Below are positions 1 to 59,522 of a stretch of DNA of 59,522 bases, in pieces. Below the pieces are notes generated by a model. That model ran no database searches. It saw only the letters and a program-made list of their open reading frames with translations, and was not told the origin of the DNA. The number at the start of each line of letters is the position of its first letter. The stretch's first letter is position 1. The translations under genes were made by a program, and so were the position numbers. The DNA comes from Actinomycetota bacterium (GTDB taxonomy: Bacteria; Actinomycetota; Thermoleophilia; Solirubrobacterales; 70-9): NCBI GenBank assembly GCA_018268695.1, contig JAFDWD010000005.1:1-59522 (forward strand), in the 5' to 3' direction.

Positions 1-120
1 ACGATCGAAGCTCTTTGTGAGGGTCAAGTTAAGGAAGAACAGACCGAGTTTCTGGAGTACTACCTGGACACTCTCACGATGCTCATAGAGCGGGTTTAAC
101 TCAACGACTCTCCCGAGTGA
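1..120 (+). CDS. C-terminal end of a gene cut by the window start
   Basis: Reading frame 1 is open from the first base to a TGA at 118-120 and gives 39 residues, acidic and helical-looking (ends IERVELNDSPE). One TAA is read as Glu. The rest of the gene lies outside the window, so no function can be named. It runs toward the next gene, which is on the minus strand, with 47 bp between the two stops. Confidence 0.5.
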
Positions 121-167
121 TATGAAGCCTATATTCATGTTGGTAATCCTTATTATGCACGAAGTTG

Positions 168-857
168 TCAGTGCGTCTTGCCTTTCGGCTGTTCTTTGCC
201 TTCCGAATGTTATCGCTTGTGCTTTTCTGCCTTTTCGATATCGACGTGCTGCTTGTGCTCTATTGCGAAAGTCAGGAAGTAGTCGCTGAGGATCGACAGT
301 CCGTATAGAATCAGCTCGAAGGCGATGAGCACCGACCAGTCGAACAACTCGAGGAAGGAGTAGATGTGCTTCGACAGGGATCGGAAGTGCCAGTACTGCA
401 CAAAGATGTACACCAAACCCCAGCACATGTGCAGGAACATTTTCTTGCGAAGTCCGAATTCCAGCTGAATCTTTCCGGAGCGACCAATGTACAGCAGAGT
501 CAGATAGCTTCCTCCGTGCATCCAGAAACTCAGTGCTTCGACAAGCATGTCGCGCTTCTCGTCGGGGTCGATGATGCCTTCTGAGAAGAAGATACGGAGC
601 GCCCAAAAGCCAAGCACCGCGACGGTTTAGATGGAGAAGTTGATGACATAGAGTCGGCTGTGAAGCTTGGAGAAGCGGTGTTGGTGGAAGTGTTTGATGG
701 CAAGGATGAAGTTGACCACGACCAGGCTCTGGCCCAGCACTGTCAGTTGGGAGAAGTAATGGAGGTAGGGAGGATTGCAGTGGAGGAAGATGTGCCACAA
801 AAAGAGACCCACGTTGACGAACAGGAAGAAGATCAGGATGCCTCGGCTGGGTTTCAT
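168..857 (-). CDS. Multi-pass membrane protein, possibly FAR-17a/AIG1-like
   Basis: 229 residues with about six hydrophobic segments, beginning MKPSRGILIFFLFVNVG and ending in a charged tail. Two in-frame TAA codons are read as Glu; TGA at 168-170 ends it. A segment LHYFSQLTVLGQ and a later WMHGGS before a membrane helix recall the Thr and His positions of the FAR-17a/AIG1 family (hydrolases of fatty-acid esters of hydroxy fatty acids), but the match is by eye and weak. It could be another small multi-span protein. It is transcribed away from the next gene; only 35 bp separate the two start codons. Confidence 0.8.
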
Positions 858-892
858 GCGCTGTTGATTAAGCTATAATATTTGGCTTCAAC
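858..892. promoter_or_regulatory. 35-bp divergent promoter region
   Basis: This is the whole interval between the start codons of the membrane protein (minus) and the L1-domain protein (plus). It holds one TATAATA-type element at 874-880, 13 bp from the plus-strand ATG. Both transcripts must start within it or inside the neighbouring coding region. Confidence 0.5.
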
Positions 893-1873
893 ATGGGAAA
901 GCAGCTCGTCGAGCAGCCTGTAGTCAAACCACCTCGAACAAAGAAGCTTGTGAAGCGGCCTTTGCAGGTGGAAACCGTCAGTGGTGAGCGCCCTTACGAA
1001 GTGCAGCCCCTGAAGGACTACGAGCAATATCTCGAGATCAAGTCCAAGCGCTACAACCGCTACCGCAAATAAGTCATCCGCCAGATAGTCCTGGACAAGT
1101 TCCAGGTGAAGAAGGCAGTCGAAGCCGTCAAGGCCTTTGAGGACACCCACCGATCAGACGATCTCTTCGAAAACGAAGGATTCCTGTACTTGGAGATCGT
1201 GTTGTCCGTAGTGCCTGAGGAGTATTCGATCAGGCCGGTGCAGATTCCTTTGCCTGTGCCTATCTATTCTGAGCAGTTCAACACTCGGAGCGCCATCTTC
1301 GTAACGGATCCCCAACGAGACTACAAGGACAAGATTCAGGACCTGACGATTCCAACTGTCGCTAAGGTCATAGGCTTCCAAAAGTTAAAAAAGAACTACA
1401 AGATGCTAAAGGACAAGAGGTCGTTGATTTACAGTTACGACCTGTTCTTCTGTGACTGGCGTATCTACAATCTGCTCCGCAGACCCGCAGGCAAGCTCTT
1501 CTACGAGCGAAAGAGATTCCCCTTTCCAATTGATTGTGAAGGAGTTCCCGCTTGGAAGAAGGAGCAGTTTGGGGAGGACTATGCAGCTTACCTCAACGAC
1601 CTCAACAATTACACCTACTTGATGATCGGCAACGGTCCCGTATAGTACTCCTGCATTATATTCAGCACCGTCAAAATTGGTCGGATCGGAATGGAAGTTC
1701 GAGACCTCGTCAAGAATGTTATTCACGGAGTGTACAACACTCTGCCACACCTGATGAGCAAAACCGTGGATTGTAGCGCTGTTCGACAGCTGTCGATCAA
1801 GACCTCAAAGAGCCCGTCCCTACCAATCTTCAACCAGTTGTCCGCTGAAGAGATTGCTTCGTTGCAGCAGTGA
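893..1873 (+). CDS. Ribosomal L1 domain protein (RSL1D1/Utp30 type)
   Basis: 326 residues, no intron, TAA and TAG each used once inside the frame as Glu. The L1-like fold is recognisable: an N-terminal KKAVEAVKAF helix, a block with PVQIPLPVPI, a helix KVIGFQKLKKNY, then YDLFFCDWRIYNLL, GKLFYERKRFP, a turn ending VKIGRIGM, and SLPIFNQL near the C-terminus. This order matches RSL1D1/Utp30, nucleolar proteins of pre-rRNA processing, better than ribosomal protein L1 itself because of the KTSKSPSLPIF tail. The start is the first ATG after the shared promoter. Confidence 0.8.
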
Positions 1874-1967
1874 CTGTTTATAGCCTTTGCCTAGCGAGAA
1901 TATTAAATGCCGGAAGCCGTCGGATTTGGTCAGAAGGCATGCTTAAATGGGGCAGCCACCGTCAGAA

Positions 1968-1974
1968 TATAATA
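1968..1974 (+). promoter_or_regulatory. TATAATA element before the small ORF
   Basis: TATAATA 18 bp upstream of the ATG at 1993, the same type and spacing as before most genes here. Confidence 0.4.
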
Positions 1975-1992
1975 AAAGAGTTACGATTTTGA

Positions 1993-2196
1993 ATGGACAC
2001 CCGTGGATTCGAAGAAGACAACGTGAAAGGCCGCAACGCCAATGTGTTCCTGAAGAAGCGAGTCGACCGCGGCGGCAAGCTTTTGCTTCGCCGCGACAAG
2101 GTGACCCGCTCAAACTTCGATTGGCGTGATCGCGATGAACACAACACCGAGAAGGAACAGCTCAACCGCTTCGTGAAGCAGCTGCAGACCAACTGA
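1993..2196 (+). CDS. Small basic protein of unknown function
   Basis: 67 residues, rich in Arg, Lys, Asp and Asn (begins MDTRGFEEDNVKGRNANVF), no UAR codon, TGA stop. Codon choice looks like the neighbouring genes (third-position G/C), and a TATAATA element precedes the ATG, so it is probably a real gene although short. I do not recognise a family. A second, overlapping ORF (ATG 1907, TGA near 2026) in another frame is probably accidental. Confidence 0.6.
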   Translation: MDTRGFEEDNVKGRNANVFLKKRVDRGGKLLLRRDKVTRSNFDWRDRDEHNTEKEQLNRFVKQLQTN

Positions 2197-2349
2197 ACCA
2201 GAAGCGTGACTAATATTTCTCACTATCTTCCTAACTGTTTCGTTTCAGAAATTTGAAGTGCATCTCTTGAAATCGTGTCCTAGAGACCAGAAACTTATGC
2301 AGCCTACAAGCACTGTTATAGTTTATAGGCCGACAACAAATTCGTGCAG

Positions 2350-4496
2350 ATGCTCGATTGGCTGCTGAAACCCGCTACCGATCCGACGAAGCAGCAACTG
2401 AGGTTCCACGTCGAAGCAGAGCCCCGCATCGTCGAAACAAGCTCAAATATCATCGTAACGTGCTACACCAGCAAGGCCAGGGAAGGCATTGTGCCATGCC
2501 GTTACTGCTGGTATCGCACCAAGAATGGCGTCACGACCGTGATTGAGCATGTCAAGGGCAGCACCTACATGTGCGAACCCGCCGACCTCGGAACTACCAT
2601 TAAGGTAGAAGTTACGGTACGTCGTGAATCATGCAGAGTCTTGATGAGGAGCACGCCGGCAGCACTATCGTCGAATTCCCGCCAGTTCGAGTTGATCTCC
2701 TTACTAGGAAGCAAGTGGAAGGAGTCCTATCTTCTGGTCAGGGAACCTTCACAGTCTTTTTGGAGGCGCCTGATCGCGAAAGAGAGTGCACACTAAAGCT
2801 TTCAGACAGCCTCATCCGGCTGATAGACAACCTCACTCAGACCAGCTACAAGTTCGAGTACACTATTGCCGAGCCTCGCATCGATCCGAACGCGCGAGAT
2901 CCCACCAAGCTCTCTGTGAGTTTCACTGAAAGGTACGAAGACGAACTGTTCAAGTTCTTATCGACATTGTTTGACTCCAGTCGAGTGTCAGCTACCGAAG
3001 GAAGGCTTGACTTGCGGTTCGCCAACCGTTCTGCGAAGGATATCTTTCTGATAGCTCACAAGGCCTTTATTGCGAAGAAGGAAGCGAAGACAGCGAGCCT
3101 ACTGAACAAGATCGAGAACTCGGATTTGGCGCAGGCTGACCTCTTCAATTACGCTATGGAAATCCACTCGCTAAAGACCGACATGGTGCGACTCCTGAAT
3201 TACTCACGCGAACTCTGCAAGGACAAGTAGTTCTATATCGCCGAGGTCAGTCGGCTTGAGGAATAGCTCGAGACCATTATCGTGACCTACACGAGAATCA
3301 TAGAGGACCGTTGTCAAGATCAGCAAGACATGGATCGCAGTTACGCAGTGCTTGCCGACAAACGCACAGAGATATTGATGAAGAAAAGTGCACAACTGGA
3401 GATTGAGCACCGGGAACTCACCAAAAGGGTGCAGCAGCTCACTGAAGAAAACATCCAGCTGAAGGCTAGAGGAGGCTCGCGTATTTTCCAGGGAAGCTTC
3501 ACAAAAAAAGCTGCCCCGTACGAGGAGATCGACTGTAGGATGGAATAGCTATCGCAAGTCAACATCAGGCTGCAGGACGAAAACCGTCGACTAAAGCTAC
3601 AGCAGGGCCACGACAAGTCCATGCAGAACATATTGGACTCGCTGGACGAATCTGCGCTGCAGCCCGACCCGAAATTTCAAAGCGAAAAGCTCATTGAGCT
3701 CCAACACGAAAAGGAGGCTATCGCTCGCCAACTTCAATACGTGCTGAAAAAGAATGAACAGCTGGAGAAGAGCTTGTCGAGGCAGAGCGAGCAATACAGC
3801 GTGAAAGATCCCAAAAGAAGAACCCACCAGCTGAGAAGTGCAAACATCCAAGATGTTGAAGCGCCCTCCAATGTAGGCTTAAACGAAAGCTCGAAAGCGA
3901 TGAGTATTGCTTCGAGCCCAGTCAGAGGCCACAATCCGGAAGCGATTGACGCTGAATCACTCAAGCGGGAGTTGGATAAACTTAACTCAGTAAATTCGAT
4001 GCTCCAGCAGCGAGCCGATTCTCTCGTAATTGAGAACAGCGAGCTAAGAAAGAAAATAGGGTTTTTAGAGAAGGAGCTGCACGAAGCTCAGCTGCGCCTG
4101 AGCCAGAGCAGTAACTTAAGCATGAACCCGCTGATTGCCTAGAAGGACGCTCTGATCCGGGAACAGGAGTCACAGATCGTGTCGCTGAGAGAGCAGCTGC
4201 ACAATGCCAGCCGTATCGACAACAGCAAGCTTCGCAAGCGAATCGACGATTTGCTGGAGGAAAACAAGATGTTGAGGAAAGGTAACGACGCCATGAACCG
4301 CTCCCGGGATCTGTCGCTCGAGATGGATAACTACTACGAGCAGGAGAACGCTGCGATAAAGCAGCAAAACACGATGCTTATGGAATAGAACGCAAGGCTG
4401 GTGAGGATTCACGAGAAGTACCTAAAATAAGTGAAGGAGACCAACCGGCTGCGTAGCTAACTGCAGGCTCTTCAAAGCTAACAACCCAAGCAATGA
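2350..4496 (+). CDS. A9/Ig-like domain plus long coiled coil (AIR9-like)
   Basis: 708 residues. One 20-nt intron at 2617-2636; without splicing the frame is lost. The N-terminal ~100 residues form a beta-sandwich-like unit (CRYCWYRTKNG ... EPADLGTTIKVEVTS) resembling the A9 repeats of the microtubule-associated plant protein AIR9, which also occur in protists. From about residue 270 the protein is a heptad-rich coiled coil with UAR read as Glu inside typical EELE and MEELSQ heptads. A cytoskeletal, possibly ciliary, role is inferred. The start is the first ATG after a TATAG/TTATAGG stretch; the frame is open a little further upstream, so an extra 5' exon is possible. Confidence 0.8.
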
Positions 4497-4539
4497 TGCC
4501 GCCAAGATTGCCTACTTATTAGGATGGCTGATTCAACTA

Positions 4540-5730
4540 TCAGACGTAGCTGTGCTTGCTGGTGGCGATCGCGTGGAACTCCGGGTTCATTGACTTGAAG
4601 TCAGAATTTTCGTTGAAGTTGACCTTCGAGTCGTTGAAGAAGCCCTTGCTGCGGGTCTCCAGCTGCACCTTGGCTGGGCACAGTCCCGGCGTCTTGCCAA
4701 TGAAGTCATTCTTGTAGGTTGTTTCTGAGTCGCACGGTTCTGTACCGAATTGATGAGCGTACCCCGGGCCGTCGGCCTTACGACTTTCGGGATTGAATGG
4801 CGTATTGTATCCTTCCAAGGGCTGACGGAAGTTGTCACGATAGGTGGTGCTGCCCATCCAGGTCTGTCCCACTTTCAGAGTGTCATTAAAGCGGTAGGGG
4901 TCGCTGCTGCGTCCTCTCTTTGGTCCATAACTGTGCTTGTAGACACTATTGCCATTGAAGGGAATAAGCCCATTGAGACTGGTGTTGTTGGTAGGTTTAA
5001 CCTGAGTAACTTAAGTGTTTACGTATTGGTTGACTCCACGGTATCCTGGAAAGCCAGACCCGTAAGTCGTGATGTTCGTTGATGGCCCGCCAACTCCCAG
5101 GAGATCCTCTGGATGAGGTCTTTCGAGATCACTGCCCTTTGGAATAAACTACTTTCCGTAGATGGACTTCATATCGATGTGCGGACCGTCAGCCTTCTTG
5201 CTGGACCTCGGGCGATAGGAAAGGGGCCCAAGAGGCTGTTTGTCCTTAAAGTCTCCGCGGTAGATGGTGTTGATATGAAGATCCGGCTTCACCACGTGCA
5301 ATTTGCAGAGATGTCGGCCGCAGTTGCAAGAACTGCAGACGCACAGGTTCGGATCGTGGTGGCTGAAGTTAGCGTCGAAGAGCTTGCTCTTCGTTCTGTG
5401 GAAGTCATCATCGTCTAAAACGCAATTGGACTGCGTCTTTTTAAGACTTCCTCGTTCGGTCGAGTTGACCTGAGACTGAGGCTACACATTGTGTTCGTTC
5501 TCGACGCTTGCTGAATTCGCAGGTTTACCCGGAGAATTCTCGAACCGGTCGGCAGCAGCCACGTTTTTGCTGGAGTCAGCCAAAGTCGACTTCGTATTGG
5601 TCTTCGGGTCCTGATCAGTTTTGCTGGGGCTTTGATTTGGTGTTGCTCGCTGCGAATTTAGGAAGGCGTGTTGAGCAATCTTAGACAGGTAAGGCTGGGG
5701 ATGAGCTCCCGAGCGGGCTTGAGTTGTCAT
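4540..5730 (-). CDS. SAXO-type axonemal microtubule inner protein
   Basis: About 390 residues. A Cys motif CVCSSCNCGRHLC matches the signature at the N-terminus of SAXO/FAM154 proteins, which bind doublet microtubules inside the axoneme. It is followed by many spaced Tyr-Phe motifs (TIYRGDF, TTYRDNF, TTYKNDF) as in that family. Here the Cys motif is preceded by about 110 low-complexity residues (Ser, Asn, Gln, Lys rich). A 21-nt stretch near 5001-5021 begins GTAAAC and ends CAG like an intron, but has a multiple-of-three length and no TGA, so retention would add seven residues (396 versus 389). TGA stop at 4540. Confidence 0.85.
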
Positions 5731-5968
5731 GCCAATAAATTTATTAAGTGATTTCGTTCAAGTGGTATTTACCTTCAAAGCAGCAGCAATAGCAGAGAGC
5801 AGACACATGCAAAGCAAACCCCATACAAAGGTAGTTACGTTTACTGCCAGATTCCAATACAAGATCATTCTCTTTAATCAGACGAGGCAAGTTGATTGAG
5901 GACACTGGACCTCTAATTATGATCCCGATAATTATCACATTTATTGGTGCCTGCAAAAAATTGGCCCA

Positions 5969-6853
5969 ATGGAGATTATACAGCCAGGCACAGATCTCGT
6001 TTTGGAGACCCAGCTGATGAATACCATAAAGGCCCACCTGAACAGTAGCACTGAAGAGGAAAAGAAGGAAATTGCGAAAAAGCTCAACTGGCTGAATGAC
6101 ATTACCACTGTCGTCTACAATTAAAAGGGCACTGAAACTGCTCGGCAGCTCAACAAGCTCGAGTGCGACGCCTGCAAAAAGCTCATTCCGAATGTCCTTA
6201 TCTATCTATGCCACTTGAACACCGTTCACACCGACGTAAGCATTCTTGAAATTGCCTTAGAGGAACTTCACTTACACCGCCGACGACAAAATCCTACGAG
6301 TCAGTAGGATCCTACAGGACCCACGAACCAAAGATGTCAAGGCGTTCCCTGAAGCATTTGTCGGCAGTAATTGCTAGCCCATTCAGCTCATCGCAGAAAA
6401 CTCACGGCCTTCCTCAAAGGTCTGCTCGACAAGATTACCAAGCATGAGGAAGTTGTCAAGTCACGCAAGTTCTACCGCTGTGACGAAATATTTCGGGAAA
6501 CCAACGAAGACGAGACGGACGAGAGCGAGGAAGAAATAATCGGCGACATTGACGAAGCCTTTCGAGAGCGTATCAACAGCCTCATCGACATTTCTCGCTC
6601 TCAGAAGGAGATGTTCTTCCTATGGAACTCGTATATTCGGCGCATTCAAATCAGCTATGGAATCCGCAGGGGGTTGAGCAACCGCGACCTTCTTGAGCAC
6701 CTGTACCAGTTCTTGAAGGAGCCCTCGCTGAAGACTCTCCGCACCTAGTTCGTCAACCACTTGAGCGTGCTTTTCTTCTTCGGAAAGCTCAACAAGAAGG
6801 ATATGCTCGAGCTCATCATGAAATTCGATCAGACGCATCCCAAGGGTCGCTGA
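5969..6853 (+). CDS. SUZ12: Very small SUZ12-like Polycomb (PRC2) subunit
   Basis: 279 residues after removing introns 6236-6260 (25 nt) and 6367-6386 (20 nt). A zinc finger CDACKKLIPNV...HLNTVH is followed, across the first intron, by RNFTYTADDKILRV, matching the finger and following strand of SUZ12. The C-terminal ~100 residues look like a VEFS box: KEMFFLWNSYIRR, then helices ending EFVNHLSVLFFFGKL (the E is a TAG codon). SUZ12 is the scaffold of PRC2, which methylates H3K27; ciliate PRC2 acts in silencing of transposons and DNA elimination. Human SUZ12 is about 740 residues, so this copy keeps only finger and VEFS box. Identification is by pattern only. Confidence 0.75.
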
Positions 6854-6879
6854 TGTAACCGGCCGACTGGATTATTAAT

Positions 6880-8885
6880 ATGAACGACATCATCAAGATA
6901 GTGCCTGAAGTGCACCCGCATAAAAGCAAAGTCAAGGATGGGTTGCCTGCTGTCGAAATATTCGAGAAGGACCATGCGAAAAGACAGTACACGCCTCCTC
7001 TGTACTCCCAATTGTTTTCGTCTGCGCCAGAGCACCACAAAGTAGATGAGAATCTCAAGCAAAGAGGATCAGCTCGTCCTCCTGAAAGTCTTGTTCAAGT
7101 TCTCGAGCACGAGGCGAATGTGGTGAGTCCTGTAATTGCTGAAGTACCCATGATGGCTATGCGAAGTACATCAAGGAGATGCAATCCGTGCGAGAAGACA
7201 AGATCTTCTTGTCGTACCACTACGACCGGTCGGAATATCTGCAGCAGTTTTACATGCAAGACGGGATGTTCTCGGCGGCAGCAAGCGAGGCTCAGCTGAT
7301 GATGAAGCAAGCCTTGGAAGAACGCATGCAACAGTCCGAGCACGCGATTCTAGAACAAATCGACAACCGTGAAGTGGTCGTGTACAAGAAGAAGGAAATG
7401 AGCAAGGAAGATCTCACTGAACTCGATAAAATGGATCAGGCGCGCCTAATCAAGATTAGAGAAGGGTAGCTCAAGTCCAAACTGGACGTGCTTAATGAAA
7501 AGATGGAGCAAATCAAGAATTTCTCCGAGGCTTCGATACGGCCCAAGTCTTTGAAAGTGCCAATCAGCTCGGAGATAGGGAGTATCGACGACCAGCTCGA
7601 CTACAAGTCATATGGGCTCGACAGCACCAAGACCCGGCTTGCTGAGGAGTACGTGATCAAGAAGAAACTGGAGCGCAGCGAGCGTACCCGCAGAAAGAAG
7701 GCGATACTCGAACGCGAAGAAGAAGAGAAGATTAGACGAGAAGAAGAGCAGACCTACAACAATTCTCTGCTGTAAAAGGAGAAGCGCGACGAGATTCTGA
7801 ACGTGCTGCAGAGAAAGCGACAGCGGCTACAGGAGTAACGCGAAAAGAACAAGCAAAAGCAGGAAGAGTTTATGAAGTTCCTGCTAGAATACAAGTCGAA
7901 GAAGCCCCTATACCAACAGAAGGAAGAGGAATTTCAACGCCGGTATCTGCAGCCGCTTTAAAGATCGAAAGAGCAACGGCTGAAAGAAATTCGGTAAAAT
8001 CACAAGCAGATGGGCATATAATAGCTTATGGAACACGAAAGACAGTACCTCGAAAAGAAGGAGTAACAGAGTTCCAAGCGCGACCAATAGCTTAAGATGA
8101 TGTTACATAATCGAAAGCAGCAGCAGAAAAATCACTACAAGAGTCACTTTCACAGCATGATAGAGCAAGAGGCGGCGGATGTCATCGACCCAATCGATCT
8201 CGGCCACTATCGCTAAGAGAAGCGAAAAGAGTACGGAGAGAGACTCAAGAAGGAGCACCCACCATCTCTCGATGAAAGAAAAAAGAAGGAGCTCCAGGAA
8301 CTCATCGCCAAATCCGAAAGGAAAGGCAAGCGGCTGAAGAAGCGCGTGGTTCAACTCGATGACCGCACCTTCGACGGCAACCTTGAGAACGCTAACGTGG
8401 TAGTGTACGAGGAAATCAAAGACGGAGATCCCAAAAAGGATGGGCTTCGCTACTTAGAGTTCGCTCGCAGAATCGGAGAGCGGATGAAGCATCGGCTGGG
8501 GAGCGCGAAGAAGCAGGAAAATTCAGGAGAAGGCAAGCCTCGGTCGGAGAGTCAAGACTTGCTTGTATCAGACAAGCCGAAACTCACGAAGAGCAAGCGA
8601 TACAGCAAGCCGCTATCGGAGCACGAAGTGAATGAACGGAACAAGCGGCTGCTTAACAGCTGGGCTGACGATTTGAAGGATGAGCGGTTGAGCGAGCAGG
8701 AGCGCCTCGAGAGAATACGAGTCAAGTCGATGTTGTTGGACGGAAAGGCGAGAAACCAATAGCAACTTCTGAGGTTCGCGCACTTCGACAGTCCGCTGCT
8801 GGAGATAAAGAGGAAGGCGGAGCTGGACGAACACTACATTAGTTCGATAAAGGCAAAGGTGGCTCTACTGAATATGGGAGACTGA
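6880..8885 (+). CDS. Long charged coiled-coil protein
   Basis: 660 residues, one 23-nt intron at 7144-7166 that restores the frame. After an N-terminal ~90 residues without coiled coil (contains YTPPLYSQLF), most of the protein is helical and rich in Glu, Lys, Arg and Gln, with a dozen UAR codons falling where Glu fits heptads (KEKRDEIL, EELMEHERQYLEKKEE). The C-terminal third has a Ser/Lys-rich linker and ends LLNMGD before TGA. I do not recognise the family; cytoskeletal or ciliary use is likely from composition and neighbours only. It begins 26 bp after the SUZ12-like gene. Confidence 0.8.
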
Positions 8886-8914
8886 GGAACATGATAATAC
8901 TTTTTCTGACTGAA

Positions 8915-11900
8915 TCATATGGAAAATAGGACGGGGTCCGGACTTGCAATTAGTAATTACCGGGTACCCAGGCAGGCCCAGTCGCCGAGTATGTCGTCAG
9001 TAGTCGTTTCAATTCGTTTGCTGATAATGTAGTACTGAACGTATTTCCACACTAACTTGGATTCCGCCTCTTTGCTTCCTGTCTGGCTACCGCTCAGAGT
9101 GTTCATAAGGTGCTTCACAAGCCGTTAAACAACCACTCCCGACTCGAGCGAAAGGAGTTTGGTCAACGCTACTGTTGTCGGTATTTTTTGTTGATGGTCC
9201 CAGGCATACTTGCTAAAGGCAGATTCGATAGTCTCCGGGGTGAGTACCTCAGTAGTCACGAGAAGCTCTGTGAACTTTTACTCGCTAATCTCGTAGTGAC
9301 CGTCGGGAGCTTTATAGTCGCAGGCGTTGAGCGCTTCCTTTAAAAGCTTAATCTCCAGTTCTGGCTTGAGATGAATATTCATTACGAATGTTGCAAGTAC
9401 GTCGAAGTGCAGTCCTTGAGAGTCGAGCGCCGCGTACAACCAACTCAGCTTAGAAAACTTCGCTGACTGCATTTCGATAAGCTGCCTCAGCGTTTGAAGC
9501 AGGTAAGAAGCGACCGTTGGGGTATGCTCCGATCTGGCTGGGGGTTCCGAGAAATAGGGCAGGCACGCTTCAACCACGGCTGACTCTTTGAGCTAGACTT
9601 AGTCGAGGTCACGCCCGGCGCTCGATATGGAGTTGTCTTTCAGTATAGTATATTGAGGATCAAGCGCATTCAAGAGCTTTAAGAAGAGTCTGAGAGTATC
9701 TGCTGAGAGTACTTTGAAATCGGAGAAGAGCAGCAGATGGAGGAGACTATACTTGGCACACTTGTTCTTGAGTTGGTTGAGGTACGCAAGGATCTGACGG
9801 AAATTCTTGATAGCAAGCATCTTCACGCCGTACTTCTGCCCGAACTTTTGGATGAAGACCATTGGCAGGGGCTGCAGGTTGCGCAAAAAAAGCGCTGCAG
9901 AATGCGGTTTCAACACTTTCAGCTTGCGGTAGTACTTCAGTAAGTCTACGAGCACCGATACGAACTCTTTCTCAATGGCAAGTTCCATCTTCTTTTCGTT
10001 GGTATGGCATGTATAGGTCGTGTCCTTCATTACTTATCGGTAGTCGAATTCGTTTCGTGTGCTCTTCACCTTGTTCAGCACCGGAAAATTATAGCGTTGA
10101 AGCTTCGTCATAAGTTCGGTGTCGGTTTTAGAAAACGCAGTGTTGCTTGAGTTAAGTGGTTGAAATCGCTCCGGCTGGAACCGCGATGCACGCCCCTGCA
10201 TTGTGCTTTTTCTGGTCCGATTCAGCTTATTGGATTTCAAAACTAAAGCTCCGTTGAGGCTCATTCGTTTGGAGGTTTGTGTTTGAGTTGAAAAAGGATT
10301 GTTTACGAACTACACAGGTGATTCGATTTAACTGTCGTCTGCACGCGAAGATGTCTTAAGTGGTTTTAAGTTTACCGCTTATTGATTAGAATTAGAGCTT
10401 TTCGCAGACGACTAAGATCCACTTCTCTGCCGTCGTTCCTCGTCAATCGGATTGTAGCTCGGACTAACAGTATATCTCTTAAACTTGCTTCGGGAGGTTC
10501 GAGGACTATAAGGAAACTGAGTTCCTTCGGACTTTCCATTTGGGCTGTTTGTCTGTTCTGAAGAGTCGTCCTCTTGCCCAGGAGGGTGTGATAACTCGGA
10601 TGATTCACTAAACGATTACTTCTATTCAAGGACTTGGTTCGGATCGTAGATAATGGAGCTCAGTTACGGTAGATTGCTTTGTTATAGACTCGCTTCTCTG
10701 CTCCTTGGTGTTCGAAACTTCATTGACTAAAAAGATCCCAATGATCCTCGTCTGATTAACTTGAGCTGGTTAGTTCCCACATTTTGTCCGTTTATTCCTG
10801 GTTTGACGGCCATTGATGCCTTCCGCAACAACTTCTGAGAATTTTTTGTAGGAATAGAATTACTGTTTATTAAACCGCTGTTTCTGTGGATGTTTTCTTT
10901 GTTGCCATTCTATCTATCAAATTCTTATTTCTGTGTCAGTAGCCGTTAAGGACGTTCTTGCGAATCGTTAGCGTTTCCGGATAGCTCTTGAGACTCGCGA
11001 TAGTTGGGTTTTGCACTGAAGTAGGAATCTCGGCGAGTACTCGGAGGTTTGCTGCGTAGGAACGTTTGCAACTTTTATTTGTTGGATTTAAGCTTAAGGT
11101 TGCTTTTTACCAAGCTGTCGTGCGATATCCAATCTTAGAGAGTCTGGACTTCTGCCTCTACACTCATGGGACACACTTCCGTCGAGCGAGTGGCATACTC
11201 GATGCGTAAAGTTTGAGTCCGAACGTCTTAAGTCTCGACGGTTGCTTGTACACCTGTATTTTTTGTTTCGAATTCATGATCCAATCTGGTTTGATAATTT
11301 TGAAGTTCCTTTCCGAACGTGTAGTCCGCCACATGTTCAAGCAGATCAAAGTCAATGTCCAACTCGTCTCCTTCTATTTTTGCTTTCTCTAGTACAAGCT
11401 GTTTCACGGTACTTTTCATCTTATTGGCAAAGCGGGTCTTGTATTCCTTTATGCTGGAGTACATTTTTCGGATCCATTCGCGACGGTCCTGGTTGGGTAG
11501 CTGCATCACCAGATTTTATTCAAGCACCCGCATGTATTCTCTTTCGAACTGCTCTAAGGCATCGTTGGACTTGGCAACTTATTGTTTCAGTTCCTTATTG
11601 CTTCGAATTGTTTTCTTGAGCCTGTCGGACAGATTTGTATTTTAATCTGACATCGCACGCAGTTTTTCTCCCATCCGTGATAGTTAAGAATTGCTTTCTC
11701 CTAGTCGCTTCACAAAAGTCTCCTAAACAGCGTTCAACTCCTGAAGAGCGTTCGATCGAGAAAGATTCAGCTAGTTGGCAAGGTAGCGAATAACTTCCTG
11801 GCATACCTTCCACATTACATTCCACAGTGATTAAAGTATTTATCCCTCTTGTTCACACCTCGTCTTCAATAACCTGACTAGCTCTTTCATGCCAAGCCCG

Positions 11901-12385
11901 ACGATGAGATTTTTGTATTCTAGGATGTCAGACTCGCTCTATGGAAGAGTGGAGAGCTTTTTCTTAAGCCAACCTTCGAGTTCCTTGAGGGTGCTCCGGT
12001 GACTGAACCGAGAATATACCCTACTAGTTGACGATGAAACACTTATTTTTAACTCAGGCACATTGTTCTGACAATTGATCTCAATTTTCCTTTGTTCTTC
12101 CTCAATCTTATCCGCGATTTCGAAAGAGAGCTGAGGTGACAACAGGGAAGGAATCCCGAAAATATGAGACCGTGCTCGCAAAACAGAATCGTTGCCTTCG
12201 TACTGAATAGGATTCTCGCCTTTGAGGACCGCCAATTGATCTGGAAAGCTGTTCTTGATTTAGTGACGCATCTTCAGAACATGTTCTGCATCCTTCCGAT
12301 TGATTAAAGGTGAGGTGGTTGCCAAAAACTGATGGAGAGAACTTTTACGAGTATGATTTTGGGGAGATAGCTGCTGAAATTTCAT
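8915..12385 (-). CDS. Large coiled-coil protein, UAR-rich and AT-rich gene
   Basis: A single frame of 1156 residues without TGA, containing about 30 UAR codons, so with a standard code it breaks into fragments. Start MKFQQLSPQN, then a helical part (residues about 100-400, heptads such as LSDRLKKTIRSNKELKQE), a long Ser/Asn/Pro-rich disordered part (about 420-700, e.g. KRYTVSPSYNP), and a C-terminal alpha-helical repeat-like part (LLKYYRKLKVL, FLRNLQPLP, LLHLLLF). The family is not recognised. Near the 3' end an 18-nt GTAATT...AAG stretch could be an intron without effect on the frame. Base composition is more AT-rich than its neighbours. Confidence 0.75.
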
Positions 12386-12697
12386 TGATAAAGTTCCATA
12401 AAAGGAAATTGGTCGGAACGTTTATGAAGTATATGTTCTCAGTCAATAGCAGTTGGATAAAGCAGAGCCACTCCCACTCCCGACTTCCATGCTTTTAGCG
12501 GATAATACGACGAGACCATACTGGCAACTTACTCAATATCGCAGAGCCGTAGAGGTGCGATCATTTAAGCTCACTACTTCTATCGAAGTGGGTTGCGTAT
12601 GCTAGGCTTAAATTGATCTTGTTGTTTGATTCCGAAGTTTTGCCGGGATGACTCGGTCGGTTTGGTCTTCGGAGCGTTTATAACGAATATTTTAAAT
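12386..12697. other. 312-bp divergent intergenic region
   Basis: Lies between the start codons of the large coiled-coil gene (minus) and Fused (plus). A TTTATAACG element near 12679 and AATATTTTAAAT directly before the Fused ATG fit the local promoter type. A plus-strand ORF from ATG 12424 to a TGA near 12646 (about 74 codons with two UAR) crosses most of it, but nothing else supports it as a gene. No RNA gene is recognised. Confidence 0.4.
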
Positions 12698-15600
12698 ATG
12701 AAAGTGAGGCAGGTAGGGAAATATCTTACGCACGAACTCATCGGTGAGGGATCCTTTGGAAAGGTGTACCGAGGGGTGGACCCCACCACTCAAGAAATTG
12801 TGGCCCTGAAGTTCATTCTAAGGAAGGGCAAAAACCGGAAAGAGCTTGAAGGTCTCCGCCAGTAAATCGAGATCCTCAAAAAACTCAAGCACGAGAACAT
12901 TATCCAGCTCAAGGACCACATCGAAACCCAAAACGAGATTATTCTGGTGACTGAGTACGCCGGTCGTGACCTGGCCTCCATCTTGGAAAAGCAGCGCCGG
13001 TTGAAGTCAGAAGAAATCAGGCACTACCTTAGACAGATAGTGTCGGCGCTCTCGTACCTGGACCAGAGTCGCATTGTGCATCGAGACCTCAAACCCCAAA
13101 ACATTCTCATCCGAGACGGAATTGTGAAGTTGTGCGACTTTGGATTCGCGAGGAAGATGTCGCCAGCTACAATTTGCCTGCACTCGCTCAAAGGCACGCC
13201 TCTCTACATCGCTCCTGAAATCATCAGTTAAAAACCGTACAACCACAAGATTGATATCTGGTCGTTGGGAATCATTCTGTATGAACTTTCAACAGGAATC
13301 CCACCTTTCCATGCCGATACGTACTACAAGCTGCTGCCGAAGATCCTCCACGACAAGGTCAAGTACCCCAAGGACATGGACGTTGAGCTGAGGGAGCTTA
13401 TCGAGGGCATGCTGCAAAAATCACCAGGGAGTCGTTACGACTGGTAGCAGATTAATACGCATCCGTTTCTGAAGGGAATCCCAGTCAACAACAGACTGCC
13501 GCTATCGTAAGTCTCGGACATTAACAACCGAGGAGACTCGCAACTTGAGAAGGATTTTCCTTTGGATGCAGACGTGATGAAACCCAGCAATCTCGCCAAC
13601 CACCAAAACAGAGTCGAAATCGAATAACTCAAGCAGTATGAGGAAGACTTGAAGAACAATCGCATCAACGGCAAGGATCTGAAGTGCAACGTAATTTTCT
13701 ATCACAAGCTGGTATCCTTGTTTACGTTCTTCAGTAAAGGCGAGAAGGTTGGAAGGGACTGTCTGACGATTGCGTTCCGAGTGCTCACTATGCTCATTAC
13801 GCGAGTGAAACTGGACGTTGATCAACGCGAAGACGATATCACCAAGAAGAAGGACTTGCTAATGTCGGTGGTCAACCTAGTGCCTTGCGCCGAGGACGAT
13901 GAACTGCTTGCTCAGATTTACAACCTCATTGCCTATCTGCTCAAGAACAATTTTGATGCTGTGCAAGTCGATCACGAGCCAGCCGAGTCTGTAGTGGAGT
14001 TCACGCAAAGCGTCCTCCAAAGGGAGAAGCTTGCCCAGCCCACACTCATCAACCTGCTGAAGTGCATTGGAATCCTCGCCAACCAAGCTGTGCTCACGTT
14101 GGCTTCTTCCGAGGAGCTTCTGAAGCTGGTCCTGCAAATGAGGCTGCTGACTTCGATCGCCAGCAAGTACCAGCCAGAACGTGAGTACATAATTGTGCTG
14201 TAGTGCATCGAGAAGTTCATCCACCCACTGAAGGTCGATCAACCTTTCCTTCCGAAGATGCAGACTCTGGTGCACTCGTTGCGAGTCGACGCTGCGTACG
14301 GCTTTATCGAGAATGGGCTGATACCCGTCCTAGCGAAGGCGGTGGAGGGCTACACTCTTCAGGACATGGAATTCTTCTGGCACGTGTTCTACGAGTGCGT
14401 GAAGGTGTCTGGCGACTTCCGCAGAGCTGTGCTAGCTTGCAGGAACTGGCAGCAGCTGCACAACAAAAACAGGCAGTATTCAATGGGAGTCAACTACTGT
14501 CTCATGAAGGACGAAAAGCAGCAGCTGGTGAGTCTCGATAGCATCAAACAAGAGGTGACGCAGCCCGAATGGGCAGCAGAAAATGAGCTGTCCAGAACGT
14601 TCCAAATTGCCATACTGCACATGGCTCTGCTCAGCAAACCAGAGTCCAGACAAAGATTCGAGCTAAATAAGCTCCTTTTGCGAAGAGCAGGTGAGCTATT
14701 GATGGTGGACGACCTCAAGAAGACAAAGGCAGTCGAAACTGTTGAGGGATGGGCCTTCGGACAGCCATACTTCCGCTTCGACGACATCCTTTCAGACATG
14801 CTCGCGAGCATTTCATAACAGTAGAGAGCCTTTGACAAAGACAAAGAAATCCCACAGATCTGGGAGCAAACCAAGGTGTACGACAGCATCGTAAGAGTCA
14901 AGAATGGACTGATCAACTTGAGTACCGGGTCCTTCTGTCGCATACTGCCGCATCTGCTGGGCTACCTACGAGAAGGCAACAACAACAAGCGTCTAGTGGC
15001 GAGTCTCATCGACAGCCTGCCTCTAATCCTCAACGAAGAAGAGCTCATGAAAGTTAAGGAGGATCTTGGAGACGAGCAGCAGATAAACTTCCTCATTAAC
15101 TGCTTTTCGTTGATGCGCGAACTCTTCCTCCGCGACGAAAAGCGCATGACAGAATTCTACGGAAAGGCTGAGAGCCTCAACTTGCACAGACTGATCGTGT
15201 CTGACTATATGCTGACTGACCGGATGCTGGTGCACTCACTGCCTGTCTTGCTTAAGATCCTGCAGAAAAGCTCCGCTAACAGCAGTGCGCTCGACTATAT
15301 GGCCATTAGTGGGCTGCAACGACTCAAAAAGCTTGCTCTGCACTCCAACCCCGACATCGTGCTGGAACTGGTACAAATTGTATCTCACCTGGCACGATCG
15401 AAAGTGGACTACTACCCCAACATCGTCCAGATGGGAATCGTCGAGCACCTCCCTCGGTATCTAGCTTCGTCCAACGATATGGTCCGCGAAAAGACGCTGA
15501 ATCTGTTGGGTAACCTCGCGAAGCACAACACCCAGTTCTTCGATGACTTCGTCAAGTACCGAGTTATAGCCGCCATATCCACCACCGTTAACCCAAAGAG

Positions 15601-16048
15601 CGGCAACCACTAGAAGATTCTCAAGAACATCATCTACGCGATCGGCAACATCAGTTACTATAACGAACAGTACTTTTTGAGTTACCTTAGGTTCCGCGAT
15701 GACATTAGACCGCTTATACCGCACTTTGCGACCATCCTCAGCACAGAAGACGAGCATCTCATGAGCAATACCATCAGCACCCTGTCTAATCTCTTGCGGC
15801 ACAGCAATGCCTACCTGAAGGATCTCACTGCCAACAAGATCGTTCAGCGAATTCTCGACATCATCCGCGTTACGAAGAGTCAGAACATTCTCGTGTTCGG
15901 CCTCAACTTCCTTCAAAAGGCCGTGCAGTATCCCGAATTCGTTGGGCAGTTCCGAGAAGAAATCTTGGGAGTGGTCCGCGGGCTGTCGGTGGGCCCTTCC
16001 GAGGGCGAGGCCTCGAAAAAGCTCAAGAAGATAATGGAGAAATTGTGA
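12698..16048 (+). CDS. STK36: Fused/STK36 family kinase with helical repeats
   Basis: 1116 residues in one uninterrupted frame (UAR = E). Kinase domain at about 8-255: GEGSFGKVY, Lys38 in VALKF, HRDLKPQN at 128-135, DFGFAR from 147, GTPLYIAPE. The closest family is Fused: KLCDFGFARKMS and PYNHKIDIWSLG follow STK36 nearly word for word. TAA codons encode residue 56, aligned with the invariant alpha-C Glu, and residue 178, aligned with the Glu before RPY in STK36. The rest is armadillo/HEAT-like helical repeats, as in STK36. In ciliates and animals Fused acts in central-pair assembly of motile cilia. Confidence 0.93.
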
Positions 16049-16096
16049 GTGCACCGAACGGATTCTCGATTGACACGTCGATAAACTTAATTATAC

Positions 16097-16938
16097 ATGC
16101 TTTGGCTTCTAATCATATTGGTAAGTCTGAAAGCGTGTCTAGCAGACGACAAGCAAGTAATCAGCAGCTCAATCAAGCACATCACCGATGATACCTTTAC
16201 CAGTATAACTGGCGCTGGCAGACCTTTTAACGCGTCGAAGTAGAAGTTAAGCGCGGATTGGTTCATCATGTTCTATTCGCCAACATGTCCTCACTGCAGA
16301 GAGACCATGCCCCACTGGAACGATTTCGCGGATGCTGTGAAGTTCGGCAATGTTACAGTTCCAAAAGGCCTTGAGCTTGCAGTCGTGAATTGGTAGGTGT
16401 GATCTAAATCAGCAAAGACAATAAACAACTGTGCAAAGAGATGGGTGTGAAAGCATACCCTGCGTTTATCTTACTCCGACGTAACCACACGTCAGTCGTG
16501 TACAGCGAGGGCGAACGCACCAAATAAGAGTGGGTTAAGTTTGTTCAATCCCAGCTAAAGGAATCTGAAGTCAAAGGGTTGGGACTTCTTGAAGAAGGTG
16601 CTGATAAGGCGGCAGTTAGCAGCAATCCAAAAGCAGCGCCTAGCCTAACGAGTGTAAATAGCAGCGGTTCTCCATCAAAGAAGAACAAGTTAAAATAAAA
16701 ATCTAACCCCGAGGCTAATGAAACAATAGTAACCAAGAGTTGGAAGCGCATGACTGAGCTGTCTGCGGTAACGTTTGGTGTGATATAGTTCCAGTGGTTC
16801 TAGCTGCTAATAATTTTGAGCACGTCTGCAGGCATCGTATACCTGCTGTTTTTCGCGGAGGAGGGTCTTGAATTCAAACGGATAGATAACCAACGCCACG
16901 AAGAGATGCGGACGATAGGGTTGCGCGAATAACTATGA
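16097..16938 (+). CDS. Thioredoxin/PDI-like single-pass membrane protein
   Basis: 273 residues after removing a 20-nt intron at 16393-16412. N-terminal signal peptide (MLWLLIILVSLKACLA), thioredoxin fold with active site SPTCPHC (CxxC) at about residue 66, then CKDNKQLCKEMGVKAYPAF with the cis-Pro motif. A Ser/Lys-rich linker leads to a transmembrane helix (FQWFELLIILSTSAGIVYLL) and a short charged tail. This is the layout of TMX-type or PDI-like oxidoreductases of the ER, which form or rearrange disulfides. The CPHC site is the DsbA-like, more oxidising variant. ATTATAC lies directly before the ATG. Confidence 0.85.
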
Positions 16939-17012
16939 CTTTTGATCGGCATATAAGATATGAATGGAGTGTGCGACGATAGTCAGTATTTGCACATTCA
17001 TAACGAATCACA

Positions 17013-18482
17013 ATGACTCAGGAAGCACTCAAAAGAATTGAACTCATCTTCCAAACCGAAATAAAGATTCTCAAGTACCCCTACCCAGGTCTGTCTCATT
17101 TCTGTCTTCGCTCGCCTCGACAATTCCTCCGAGATTTCTTCGCTGCGCCCAACTGTCTCGAAGGACTCGAACGGCTCGATTTTATGAGGGTTGGAGGGCT
17201 GCCTCGCGTTGGCAACAACAACCTCCGCATGGTTTACCTTTGCATACTCATCTTGGCCTACGAAGACTCTTCCATGCGTCTGCTGAAACGAATAAAACAC
17301 ATTGCCTACGACGAATCGCAACCACTTGCCTACCTCAGCAGATAAGCAGTGCCTGAAGAGTTCCGCGGCTGCTACGAAGATAAACAGCTTCGAAAGCTGT
17401 TAGTGGAGTTCTTCCATTTGGTTGCTAACCGAAGAAGCGCTAATAAGGTCATTAGGTTTCTGGAGAGCCATCCGATCCTCGACTTTGCTTTTCAACTGCT
17501 ATTCAAACGTCTCTTCTACGGGAGGACGCCAAATAACGAGCTGTTCTCGACCGAAATCCAAACCGTCGATCTCATCGCAGTCCTATTCGAAAAGCTTGAG
17601 CTGAAGCCGGATATTTCTAACCGCAGGATGAGGATCGGCGAGTACCGCTACCTGGCCGAGGACGATTTTTACACCTACATGACCTATCATCGACAAGACG
17701 ATTTGGATATCGACTTCACCTAAGAAGACATGAGCAGCTCCGACAGCGAAGAAGAGAGCTACACCACTCGCACAACGATGAAGGTAGACAGCATGAAGGA
17801 GTCCCATTGCGGTTCGAACCAAACCAAAGTGACTGAGGAAGAAGATCCCGGAAGATGGAGCACCCCCGTGAAGCACGAAGTTCCTATGAGCCATTCCATG
17901 ATTCCAAATCGAGAAACAATGCAAGCAGAAGTAACATTGAGACAATTCAAGGGCTCAGCTGTTTTCGACAGCAAAAACAACAAAACAATAGGGGGACTCG
18001 AATAGTACGAGAGCAGATGCGGATAGATTAAGGATAAGCTAAGAAAGCTGGAGTCGGATGTCGAGCTTTACAACAAGCCAAGCGAAAAGATCAAAGACGA
18101 AAAGGAAGAAGGAACCATCAACGGCAAAATATTTCCGCTCTGTTTCAAAGAAAGGCAGAGCGAGCGCAAGTCGAGCGAGCACTTCGATACTTCGTTCTTC
18201 CAAGAAAAAGGAAAGAATTCGGCTGTTCGTCCAAGTTGCAACCAAACATCCACGTTCATTCGGTCGGGCGATCTTCCTCCGCGGCCACCTCCCAAAATCG
18301 AAACGAAGTCGAGCAAGGAACTCCTGAAGGAAACATCTGTCTTTAGAATGTCGTCGACTCTGGAACTCGCCAACCACTCGCACCATCGAACCAACTCGAT
18401 GGACGACCAGAACCCCAAGGGCGGTTCTTCCAGTCTCCTCTTAAAGGTCAACCCAAAGAAAATCATGGTCCGCAAAATATGA
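17013..18482 (+). CDS. Unknown protein, helical N-terminus and disordered tail
   Basis: 489 residues, no intron found. The first ~235 residues look folded and mostly helical (YPYPGLSHFCLRSPRQF, VYLCILILAYED, LLVEFFHLVANRRS, FAFQLLFKRLFYG). The remainder is acidic, then Ser/Lys/Arg-rich and probably disordered (EDMSSSDSEEES, RPPPKIETKSS). Four UAR codons are read as Glu. No family is recognised. It ends 37 bp before the stop of TGS1 on the other strand. The start is the first ATG of the frame; other nearby ATGs run into TGA. Confidence 0.75.
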
Positions 18483-18519
18483 TTTGCATTCCGCCTGTAT
18501 CTATTCTAGTTGGGTGGGA

Positions 18520-19539
18520 TCAGTACAGTGTTAGCTTGTGAGCATTCTGTCGCCTATTCTGAAACCCGCCAGGCGACTTGTTTGTGAAGTAGATTTGTCT
18601 CAAAACTGAAAGAGGATCAGTGCGATAGGCTTTTTTCACCCGTTCAGAGTCCTCCTTGGACTCGCACTTGAGCGAAGCGTACAGCATCTGGTAGATATTA
18701 GCAGTCATGATCCGGGTGAAAGGCTCATCGCCAACAAAGACGAACAACTGAGAACCGACCTCGTTAAACATGACTCTGACGATCTGCGCCAATGGCGTTC
18801 CGTAGGCCCTAGCGACCACCTCCATAAGGTTGCGGATGTTTGTATTCTTGGGCATCTGTAGGATGAGGTTGTTGCTGAACAGGCGTGCGTGTCGCAGGAT
18901 ATCGGAGAGTTTTGGCTGCATAATACTATCAAGTTGCTCCCTGTCATATAGTTCCAGGTTGGTGCCGCCCCAGGGCGGACACAATATTACCAGATCGGTT
19001 TTAAAGGGCTTCATGTTGAGGAAGTCTTGGCACATGAACTCGATGTTGGTTTGGTCGACTCCGTATACCGACAGGTTGTTGCGCAGCATCTCTATCTTGG
19101 TGGGGTCGAGGTCATTGACGATGTAGCGATGGGCAATGCAGCTAAGATGAACAGCGATTCCGCCTACTCCTACGAAGGGCTCGAGGATGCTGTTCAGATG
19201 GATTTTGGACTCAAGCAGGCGGTTCTTTAGCCACTTCGAGATGGGCTCTGCAACCACCGAATACCAGCTCTCCTCGTCCAGCAGGATGCCATCATCGAAC
19301 TTCTCGAACAGGAAGAATCGCTTGATGAAGTACTTTCGGATGTTTCGGTTGATGCCGAGCGTGGATCGCTGCTCCTTGCTGCCGTAGTCGTATTGGGCAT
19401 ATGAATAAGCGAAGTGCTCCGTGGTTATCTTGACGATGCCCACCAACTACTGTTCTGGGAGCTCAACGAACACGGGATCCTTTGCGACGTAGCGATCAAC
19501 ATCGTTCGTAGAGGTGCGTTCAGACGGCTCCGAATCCAT
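18520..19539 (-). CDS. TGS1: Trimethylguanosine synthase
   Basis: 339 residues, one frame. Class I methyltransferase core: EPFVGVGGIAVHLS (motif I), YIVNDLDPTKIEMLRNN, and CPPWGGTNLELYD, the (S/D)PPWGGxxY-type motif that binds the cap in TGS1. TGS1 turns the monomethyl cap of snRNAs, snoRNAs and telomerase RNA into the 2,2,7-trimethyl cap. The upstream extension from MDSEPSE to PEQE is set by an ATG 9 bp downstream of ATTATAAT; it includes one TAG read as Glu. The protein lacks the long N-terminal region of the animal enzyme, as in other protists. Confidence 0.9.
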
Positions 19540-19548
19540 CCCGCAACT

Positions 19549-19556
19549 ATTATAAT
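19549..19556 (-). promoter_or_regulatory. ATTATAAT element of TGS1
   Basis: Perfect palindromic ATTATAAT ending 9 bp upstream of the TGS1 ATG, inside the 37-bp gap to the stop of the next gene on the same strand. Confidence 0.5.
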
Positions 19557-19576
19557 CGAAGGAGACTCAAAAACTA

Positions 19577-20245
19577 TCAAGCAGCAGGGTCCGCCGGTGG
19601 CTCGGGGACAGCCGCTGATTCTGAACTCTGGTATTCGTCTATTTTGACGATTTGGCACTGTCTTCGTACGAAGTAGCTGCAGACGAAGCTACGAATGAAC
19701 GCCAGCGCAAAGATCACGCTGGTCGGAACTGCGATCATATAGCAAATGGTCGCGAGTGAGTACTTCATTGTTTCCGGCGGGCTTTCCTGGTCGGCAGTTA
19801 TTCCACGAGAAAGCAGTATTCCACAGGCGATAGCGCCCACCACGAAGAACCCAATGAAGAACAGTTAGAGCACGATCTCAGCTCGGCAGGTGTCCATGCG
19901 CGCGTACTCGTCGCAGCTGAAGCTTTCCGTGATGTGAGTGTGAAATATGAATTGGTGCTTGCACATCTCGCAATCAATGCGCAGGAACTGCCGCAGCACT
20001 CCGTCCTTGTCCTCCGAACGCTTCTCGATCCATATCTTGAGGCACTCGAAGTGCACGAAAGCTGCGCTTCCGCAGCACTTGCAAGGACGAATCAAATTTC
20101 CGCCAGCTTCAATACAGATTCGACACTCCTGCCGCTGCTCCAGCGGTTACCTCTGCTGGATGGCCAGGCTTGTTATTTCGAAAGGCGCCACTTCATTCAC
20201 TGGATGAACTCTGCCGGACCGCAGCCCACCGTCTAAACTCGCCAT
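19577..20245 (-). CDS. RING-CH (MARCH-type) membrane ubiquitin ligase
   Basis: 222 residues. C4HC3 RING-CH domain at about 45-105: CRIC, CKCCG, HFEC, then Trp in LKIWIEKR and CEMC, in MARCH order. Two transmembrane helices follow (ELFFIGFFVVGAIACG and SVIFALAFIRSFVC), as in two-span MARCH ligases that ubiquitinate membrane proteins in endosomes, ER or mitochondrial outer membrane. Two UAR codons are read as Glu, one at the border of the first helix. The start is the first ATG upstream of the RING; the gene ends 37 bp before TGS1 begins. Confidence 0.88.
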
Positions 20246-20296
20246 CGAATAGAAGTGCAGATTTAATTGAGGGCAGAATAGAAAATTAAAGAAACG

Positions 20297-21490
20297 TCAC
20301 GGGTGCATTCGAACCAGCTTCACTTCTACTGTTCTTTCAATACCCAGCAGTCTTTCAGCAGGTTACTCAGCAAGCCGCCGCAGCCGGGCTAACGCACTCT
20401 CGCCCATGCTAATGACATACTCAGTTTCTGCTGATATAGCCTTGAAATCGTAGCTGAATTCCTAACGCACTTGACTGCTCTTCTCATACTTGCGTTTTTG
20501 CAAGCGTCTCGGTACCTTTCGCTTGGTCTTCATTTCCGGCAGCTGCTATGGCATACGATCGAAGTAAGTGATTATCTTGAGCTCGCTTGCCGAACTGTTT
20601 GTCTTCCAAAAGTTTTCGTTCGGTGGCCGGTCTTCTGCTTGGATGTCAGACATCTCCCGAACGCGATGATCCCGGAGGCACAGGTAAGTCCAGTCTGAAG
20701 AGGGATCGTCGTTGCGTACCAGACAGATGGGTTCCTGTTCGTTAACCTTGAATTTCTGCTCCTTGATGATTTTGCTGTCGAGTTGATACATCACAAAGCT
20801 GACTTCAAAGAACTCTCCCAGCAGCCAGAGGATGTCGAGTTCAGGGTCTGTGCGCATTTCGTAGACAGAGTAGTCTTCGATTTCCATTTCGTACAGCAGA
20901 CTCAACCTTTTAACCAGCTTCCTGAGAAGCAGCACGAAGGCAAACAGGAACACCGGAAACTTGTTGAGGACTTGCAGCACTACAGTATCGGCGGAGTAGA
21001 TGTTGGGCTACTGTAGCTCTCGCTCGATCAGCCGGAAGAATTTGGCCAACACCTCCTTTAAGTGTTCCGACGTAGCCACGCCTGAGTACGCTTCTGGGAC
21101 ATCTTCGATTCCCAAGCAGAGATCTTCGAGCTCATCAGTGTAAAGGATTGTTTTCAGTTCGAGCAGCTTCGTGCGTTTTTTTTCAGCTCGAACGCTATAG
21201 AGGTTGCTGGCCAAGGCATACACCAGGCATTCGTAGAGAGTTTGGCTGGTGCGTACTGCTACTGGAAACCTTGAAGACAACTCTTCGTTGAGTTCGTAAT
21301 CGTCTGTGGCGGTCTCCGCGAAAACAGTGCTGCCGGTCTCAATGCCAATCTCCTCGACAGGCGCCTGATTTAAGATCAGTAGGCGATCCTCGATCTTTTT
21401 GAGTTCTTCGAGTGCGGTGTTTCTCACGAGAGTCTGTTTGCGTTGGCGACACTCCTCGAAGCTGAAGCTTTCGCCTGCTCCTTCCTGCAT
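20297..21490 (-). CDS. Unknown, mostly helical protein
   Basis: 397 residues, five UAR codons read as Glu. N-terminus acidic and helical (FEECRQRKQTLV, LEELKKIEDRLLIL), then a region with TLYECLVYALASNLYSV and LDILWLLGEFFEVSFVMYQL followed by short strands (EPICLVRNDD, DWTYLCLRDH), and a basic tail (KTKRKVPRRLQKRK). The middle recalls OTU-type deubiquitinases in layout, but I cannot see the catalytic Asp-Gly-x-Cys, so I do not call it one. It shares a 33-bp divergent promoter region with the next gene. Confidence 0.75.
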
Positions 21491-21523
21491 AAATTTACTT
21501 GCTGACTGGTTAATTTATATTAG
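21491..21523. promoter_or_regulatory. 33-bp divergent promoter region
   Basis: Entire interval between two start codons pointing away from each other. It contains TTAATTTATATTAG next to the plus-strand ATG and, read the other way, AAGTAAATTT next to the minus-strand ATG. Confidence 0.5.
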
Positions 21524-23393
21524 ATGAATCGAAAAGGGGATCCCCGCAGTGCCGCCAGTCTCCACTCGCGCAAGGTACTGCATGTCTGAAGTAGATCAGC
21601 GAGTCCGCAACAGTCCTCTCTCGACACCAGAACAACTATCTCGAACAAATCAGCAAGTGCCAATTGGAGAGTCAACCGAGCATTCTTCAGCAACTACTCA
21701 ATCAACCGCCGAGCCGATGCAATGCTTCGAAGCCTCGTCTCGGGCTGAAGGTCGACGTTGAGGCACTTAAGGAGGAGCGCTACCGTCTCAAAAAAGAAAA
21801 TGCCCATCTGCAGAAGCAGCTTGAGCTGAGCCGCCTTCAATGCAACTCTCAGAACACTGAAATTAAGCGGCTGAAGGAGTTTTAAGAATATTTCGAAGGT
21901 ATCACTAAAGGCGAACTCAAGGATACCGCCCAAGCAGGCAGCAGCAAATCCGCGAAACACGAAAGCTTAATGGTCGAGAACCAGCGCAGACAACTCGGGG
22001 CACTTAAGAACGCAATGCTAGAGAAGGACGCCGAGATCGCTCGTTTGAGGAAGCTGCCTGCTAACAACGTCCTGCAGGAAATGGAAGTTGAGCGGCAGGA
22101 GCTTATCGAGGAAACGATGCGCCTCAAATCGTACATCAACAGCAGACTTCAGCCGGTGCCCGAGTCTCTGGAGATGGTGGAGGAGCTGCTGAAGGTGATG
22201 CGCGAAGAAAACGAAAAGCTAAAATGCAGCCTGCGTTTATGTGAGCACGAGAAGTCTCTTGTGCGGGCAAAGAGAAGCATCCTGAAGAAGGAGAAGAAGT
22301 CGCTGGAGCAACAGCTGAGGGAGCTGACTGGAAAGCTCTCAGAAAAGAGCTGCCAGGTGGAGCTGCTCAATCACGAAAACAAGAACCTGCTGCTGAGGAA
22401 GATTAACCAGCTGAAGCTGATGCAGGACGAGAGGGACCGCGACGAAATCGATCGACTCAACAACCACATCGATTCGCTGACGGCCAGCAAGCGGTCTTTG
22501 GAGAACAGCAACACGGCCCTGCGAGAGTAGGTGCTGGCCCTCAAAGAGAAGTACAAGATGAGCGTCCAGAGCGAGAATAAGACGCAGGAGAACTATGATA
22601 CCATGCTCAAGAGCTACCAGGAACAGCTCGAGCAGAGCCAGGAAGAACTCAAGAACTTCAAGGAAAACTACTTGCGTTCCGCCACCATCTCCAACTTCGA
22701 AAGCTCCTCAAAAGATCGCTGGTCGGTCAAGACCAGGCACCTAGAAAGCAGAGACAACATCGTCATCGAGACCGAAAGTCTCAAGCACACCCGGCCCGTG
22801 AGAGTCTCCTAGCTACGCGCTGAGATCCTCCACCTCAAGGTGTGCATGATTAAGTACCAGCTGTGCTTCGAGCAGCTGATGCCCCAAGAGTGGTACAGCG
22901 AGAACGAACTGTTCCAGATGTTCAGCGGCGCCCCGTTTTTCCTTCCAGAAGAGAACATCGACAAGCTCGTCAGGTATCTGTGCGAGGACAGCAGCGAAGT
23001 CATCGGCGGGTGCAGGGTGCAGTCCCAGCGTATGCTGCATACCATGCTGAAGACTATTGTTCCGCATTGCGAACTCATCCAGCAGAAGCGGCAGACCATC
23101 CTGGAGGATTGGACACAGGTAGTTCTGTGCTGACACAGACAATAAAGCTCTACGGGGAGCGTCTCTTGAAGGAGGTGTCCGATCTTGCGAGGAGGCAGAG
23201 CTGCGCTCGCTTTGAAGAACTAGAGCAGATACTGAAGGAACTGCGAATACGCAAGTCCCAGGAAGAAATGGATCTGCTGGCCTCTGAAATCTACGAAGGC
23301 AAGTTTGGCGAAGAAGGCAAGTTCGTCGTGAATACGCTCATGGAATTTTTGCAGAGAAGCCTGCGCCAGGAGATCTGCGTCGAGCAACTCTGA
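21524..23393 (+). CDS. Coiled-coil protein, probably centrosomal/ciliary
   Basis: 609 residues with two 20-nt introns, 21575-21594 and 23119-23138; each contains TGA or shifts the frame if kept. The first exon codes only 17 residues. Residues about 90-400 are an almost continuous coiled coil (VEALKEERYRLKKEN, EIARLRKL, LLNHENKNLLLRKI). The C-terminal ~190 residues are less regular and may be folded (MPQEWYSENELFQMF, MLHTMLKTIVPHCE, LMEFLQRSLRQEI). Family not recognised. It is followed after 18 bp by DRC12, which suggests no co-transcription but very tight packing. Confidence 0.82.
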
Positions 23394-23400
23394 TAATATA
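23394..23400 (+). promoter_or_regulatory. TAATATA element before DRC12
   Basis: TAATATA directly after the upstream TGA and 11 bp before the ATG; the whole intergenic space is 18 bp. Confidence 0.4.
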
Positions 23401-23411
23401 ACTTCATCGAT

Positions 23412-23960
23412 ATGGGACCAAAGAAGAGCAAAAAGGACACCGGGGTCGACGAGGATGCTGACAAGGTGGAACTACTCAACAACAAGATCCACACGCTTCA
23501 GAAGCAGCTTGTTACGGAGCAGGAAAAGGCAGATGGTATTAGGGGTGCTGAAAACGAACTGCGCGAGCGAGTGATGTACCTGGACAAAGACCTGAACAAC
23601 GAGAAGGACAAGCTGAAGACCATAACAACTGCGATGACGCACCAGTACAAGCAGATGCAAAAGGAGTACGGCGACGAACTCAACTCTCTCACGAAGAAGA
23701 TCGGTGAGCGCGAAAACGATCTCAAGAAGAGCGAGGAGCAGATCACGCAGACCCGCAAGGAGCAGGAGGAGTGCATCAAGAACAAGGAGGTGGAGATCAG
23801 CGAGCTGAAGAAGCGCATCGAAGACATGTCAGTGGACTTCGCAAAGATGCTGAAGGAGACACTGGAGAAGATGCAGGAACGCATCAACATGGCGCAGTGG
23901 GACAACGACAACGACCCGCAAATGATGAAGCGTATGAAGGAAATGAACGGACTCAGCTGA
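23412..23960 (+). CDS. DRC12: Dynein regulatory complex subunit 12 (CCDC153-like)
   Basis: 182 residues, no intron, no UAR codon. Begins MGPKKSKKDTG, a Lys-rich start usual in this family, then one long coiled coil, and near the C-terminus the signature FAKMLKETLEKMQERI. This matches CCDC153/DRC12, a small coiled-coil subunit of the nexin-dynein regulatory complex linking doublet microtubules in motile cilia. The family members are about 200 residues, so length fits. Its stop is only 4 bp from the stop of the convergent gene. Confidence 0.82.
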   Translation: MGPKKSKKDTGVDEDADKVELLNNKIHTLQKQLVTEQEKADGIRGAENELRERVMYLDKDLNNEKDKLKTITTAMTHQYKQMQKEYGDELNSLTKKIGERENDLKKSEEQITQTRKEQEECIKNKEVEISELKKRIEDMSVDFAKMLKETLEKMQERINMAQWDNDNDPQMMKRMKEMNGLS

Positions 23961-23964
23961 TCAT

Positions 23965-25815
23965 TCATATAAGCAGTTCTAGCATTTCGTAATGACCGTT
24001 GCCAAAACGTTACTTCAGCGACGCCAGGCGATGCAGCTTGTAAACCGTCTGCAAACGCAGCTGGCAGAATCTCAGGAGCCTCCCGTAGAGCATCTGGTTG
24101 GCTGGCGTGAACTGGCTGTCGAATTTAACTGCCAGGTGCAAAAGATGCGGTTTGTTGCTGAGCTCTCTCAGAAAAGCTTCCTGGTGCTCTTCGGCGACTG
24201 ATATTGGGGCCCTGATCGTGAGCCTCATAAGTCGATGTCCAAGAGATTTTGAGAACTGTACGATGTTGTCCGGACGTTCGAGAAAGATTGGGGCTTGACT
24301 GTGTAGATGGTTAAGCAATATATTCAAAAAGAGCTCCTTCACCTATCGAAAAGGTGCGAACACCTGGTTAAACTCGTTACAAATCGCCTCGTTGTTCTTA
24401 ATGTTGTAAAGGGTAATCCGGAGAGAGTTGGTTGGGACCTTCATTAGTTCCGACAGCAAAGGAGAGTTCTCAGTGGTCGGATGAGCATTTAGTTTGTAGT
24501 CCAGGGTAAAATCGAAGCCGCGGAATCGGTTGCGACGCAAAGCCCATCGCTGCAAGCATTCGATTACCGTTCGAATTTCCCTGTCCATGCGTCTGCCCCT
24601 AAACGACACCGCTGCCTCTCGCACTTTTTCGATGTTGACATGTGTGTCTCCGTCGCAAATAAGCCTGACCTTGCCGAGTTCCCTCAGGCTGACTTTGGAA
24701 CTCGTGAGTAACTCAATCTCCTCCCCGACGAAATAATTTTTGAGAGGGGCAATGGCCTAAAGCAGGACAGGCTGAGCAAGATGCTGGTCAAAAGGGAGCA
24801 GCGGTTAGGTTAGAGCCCGCACCATTTAGTTGAGCTTTGGGAAAAACTGACTCTGGATTTCTGGCGAGCGTCTCTTGGTGATGAGGTTGTTGATGTTGGT
24901 TCGGTGAAGGACCCTGCGCAGTTCGGACTGGAATTCGTACTCGCTATAGTCCTATATATTGTTAATGAGCTTCTGTAGCTACTTGCTGATAGTGCGATAC
25001 ACGCCGTTCTGCTGCTATTGCTTGTAACGATTAGCCCGCTCTTCGAGTTCGCACTTCAGCTCGTTTAATCTCTTTGTTTAGGCGTGCAGCTACTTCAACG
25101 CTGTTTCGATTTAGGAGATGATCGCCGAAAGTTCACCGAGTTGGATGAGAGAGGCCGGATCGTTGGCCTGCTTCTGGAAGTAGTAGAGTACACTGAAGGC
25201 TGGAAATATCTTGTGGTTCTTGTGAAATCCGCGGGGCTGGCACCCCGGACACACGAACTCATAGCCACGCTCACACCCCTCCTTGAGGCAGATGTAGGTC
25301 CGAATAACGTTGTCTAGGTTGGTGCTGCAAGTTTCGCACTTAGGAAGTTTCTGTAGCAGAGCCTCTTCCTCGTCGAAAATGTTATAGGCGTTTCCACTTC
25401 CCTTGTGTCGATAGTCGTTCAGAAGCTCGATTTCTACTTGCCGAAGAGAGCAGCTGGCAGTTGGTGCTTCATAAAGCCTTGGAGTGGCTTCTCTATGCGA
25501 CTACGTAGGCACCCGTAGTTTGGTGCTGCGGATTACATCAGTCCTGGGAGTAAAAGTAGTGGGAGTGGGATCGATGATGCTCTGCCGCCCTCGAATCGGA
25601 AGGTTCAAGTTCATTTCTTTGGTGGAGGCGTTGATTGGCTGATAAGCGTCATGCGCAGCATGGTAATTATAACTTTTTCGCTGGGTGAGCTCGGCGTTGT
25701 GGGAGGGTTATGGGATGCGCCGCCGATGCTTCTGGTCTTCCTGGGCGTCGCCGATGATGATCTGGGACTCGACGAGGCTGACGCCCTCTAGAAAGCACTT
25801 GTTCTTGCGAAGCAT
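23965..25815 (-). CDS. Zinc-binding (B-box-like) protein of unknown role
   Basis: 616 residues in one frame with about a dozen UAR codons. N-terminal ~130 residues are low in structure. A Cys/His cluster at about 160-205 (CETC, ICLKEGCERGYEFVCPGC, FHKNHKIF) looks like a B-box or ZZ-type zinc site. A coiled-coil part follows (ALKELHAETKRLNELKCELEER), and the C-terminal half contains alternating strands and helices, including VNIEKVREAAVSF and GFDFTLDYKLN, perhaps leucine-rich-repeat-like. B-box plus coiled coil recalls TRIM-like proteins but no RING is present. Start codon lies 25 bp from the divergent PAF-acetylhydrolase start. Confidence 0.78.
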
Positions 25816-25840
25816 TAACAGAACAAATTATAAACAGAGC
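25816..25840. promoter_or_regulatory. 25-bp divergent promoter region
   Basis: Only 25 bp separate two divergent ATGs. A single near-palindromic ATTATAA at 25827-25833 sits in the middle and reads TTATAAT on the other strand, so one element may serve both genes. Confidence 0.55.
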
Positions 25841-27238
25841 ATGATAAATCAATTCCGCTACAAACAGAAGCAGTTCTGGCTGGAATACGCTCTCATCGCG
25901 GTGCAGTTGCTGCCCTACCTCTTTGAAGCAGGTACGCTTGAAGTGAGCTTGTGTGCATTTGCGTTGGCACTCATCAAATTCCGAGTCGAAGGGTTACGCA
26001 TAAACGCAGCGCTATTCGTGCTGACGTATCTGTGTTATCTATTGTGGGGCATTGGCATTGTTCACTTGTTGCTGCTCCTCGCGCTACTCTGCTTCACGCT
26101 CAAACTGCGGGTGTACAACATTCCGTCAACACGGCAAAGCATCGGCTATCGAAGGATTCGCCTCGACAAAGCCGAAATAGAACTGTTCTACCCCACGAAC
26201 GCCACCGAGGGGCGCAACGACAAGAGACTTTTTCCCGAGGGCGTCTGGAACACTATGTACGATATAGTCAATAAGGATACCGAGCACCAATCCAAGCTGC
26301 CTTGGTGGGTGATATATCTGACGTGCCACTACTACACTCGTATGCTCATGCCCAACACCTACCCGAACGTGCGGCCAGCAGCGGGGTGCTTTCCCATTAT
26401 GATTCTGTCCCACCAACTAGGTCTCAATTCGCTTTACTCGTTCGCGAGGGAATTCGTTGATGAAGGTTACTTCGTCATATCCCTCATTCACCGCGAGTCC
26501 ATTAGGAATCCGTTTCCGGGCCTGGAACCTAACCGACTGCACAGGATCGAACAGTTAAAGGAGAGGGTCCAAGACGTCAAGCGAGCGTTGGATTTTGCGC
26601 AGGACCACAAAAGGTTTGCCAAGGTTATGGGTGAAGACCTGACTCTGGACTTCTCACGAGTGAATACCTACGGTCACTCTTTTGGAGCGAGCACTTGCAT
26701 CAGCGCTGCAATGCAGGACAATCGGATAAACGGGTTGGTGATCGCGATGGACCCGTGCATGTATCTCTTCCGCGACGAAGACACCATCCATCCGGAGAAG
26801 CTCAACTACAACACCAAGACGCTCGTAATCCTAGCAGAAGACTACTATGAAACGCACTATCCGAGCTTCTAAAATGACTACCGCATCAACGTTTTTCGGC
26901 AGAATGCCAAGCCCGCTGCTATTATGGGCTATCGGTTCATCGGAGCCAACCACGGGAGCTTCTCGGAAATGGCGCTCATCGCCGAAGGGCAGTTTCGCAT
27001 GTTCAACGTTCTACGCAACAACCCAGACACTTTCCTGTTCCTTGAACTCAGCATCAGCATGATCAAGGCGCTGATTCACAACCCGAAAATCACCACCTAG
27101 GAAGAACTGCTGGATATCGTCATCAAGCAAAACCCGTAACTCCGGTCGTCGATCGTGCGAGTAGCGAGGTCGCTCAACCACGCTGAGGAAGTCTAGCGAC
27201 ACCGGCTTTGCTGCGAGAAGAGGAAGCCAGTGCGCTGA
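25841..27238 (+). CDS. PAF-acetylhydrolase-like membrane esterase
   Basis: 465 residues, no intron, four UAR codons. The first ~110 residues contain three hydrophobic segments (LIAVQLLPYLFEA, LFVLTYLCYLLWG, LLLLLALLCF). The rest is an alpha/beta hydrolase of the plasma PAF-acetylhydrolase (PLA2 group VII) type: nucleophile elbow YGHSFGAST (GxSxG), GLVIAMDPCMYL with the likely acid Asp, and ANHGSFSE with the catalytic His. Such enzymes cleave short or oxidised sn-2 chains from phospholipids. The frame is open further upstream, but the ATG after AAATTATAAAC is preferred because of the promoter element and because upstream sequence codes the divergent gene. Confidence 0.88.
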
Positions 27239-27291
27239 AACCCAATAGTATCCTGTGTGCGAATAATTTTAATATTAAAGCCTTCGATTTT

Positions 27292-28585
27292 ATGGCCTAC
27301 AAGCAGACTGCTTTCGGGCCGACCAACTTCGGCGGTGAAGCCAAGATGGGATTTAGCAGTGTATCGAAGCAGAACCTTTTCTACGGAAATCAACGTACTT
27401 TGCGGGGGATGTAGATATGCGCGAGGAGAGCCAGATGCACCACCTCAGCGAAATCGACAACATCTTGGAAGGCGAGCGCAACAAGTTCCGAGACGTGAAG
27501 ATCCGCATGGAAAGCGACCTCTAGAACGAAAGGCGCGTGCGGCTGTAGTTCGAAAACAAGCTGATCAAACTCAAGGACGAGTTCAGTCGCAAAGATTTAG
27601 AGATGTCTGAGGTGGAGTTCAAGCTGAACGCGATAGCACACCAGAACCAAGACCTCCAGATCGAGAACGAGAGGCTGAAGGGCGAGCTCCAGCGCATGCA
27701 GGACATCTACAGCAATAAAATACATGCGTTGGAGACCCAGCTAACCATTGACGGCAAGAGCCTCGAGGATACCACCTCCTTCTACGCCAAGGAGCTCGAG
27801 AAGTTCAAGCGAGAAGGGCAGGAGTACGTCGAAACGCTAACTTTTGAGTACGAACGAAAGGTCAAGAACCTGGAGGAAAGACTGAAGGTGGCCGAAAACA
27901 GCCGGAAGGACCTGGGCATGGACAACAAAAGACTCAACGATCTGCTGAACAACAACAAGATGTCATACGAGCAGGAGCTGCGGGACACGATCAGCCGGGT
28001 TCGTGACGAAGAAAACAAGAAATACGTGTTCCTGAGCAAGTCTAGCGAGCAGAAGCTGAAGATGAGTCAGGATGCACAAGACGCCCTCAACAAAAAAAAC
28101 CTGAACTTGTTAAAGGTCATTCAGGAGCGGGAAAGACAGATGCAGGAGCTCGAAAACGGCCAGAACGTCGAGAAAGCCAAGCTTCTTCAGGACATTGCCG
28201 ACCTCAACAGCAAGAACAACCAGCTTAACTTCATGCTCGACAAGCTCCGCAACGACCTCAACGCCAAGAATGCCATGATCGATCGGTCGGTTGGCGAAAG
28301 CGGTCAGGAAGCAGTGTACCTGAAGCAGCAGCTCGACAGCAAAAAGCAGGAAGTCGAGGTGCTCAACCAGACGATAGCCCAGATGGAGCAGCGGTTGATG
28401 CACGCGAATGCAGAAGGCGAACGCCGGAAGCTGGAGCAGCTGGAGCGACAGCGCTTGCTGGAGCTGGAATGCCTGAAATACAAATGTAATAGTGGATTGA
28501 CTTAGAAAAGTACGACAAGCTGTGCGCCATGCTGAGCAACAAAATCAACTAGACAATAACGCACGTGAGCTACAACCGGCCCTGA
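27292..28585 (+). CDS. Coiled-coil protein
   Basis: 417 residues with two 20-nt introns, 27395-27414 and 28486-28505. Removing the second one creates a TAA codon across the junction, which is read as Glu in KYKEKYDKL and keeps the heptads. The first ~35 residues are not coiled (MAYKQTAFGPTNFGG), the rest is one long coiled coil (EIDNILEGERNKFRD ... MEQRLMHANAEGE). No family is recognised; a ciliary or basal-body role is guessed from composition. It starts 53 bp after the PAF-acetylhydrolase stop. Confidence 0.82.
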
Positions 28586-28783
28586 GGCACTACTAATTGA
28601 CGCCGATAATGGATTCGTTGGTGGCTGTTTATGATTATTACTGCCAAGTACCGCCTAGTGCGTCATCTTCGAGCTTCCCAAGATATTTATTACGCGGACG
28701 CTAATATATTATCATTCGAAGCAGCCCTACCGCTCTTCCCGCAGAAATATCCGACGCTTCGAGTAGTAGAAGTGGAATGCATA

Positions 28784-29169
28784 TCAAGCGTCAATCCTGG
28801 GTGCTGACACTACGATGCTCGGAGGTGCCAGATTGGACAGCGTCGTGTCGTTGCTCTCCTGATCGAGCGTTGAGGCTGCGTAACCAACGTTTTACCCTCT
28901 TTCAAGTAGCGCGACTCCAATTCTAGTTTGCCTAGCCTTCGAAATAGTTCGGCTAGCTGCCGGTATATCCGAATCTTCAGTGCAAGCAGTTCCCTGGCGT
29001 CGTCTGGATCGTCATGTTCCGCTTGCCTAACCGACACAATTGCTTGGTTGAGAACCGAAACGGCTTCATGAATGTCTTCCTCGGCCAAACGATAGTCAGC
29101 AAGCTGAAGCAGTCGCTTGCAGCTCTCCACGCTGCATCGTTCCTTCGAAAATTTTGTAGTCATCGCCAT
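28784..29169 (-). CDS. Small helical-repeat (TPR-like) protein
   Basis: 121 residues after removing a 20-nt intron at 28876-28895; the unspliced frame would continue in an implausible Arg-rich tail. Three to four amphipathic helices (LLQLADYRLAEEDIHEAV, ALKIRIYRQLAELFRRLGK, LELESRYLKEA) are spaced as in tetratricopeptide repeats. The tail SNDTTLSNLAPPS is unstructured. ATTATAAT at 29174-29181 ends 4 bp before the ATG. The 198 bp between its stop and the preceding plus-strand gene holds nothing I can recognise. Confidence 0.75.
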
Positions 29170-29173
29170 TGAA

Positions 29174-29181
29174 ATTATAAT
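29174..29181 (-). promoter_or_regulatory. ATTATAAT element of the TPR-like gene
   Basis: Palindromic ATTATAAT 4 bp upstream of the ATG at 29169; it implies a leader of a few bases at most, or start inside the element. Confidence 0.5.
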
Positions 29182-29357
29182 CTACGTCAGCCACAGAACC
29201 ATTTAAAGCATAGATTAACTCCATCTATACTGAAGCACTCCGTACTCAACTTCTCGCCCTCTCTTTCTGGCAATGCACTCTTAACTGCTGCTTCAATATG
29301 ACCGTTTCTATCTGTTAAATAAGTAATTTCTTATGCACGATCCTAATACCAATTTTC

Positions 29358-29912
29358 TCAGATGACAAAGTACAAAAAGAAGATTCCAACCAACAAACCC
29401 ACTTGATAGGGGCCATGGGAACACGTATCCGAGGCTTGGCTGGCGCAAATCGTCTGGTAGATTTCGAATTGGGTGGGACACCGAACCTGCCACAAGTCGC
29501 AGACCCACTTGCAGACGACACTAAGTTAATTGACAGGTACGGCTTGTCAGCAGTGTCGGAGGAAGTGACATTGTTTTGGTCGCGAGCAACGCAAGTAGGG
29601 TAAGAGTAAGCGCAGAATGCATACATGGCAATGCCCAGGCAGTTCGCGTCCAGGTTCTTATCCGAGCCAGTCTTGTACAGCGTGTAGAGTCTCGAATAGA
29701 GAGCGGTAGCAGTGGCGTCGGAAGAATTCGAAGCTGCAATGACGGTATCACTGATGGGCCAGCGAATGATGCCCCCTGAATTCACAGTGGTGATTACCGC
29801 AGTAGCTTGTGTTGCTGAGACCAGCGCTCACGTAATCATCTCCCTGTAGATAGCTGTAGCAGTCGCAGCGCACCGCTACGGCGACTGCGAGTAGCAGAAG
29901 CACTCCGAACAT
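29358..29912 (-). CDS. Secreted/GPI-type Cys-rich protein, Frizzled-like domain
   Basis: 170 residues with introns 29776-29797 (22 nt) and 29521-29540 (20 nt). Signal peptide MFGVLLLLAVAVAVRC, about ten cysteines, and a segment with CAYSYPTC followed by VVCKWVCDLWQVRCP, the spacing of the Frizzled cysteine-rich domain. The protein ends in a hydrophobic helix (VGLLVGIFFLYFVI) directly before TGA, with no cytoplasmic tail, as in GPI-anchor signals. Only with both introns removed do all Cys motifs fall in one frame. Surface location is inferred; ligand unknown. Confidence 0.75.
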
Positions 29913-29929
29913 TTAAAAGAAAGGTGATA

Positions 29930-30640
29930 TCAATTGTGAAAGGTGAACATTCTTTCCTTTTCGCGCTCCAGCAGTATTTTCTTGATGAGCTCCTGAGTCT
30001 CCTGCAGGTCGGTTCGCAAGCGTCGGTTTTCCTCCTGGAGTTCTGCTGGAGCCTGCCGACTCGATAGGGGTTTCTTGCGTGACTCGCCCTCCATCAGCTG
30101 GAACTCCAGCTCGGCAATGATATTTGTCAGTCGAGAGATCTCGCCTACCTGAGACTTGTCCTTCTGCTTCAGCTGCAGGATCGTGCTGTTCAGCGCTATG
30201 ATTTCGATCTTCTGTCTTTCGATTTGGCGTTGCATGGCATTTTGCAGCTGGTGATGCACAGCCTTGCTGTTCATACCGATGTCTTCTGGCTTTATGAAGT
30301 CCTCTTCTTGATGCTCCCTGGGGCGACCCAGTGCCACTTGAGGAACCACCTCTTCTATCAGATTTGTGATGCTCCCTCGGCATCTGTTGTTGCGCAGCCC
30401 TATGTTCTTCGAGGACCCTTTTTTCTTGGTGCTCCTAATTTCTTCTTCCTGAGTCAGGGAACTCCTCCTCCGCTCCCTCTTTTGGATGTTGTTAATACTC
30501 TGGCTGTTGTTGAGCAGGTTCGACTGGCTCTGAGCAGCATTGGGGTTGCAGTTTTCCTTTAAGTACTGACTTCTACTGCGGCAGAACGATCCGCGATGTT
30601 CTTCTTACTGCAGGAGTTTTTGGTTGGCTCGGCGATGCAT
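29930..30640 (-). CDS. Basic and coiled-coil protein of unknown function
   Basis: 236 residues. N-terminal ~105 residues are Arg/Lys/Asn/Ser-rich (KRERRRSSLTQEEE), then a coiled coil (QNAMQRQIERQKIEIIALN, AELQEENRRLRTDL) to the end. One TAA is read as Glu near the start. The chosen ATG is the first after an AT-rich stretch; the frame is open further upstream but has no better ATG. Its stop is 17 bp from the start of the Frizzled-like gene on the same strand. Confidence 0.7.
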
Positions 30641-30794
30641 AAGAAAATAGCTGTTATTCGCAATAATTAAGGTGGCGCTAAAACACCCGGCTGAGTTTGT
30701 GCGGTCTGAAATGCTTGAAAGGCGTGGATGTTGAGGACTGCAAACAGTGAATCCAAGTTTGAATAATCTAAAGGTAAGTTTATAAGAGATCCGA

Positions 30795-31049
30795 ATGTCT
30801 TCAGTGAAGCGCAACCAACCGAAGCAGGGCTACCCGCCAGATCTTGTGAAGTACGTGGGGAAGAAGCTACGGCTCAAGATCAACGCGGGAAGGGAGATTG
30901 AAGGCATCGTCATCGGAGTGGACGGCTTCATGAATCTTGTGGTGGATAAGGCCATCGAGATCAGCGGAACCGAGCACCGCGTGCTTAACAAATCAGTCAT
31001 CCGAGGAAATTCTATCCTTATGTGGGAACTGCTGGAAAAGGTGGAATGA
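30795..31049 (+). CDS. SNRPG: Small nuclear ribonucleoprotein SmG
   Basis: 84 residues, no intron, no UAR. Sm fold with Sm1 (LRLKINAGREIEGIVIGVDGFMNLVVD) and Sm2 (SVIRGNSILMWELL, the IRGNSI motif). SmG is one of seven proteins forming the ring on U1, U2, U4 and U5 snRNA in the spliceosome. Length and motifs match the family, so the start is secure. TTTATAAG lies 9 bp upstream. It is fitting next to other splicing genes here (TGS1, ZMAT2) although no shared regulation is visible. Confidence 0.95.
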   Translation: MSSVKRNQPKQGYPPDLVKYVGKKLRLKINAGREIEGIVIGVDGFMNLVVDKAIEISGTEHRVLNKSVIRGNSILMWELLEKVE

Positions 31050-31167
31050 CAAATGACATTGTGCGATATTTGTTGAGCTCGAACCGAATGCCGACAGTTA
31101 ACCAAGGTTATGAATGCAGAGATACGTCGATCAAACGAATATACGGTTATACACTGCAGCAACGCTA

Positions 31168-31628
31168 TCATTTGTTGGTCAGCTCGAAGTCGCTGATCTC
31201 TCGTTCGATGCCGCTCAGCTTGTGGAAGGCCACGAGGAAGCGGTACAGCACGAAAGTCGCGAACAAAGTGGAAGCCGTGAGCATGAAGTTGCGTTCGGCC
31301 ATGTAAAACTCGCGCGACTGCTTGTAGAGGTTGAGGTAGTCCACCTTTCCCTCTGCGAGGGCGTCAATCTTTTCTGAGTGAGCCAGGAAGTACGTGTGCT
31401 GAGGATATCTCGGTACTGGTAGTAGGTGTTGATGGAGTCGATCAGCACGATGAGGTTGATGAGCATCATGCCGTAGAACAGGAACTTCATCCAGAAGTTG
31501 AGGTGGATCTTGTCCCAGACCCGGAAGAACATCCTCCGGATGAACTGAGGAATGAAAAACACAAGAAGCACGCAGGAAGCCACGATGCCGATCAGGTAGT
31601 AGAAGAGCAGACCGTAGATGATTCTCAT
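31168..31628 (-). CDS. BAP31-like ER membrane protein
   Basis: 146 residues after removing a 20-nt intron at 31374-31393. Three transmembrane segments (YYLIGIVASCVLLVFFI, FLFYGMMLINLIVLID, FMLTASTLFATFVLYRFL) with the segment LYKQSREFYMAERNFML between second and third, where BAP31/Yet3 proteins carry a related fRaqRNlYiagf stretch. These proteins sit in the ER and help membrane-protein export and quality control. The C-terminal coiled coil of animal BAP31 is cut to about 15 residues. Start ATG follows GATTAAAATATCCA. Confidence 0.8.
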
Positions 31629-31731
31629 TGGATATTTTAATCAATTATCGCTGAGTTTCATTGGCAACCAGCTGTCAATTGCCAAGGCAGGTGCTGCCCC
31701 ATGACGAACGGTCTGCGTCCTCTCAAACTAT

Positions 31732-31739
31732 ATTATAAT
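31732..31739 (+). promoter_or_regulatory. ATTATAAT element of the giant Cys-repeat gene
   Basis: ATTATAAT 6 bp upstream of the ATG at 31746, one of the best examples of the local promoter motif. Confidence 0.5.
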
Positions 31740-31745
31740 CGCCAT

Positions 31746-34700
31746 ATGCTCAAGTAGCTCCTGCCGCTTTGCCTGTTATTGGCAGCCGTCAGTGGTTCCT
31801 GCACCACCGGACTCTTTTGGAATCCTCTCAACAATATGTGCGTCCAAGGTACTTGCCATCCTTATTCAGTTTGTCCGTGGACCTCCCCCAACCTCTATTA
31901 CGCTGATCCCTCCACCAACAGCTGCGTAAAGACCTGTCCCTCCACGCCAAGCCTTTACGCTAACGACCTTACACAAACGTGCGTCTCGACATGCCCTTGG
32001 ACTGCCGGGGCTTACACCTACTACGACGACGTCTACAGAAAGTGCACATTGGGTAGAGCTTAAAATTATGCAGCCTGTCCTGCATCTCCAGCCACATACG
32101 CTTACAACGCCACGACCTACGGCAGCTGCGTCAAAATTTGTCCAAGCGGACTGTTTGCGCAGGACAGCACGAGAACTTGTGCGGCTACGTGCCCGAACTA
32201 CTACTTCGTGAACTACACCGCCAACGAAACGGTGAGGATGTGCGTAGCAATCTGCCCAAATAACACCTTTGTGAACGGCACTGCAAACTATTGTGTGCTC
32301 GCGATAAGTATCGGTTTGCTTAATTTAGACTGCCCAGCTGGTCAATACGGCGATCCCATCAACCAGATCTGCACAGCCAATTGCCCGGGAACGGTTTCGA
32401 TACAAATGTACGCGGACACCAACCCGAACGTCAAGATGTGTGTGTATGTGTGTCCCAATGGCTACTACTCTCAAGTCACTCCCAGTCGCACCTGCGTGCA
32501 GACATGCACGTCCAGCTACATCAGCCTCACCACAAAATCCTGCGAAACGGTCTGTCCAGTGGGCACCTACGCATAAACAAGTCCGATTGCGCAGTGCGTC
32601 ACAAGCTGCAGCGGTGGACTTTTTGCTCAAGACTCGCCCACTCGCATCTGCACAGCAAGTAAACAGTATGCTATTTAGACTGCCCATCGGGGACATGGGC
32701 TGATTCGACCACGTATAAGTGCGTCACGAGCTGCCCGCCTGGATTCTTTGCCGACAGCACCAGCGCAAACTACGTCTGCAACACCGTCTGCAGCAACACA
32801 AGCGAATTCGGGCATCCACTCACTCGGACCTGCGTGCCGGTTTCCGGCTGTGCCGCCCCTTACGTGTATGCTGACAGCACGAGTCGGCAATGCGTCACTA
32901 TTTGTCCTGTATCGGCGTCGACTTACGGCAACAACGGTACATGGACTTGTTCATTGACCTGCACAGGTTCGTTTCCATTGAAGGACCCTTCCACTCAGAC
33001 ATGTGTTGCTAACTGTCCTTCGAATCCTTCTCTGTACGCAGACTCCGTGATTTCAGGGTCGTGTGTCACGGTCTGTCCGACCATCTACTATGCGGTTGAG
33101 TCGAGCAGAACCTGCCAAACAACATGCCCGTCGAGCTTCTATGCTGAGCCGGTTTCGAAGAAGTGCGTGTCCAACTGCCCGACCGACCCGAACATCATGT
33201 ATTTTTCTTCTGGCACCTGCGTCTCTACATGCCCGGCTTCGACCTTGGCAGACCCTACAACGCGCAGCTGCATTACGACTACTTGCCCGTCGAACCCAGC
33301 CTACTTCGCAGAAGGAGTCAAGTGCGTCAGCCAATGTAGTTCAGGACTCTTCGCGAACACCGCAACAAGAACGTGCGATGCGACCTGCACTGGCAGCTAC
33401 TACGCAGATAGCAGCACAGGCAGGTGCGTTACTGTGTGTCCCACATCTCCATCCCTGTTTGCACAGGACTCGCCCAACATATGCGTGAGTTCCTGCCAGA
33501 CAGGTTGGTTCAGTGACAACAGCACGAGGAAGTGCGTGCAAACCTGCAATACCACTGTTGGCTATTTCGCTTATACGCCTCTCAAACTTTGCGTGCTGGT
33601 GTGTCCTGGCGTCTACTTCAACAATCCCAGCGACAATACGTGCGTGACTGCCTGCCCAAATGTTACCGCTGCTACCCAGTGGTTCGCGGACAATACCACG
33701 AAGTACTGCGTGCAAAACTGTCCCGACTACTACTTTAAAAGCATCGGGCTGGGACAGTGCGTGCAAACGTGCGAACCGCAGTATGCCGACGAAAGCATCA
33801 GAACGTGCGTGTCTACGTGCAACAGCACCTTGAACCTTTACCGCGACAGCACAACCTGGCGCTGCGTTTCGCTCTGTCCTCTGAACACCTACGGAGACTA
33901 CTCTAACGCTGCTGACAAAAAGTGTGTAACTGTTTGTCCCAGCGGCTGGTACAGCGATAACTCAACGTGGACCTGCGTCCAAAGCTGTCCATCAGTTCCG
34001 AGCTACTACAAGGAAACTCACCTAGGGCAGTGTGTTGCCGTCTGTCGCGTCTAGGTTTCCTAGTTCGCTTTGGACGTGGGCAGAATCTGCGTAACCGACT
34101 GTCCAAATGACAACTTTGCCGACAACTTCACTCGGAGATGCCTTGCCAACTGCCTTGTTGTTCCGTCCACCTACCGGTATAACGAAACCAGTGCTGGGTC
34201 TCCCAACTCCTCGTGTGTTTAGCAGTGTCCGATCGGGTACTACGGTGATAATAGCACCAGAAACTGTGTGAACCCTTGTCCAAGCAACCCCGATTATTAC
34301 GGCGATGATCTGTCTAGACTTTGCGTCACGGAATGCCCGTAGACCTCAACGACAATCTACTACGCAGATGGATTTAGCGCAACGAGACTCTGCGTTGACA
34401 CCTGCCCAACATTTCCGTCGACGATCGGAATGACTTACCGAGACAAACTTTCGCGAAGGTGTGTCGACGTGAATTCGTGCACCGGCGAGCAATTTTCTGA
34501 CAGTTCGACAGGCGATTGCGTTAGTAAATGCCCAAGCACCCCGTCAATGTTCGGAGAACTGCCTATCAAGCAGTGTGTCGTGGACTGCTCGCGAACCAAC
34601 CAGACCTATGCAGAAAATGAAACGCGGCTTTGCTTAAAGACCTGCCCTGCCAACAAATTCGCCGATAACGACACGCAGACTTGTGTGCTCAAGTGTCCGA

Positions 34701-37700
34701 GCGCGCCGACTGTTCCAAGCACCCAACCGACCTATGGCGACAGAACCACTAACAAGTGTGTGCTTCAGTGTCCAGCGACTCCAGCGATTCTCTTCGCGGA
34801 CAATTCAACCCAGGAATGCGTGGCTGTCTGCCCAGCTGGAACCTACGGCAGGTTAGATACGCGTGTCTGCTAGGTGCCATTGAACTGCACTACCGGCACA
34901 TTCGCTGATCCCTTCACTCAAAGATGCGTGGCTAACTGTCCAGGAACCCAAGGCACATATGCCAACAACGCAACGCAAAAGTGCGAAACTGCTTGCACCG
35001 GACCACTCTTCGCTGATAACTCTTCTTGGGCCTGCGTATCTCGGTGCAATTCAACTCCACCCTACTACGGCTACTTGAACAAATGCTTGACGGCGTGCCC
35101 GAATAACACTTACGCCGACAACCAAACTCAGACGTGTATCTCATTGTGCCCGAGCACTGCTCCATACAATACCTATGCTGATCCCACTTCTCAGACCTGT
35201 GTGCTTGTGTGTCCCTTCAATTACTACGCCGATGCAAGAGCCGGGTACAGAATTTGCGTGCAGATGTGCCCAGAAGGATGGTACGCAGATGATTCGACCA
35301 AGTTGTGCGTTGCGCAGTGTCCTCAATTAGCAAATTTGAGCTATACCTACGGTGAAAACGTTACTAATCGGTGTGTGTATGTCTGCCCCAACGGGACATA
35401 CGGCTAGAACGTCACAACGATGTGTATGTCGGCTTGTCCAGGGCCCAGCTTTGCCGATCCCAGTGTTCACGTGTGCGTAAGTGTGTGCGCCGCTATTCCT
35501 AACCTTTACGGCGATTCTTCAACCAACTCCTGTGTACTTGTCTGCCCCTCATCTCAAAACACGTTCGCAGATAACTCAACTAGGCTCTGCGTTCCAACTT
35601 GCCCTTTTTCGCAGTCAACCTTCGCGGATCCTTTGACAAGGCGTTGTGTGCTGACCTGCCCCGTTTCAGCCTTCACGTTTGCAGACAACGAAACGAGATC
35701 GTGCGTCGGAATTCATAGTTGCCGATTTAATTCCTCCTACAAGAGCTACTCTGACAACTCGACTTTGAGGTGTGTGACGACATGTCCTTCCACGCCGCCG
35801 TACTTCGCAGACGACTCGACTAAGACATGCGTTGAGCTTTGCCCACAGAGTCAAAACACTTACGCGGAAAATGTAAGCCGCAAATGCCTGCCGATCTGCC
35901 CTGCAGGACAGTATCTGTATGCAGACCCGACAGTTGAGACATGCGTCACTTACTGCCCGGGAGGATACTTCGCGGACAACCACACACAGACATGCAACCT
36001 GGTCTGCTCATACGTTATCGGCGTCATCGATTCGTTCGGGTACTCTGGAGATCGGACGTGCAAAACTACTTGCCCGGTAGGTTGGTACGCTCAGAACAGC
36101 TCGAGACAATGCGTTCAGAACTGTCCAATTAACGAATACGCCGACACGCATCTTCTGAGGTGCGTGCAGAACTGCAATTCTGCTCTGCCGGAGTATGCCG
36201 ACAACACTACGAACTTGTGTGTACCGGTATGCCCCTCTGTGCCGGATATGTTCGCCAGCAACGGTAGCAGCTTCATCTGCGTGCTCACCTGCCCCCCTGG
36301 ATATTGGGCAAGTGACTACCGTCGCGATTGTGTTCAGCTGTGTCCTGCCGCAGTCAACTACTTCTCGGACAACAGCACAGGAAGGTGTGTTGCGCAATGT
36401 CCCATCAGTCTGTTCACCTACGCGGACAATTTCACAAGAACATGCTCACTGAGCTGCCCATGGATAAGTCCTAGTACGCCTGCTGTCACTGTAAATACGT
36501 TTGCCGACGATTCGACGAAATCTTGCGTGGTGACATGCCCGTCGACTCCTTGGACATACGCAGACAATTCCACTAAAAAGTGCGTGTTCCGCTGCCCAAC
36601 CGCTTCCTATGGAGAAAACAACACCCGTCAGTGCGTGGCCAACTGCTCTCAGTGGAGCAGCTTTGCAGACAACCTTACCAACTTCTGCGTGGCGGTCTGC
36701 CCCAAGAACTACTTTGCCTAAAATTCGAGCAGCACATGCGTGTCTGCATGCCCGCCTGGCTCTTTCGCCGACAACAGCACGTGGAGATGCGTGGCTCAGT
36801 GTCCCACGAACCCTGCTCTCTACGCGGACGTCACGAATCAGGTCTGCGTCATCAACTGTGCGAACAGCTACTATGGCGACGACAGCACGCAGACATGTGT
36901 GCAATCGTGCACAGACCCACTGTACTTTGCCTACCAACCCACCAGGCGATGCATACGCGACTGCCTGTACCCGTACTTCGGCCAGCAGTCTACGAAGACA
37001 TGCGTGCTGAACTGCGTACCGGGGATGTACAAGAACATGACGACCCACTTGTGCACGGCCTGCCCTTCGGTCTGTCAGACATGCTAAGGAGAATTGCTGT
37101 GCCTAACCTGCATCGCTCTTCCGCTGTACAACTACTATCTCTACAATGGAACGTGCCTTAGCGGATGCGGCAGCGGCACTCCAACCTCTTCGACGCCGTG
37201 CATTTCCCTGTGTCCAAGCAACACTCTCGGAGGAACCATCACATACGCGAACCCGCTATCGCAGAGCTGCGTGTAGATTTGCCCGCTGGGCTACTACGGT
37301 CTGAACACCACGCAGTACTGCGTGCAAACATGCCCAATCAACTACTACGCTTCGACGGTGACACAGCGCTGCGAGTTGTGCGTGAACGGCTGCAACAACT
37401 GCACCAACGCTACTTTCTGCTTCAGCTGCTACGCCGGCTACCTTTTCAGCAACAACCTCTGCATCCAGATGTGCAGTTCGACCCTCAACTTCTACTACAA
37501 CGGCGCCTGCATTGCCGCCTGCCCGTCCGGCACCTATCTCATGAGCGACCAGATTACCTGCAACAACTGCTCTTCGACGTGTGCTACCTGCAGCGGCTCT
37601 GCAACCAACTGCGTGCAGTGTGTTGGTGCCTTCCTATACAACGGGCAGTGCGTCAGCAAGTGCCCCACCAACTACTACTCGGACTCGAGCCTGCAGTGCC

Positions 37701-39694
37701 AGCCGTGCACCTCCACCACTCCACAATGTAGCGTGCAGCCGCTCACGTACACTCTGCAGACCTTCAACCAAAACAACACGCTGTTCGGCATCCTGACGTT
37801 CAACCGCTAGGTGGTTCTGAACATCAGCCAGATCAAGAGCATCATCAACATTACGTTGAAGGGCATTCCTTCCGACAGCTACTCGTGGGACGCCGTTAGA
37901 CTGAACACCACGAGCTTCAGAATCAATATCAACACAACGGTGTCCATCGCCTAGGAGAAGTTAGAAGCCAGCCCGGAAGCGCCAGTTCAGCAGCAATACT
38001 AGGCGGCGGTGGACACGAGTTCAGTCGATGAAATCACGATTGTGCTGGACATCCTCCAACCCAACGCCATCACGGACACGTCAGGCAATGTCGTTCAGAC
38101 TTCCTCGGCTGAGGCTCCGATGCCTACCTACGACTACATTTCTCCCGACGTCCTGAAAACCTCCTAATCCATCGGCACCTTCGCCAACGGACTCGGTTGG
38201 TTCGCCCTTGCCATTCTGCTGGTGCTCATGCTCAAGGGCTCCTATCCAATGCTCCTCGTACAGGAAGTCTTTCAAATTGTCTACTTCCACATCTTCATCG
38301 TCGCCGGATTGCCTTACAACTTCACTACCTTCCTGACGAAGCTCTCGATTCTCAACTTCCAGTTCCTGCCAAACCTATTCAAGCTCTACGTTGTGCCGAG
38401 CAGCTGGGTCAGTCCGGCAACTCCCATCCAATACAAAACAGTCGTCGGGTAGATCACGTTCATGGTGAGTGCTGGCCATTACTTCACGCTTCTCATCATC
38501 TACCTTATCGTCGGTCTCATTGTAGCCATCCTCAAGGAAAAGCTGTGCCAATGCTGTGAAAAGGTCAGGGTTTTCGCGAAGAGGCAGTACCTCAATCGGT
38601 TCAAGTACGGAGCCATAAACGAGTTTGTCTGGTTCAGCTTCATGACGTTCGGCTTCTTTTCGATGTTCCAAATGAAAGACCTGAAGCCTACTGAACCCTG
38701 GCAATACGGCAACCTAGTGCTTTCGTTTCTGTGCTTCGCCTTGTTCTTGGGCTTCCCCATACTCGTCATTGTCAAGGCGCTCAAGTACCGGAAGGACATG
38801 AGCAAAGTCCCACGAAAGTTCGCCTTCATTCAGGGCGACCAATCTTTTATTCCTTACCAAATTCCGTTTAGGTACTTTAGGAAGGTGCTTCTCTGCATCT
38901 TCTTGGTGATCGGAACTATTGAGATTCAGGTACCAGCCATGATTGCAGCTAACTTCCTCATCTTCGCCTTCTACCTCTTCTTCAAGCCGTCCAAATCCAG
39001 CTTCACAAACTGGATCAATATCCTCGTGGAGCTCTGCTACCTCGGTTTGGAAGTGATGCTCATGATATTCGCCAACGACAGCAACATGTCGACTGAAACC
39101 AAACTCACATACGGCAAGGTCATGATTGCCTTCGCCTTAATCGCCATCCTTCTGGCCTTGGTTTGGACGGTCTGGCAGTTCTTGCTCTTCCTTTACGAAT
39201 GGAAATTCATCCGCGACATCATCTTAGAAGCTCAAATCGCCAATAAGATTTACCCTGAGCAGGACAATCTGAAGGTGGAGTTCGAAAAAGACGCAGAGCA
39301 GCACGAAGAAAACCTGTTGTCGGAAAACAACTCGATCTTAAATCCCATCAAGGAAAGGAAATCCGAAGACGACAACATCCTTGGAATTGAGCACCAGTAT
39401 GCGATGGAAGAAAAGTTCGTTGTGTACGACAAAGGCAAGTCATCGATTGAAAAGGAAGGCCTCGGATTATTCCCCAGGGCTAACAAAGCTGCTTAACAGC
39501 AGGAAGAAGACGGCAGCTCCGTTGACCTCCGAATGAACTCATCAGACGGGTTCGAAGAAGTGCATCGTCCGCTCCGTGGAATCCGTAAGACCCGGAAGGA
39601 ACCAAAGAACGAAAAGTTGAAGAGGTAGGACAAGAAGGAGTCGCAAACAGGCAAGCACAAGCTTTGGCAGGATATCGATCTGGACGAGTATTGA
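31746..39694 (+). CDS. Giant Cys-repeat multi-pass membrane protein
   Basis: 2628 residues with introns 32053-32073, 32308-32328 (21 nt each) and 32659-32678 (20 nt). Signal peptide MLKELLPLCLLLAAVSG, then about 2000 residues of some 80 short repeats of the type CVxxCPxxxYADNSTxxC. A growth-factor-receptor-like Cys region follows (CNNCTNATFCFSCYAGYLFS), then a spacer and about eight transmembrane helices (from about 38180 to 39210), and an acidic cytoplasmic tail. Cys-repeat ectodomain plus multi-span end is common in ciliate surface proteins. UAR codons fall on acidic repeat positions (YA-E/D, YGENVT). Role as receptor or surface coat is inference. Confidence 0.88.
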
Positions 39695-39718
39695 TTGCCT
39701 CCATATTAAACGAGAACC

Positions 39719-39725
39719 TTATAAT
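39719..39725 (+). promoter_or_regulatory. TTATAAT element of ZMAT2
   Basis: TTATAAT 5 bp upstream of the ATG at 39731 in a 36-bp intergenic gap. Confidence 0.45.
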
Positions 39726-39730
39726 CGATA

Positions 39731-40468
39731 ATGAACGAACAAGACTTCGACTTCAATCCCAACATCAAGACCAAAACTAGGCTGGTCGAAGAGGAACCGG
39801 ACGAACTCGGTCGGAGGAAGTGGAAGCTGGAGCACTACGAGGAGGAAGAAGGCCCAAAAGAAGATCTGGGTATTCTCAATCAAGATCCACGTACCGAGAG
39901 CTTTTTGGTGGGACGCACCGAGAAGCTCGCCATCAATTCGAAAATTGGACGAGGAGATGCACTGAAGAAGACCATGAAGCAGGGTGGATTCTTCTGCGAC
40001 GTTTGCAGATAGCTTTACAAGTGTGACTCAGCATTTCTGACTCACTTGAACAGCGCCAGTCACAACCGCAAACTGGGCATGAGTTTGAAAGTGGAGGGCG
40101 TCGCACCTGAAGCTGTTCGGAGCAAACTTGCAGGTACACACAATGGCGATGTAGTGCTTTCGCAGAAACAGAGTTCTAAACCTTCGGCCATGGAGCTGAT
40201 CGTGAATAAAGCAACCCGAAAGCACCTCAAGCAGGAACAAAAGGCCGAAGAGAAGCACTATTTAGCACAGAAACAAGCTGAAGAAATTGCTTCGAAAAAT
40301 GTGGTGGAACATTAGAATATCGAGAAGCCAGTTTGTTGCGCAGGTCCCACCCCAGAAAAGTAATACGAAAACCCTTCAACGTTATAAGAACCAGACGAAG
40401 CAGAGCAGATGATGAAAGCATTGGGATTACCGACGAGTTTCGGAAGCAAGAAGGGCGGCAGAAGATGA
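39731..40468 (+). CDS. ZMAT2: Spliceosomal zinc-finger protein ZMAT2/Snu23
   Basis: 245 residues, one frame, four UAR codons. U1-C-like C2H2 finger at about 87-112: FFCDVC ... FLTHLNSASHNRKLGMSLKVE, matching the ZMAT2/Snu23 block YCNVC...FLDHINGKKHQRNLGMSMRVE. Acidic N-terminus and the end ALGLPTSFGSKKGG also match the family (a GF-x-GF-x-S-x-KK end in ZMAT2). Snu23 joins the B complex of the spliceosome near the 5' splice site. The middle is Lys/Glu-rich helix. Interesting in a genome with 20-nt introns, where B-complex geometry is tight. Confidence 0.87.
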
Positions 40469-40769
40469 ACTGCTGATTCGAAGAGCCGAGCAGCCGCCTG
40501 AAGGGAATCCTTTGAGTCGACTGACAGTGTTTTAGTGTCGATTACAAAATATGAACTGGTTGATACTAGTAACACAACATTGTTGACTTGAACGAAGTCT
40601 AAAATTTGTGGCTTGGGTGGTCGTCACAACGTCGAAATTTATTCGAGAAGTCCGTTTCTTTAAGTTCAGGGTAAAAATCGGTGTATCTCACTGATTTAAG
40701 GCCTTTCCTACGTAATTCGCCCTTTAAAGTGATTAGTTTATCTGTCAATCAATAGTGTTTCTAATAACC

Positions 40770-42627
40770 ATGTGCCTGTACGGGAAACTGAATCAAAACT
40801 GCGTCCATCCTGAGTGCATCCTCACCACCACTATTAACTTCCAAAACCGCCGAGCCGTTGAATAGTTTGATCGATAGTTTGGAGCACACGGAATTCACTT
40901 GCCCAGCACTTCAAACTCCGCTCGCGTCCTAAGCACCTCCAACGGTAAGCCGAGAATAACGCAGAGTCAGCCCCACAGCTCAAAGCGGAAGAGCTGCATT
41001 CAGCGACCCCATCCAATGAGTTAGGAACTTCTAAGTAAATCCTCCGAACAGGTTAGCTTGCAAACATAACTGTTGGGGAGGGTCCATACGAGTATTATGC
41101 AAAGGAACTCAAACGATTACGGCGAAATTAGAGGAAGATGCGAAAGCTAATCAGGTATATCCTCGATAATTGCCTCTTCAAGCCGGGTTTTGATCCCTCA
41201 GGTTTTTAATGCTGATCGTGTTTCACCAATTGATGTTGAATTAATTCTCGTTTCTCCGAAGAATCGATCCTACGAAACCTGTTAGATGTTCTCGCAAGCA
41301 TGATAGATGCTTCCATTCGTTTGAAATTTTGAATAGCACTCACAAGTCAAAAGAATACACGAGCTAGCATCATAAGCAGCGTTGACGCTATTTAAAAACC
41401 CAGGACAGACAAAGTCCTCTTCGATTTCGGATTGGCAGATGGCAGTGAGAATAGCCTTTTATCTTTTCCATTATGCGCTCCCATTATTTAAAATAGTTCA
41501 TTGATGCTATTTTTCGCCGAGTGCCGCCATATCCTGTCTGAACCGAGGACTCGACCTTTTGGTTAGAATATTGGAACCTTTTTGGCTTATAGAGCCGATA
41601 TCCTTGCAATCTGTTAAATTTAGAATCGAACATTCAGAATCTAGAGAAGAAAGCTTTCACATTTAAAACGCGGATTCTGACAGGCAACCGTCAAATACAC
41701 CCTCAGTCCAATTTAAGGCCGTCAGTCTTAATAATCAACTAATTATTTTCTATTCAGCATAGACTAGAGCACTCCGCCAACAATTTCAAGTCGCTTCAGA
41801 ACACTAAAGCGTTGACTGATAGGACGTTGAGACGCAAAAGAATCAGTACGAAATATGCGGCCAATCATCGCAGCCCGAAATATTGGACGTTTCTATTCAA
41901 TGTTCTTAAATAATCAGAAGAGAGCTTCGACGGTGCCTCTTCCTGCAAGTCCAGTCGAATAACTCAGACTTGCTTGGGACCATCTAAACGATGGAATAGT
42001 AGACTGAAACATTCAAAGTCCATTCGAGAAGATGGATCCCTCTATGATGATTGCCAAGCAAAACCCACTATTTCGGATACTGCTGCCACACCACTCAACA
42101 CCAGTCCCACCACATCAATTTTTACGGCAGATCGATCGAATATCATGTTCTGAACATTAATCAAAACCCCAAAAATCAATATTTGCGCTTGCTATCAATA
42201 CGGAAATCTCCTAGTCTAGAATGGGATAGCCCTCGTGGCTTTGGAATTCCTGGAGCCAGCAGATTCCTGGAGGCATGCTTTGTCGATGCTTTATCATAAA
42301 AATTAAAGGCTTCGGCTCAGCGAGCAATCAATCACAAAATTGGCACAACCGATATCATCAGTCAGCCTCATATCGGCAGAAGTAATCATCTGATGGCTGT
42401 CGGATCTGCCAATGGTCGAACAAAATCAGGTCGCCAATCATCTTCGGATTGGGTAGGATGGGCTACTGGCATGATCATTCCTATCACGCCAAGCTTTGGT
42501 CGATTGTCAAGAAGTGCTCATATCCTTCAGAAATAAACACAGGCGGTTCCGGCGAGAAGTAAGAAAATAATTCTCGATATCTTTCAGGGCGAACGGACTA
42601 CTGACTCTATTATGGCTTCCTCTTTGA
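40770..42627 (+). CDS. Intron-dense AT-rich gene of unknown function (tentative)
   Basis: No single frame covers this stretch, but a chain of eight exons gives 555 residues and explains it. Introns: 40945-40964 (20 nt, GTAAG...GCAG), 41155-41201 (47 nt, doubtful), 41381-41408 (28), 41613-41637 (25), 41811-41831 (21), 41999-42018 (20), 42559-42587 (29, GTAAGA...TTTCAG). At 41155-41201 an alternative is continued reading plus a one-base change in the T run at 41203-41207. Product begins MCLYGKLNQNC; helical segments include YYAKELKRLRRNERKMRK and SEIIRRELRRCLFLQ. Composition is more AT-rich than the other genes. Family unknown; a decaying gene is possible. Confidence 0.35.
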
Positions 42628-42760
42628 GCAGTTTGTGGACGACCACGTTATCGGAAATCTCAGAAGTGTAGATTCTTACACTGTCATTTAATAATATTTA
42701 TCTTGCGATAGGAAATTGATGATACACGAGATCAACTGAACTTTCCAAACATCGAAAACA

Positions 42761-44290
42761 TCACCTCAGTCGAGATCTGTTCGCAGCAGGGTCGTCTAGC
42801 TTCTGCCTCTGCTCCCTTTCCTGCTCTTGCCGTTCTATTTCATGCGCTCGCTTCCTGATGTTCGTGATCAAGTTGCTATTCCGCCGATTCTTGAATTACT
42901 CCACCTTATAGCTTCTCATGAACTCATCGTCCTCGTCGTCGTGCACGATCAGCCTCGACAGCCGCTTTAATTCGATTTCGTTGGCAACCCCCTTCAGCTG
43001 CTCTATTGTGTAAACAGTCCGCTCTTGAGTCGACTCAGACAGTCGACTTGCCTGCATCATCTCGGTGGGGACTGCTTAGCCGTGGAATGAGTTATTTGAT
43101 ATCATGAGAGCCATATCGGCAGCGACAGCTTCTCCGTAGCGTTGCTTTTGCGACTTCAGCATCTTTCGAGAGTGAAGTTCCTCCCTCAGAGAGTAGCTCA
43201 TCTGTCCAGAGTGGCTCGTCAGCTATTTCCTCGCCGTGACGGGCATACGGAGCTCCCTGAAATATTCCTTTTCGTGGATGGCGAAAGGCGTTCTTACAGA
43301 CTTCAACCGAGATTTCGCGACAGGACTGTCGTGCACTACTATTCTATCGTAGAGAGTGCTGTCAATTTGTTGGAGGGTATCGAGCAGCTCGACGAATTTG
43401 TCGAAGTTGATGTCGCGGAAGCCCTCTGCATTCTTTTTGAATTTCTCAATCAGAACGAACCGAGTCAGCTTTTCGCTGGGGACTTTGACGGCGTTACAGA
43501 ACATCAGAAACTTGCCCAGGTTCATGATCGAGCACTCCTGATTAATGCGGTCGAACGTTGTGTTGATGCCTGTCGTCTGCTGCTCGCGGCAGGCAAATTT
43601 GAAGATTGGCTTCAAGCGCTTCAGGAGAATCTCTCGCTTCGTCGGCGTTGGCAACTTCAGTGATTCGGGGTTCTCTATTTCCTGCGAGTTGCTAATTTCC
43701 ACGACTGACTGTGCTTTCCGATGGCGAGGAATGCCCCGGATTGTTGCTTGCTGCATTCTCATGTTGGCTAGAGAGGACTCCAACACGAACCTTTCATCAC
43801 GGGAGAGAGTCGATTGCTGCAGAAGTTCCTCGTACTTCTGAATCGTTTGCTGTAGAACGCCGCCTACGTCCACCTTTTCGACTTCGGGTTGGGGCAGCTA
43901 CTCTTTCTACGGTTGGGCACTCGATGGTTCTTCTTTGTTATTTTGATTGTCGCTGTCTTCGCCCTTGTTACCATCGCCGTTCTCTTCGAAGGCCTGCTCC
44001 AAGCAAAAGATCATAAGTTCGATGACTGCCGTGTCGTCGAGTGGCTTGTCTTGCTAGCAGAACTTCGCGATGTTGCTGCTGAGCTCAGCGTAAAATCTTT
44101 GGAGCTCCGGATTGCCTTCGAAAGACAACACCTCCCGCACTAACTTTTCGAGCTTGTTCTGGTTTATGTGGTTGATGCGCGGGTCCTCCTCCTGCAGCTC
44201 GACCTTGAACAGCTCCTGGAACTTCTCCGCGACGAAGCTGCGGTTGGTCTCAAGGTAGAGTCGGTAGTGTTCATGGTGCTCCTTGTTCAT
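42761..44290 (-). CDS. Unknown helical protein with acidic linker
   Basis: 509 residues, one frame, five UAR codons. N-terminal ~100 residues form helices (LYLETNRSFVAEKFQELFK, KLEKLVREVLSF), followed by an acidic, Asn-rich linker (EENGDGNKGEDSD), then a middle domain with GKFLMFCNAVKVPSEKL and NFDKFVELLDTLQQ, perhaps EF-hand-like in helix spacing but without a clear calcium loop. The C-terminus is Arg/Glu-rich coiled coil. A CFAP36- or ARL2BP-like N-terminus was considered but is not convincing. Start ATG follows TTAATAAAATTATTGGG. Confidence 0.75.
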
Positions 44291-44318
44291 CCCAATAATT
44301 TTATTAAGTAGGTGCAAA

Positions 44319-45083
44319 TCAGTATCGAACTTGTGTAAGTTCCTTACGCAACTTCTCGATTATAGCTTCCACGAGCGCGACCGCGTGAGATTCATTTTGT
44401 TCGCGTTCCTTCTTCATTCGGTACAGGCGGTCCTTCACCGACTGATTGATCACCTTTAGATTGGCGAGTATTCTGCTCTCACCCTCCTGTCTGTCGACTT
44501 TATCCTGCTCGTTCTCCTCTCGCATTTTGGCCATCTGCTCTTTAAACTCCGTAAAGATCCTCTCCTCGACCTATCGCCGAGTTGCACTCTCCAGCGAAAT
44601 TTCCTCCCTGAGCCTGCGTCAACAGCACGGCTACCTCACAATGTCTTCCTGCATAATCGAGTCGATGTAGCCGTGGCTCTGTATCGCAGATCTTTTGTTC
44701 ACTTCCGCGGCCAGCAGGTCCAGCTGCGAGTTCAGCTGGTAGGATATACGCTTCTCCACCTAGATTCGGTCGCGCCGGTTCGACTACAGCAACTTCAAGC
44801 AATTCTTTTCGACGTTCACGATGTGCTTGTTGATTTCGCCTTCTGCTCGCTCCCTGCGGCTCCGGTTGTCGACCACAGCCTCCGTGAGGGTTCTCAGTTT
44901 GCTCAGCACAACATCGAACTTGGCGGATTTGCTTTCTGCCAATTCTTCAAGCCGATTCTCGAAGCTGCTAATGAAGGAAGACACTAGGCGATAGCGACTC
45001 ACCTTGTCGTCCTAGACGTTCTCTTGGAGGAGGTTGAGCTTCTCGAAGACCTTGCAGACTCTTTCTTTGTACTATTCGCTCAT
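44319..45083 (-). CDS. SF-assemblin / striated-fibre protein
   Basis: 247 residues after removing a 21-nt intron at 44614-44634, which contains an in-frame TGA. Nearly the whole protein is one coiled coil with the helix rhythm of SF-assemblin and beta-giardin: a short head (MSEEYKERVCKVFEKLN), evenly spaced Arg/Glu heptads (FENRLEELAESKSAKFD, RRDRIEVEKRI, LREEISLESATRREVEER) and a short tail. SF-assemblins build striated basal-body rootlets; in ciliates they form kinetodesmal fibres that keep basal bodies oriented. Length fits. The 28-bp gap to the next gene on the same strand is typical here. Confidence 0.75.
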
Positions 45084-45123
45084 CTCTGCACTAATAACAC
45101 TCAAAAACTTCAAACAACAGTCA

Positions 45124-45741
45124 TCAAGTAAACTCTTTCATCGCCTTCAAATACTCAAGCTCTTCTGCTGTGGAGGGACGACCAAGAGGCCCGTTTCGTT
45201 ATGGAATTCTCCCATAGAGCCGGATCCTATCCCAATGATTGTACCACAGCTGATAAAGAGCCTTGTAAAGTATTGGATCTAGTGCTGGTTCCAGCTACTT
45301 TATATACACTTCGTTGGAAACTTGATCTTCGAGACTTTCGCTGTGTAGCATACAGATGCACAGCGTCAATCTAAAGTGGATCGGCAGCTTGCAGTATACT
45401 TCTTTGTCGCTGCGAAGACTTTTGGTAAGTGCTTGAGCAAGTGGATCTGTTGCCCAGGCTTCGGGCCTGCCGCGAAATATATTCCTGGGAATCTGATCGT
45501 AAAGTATGATGAGTCCCATTGTATCTAGGATTCCCAGCGGTTTGTAGGCGCTTAGCTCATTCAAAAGCGTTTCAAACTTCTTCAGTTTAATGTCGTTTTA
45601 GGCCATCTTCTCCTTCTTAGAAAACCAAAGCTCCTTCCACAACTCGAGCAGAGCTAGTGTCGTGAGTGCATTTGAAGGTCTGAGCTGCCCATACCACAGC
45701 ACCAGCAATTTGTAGAGTCCCGGATGAATGTTTTTCATCAT
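45124..45741 (-). CDS. DUF924 family protein
   Basis: 205 residues. Family motifs in order: LLVLWYG near the start, IILYDQIPRNIFRG with the D-Q-x-P-R-N core, RLTLCICMLHSE, then HWDRIRLYGRIPERNGPLGRPSTAEELEYL, matching the family's GRFPHRNxxLGRxST. DUF924 proteins are TPR-like and of unknown biochemical role, found in bacteria and protists. Several UAR codons are read as Glu. An ATG further upstream (near 45825) is in another frame and cannot be joined to this one by a normal intron, so the ATG at 45739-45741 is used. Confidence 0.8.
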
Positions 45742-45825
45742 CACAAAGTTGAAGCAATAAAACCTTATTAAGACCCGCCTCACTTGCTTGGTTCTCGTCA
45801 AAGCACCTTTGGATTGCCTGCATCA

Positions 45826-45840
45826 TATAATCTTTATAAT
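45826..45840 (+). promoter_or_regulatory. TATAAT elements before SURF1
   Basis: TATAAT at 45826-45831 and a second TTATAAT overlapping the ATG (45839). The 97-bp interval also serves the divergent DUF924 gene. Confidence 0.4.
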
Positions 45841-46674
45841 GGAGGAGGCGCTTAGCTATCATAACAACGCGAGACTCAGACGCACCATTAAGCTTGCTGT
45901 AGCAGGCTTTGCGCTCTTCAAAGCCGCGTACGCTGGTGTGATGTACTTCCAAAGCAAGCGTGAAATTGCTTACCGCAAGGAACAACTCAGCAAGCCCGTG
46001 TACGAACTCAAGGACGACGAGCTCATCAACCCACCCTGGAACCGGAGCAACCTTGATAGCTGGCTCTATCGAAGAGGTACTGCGCGGCTGATGTAGTGAA
46101 AATCACGGGGAGGCCTATCCACAACAGGGCTTGTCTGGTACCAAGAGAGGTTTATCGTCGGCCCGGCTACGAATACGTGGTGCCTCTGGTTACGAAAGAA
46201 AGCAAGGCCGGAATAACCCAGTACGGGTACATGTTCAGCAAGGGGTTCATGCCAGCTGAGTGGAAAGACCCCGGAGACAGGATGCGCATCGAAGAGACTG
46301 ATCCTCAAACCTTCGAGGGATTTGTCAGCCAGCTTGATGAGCTGAAGGAGCACGGCTGGATGGAGGGGAACTCTATTCCTCTCTATAAACGCGAGTTCAC
46401 GCATTCGAACATGCAGGACTTCGCTGATGCTTCGGGGTTGAAGAATAAGGAGCAAGTTGCATTGGCTCTGATCGAACGACTAGAGGAGGGAAGCCAACTG
46501 GATGAACGCGATCCTGTCCGCTACGCCCACAACGCCGAATACCATTACGAGTACCCGTATCCAAAGACGCTGTCGGGTGCCCTTCAACTCGCGAAGATGC
46601 CATGGAACTACCGAAACGATTCGCTGTTCTGGTCGACGGTGGCGGTGGGTGCTTTCGCCTCTCTGGTGCTGTGA
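45839..46674 (+). CDS. SURF1: SURF1, cytochrome c oxidase assembly factor
   Basis: 271 residues after removing a 20-nt intron at 46077-46096. N-terminal transmembrane helix (AVAGFALFKAAYAGVMYF), C-terminal transmembrane helix (LFWSTVAVGAFASLVL), and between them SURF1 blocks: LYRRVKITGRPIHN (family YRPVKVxG), CLVPREV, and YGYMFSKGFMPAEW (family vLVNRGwvP). SURF1 lies in the inner mitochondrial membrane and helps insert heme a into Cox1. The intron sits exactly inside the YRRVKI block, so only the spliced frame gives the motif. The gene implies respiring mitochondria. Confidence 0.82.
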
Positions 46675-46704
46675 TTCGTCGAAAGAAATAAACATACATC
46701 TTAT

Positions 46705-47665
46705 ATGCACAAAAGCTCAAAGCGTATAGAATCTTGCGGGAGCATCGCTCTGGAGGAGAACCAGCGGGCCTCCCGAACTTCTCGAGAGCAGCTCTACTGC
46801 TTGCTGCGCGAGAGAAAAGAGGAGGAAGAGCAGCGGCCGCCTCCGTTCGATGTTGCCGTCATCAAGAAAGAAGATGCAGCGCGTAAGAACCAAGAACTCC
46901 AGTTCTTCATCGAGGCACTGGAAGGATGGAATACGAGCTTCGGGCGTCCAGAAGTGAAGTTCGATCGCGCTCGCTACGAAGCGCTGAAATTCATTTACTT
47001 CCATTTAAAGAACATTTCCTTACAGAACGAACTCATCCGCAACGAAAACATCCACCGCTTGTACATTTGGTACCAGCACTACAACAATAACTTCACTCCG
47101 CCCTTAGCCCTGAGAATCCGGGGGTCTCAATTCAGGCAGGTCAAGGAGGATTAGGAAGAAGTCAGAAAGACCTTCATCTCTTCGCTTCCTCAGAAGTACT
47201 CCTAACGAAGAATTTAGGATCGACTCGTTCGAACGAAAAATTTTCTTACCGCACTGCAGCAAAAGAATGCGAGTGAAGCCGCCACAGCCGTCGGCTACTG
47301 AGCAGCTGACCCAGCGAAGGTACACGAACGAGCAAAAGTTGATGAGGCAGTAAGTTGAAAAGGAAGAATTGCAACGGACGATTACTTAATTTAAGTCGAG
47401 GAAAGCAAGATTTTAGCAGACGCGCACTGGGCTGACAGATCACTCAATGAACCTTTCTCGGCAGGTGCGAAGAATGCCCCGCGATAATTCCTTCCGCAAG
47501 GTGCTAACTCATATGCTGACGGCGAGAATTCACGACAAAGAAAACATGGATTCGAGTCGCTCTCGGTTTCCCGAGCGCCTATGCAGCGAAGGCCCAACGA
47601 CGGTCGCGGATATTGACGGACTTACCCTGCTGCATAATCCCCTCGAATCCACAAGACGCCACTGA
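46705..47665 (+). CDS. Unknown charged helical protein
   Basis: 312 residues after removing a 22-nt intron at 47196-47217. Segments: REQLYCLLRERKEEEEQ, FIEALEGWNTSFG, ALKFIYFHLKNISLQNELIRNENIHRL and, after the intron, KIFLPHCSKRMRVKPP, QKLMRQEVEKEELQR, ending in a disordered tail (SSRSRFPERL). UAR codons are read as Glu in the helical parts. No family recognised. It begins 30 bp after SURF1, with TCTTATATG as the start context. Confidence 0.75.
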
Positions 47666-47707
47666 CTCCTTTGTACAACTACAAAATAAATTGAATCCGT
47701 TGACGAC

Positions 47708-48412
47708 ATGAAAATACTCAAATCGAAAACTGCTGAGAACGCCCGGCTATCGAGCCACCCCAGCGAAATTGGCAGATCGATCGAGACCCGAAAGAGGACG
47801 CTGATGCCCGAACAGCCTCAATAACGACGAGAAATGTACAGAACGCAGCATCTCTACGAGGATGAGGAGAGTCATCGTCATATCCACGAACGAGGGAGCG
47901 ACTCCAACGAAGACTCGGAGGAGTTCATGAACTTCCTGAATAGTTACATTCGGCAGCTCAAGAGCGATCCTGAGATAAAGACATCGAAGCTGGATCACAT
48001 CAAAGAGAAGCTGCAACAAGAACGGAAGTTCAACAGGCGCATGATGAAAATGGTGATGGCCATGCAGCAGAGTCTCAACTAGCGAGACGAGGAGTTGGAA
48101 AGAATACTCAAATCGGTGGAAGCCATGAAGGGTAAGGAAAACTTTGGTTTGGACGAAACCAAGAAGCTCTACCCACGAAAGCAGTCGAGCAAGTACCGGA
48201 TCGAGGATTTCTTGCGAGGACCTGCGGACGAACTCAACGTAACGGACGACAGCGTCGTTGATTATCGAATAGAACGCAACCATACCGAGGCAGCGAGCAG
48301 TGGGATTGGCCGGAGGAAGAGCACAATCCATTGTCGACAGCAAAGCAAACTGCCACTCGAAGACCTGGAGCAGTTCATCTCGCAGTCAATCAACATGCGA
48401 AGGAAAAAATGA
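47708..48412 (+). CDS. Unknown protein with coiled-coil core
   Basis: 234 residues, one frame, two UAR codons (MQQSLNERDEELERIL fits a coiled coil). N- and C-termini are Ser/Arg-rich and probably disordered; the middle (about 55-145) contains FMNFLNSYIRQLKSDPE and a Met-rich helix RRMMKMVMAMQQ. No family recognised. It lies 42 bp after the previous gene on the same strand and ends 34 bp before the stop of the HSF gene. Confidence 0.7.
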
Positions 48413-48446
48413 GATCGACTGAAGGAGAGGATATGACATGCATAGA

Positions 48447-49484
48447 TCATATAAGGGAGAATTAATTGTCGGAGGGCGGCACCTCTACGTTCAGAAAGAG
48501 GTTGACGTCGTCGATCAAGCTGGGTGTCTTCTCTTGTGGTTCGATGGGTGGTTCGGGTGTATTTGTTGGCAACTTCTCGTCTAATTCATCTTCCGACTCT
48601 GCTTTTATCTCTGCCTGTCGCATCGAATCTGTTTTCTTGGACCTTCGGCGCTTTTGATTGCAGTTGTAGCTCTCCAACAGGTCTTCCATGACTTTGGATT
48701 CGCGCTGATTCCGAAGCATTGACAGCAAATTCTTCACGAGTCTCTCTTTCGGTGTCTTATGCTCCGGGTCGCTTTCGATTTTCAGGCGGATTTCATTTTC
48801 GAGGCAAGCAACTGGAGAAGTGTCCCTGGGTTCCTCTTCCTCGTCGAGCATCATCTGATTGCCAAAGAGCATGAACAGCATCAGCTTTTCAACCTTTTTA
48901 TCGCTCTTCTCAAGATTCTTCTCGACGCGCTTCCACAGCTTCGAGTTTTCGCTGCGAAGATTGTGATTGTCGGCAACAAGGTGCTTAATGATGAGCTCGA
49001 GCTCCTTCTGCTTTTTGGTCATTTCCGCCAGCTGACTCGCCAGCTGTTCCGTTTTCGTGGAATTGTAGTAGTCGAGATCCTCACGGTCCTCGACGCTTCT
49101 GCGCTTGATATTCCGGTATTCGTTTCTGATGTAATGGCTGTGGTTACTTGAAGTTGCGCCGGAAATGTTAATTCATATACACGTGTTAGCCCTCAGTGCA
49201 GCGCACCTTGTTAAAATTGTACATGTTCAACTGAGTTTGCCCCGAAGTACCTGCCGGATGAACGAAGAGAAGTTCCTGTGCTTGAAGAAGACAGGTAGGA
49301 CAGCTTCTGTGAGACGCGTAACGTTCTTGATAGAGAAGGCCTCCCCGTCCGACGTCCAGCTGATAATTTCATTGTACTCATCGTTCTGCACTCAAAGAAG
49401 CAGTACTTCCAAGATCTGTGCAAGCTTCTCCACGAAGGAGGACATACCGTTGTGGCTCTTACGTTTGCGAAAGCCGCGCCTCAT
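48447..49484 (-). CDS. Heat shock transcription factor
   Basis: 324 residues with three introns: 49386-49406 (21 nt, in-frame TGA), 49231-49250 (20) and 49126-49147 (22). All three interrupt the DNA-binding domain, which reads FVEKLAQILE, EIISWTSDGEAFSI, FFKHRNFSSFIRQLNMYNF and NEHFRRNFK after splicing; this is the HSF winged helix with recognition helix NFSSFIRQLN. A TAA codon encodes the Glu of NEHFRR, invariant in HSFs. A coiled-coil trimerisation part (LADNHNLRSENSKLWKRVEKN) follows, then an acidic C-terminus. Role: trimer binding to nGAAn elements of stress genes. Confidence 0.92.
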
Positions 49485-49663
49485 CGTTCAAAACAGCGAT
49501 ATTATTTATATTTATCCAGACTCTTCCCAAAAAATTTCTGGACTAGCTTAAATATCGTTCGTCATTACAAGCCGATAGGTGGAACACTGAAAAAAGCTCG
49601 ATATCAAAAGTGAGTACATCGGCCATACTATTATTTCATGTCGCGTCATTCGGGGCAGTTCAG

Positions 49664-49670
49664 TTATAAT
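49664..49670 (+). promoter_or_regulatory. TTATAAT element before the lipase gene
   Basis: TTATAAT 9 bp upstream of the ATG at 49680, in the 195-bp divergent interval with HSF. I looked for clear GAA/TTC heat-shock-element arrays there and saw none. Confidence 0.4.
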
Positions 49671-49679
49671 TGCTGTGTA

Positions 49680-50671
49680 ATGGATCGCAGTCAGGCAGAC
49701 AAACAATTGGCATATCGATCTCTTCCTTCTAAATTCAAGAAAAATCGCATCGAGGAAGCACAGCAGCTTCCCCAAGATCTGCGTGAGAATCCCCAGGGGG
49801 CCTGCCGCTATCCAGAGGAAAACTTCATCTCAATGTTCGTAGGAGCAAAAAAAGACATCAGGCTTGCGACGTACCGCTACGTAACATCCGACAAGCCAGT
49901 CGCAGTCGTGTTCATCTTCAACGGTCTCTACTACCACACCAACCACAGTGCGCACATTGCCAAGTAGCTCGCAGCGAACGGTTACGTTGTTGTCGGGTTT
50001 GACTATCGCGGATTCGGTCGTTCTCAAGGAGATAGAGGGGAAGTAGAGTCCTTCGAATCGTTGCTTGGAGATTGCAATTAATTCGTCGCTCTTGTCAACG
50101 ACCTTTACCCAAGTCTTTCGAAGTTCGCGATTGGAGCGTCGCTGGGAGGACTGCTGGTATACCATCTTTGTCTTCGACAACCAAACAGATTCACGGGGGT
50201 AGTGCTTGTGTCTGCAATGATCAAACCAATGGTGGGCTCACTGCTGTGCACAATTGCCGCCACAATCAGCAAGCTGCTGCCGAAGGCGAAGTGTTTAGCA
50301 CCGATCCGAGGAGTCGCAACCAAGAACAAGAATGTATCCGACGAACTCCATAGAGACCCCGACTATTTTTCTGGTGAGGTGTCTGCGAACACATACAAGA
50401 TAATCCTCAACGCACTGAACGAATGTTCGAAGACTTTCGGAAAGTTTTCGACGTCTGTGCTCATCGTACAAGGCGGCCTTGACAAGCTGGTGTCGCCCGA
50501 CGGAGCCTTCGAACTGCTGGACAAGTGCCAATCGAAAGACAAATAGGTATGTGTTGGTTAAGGCAGCTTCTGTTTTATGAAAACATGTGGCATGACGCCT
50601 TTCACGAAGAGTAGATAGCTGAGTTGCTGCCTCGCCTGGTCGAGTGGCTGCGCAAAAGAATTCCGGCATGA
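49680..50671 (+). CDS. Monoacylglycerol-lipase-like alpha/beta hydrolase
   Basis: 323 residues after removing a 20-nt intron at 50547-50566. Family blocks: AVVFIFNGLYYHTN (oxyanion strand, with Asn-Gly in place of His-Gly), GYVVVGFDYRGFGRSQGDRG, nucleophile elbow AIGASLGGLLVYHL (GxSxG, Ser), a cap region, VLIVQGGLDKLVSP with the catalytic Asp, and ENMWHDAFHEE with the catalytic His just after the intron. This order is that of monoacylglycerol lipases, which release fatty acid from monoglycerides. AKELAANGY contains a TAG read as Glu, where the family is usually polar. Cytosolic. Confidence 0.87.
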
Positions 50672-50693
50672 TTTTAAGTTCGCTGTGAAGTAC

Positions 50694-52385
50694 TCAAGTT
50701 GCACGAACATCACCGTTGGCCCGTTTGCTCTTTCCGAACTCCGTGCTGATGCTGTGGATCGACAGCTTGCGGTAACGCTCCAGCGCCCGGTTACTCTGCG
50801 AAATCGCCTGGCTGATCCGGTTGCGCAGTTCAGCGTCGTTGCTCCGCTTGTCCTCCTGAAAAGGCTTGCTCGGAGACTGGTCGTTGGAGCCGCGAGGCGA
50901 CACAACGTTGTTTCGGCTTCGGGATCGGAAGTCGTCTTCGCGGTGACGGTGCCGGTCAACGTCAGTCGGTTGCTGCACCTGCGAAACAACGGAGGGCTTG
51001 GTGTTGGAAGGACGTGCTCCGGCTCCATCATCGAGCACCCCAAGAAACTCATGCACGTAGCCCTCGCTGCTATTGAAGAAGCTTTCGAACTCGCTTTTCT
51101 TGAGTTCCTCGAAGTCGATCTTGTTTTTGGGCTCCTTCATCTTGGACGATCTGCTCATGGTGTCGCTGTTCTTGCTGATGAGGGGCGGCCCGGAATTGAT
51201 GGCAATGCTGTTCACGACAGCGCTCTTCTTGACCATTGTGCTGCTGTTGCCGTCGATGTTAGTTTCGATGGTGGTGGTGACTCCCGATACGGCCACGACC
51301 TTCTGCTGCGTCAGGAGCTGCTGCTGCTTCTGCAGCTGCATCTTCGTGGTATCGGTACTCTCCTTGCGGTTGTTCTCCTCCTCGCTAGCCTCCACGATAT
51401 TTTCTAAGCCGACCTTGAACGACCGTTTGTGGGGATTCCTCACGCTCTTCGGGGACTCCACCACCGGCAGCTTCTTGGCGATCGGCGAGAAGTAGCTTAC
51501 TTCGCCGGAGTACTTGCGGTTGTCGGGCTTGTGCTTGTTCCAGCGCTCCTTGACCGATTCACGCATCTGCTCCGACTGTTCGGACTGCTCCGTGTTGGAC
51601 TTCTTGATGGTTATCTTGAGCTCTCCCAACCGCATCTCGATGTGGTTGAGCATCTCCATCGTGTTGCTCTTGAGCAGCTGCGACTTGGGACTGGTTTTGT
51701 TGGAAGTCACTGACTTCTCTCGGTTCTGGGTGTTCCTCACCGACTCCTCTGGAGAGTTGATCGAGTCGGTTCTGCGGTAGACCCTCGCCGTCGACGAAGG
51801 TGACGCGGCCTTGTACAGCACGAACTTCTGCTCGCTGTCGCTGGCGAACTTGCTCCTTCTTTCGGTGGCGGCGCTGTCGATCCGGGCCATCAGTGTGCGG
51901 TGGATGCGGTTGATCTGCGAGATGTAACCGTTTTGGACCTCCGCTAACTTTTAATGCGTAACTTTAAAATCGAGCGAAAGATAGTACTTGAGCTACTGAT
52001 GCCGGTCCAAGCCGATGCAGTTCAGCGTAAATTCGGTCTGTAGTCGGTTTTCGAAGAGGTACGCGGACAAGTAAACCAGCTTCATTTTCAGGTGCTCCAG
52101 CTTTTCCACCGAAAGTTTGGACAGTTGCGACTGCACTCCAAAGGGAACGAATTCGTACAGTAGATGGAAGCGTCCTTCCTCTTCTAACACCTTCACGAGC
52201 CGCACAATGTTGGGATTGCTGAATTTCTTAGCCTGCTCGAACCGTTCCTTGAGCTGAGCATAAGTACTGGGACTGTATTCGATGATGCGACGGACGAAGA
52301 TGCGGGCGTCGGGAAGTTACTGCTGCTGCAGGGTGTCGAAGGGATAGCCCTCCGTCATGTCCACGATGATCTCCTGCGAAAGCAT
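50694..52385 (-). CDS. Pseudokinase-like fragment fused to a long tail
   Basis: 563 residues in one frame. Residues about 35-90 look like a kinase N-lobe fragment: a helix ERFEQAKKFSNPNIVRLVKV and strands RFHLLYEFVPFG, resembling alpha-C to hinge. There is no Gly-rich loop, no VAIK lysine, no HRD and no DFG, so it cannot be an active kinase as read. A helical part to about 170 follows (FENRLQTEFTLN), then ~390 disordered residues rich in Ser, Asn, Lys and Gln, with no UAR. It may bind a partner through the remnant lobe. Whether the resemblance is homology is uncertain. AATATAATTATT precedes the ATG. Confidence 0.78.
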
Positions 52386-52409
52386 AATAATTATATTGCG
52401 ACTGAACCA

Positions 52410-52940
52410 TCACGGCTCCTTCGGTACTTCTTCGTCCACTTCCTCCTCCTGCTCGAAGTCCTCTTCCTCGTCCGAGTTCTCCAACAATCTATTGTTGAAT
52501 GTCTTCTGCAGTGGCACCGAGGCAGAAGTAGCAATCACTGGTTCACCGTTGTCCTGCCGCTAGCGAACCATTTCGTCGTAGCTTCTCTGAATCTCCAGCT
52601 TCATCTTGTGTCGAGCCTATCTTAGCAAGGGCAGTACCAGCACATCGTTCTTGACTTCCTCCTCAACCTTCTTCAGGGTGTCCATTTGGGAGTTCAGCTT
52701 GAAGTGCTACACTGACTTGTACAGGTGGTCGAGACTGATTGTTTTCTTCTTCTCGGCAGTGCAGATTTCGTTTGCTTTGTTGGCGATTCGAGTCACATAC
52801 TCTAATTCGAGGGCGGGAATACCTTTCGCAATATGCAGAATGCCCTCCGTAAACTCAGTGCTGATCTTCGTCTTGCCGAGTTTCTCCTTCAAGTACGACG
52901 TCATCGTGGCCTTGGGTATTTGCTCGCCCTGTAGGTTCAT
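52410..52940 (-). CDS. DR1: NC2-beta (DR1) histone-fold transcription regulator
   Basis: 176 residues, one frame. Histone fold at about 8-85: IPKATMTSYLKEKL, YVTRIANKANEICTAEKKKTISLDHLYKSVEHFKL, where human DR1 has SEANEICNKSEKKTISPEHVIQALESLGF. The TAG codon falls exactly on the conserved Glu after the last fold helix (ALE in DR1, SVE here). NC2-beta pairs with NC2-alpha and binds TBP on promoter DNA, blocking or redirecting TFIIB. C-terminus acidic. Relevant here because promoters carry TATA-like elements a few bases from the ATG. Confidence 0.9.
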
Positions 52941-53072
52941 AAAGTTCCACCAATCATTCGTTTAAATATTATACCCGGCTTAAATACTCACGAGGGTCGC
53001 AACCGATCAGATCCCGCCAGCCGCCTCCAAACCAACCAGCAACTGAGCCAACGGTTGAATGAATCAGCATCA

Positions 53073-53080
53073 ATTATAAT
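53073..53080 (+). promoter_or_regulatory. ATTATAAT element of the PX gene
   Basis: ATTATAAT 3 bp before the ATG at 53084, the closest spacing seen. Confidence 0.45.
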
Positions 53081-53083
53081 TCA

Positions 53084-53768
53084 ATGGAGAATTCACTATT
53101 GAAATTGTCGGTGCCGAAATGGCATGAACGCGACGGCGAAGCGGCCTACGAGTTCTTGTTCGAAGATGCCCTGCACCACAAACACTGGACAGCCGAGTTC
53201 CGCTACAAGTAGCTCGAGCAATTTTACGCAACTCTGCTTGATTATAAGGTAGCCCGTGAATCAGACAGCTCAAAAAGTATTTGGTCGAGTTCCCTTAAAC
53301 GCCCTTTTGGAAATTCTGGGTTCGAGTCGAAGCAGATCCAAAGCTCAGCGAAGAGCGCAGAGTGGCAATTTAGGATTTCTTTCAGCATCTTCTCCAAAAC
53401 AAACACACGAAGCATCATAAGCTCGTGATCAATTTTGTTAAGATCGCCCACAAGCGATGTTAGCACCTGACTGTAGACAATCTCTAACAAAGACCACAGA
53501 AAAGGGTCCTGGAACGCCAGAAATGCAACCATTCAGTCCCGTTCAGAGCCCTCACGGACCTGCCTATGGGTCCGCCAAATCGTTGACGCTCAAAAGGACT
53601 CCTTCGGCAAGCCCCCTACAGCTGCCACTTGTCAAATCACAGTCAATGCAGGGACTGACTTTTTACAGAAATGCGAGGAAACGACAAAGTTTCGCTGTTC
53701 TTCACGCGAACAGCCTGCTAGGCAATCGGCTGGGCAGAAAGCTGAGCAAGCAGATGTACAGTCCGTGA
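53084..53768 (+). CDS. PX-domain protein
   Basis: 214 residues with two 20-nt introns, 53249-53268 and 53473-53492. PX fold at about 8-120: an early strand, AEFRYKELEQFYATLLDY (family RYsdFxxLhxxL), VEFPETPFW in place of the PPxP loop, and ERRVAIEDFFQHLLQN (family Rrxx LexyL). PX domains bind phosphoinositides, usually PI3P, on endosomes. Without the splicing the PX helix and the following Ser/Pro-rich tail (SPVQSPHGPAYG) lie in different frames. The basic Arg of the RY motif is present. Tail of ~95 residues is disordered. Confidence 0.78.
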
Positions 53769-53812
53769 AAGCATCCTTAATTAATAATAACTTGCCGTTG
53801 ACTGTTATTTAA

Positions 53813-55443
53813 ATGAAAGAGAGGGAAGCTCGGCTCATCAAGATCTCTGTGGCGAATGTGAAGTTCACGGATGCTCGCGGTGAGAAGCACCACGCAGGGT
53901 CAGCAGCCTGTCTACCGAAAAAGCCTCCCAACATCGCATATGTGCCATCCGAATATCAGCGCCACAAAAGCAAGAAGTCCATTAAGGAAAACTACAACCA
54001 TAACAACTTTTACGAGGAATGCTGCCTTTACACTTAGGAAAAGAAGAGGTAAACCAGCAAGCCGCGATCTATTCATCTCAGCCGCAAGCCGAAAGTTAGA
54101 GTGAGGCATGCCGAACAGCCGAGCAACCAGTCAACCCACGAGCACTATATGCTCAAGACTAATGAGCGTTCGATATCGATTAAGGTGCAGTACGAGACGC
54201 TGCGGACTGAAGGGTCGGTCGCGTTGAGAGAGATGCCTTCGGAGCGAAATCAGTTTGTGGTTGCGGAAAGCTCAGAGCTGATGTGCGACGAGCAGATAGG
54301 CGCCAGCCGCCGAGAATCGTTTGTGAGGAAGCCTCGCAAGAACTCCGTCTCAAGTACAGCTCTCTCTTATACGAAGGAAGTTTCGACAGCACGGCTGAGT
54401 GTCCACGATTAAATCCGACTGTTCGAGCGTAGGGAGGCTGAGTTTCAGATGGAATTCGAGCGGCACCGGCTGCAGTATCTCATCGACCGATAAAATATCT
54501 ACATAGCGCTGCCGCACTTCAACTGCTACCTCGACAAGTACCATCAGTACATCAACTGGACGAAAAGGGCGGTGCTCATCAATTGGATGATGGAGGTGCT
54601 TAACGACTACAGTGGGAAGAGGGATACCCTGTACATCGCAGTTAGCATGGTTGATCGGTTTCTGTGCCTTAGCGCGAACTTTCCCGTGGCGAGATTGCAG
54701 CTCGTGGGCATCACGGCTCTGTATGTGGCGTCTAAGCTAGAGTAACAGCTAAAGCCTAGCGTGGAGAGCTTCGCAGAGACCACAGGGGGCGAGTTTTCCG
54801 AAAACGACATAGTCGAGTTCGAGGAAGAGCTTCTGCAGAAGCTGCAGTGGTTGGTGAATCCTCCGAACCTGAACACCTGGTGCAACCGCATGAGTTCGCA
54901 GTGGGACGTCTTCGTGCAGAAGGATCCGAGCCGCGTACCCAAACGAGAACTCTGCGAGCTCATGCTCTTCAAGAACAGCGACGAAAAGGTACTGCTTGGC
55001 TAACCCAGTCGTATTATAATTTTCGCTGGCTGGTACAGCTGCTCGACCTGGCTCTCTTGGACTGCCATACTCTCCAGTATAAGTCACGCACGCTGGTGGC
55101 TTCCTTCATGTACGTCCTGCTGGGCCTGCGGACCCAGCTCTTCCGCGTTGAGGACGTCCTCGAGAGTTTTCCACGGACCAGCAAATACATCTTCGATGAG
55201 GAAAATTGGCTCAACGACCTGTTCAACGAGTTCGTTTCGAGCGAGTTCGGGTTTCTGCTGGCGGACCTCCTGCCGAGCATCCAGTACTGCTCGACTTACT
55301 TCCTCCTGCCACTTTCGTTCGAGCTGCCGACTAGGATGCGCAACTGCGACGGAGAGGTCGTTTACGAGGAGTTTTGTTCGTATCAGACCGTCAACAAATC
55401 GAACATCCTATGCTTGCTCAAGCGCAACCGCAGCTATGACTGA
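53813..55443 (+). CDS. Cyclin (B/A/E-like two-box cyclin)
   Basis: 536 residues, one 20-nt intron at 54989-55008. N-terminal ~220 residues are basic and disordered. Cyclin box 1 (about 240-340): RAVLINWMMEVLND (family RxILvdWLvev), LYIAVSMVDRFL, LQLVGITALYVASKLEE, where the second Glu is a TAA codon at a nearly invariant position. Then the P-SVESFAETTGGEFS segment and FEEELLQKLQWLVNPP. The second box follows the intron (DLALLDCHTLQYKSRTLVASFMYVLLG). It would bind and activate a CDK; a CDK-type kinase lies 3 kb away but no functional pairing can be read from DNA. Confidence 0.9.
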
Positions 55444-55459
55444 TCCTGCATACAGGCAA

Positions 55460-55547
55460 CGTATCCTTTCTGGTGATAACCAGTTAAGTCGTATCGTTAT
55501 ATCTTAGAGCGCCGCCGTAAAGCGACGTATCCTCTACGACGTATCCT
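55460..55547. repeat. Three copies of CGTATCCT between convergent genes
   Basis: CGTATCCT occurs at 55460-55467, 55526-55533 and 55540-55547, the last two as a 14-bp tandem (CGACGTATCCTYxx), followed by a diverged ACATATCC. It lies in the 137-bp interval between the cyclin and centrin stop codons. Function unknown; a 3'-end or transcription-barrier signal is one guess. Confidence 0.55.
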
Positions 55548-55580
55548 TCATAACATATCCACGGCGATAACAGCGGGCCA

Positions 55581-56144
55581 TCATGAGAAGGTCTTCTTGG
55601 TGAGGATGTTGTAGAACTCCTCCTCGGAAACGAGTCCGTCCAAGTCGAAGTCGGCTCGCTCAATCATGTCTTGGAGCTCGTTGTCGTCGTGCAGTTCGCC
55701 CAGTTCCTTGGCGATCTTGCGCAGGTTTCTGATGGAAATGAAGCCTGAGTTAAGCCACTCGAGTACCAGTCTTCTCGTCGTCGAACAGAATGAACACCTT
55801 GTGGATGTCCTCGCGGCTTTCGTTTTCGGAGGGCTTGGTGGTCATCATGGCCAGGAACTCCTCGAAATCGATTTGTCCGCTGCCGTCCTTATCGAGGTCG
55901 GCAATCATCTGGTAGATGGCCGGGTTCTTGGCTTCGATACCCAGAGAGGCCATCGAAGTCTTGAGCTCTGAGTGGCAAGCCATTTACCTCGGGGGTCGAT
56001 GGCTCCTCCACCGTCGGTGTCGAAGAGATCGAAGGCCAGCTTGATGTCGTTAATCTCCTCTTCAGTGACTCCCACCCGGACGTAGTCCTTGGCGTTGAAG
56101 CCCGACGATTTGGCCGGAGCAGATGTGACGGTACCTTTCGACAT
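55581..56144 (-). CDS. CETN: Centrin
   Basis: 173 residues with introns 55968-55987 (20 nt) and 55745-55766 (22 nt). Four EF-hand units: [39 protein letters not shown] and [13 protein letters not shown]; loops 1, 2 and 4 keep good calcium ligands while loop 3 has Lys and Thr at ligand positions and is probably weak. Ends KKTFS, the typical centrin KKTxL/Y end. Centrins are basal-body and contractile-fibre proteins, abundant in ciliates. Both introns lie within EF-hand codons (after PR of hand 1; inside hand 3), so motif continuity confirms the splice sites. Confidence 0.95.
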
Positions 56145-56184
56145 AACAAGATATTTTATTAATCAATAAATCTTTGGCTTTAAC

Positions 56185-58143
56185 TCATTTGAAGAACACG
56201 TCAAAGTAGTTGCGCATCATTAACCGGTTACGTTGCATTTCTTCCGCGTCCTCCAACTCGTGCACCCGCAGCATCGCCGCTGACAGCTCCAGTTGCTTCT
56301 CCGATACCCGCTGCAGAATCACCAGAGCCACCCTCACCAACCGGATCTGCTGATGCAAGATCCTCTGCTTCTCCAGTCGGTAGACCGTCGCGAAGTACTC
56401 GTGATAGCCCAGCTTGGGGTTCTCCAGCTCCTTTTCGTTTTCTTGGAGGCTGCGACTGAACTTCGCGAGTTAAGCTTCGTAAAGGCGGATAGCCTCGTGC
56501 ATCACTTCGATTTCCCGCTTGACGTTCAGCACGTAAAAAATGGATTCTACGTTGTCGTGCAGCTTCCACTTCAGTGCTCGCAGAAATGTCAGCAGCTCCA
56601 CGCACATTTTGGTGCGTTTCACCTTAATCTTCGTCACCCGCGACAGTTTCAGATCTCGTAGAACTTTCGGATAGGCCTAATAATCCTTCGAATATTTGGC
56701 CATGTCCAGTCTCAAAAACAGATGGTTGTACTTGTTGTGCTCCACCGCAATTCCATAGCGCATCAGCAACAGGCGGTTGCTGAGCCTTCCGTAGCAGAAG
56801 AACACCTGTGAACCGGCCTCGAACTGGTCTTTGGTGCTGCAGAGCATCAGAAACTCATCAAACTTGTCCTTGCTCCACTCCTCAGGAAAGTACTGCTTTC
56901 CGGCTTCCACCACGCGCTCCGGCTCTTCTTCCTTTGTACGACGCTGCGCAAACACAGACGTATATGCAGGCGATTTGATCCGACTATGGAACCATTTTGC
57001 GAGGTTGATGTACATACTGTTGCTGCCTTGGATTCGGCTGATCTCGATTTTCTTGAGAGTCGGACTTACCTTGGCCGATCTGAGCGTCTCCAACGCCTCG
57101 TAGGTTTCCAGCAAGTAGCCCAGGCTTACGTTGTCGCCGAAGTTTACGCAGTTGTACAGCTGGTTGCGTGTCTACCGTATTGACTTCAATATTTCCTACT
57201 CCTCGCTGGAGATGCTTTACGGTTCAGCCTGTTCGGCTGCCTTCAGGTCGATTTGTGCCCAGTTCTCTGAGTCATCGTCGAATTCCTCGCTGTTGTATGT
57301 GCCGTCGCTGCTTTCAAGCTCGTCCATTTGCTCCGGAGTCAGCACTTTTTCTTCGTAGAACTCTTCGCCTTCGCTATTGGGATTGTCCTTGTCGTACCAC
57401 ATCGTATAGTAGACGTCGGAGCATTCGTGGTTGAGCAGCTCTGCGAAAGGCACCATGGTCGTGTACTCAAAATACTTCCCAAAGCAACGCGTGACCAGGT
57501 GAATGTGGATCCAGCGCACGTTTTCTTCTCTGAGAATGTCCGGCGAAAACAAATCCGGGTAGCGGTTAGCGATTTGCAAAAACTACTTCGTTTCATTTTC
57601 GTACTTGAGTCGCTCCGCTTCTGCCATCTTCTCAATCACGGGATCCTCCAGCAGACCGAATTCTTCCTTCCGCCAAAATGAGAGGTAGTCGATTTCTCGG
57701 GGAAGATTTGCGATTAGATGCTTCCACTCAGACTTTTACCCCCGTCCAAACTCATAAAGCAGATAGGCCAGCAGAATGTGATCCTCCCAGTTGCTGTGCA
57801 GTTCCTTACTGAAGTACTGCGGATTCTCCTCAAAGAACTTTTGTAGCGGACTGTGAAAGGCAACGCGAGTGTTCAAAAGGCATTCAACTGGTACTCGGAT
57901 GAATATCTTGTTGCTCGGAAAGAGCTCGGTTGCAACCAACCCGATATATGGCAAGCCGTTGCGAGTGCGAAACTCTGCGACTGCTAAGTCTCGAATCTGC
58001 ACGCCTTTGCTGTTGAGATCGTCAATGTACAACTGCAGTTCCTTTGATGGCTGGATCAAGTGGGCTGTGGGGTCTCGCTTCCTCAGTCCCTTCAACTTCC
58101 GCAGCTGCTTTCCGATCGTGTACCTGTTGGTGCTCGGCTTCAT
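56185..58143 (-). CDS. SETD3/RuBisCO-LSMT-like SET methyltransferase
   Basis: 652 residues, one frame. Split SET domain: NGLPYIGLVATELFPSNKIFIRVP (N-SET), FAELLNHECSDV (NHxx motif), an acidic insert, then GSQVFFCYGRLSNRLLLMRYGIAVE (family YGxxSNxxLLxxYGF). Substrate-binding C-terminal helices follow (MCVELLTFLRALKWKL ... RVHELEDAEEMQRN). The SETD3/SETD6/LSMT family methylates His or Lys of non-histone proteins such as actin. UAR codons as Glu include the EFGRGEKSEWKHL segment, where the family has G-x-x-S-xW. Stop TGA 41 bp from centrin's start. Confidence 0.87.
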
Positions 58144-58170
58144 CAAATTTGAGTTAATTAATGCAATCAG

Positions 58171-59095
58171 TCACTCGCAGCCTTAAAGATACGGGTGGTG
58201 GAGAGCTTCTCTGACGGTCATGCGCTGTTCGGGATTGAGGACCAGCAAACTCAACAGGAAGTTGACGCCCTGCTTGTCGAGGTAGAGGGTCTGCAGACCA
58301 CGAGGTTTAAACTGCGGAAAGGTGGGTTTGAAATGCTCTAGAAGCTGCAATCCAGGGTACTCCTCTGCTGTCGGAGTGCCAAGCACATTGAAGATATCGA
58401 AGATTTGTCCGACTTCGGAAGAGTTGCGAAAGAGTGGCCTTCCCTCTGCGATTTCAGCCATAATGCAGCCGATCGCCCACATTTCGGCCATCACCGTATA
58501 GTGCCGTCCTCCCAACAGAATTTCGGGAGCGCGATACCAAAGCGTTCCAATACGAGGAGTCATTTAGCCCATGGGAATGTCGAACTTCTTTGCAAGTCCG
58601 AAATCACACAGCTTCAATCGTCCGTCGCTGGTAACAAGGATATTGCTGGGCTTGAGATCACGGTGCATCACGGCCCGGGAGATCAGATACTCTTCAGCCT
58701 TCAGGAGCTGGTACACGAAGTTCTACATATCGAACCAGCTACCTTAACAGCATAAGGAGATATGGGTCGGCAGCGTAAAATATACTGCCCCAGCGTTTCC
58801 GGAACGAACTCTAGAACCATGTACAATTTGACTTTGTTGGCTTCGGTTTCGTAGATGACCTGAAGCAGCCTATCTTAGAACCCACTTACTTGATGATGTG
58901 GGGATGGTTTAGCGTTTGAAGGATGGCGATTTCCCTGATTGCAGTGACAGGAGCACCTTCCTCGTGCTAGCCAATTTTCATTTTCTTGAGGGCGACGACA
59001 TTGCCCGATGAGGGATCTTGGGCTTTGTAGACGGTGCCGTAAGTGCCTTCACCAAGCTTGCCAAGTTTCCTGTACTTCTGCCTGGGTTCGTCCAT
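58171..59095 (-). CDS. Cyclin-dependent-kinase-like kinase (PVTAIRE)
   Basis: 294 residues with two 20-nt introns, 58870-58889 and 58723-58742. Complete kinase: [27 protein letters not shown] (cyclin-binding helix, PSTAIRE type), [36 protein letters not shown] with the activating Thr, and HHPYL at the end. CMGC family, CDK type. The first intron splits NHPHIIK from LLQVIYET; the second lies before [13 protein letters not shown]. Three UAR codons as Glu (IGEHEEG, PMGEMTP, PYLEGCE). Length 294 is normal for a CDK. Assignment to a CDK subclass is not possible by eye. Confidence 0.93.
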
Positions 59096-59154
59096 CAGCC
59101 GCTGCGAAGTGTTTATCAGTCGATTCTTAAACTTGATAATTTAAAAGTAGCGCG

Positions 59155-59522
59155 ATGACCTACCGAGCGTAGCTGGACTTACTTATCCACTTCCACAATC
59201 TATCCACCGTGCTCTTCCGCAACCAAGGCCTCGTTAAAGTCAGAGCCTACGTCTTCCACCTCAACGATAAGGGAGAGGTAGACTTGCGTGCGACTCAGCG
59301 TCAATTCGCCCATCCCTACAGCATCATCAAGGCCAAGAACGAACCGCGCACTTACGATTCGTTCGTGGATGCCGAAAGCTCAGGCTACTACAGCCATGCA
59401 GTGCTGGTTTCGTACGACCCAGACGAATACCCGCTCGAGGAGGCCTGCTTATTTCGGTCCTACGTGCCTGTCGACCGCCTGGACGAGCTGGAGATGTTCT
59501 GCGTCGTCGAACTGCTGTTTTG
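59155..59522 (+). CDS. N-terminus of a FAM135-like protein (cut by window end)
   Basis: The first 122 residues are present; the frame is open to the last base. MTYRAELDLLIHFHNLSTVLFRNQGLVKVRAYV corresponds in pattern to the start of FAM135 proteins (ELnkFyNvDLFqrGfYqIRasl), the DUF3657 region that precedes a serine-hydrolase-like domain. The TAG at the sixth codon is read as Glu at the position where FAM135 has Glu. The hydrolase half lies outside the window. It diverges from the CDK with 59 bp between start codons. Confidence 0.7.

Follow-up and report, generated by a model that had tools for sequence, protein, structure and literature searches.

The window, by which we mean the whole 59,522-nt stretch that was analysed, is gene-dense, ciliate-like eukaryotic DNA with a G+C content of 0.43-0.55 per 2-kb step and about 50% overall. 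Long open frames appear on both strands once TGA is taken as the sole stop codon. We modelled genes using codon usage, with short GT..AG introns allowed and TGA ends forced, and obtained 35 genes with a total of 14,183 codons. In-frame codon counts over these models are 76 TAA, 72 TAG, 599 GAA and 631 GAG, and the 148 TAR codons (TAA or TAG; UAR in RNA) are spread over 30 of the 35 models. The models are imperfect, and three parts are doubtful: the C-terminus of the gene at 8552-10264, the point where the Cys-rich gene starts, and a 50-nt intron in the cyclin gene. Similarity to Pfam families or PDB chains identified genes for a Fused-type kinase, a cyclin, a ribosomal L1-like protein, a TGS1-like cap-guanine methyltransferase, a RINGv protein, a PAF-AH-like protein, an S33 lipase, a SURF1-like protein, an NC2-beta-like protein, a heat-shock factor (HSF), SmG, centrin, a SET/Rubisco-LSMT-type protein, and a second kinase, which we take to be of the CDK type. 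ARAGORN found no tRNA genes in the window, nothing in the window reached Rfam gathering scores, and we found no telomere-like array in it, the only tandem repeat being an 18-bp unit in about two copies. The genes on which the analysis draws are as follows.

12698..16048, plus strand: Fused/STK36/TIO-type kinase with an ARM region; 1116 codons, five TAA and four TAG in frame, TGA end
30795..31049, plus strand: SmG gene; its TGA comes one residue after SmG chain 3cw1_G ends
32717..39694, plus strand: large protein of Cys-rich repeats; an acidic column of the repeat includes TAG 35405 and TAA 36719
48447..49484, minus strand: HSF gene; model introns of 21, 20 and 22 nt; TAA at 49186-49188 and 49168-49170
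52410..52940, minus strand: NC2-beta-like histone-fold gene, by PDB similarity; in-frame TAGs
53813..55443, plus strand: gene with a cyclin domain and a TAA inside the cyclin box; Cyclin_N at 103.5 bits; doubtful 50-nt model intron
55581..56144, minus strand: centrin gene; two introns, 20 and 22 nt long; TGA aligned with the C-terminus of caltractin 3kf9_A
56185..58143, minus strand: SET/Rubisco-LSMT-type protein; 652 codons, three TAA and four TAG; 27 homologues, three of them named Paramecium

A sequence-only reading of this DNA had proposed that UAA and UAG both encode glutamate, and had cited six codons in its favour. All six are present where it placed them, inside long frames in which TGA is the only closing codon; the two on the minus strand, TAA 49168-49170 and TAG 52707-52709, had been given by their low coordinate. 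The Fused frame contains no TGA in 1,116 codons, versus 16.7 expected from base composition, and the other two frames of the gene contain 36 and 23. Since this frame lacks TGA yet contains five TAA and four TAG codons, we conclude that it is real and that UAR is read through within it. That UGA is the stop codon is further shown by two genes in which TGA falls at the C-terminus of homologues: SmG aligns through the last residue of 3cw1_G, and centrin continues for three residues beyond the aligned end, the same as caltractin 3kf9_A, before reaching TGA. TGA ends were forced in the gene models, but the assertion that every good gene ends in TGA is independently borne out for SmG and centrin.

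We next aligned the Fused-type kinase with 120 listed homologues of 3,958 matches (7,991 scored candidates). The 120 are mostly plant proteins and do not represent independent events. Three TAR codons in the kinase are as follows.

12863..12865, plus strand: TAA in the place of the kinase alpha-C glutamate; all 120 listed Fused homologues have Glu
13229..13231, plus strand: TAA just before PY, after the APE motif; all 120 listed Fused homologues again have Glu
13445..13447, plus strand: TAG at a non-Glu column, Pro in 119 and Ser in one of the 120 listed homologues, against Glu or uninformative

Both TAA columns agree with their earlier description as the invariant alpha-C Glu and the STK36 Glu before RPY, and Paramecium, Stylonychia and Percolomonas also have Glu at both. 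With the codon masked as X, all five listed PDB chains (ULK3, Ssp2 and three of ULK1) had Glu at 12863. The listed non-Fused PDB kinases (ULK3, Ssp2, ULK1) have Gln, Gly or Ser at 13229, so that Glu at this position is specific to the Fused family; at 13445 ULK3 and Ssp2 have Gln and ULK1 has Asp. TAR columns elsewhere in the gene are not acidic or fall within an insert. Outside the kinase core, TAA 13625 is opposite Arg (82) or Lys (35) among the 120 listed homologues and TAA 13508 is in a mixed column; TAG 14201 is opposite Ala in 109 of the 120 and TAG 15611 opposite Lys (100) or Arg (18); and TAA 14816 and TAG 14822 lie within an insert.

The cyclin query contains three TAA codons, two of them inside the alignment.

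54491..54493, plus strand: TAA opposite a Glu of cyclin E1; Glu in five listed chains
54743..54745, plus strand: TAA in the cyclin box, at the second Glu of its KLEE; Glu in five listed chains

All five listed chains are of one protein, cyclin E1, and their Glu at 54743 agrees with the earlier claim of the second Glu of the cyclin-box SKLEE. Pfam scores obtained with alternative readings of TAA favoured Glu in both genes. For the kinase domain, Glu scored 250.4 bits, Asp 245.8, Gln 245.3, Lys 244.8, Tyr 243.7 and Leu 240.6; for the cyclin, Glu scored 103.5 bits, Gln 100.1 and eight other residues 96.3-99.9. The lipase domain gave 163.8 bits for Glu, 163.4 for Gln, 163.0 for Lys and 160.6 for Tyr. 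Scores for alternative readings of TAG did not separate Glu from Gln, with Gln at 250.5 bits versus 250.4 for Glu in the kinase and 164.0 versus 163.8 in the lipase, where Lys, Ala, Asp, Tyr and Leu were 0.9 to 4.9 bits below Glu (Asp by 1.5), and with a range of 92.5-92.7 across ten residues in L1.

For the SET protein, 27 homologues were retained at an E-value of 0.001 from 7,993 scored candidates. Two of its TAR codons are as follows.

57172..57174, minus strand: TAG at an acidic SET column; Asp in 15, Glu in 11 and Asn in one of 27 homologues
57736..57738, minus strand: TAA at a SET column where Glu is the commonest residue; Glu 11, Gln 4, Lys 3 and Pro 3 of 27

Among the same 27 homologues, TAA 57219 is opposite Glu in eight and Gln in three, with eight gaps; TAG 56679 is opposite Glu in seven, Pro in six and Asp in three; and TAG 57198 is opposite Asp in eight, Gly in five, Glu in four and Arg in three. 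TAA 56472 is opposite Phe (13), Tyr (4) or Glu (3), and TAG 57585 opposite Phe (8), Lys (5) or Tyr (5); together with 13445, these two are the non-acidic TAR columns within well-aligned stretches. Homologues for further TAG columns were sought for the coiled-coil gene at 44319-45083, which has five TAG codons, and none of 797 candidates qualified at an E-value of 0.001; at the same threshold the TAR-rich gene at 7179-8885 had no relative of solved structure.

The remaining codons cited by the sequence-only reading gave a mixed outcome. TAG 35405 had been assigned to a repeat Glu; its column, shared with TAA 36719, is acidic, but Asp is the commonest residue (of 63 aligned units, 37 have Asp, 7 Glu, 6 Asn and 3 Gln, and two have TAR itself). 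TAA 49168 had been assigned to the Glu of HSF NEHFRR, and this did not hold among the listed chains: three of five reach the site and have Asn there, the other two ending before it. The three chains reaching TAA 49186 have Gly. The Glu proposed at 49168 would be that of plant HSFs. The histone-fold gene contributes one site and one probable intron.

52707..52709, minus strand: TAG opposite an NC2-beta Glu or Lys; Glu in chain 1jfi_B, Lys in 4wzs_B
52617..52637, minus strand: probable 21-nt intron in the NC2-beta-like gene; fits the intron pattern

The conserved Glu that had been placed at 52707, after the NC2-beta fold, is therefore found in one of these chains but not in the other.

Introns in the gene models of the window are about 20 nt long. 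The in-frame TAG at 52617-52619, which is counted in the models, is probably the 3' end of the 21-nt intron. GT..AG pairs counted by length over whole gene spans showed no 20-nt peak; a peak at 20 nt appeared with a tighter intron pattern, one defined after the model introns had been seen. A limited literature search found no published intron length for peritrichs.

We then decoded codons by a small Codetta-like procedure, in which profile log-likelihoods were added up across the Fused and SET columns at four filters. The method recovered the correct residue for 51/59, 50/59, 52/59 and 50/55 sense codons, and misread CAA as Glu at all four filters. TAA was decoded as Glu at every filter; with five columns Glu led Lys by 6.4 nats and Gln by 9.5, and with four reliable columns by 9.0 and 9.1. 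For TAG, Glu ranked first with all seven columns (0.5 nats over Lys and 1.8 over Asp), tied with Asp with five (Lys 3.3 nats behind Glu), and was 0.5 nats behind Asp with four (Lys 3.1 behind Glu) and 0.2 nats behind Asp with the three columns of the strictest filter, where Lys was level with Glu. Another run, on 7 + 7 columns, agreed with the four-filter result. Scoring of this kind had been put forward as a check on the original proposal, and it upheld Glu for TAA at all filters but did not separate Glu from Asp for TAG.

Two analyses made no use of homologues. The TAA:TAG ratio of 76:72 fits the GAA:GAG ratio of 599:631 (p 0.54), and is unlike CAA:CAG, 208:467 (p 3.8e-6), and AAA:AAG, 302:809 (p 9.6e-9). 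We also scored flanking residues with a naive-Bayes context test, leaving out the gene being scored. Glu ranked first for TAA (76 sites) and, separately, for TAG (72 sites). In calibration with 74-site samples, Glu ranked first in 25 of 40 GAA draws and 33 of 40 GAG draws, and in at most 7 of 40 draws for each of eleven other codons; true Gln codons were seldom recognised as Gln, and score Glu over Gln, so that the Glu-over-Gln margins of 8.1 for TAA and 12.7 for TAG are to be read against means of 4.7 (sd 5.7) for CAA and 1.7 (sd 5.4) for CAG. When genes were bootstrapped, Glu won 597 of 1000 replicates for TAA and 587 of 1000 for TAG. Dropping possible-intron sites and two weak gene models left 60 + 60 sites, for which Glu was still first, winning 478 of 1000 bootstraps for TAA, with a margin over Gln of 3.8 nats, and 875 of 1000 for TAG. 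The context test backs Glu without deciding the matter. TAR density per gene showed no significant correlation with Glu density (rho 0.25, p 0.15).

Taken together, the invariant Fused columns, cyclin E, the Pfam scores and the codon decoding support the assignment of UAA to Glu, as read from sequence; for TAA, Gln and Lys are both strongly disfavoured. Glu is also the likeliest reading of UAG, which is less firmly backed than UAA: UAG is acidic at its best columns, context is what favours Glu over Asp, and the three SET columns 57174, 57198 and 56679, with third-base usage, lean to Glu over Gln. The original proposal thus stands for UAA, and more weakly for UAG. We put a probability of roughly 0.9 on this being ciliate nuclear DNA in which UAA and UAG would both encode Glu and UGA would be the stop codon (NCBI table 30).

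Several other explanations were weighed against this one. In principle, any in-frame stop codon can be attributed to a pseudogene, a sequencing error or stop read-through under the standard code; we give this almost no credence, given 148 in-frame TAR codons in 30 of 35 models, a long Fused frame free of TGA, conserved domain sequence on both sides of the TARs, and TARs at invariant Glu columns. A second rival is a Tetrahymena-type code (table 6), with UAR encoding Gln, which is described as the commonest ciliate variant (PMC10553269). In three Pfam domains a Gln reading of TAG scores no worse than Glu; Gln also occurs at the SET TAA columns 57738 (4/27) and 57219 (3/27) and in some PDB kinases at 13445 and 13229, and is poorly separated from Glu by the context test. 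However, none of the 120 listed Fused homologues has Gln at 12863 or 13229, none of the 27 SET homologues has it at 57174, reading TAA as Gln costs 5.1 bits in the kinase and 3.4 bits in the cyclin, and the third-base ratio is unlike that of CAR; we therefore regard Gln as very improbable.

Scarcely less improbable is a split code, with UAA as Glu and UAG as Asp or another residue, or with UAA as Lys and UAG as Glu. The latter has a precedent in Oligohymenophorea sp. PL0344 (PMC10553269), and the TAG columns are compatible with Asp. Against UAA as Lys are the Glu in 120 of 120 listed homologues at two Fused sites and a kinase Pfam score 5.6 bits worse; against UAG as Asp are a deficit relative to Glu of about 13 nats in the context test, itself a weak test, and the 1.5 bits in the lipase; and the balance of UAA and UAG matches that of one Glu codon family. 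Under the favoured reading, UAA and UAG would each direct the ciliate ribosome to insert glutamate, and UGA would end translation. By analogy with established ciliate biology, tRNAs that accept Glu and carry UUA and CUA anticodons would decode UAR, and eRF1, restricted to UGA as in other ciliates, would no longer terminate at UAR. UAR accounts for about 11% of all UAR+GAR codons (148/1,378), and so would be a routine synonymous codon rather than a rare site of read-through.

Paramecium is the only organism named among the 27 SET homologues (three rows, matching 98% of the query at 35-38% identity), and the best-scoring Fused match is from Paramecium sonneborni; from these relatives we infer that the source is a ciliate. 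The SET tree places the query, on a long branch, next to 17 rows other than Paramecium (support 85/83), and a clade of the query with Paramecium was not rejected (p-AU 0.241); in the Fused tree, the query branch, at 4.17, is too long to place. No peritrich-named sequence is among the listed Fused and SET matches, and a DNA scan with the SET alignment gave no confirmed relative in the genome contigs or viral contigs searched. Kinship with the peritrichs is thus suggested by the code alone. The position of the query beside the 17 other rows, and not with Paramecium, allows the source to be a G+C-rich ciliate outside Peritrichia with introns of ~20 nt, for which UAR as Glu would be a second ciliate origin; we consider this unlikely, though less so than the other codes discussed above.

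UAR as Glu with UGA as stop is reported for Campanella and Carchesium (PMC10553269), Campanella and Vorticella (PMC6935857) and peritrichs generally (PMC11687900), as the sequence-only reading had stated, and in the literature covered it is reported for peritrichs only. A single origin of this code within Peritrichia has been inferred (PMC10553269), and the genetic codes of two peritrichs have also been predicted (PMC4967479). The window shares UAA as Glu and UGA as stop, and most likely UAG as Glu, with the peritrich nuclear code (table 30; Campanella, Carchesium, Vorticella), its G+C content of about 50% being a little higher than the 25-46% of seven sequenced peritrich genomes (PMC12411067). 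The PL0344 code has UGA as stop and most likely UAG as Glu in common with the window, but UAA is Lys there (PMC10553269) and Glu here; the Tetrahymena/Paramecium code likewise reassigns both UAR codons and stops at UGA, but uses Gln and not the Glu favoured here; and in Blastocrithidia, which has UAR as Glu, UGA encodes Trp and UAA also stops (PMC12153298), whereas TGA ends genes here. We conclude that the window adds one more example of the known peritrich-type code, from an unplaced ciliate that joins those with UAR as Glu. If the source does lie outside the peritrichs, it would bear on the frequency with which UAR has come to mean Glu. A 60-kb stretch was enough to decode UAA confidently, but not UAG, and gene callers set to table 1, 6 or 11 would give truncated or mistranslated versions of the proteins described here.

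The gene models of the window contain introns about 20 nt long (exactly 20 nt in 10 of the 23 model introns), which have GTACT-like 5' starts. The following list of these introns is not exhaustive:

49386-49406, 49231-49250 and 49126-49147, (-) strand: model introns of the HSF gene, ~20 nt each
55968-55987 and 55745-55766, (-) strand: model introns of the centrin gene, ~20 nt each
46077-46096, 31374-31393 and 27395-27414: ~20-nt model introns from gene models

Alignment of centrin with caltractin without gaps supports the centrin introns. Two published sources give intron lengths of 21-29 nt for Nyctotherus (PMC2633312) and 15-25 nt for Stentor and Paramecium (PMC10553269), indicating that short introns are already known in ciliates.

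We also observed an intron-like 21-nt stretch (52617-52637, (-) strand) with TAG at its 3' end; it leaves the frame open and looks like an in-frame UAG codon. In ciliates whose introns are this small, stretches of this kind could falsely raise the number of UAG codons counted.

The coiled-coil gene at 44319-45083 (-) contains five TAG codons and no TAA. We take this gene to resemble SF-assemblin; a homolog search of 797 candidates returned no matches at E 0.001.

A SET/Rubisco-LSMT-type protein is encoded at 56185-58143 (-). Paramecium proteins accounted for 3 of the 27 homologs found in a word-limited search, and the protein and its homologs are perhaps a ciliate-specific family. A very large Cys-rich protein is encoded at 32717-39694 (+); its C-terminal part looks like a multi-span membrane region, as read from sequence, and the protein carries 63 or more repeats that follow the pattern [FY]ADNSTxxCVxxCP.
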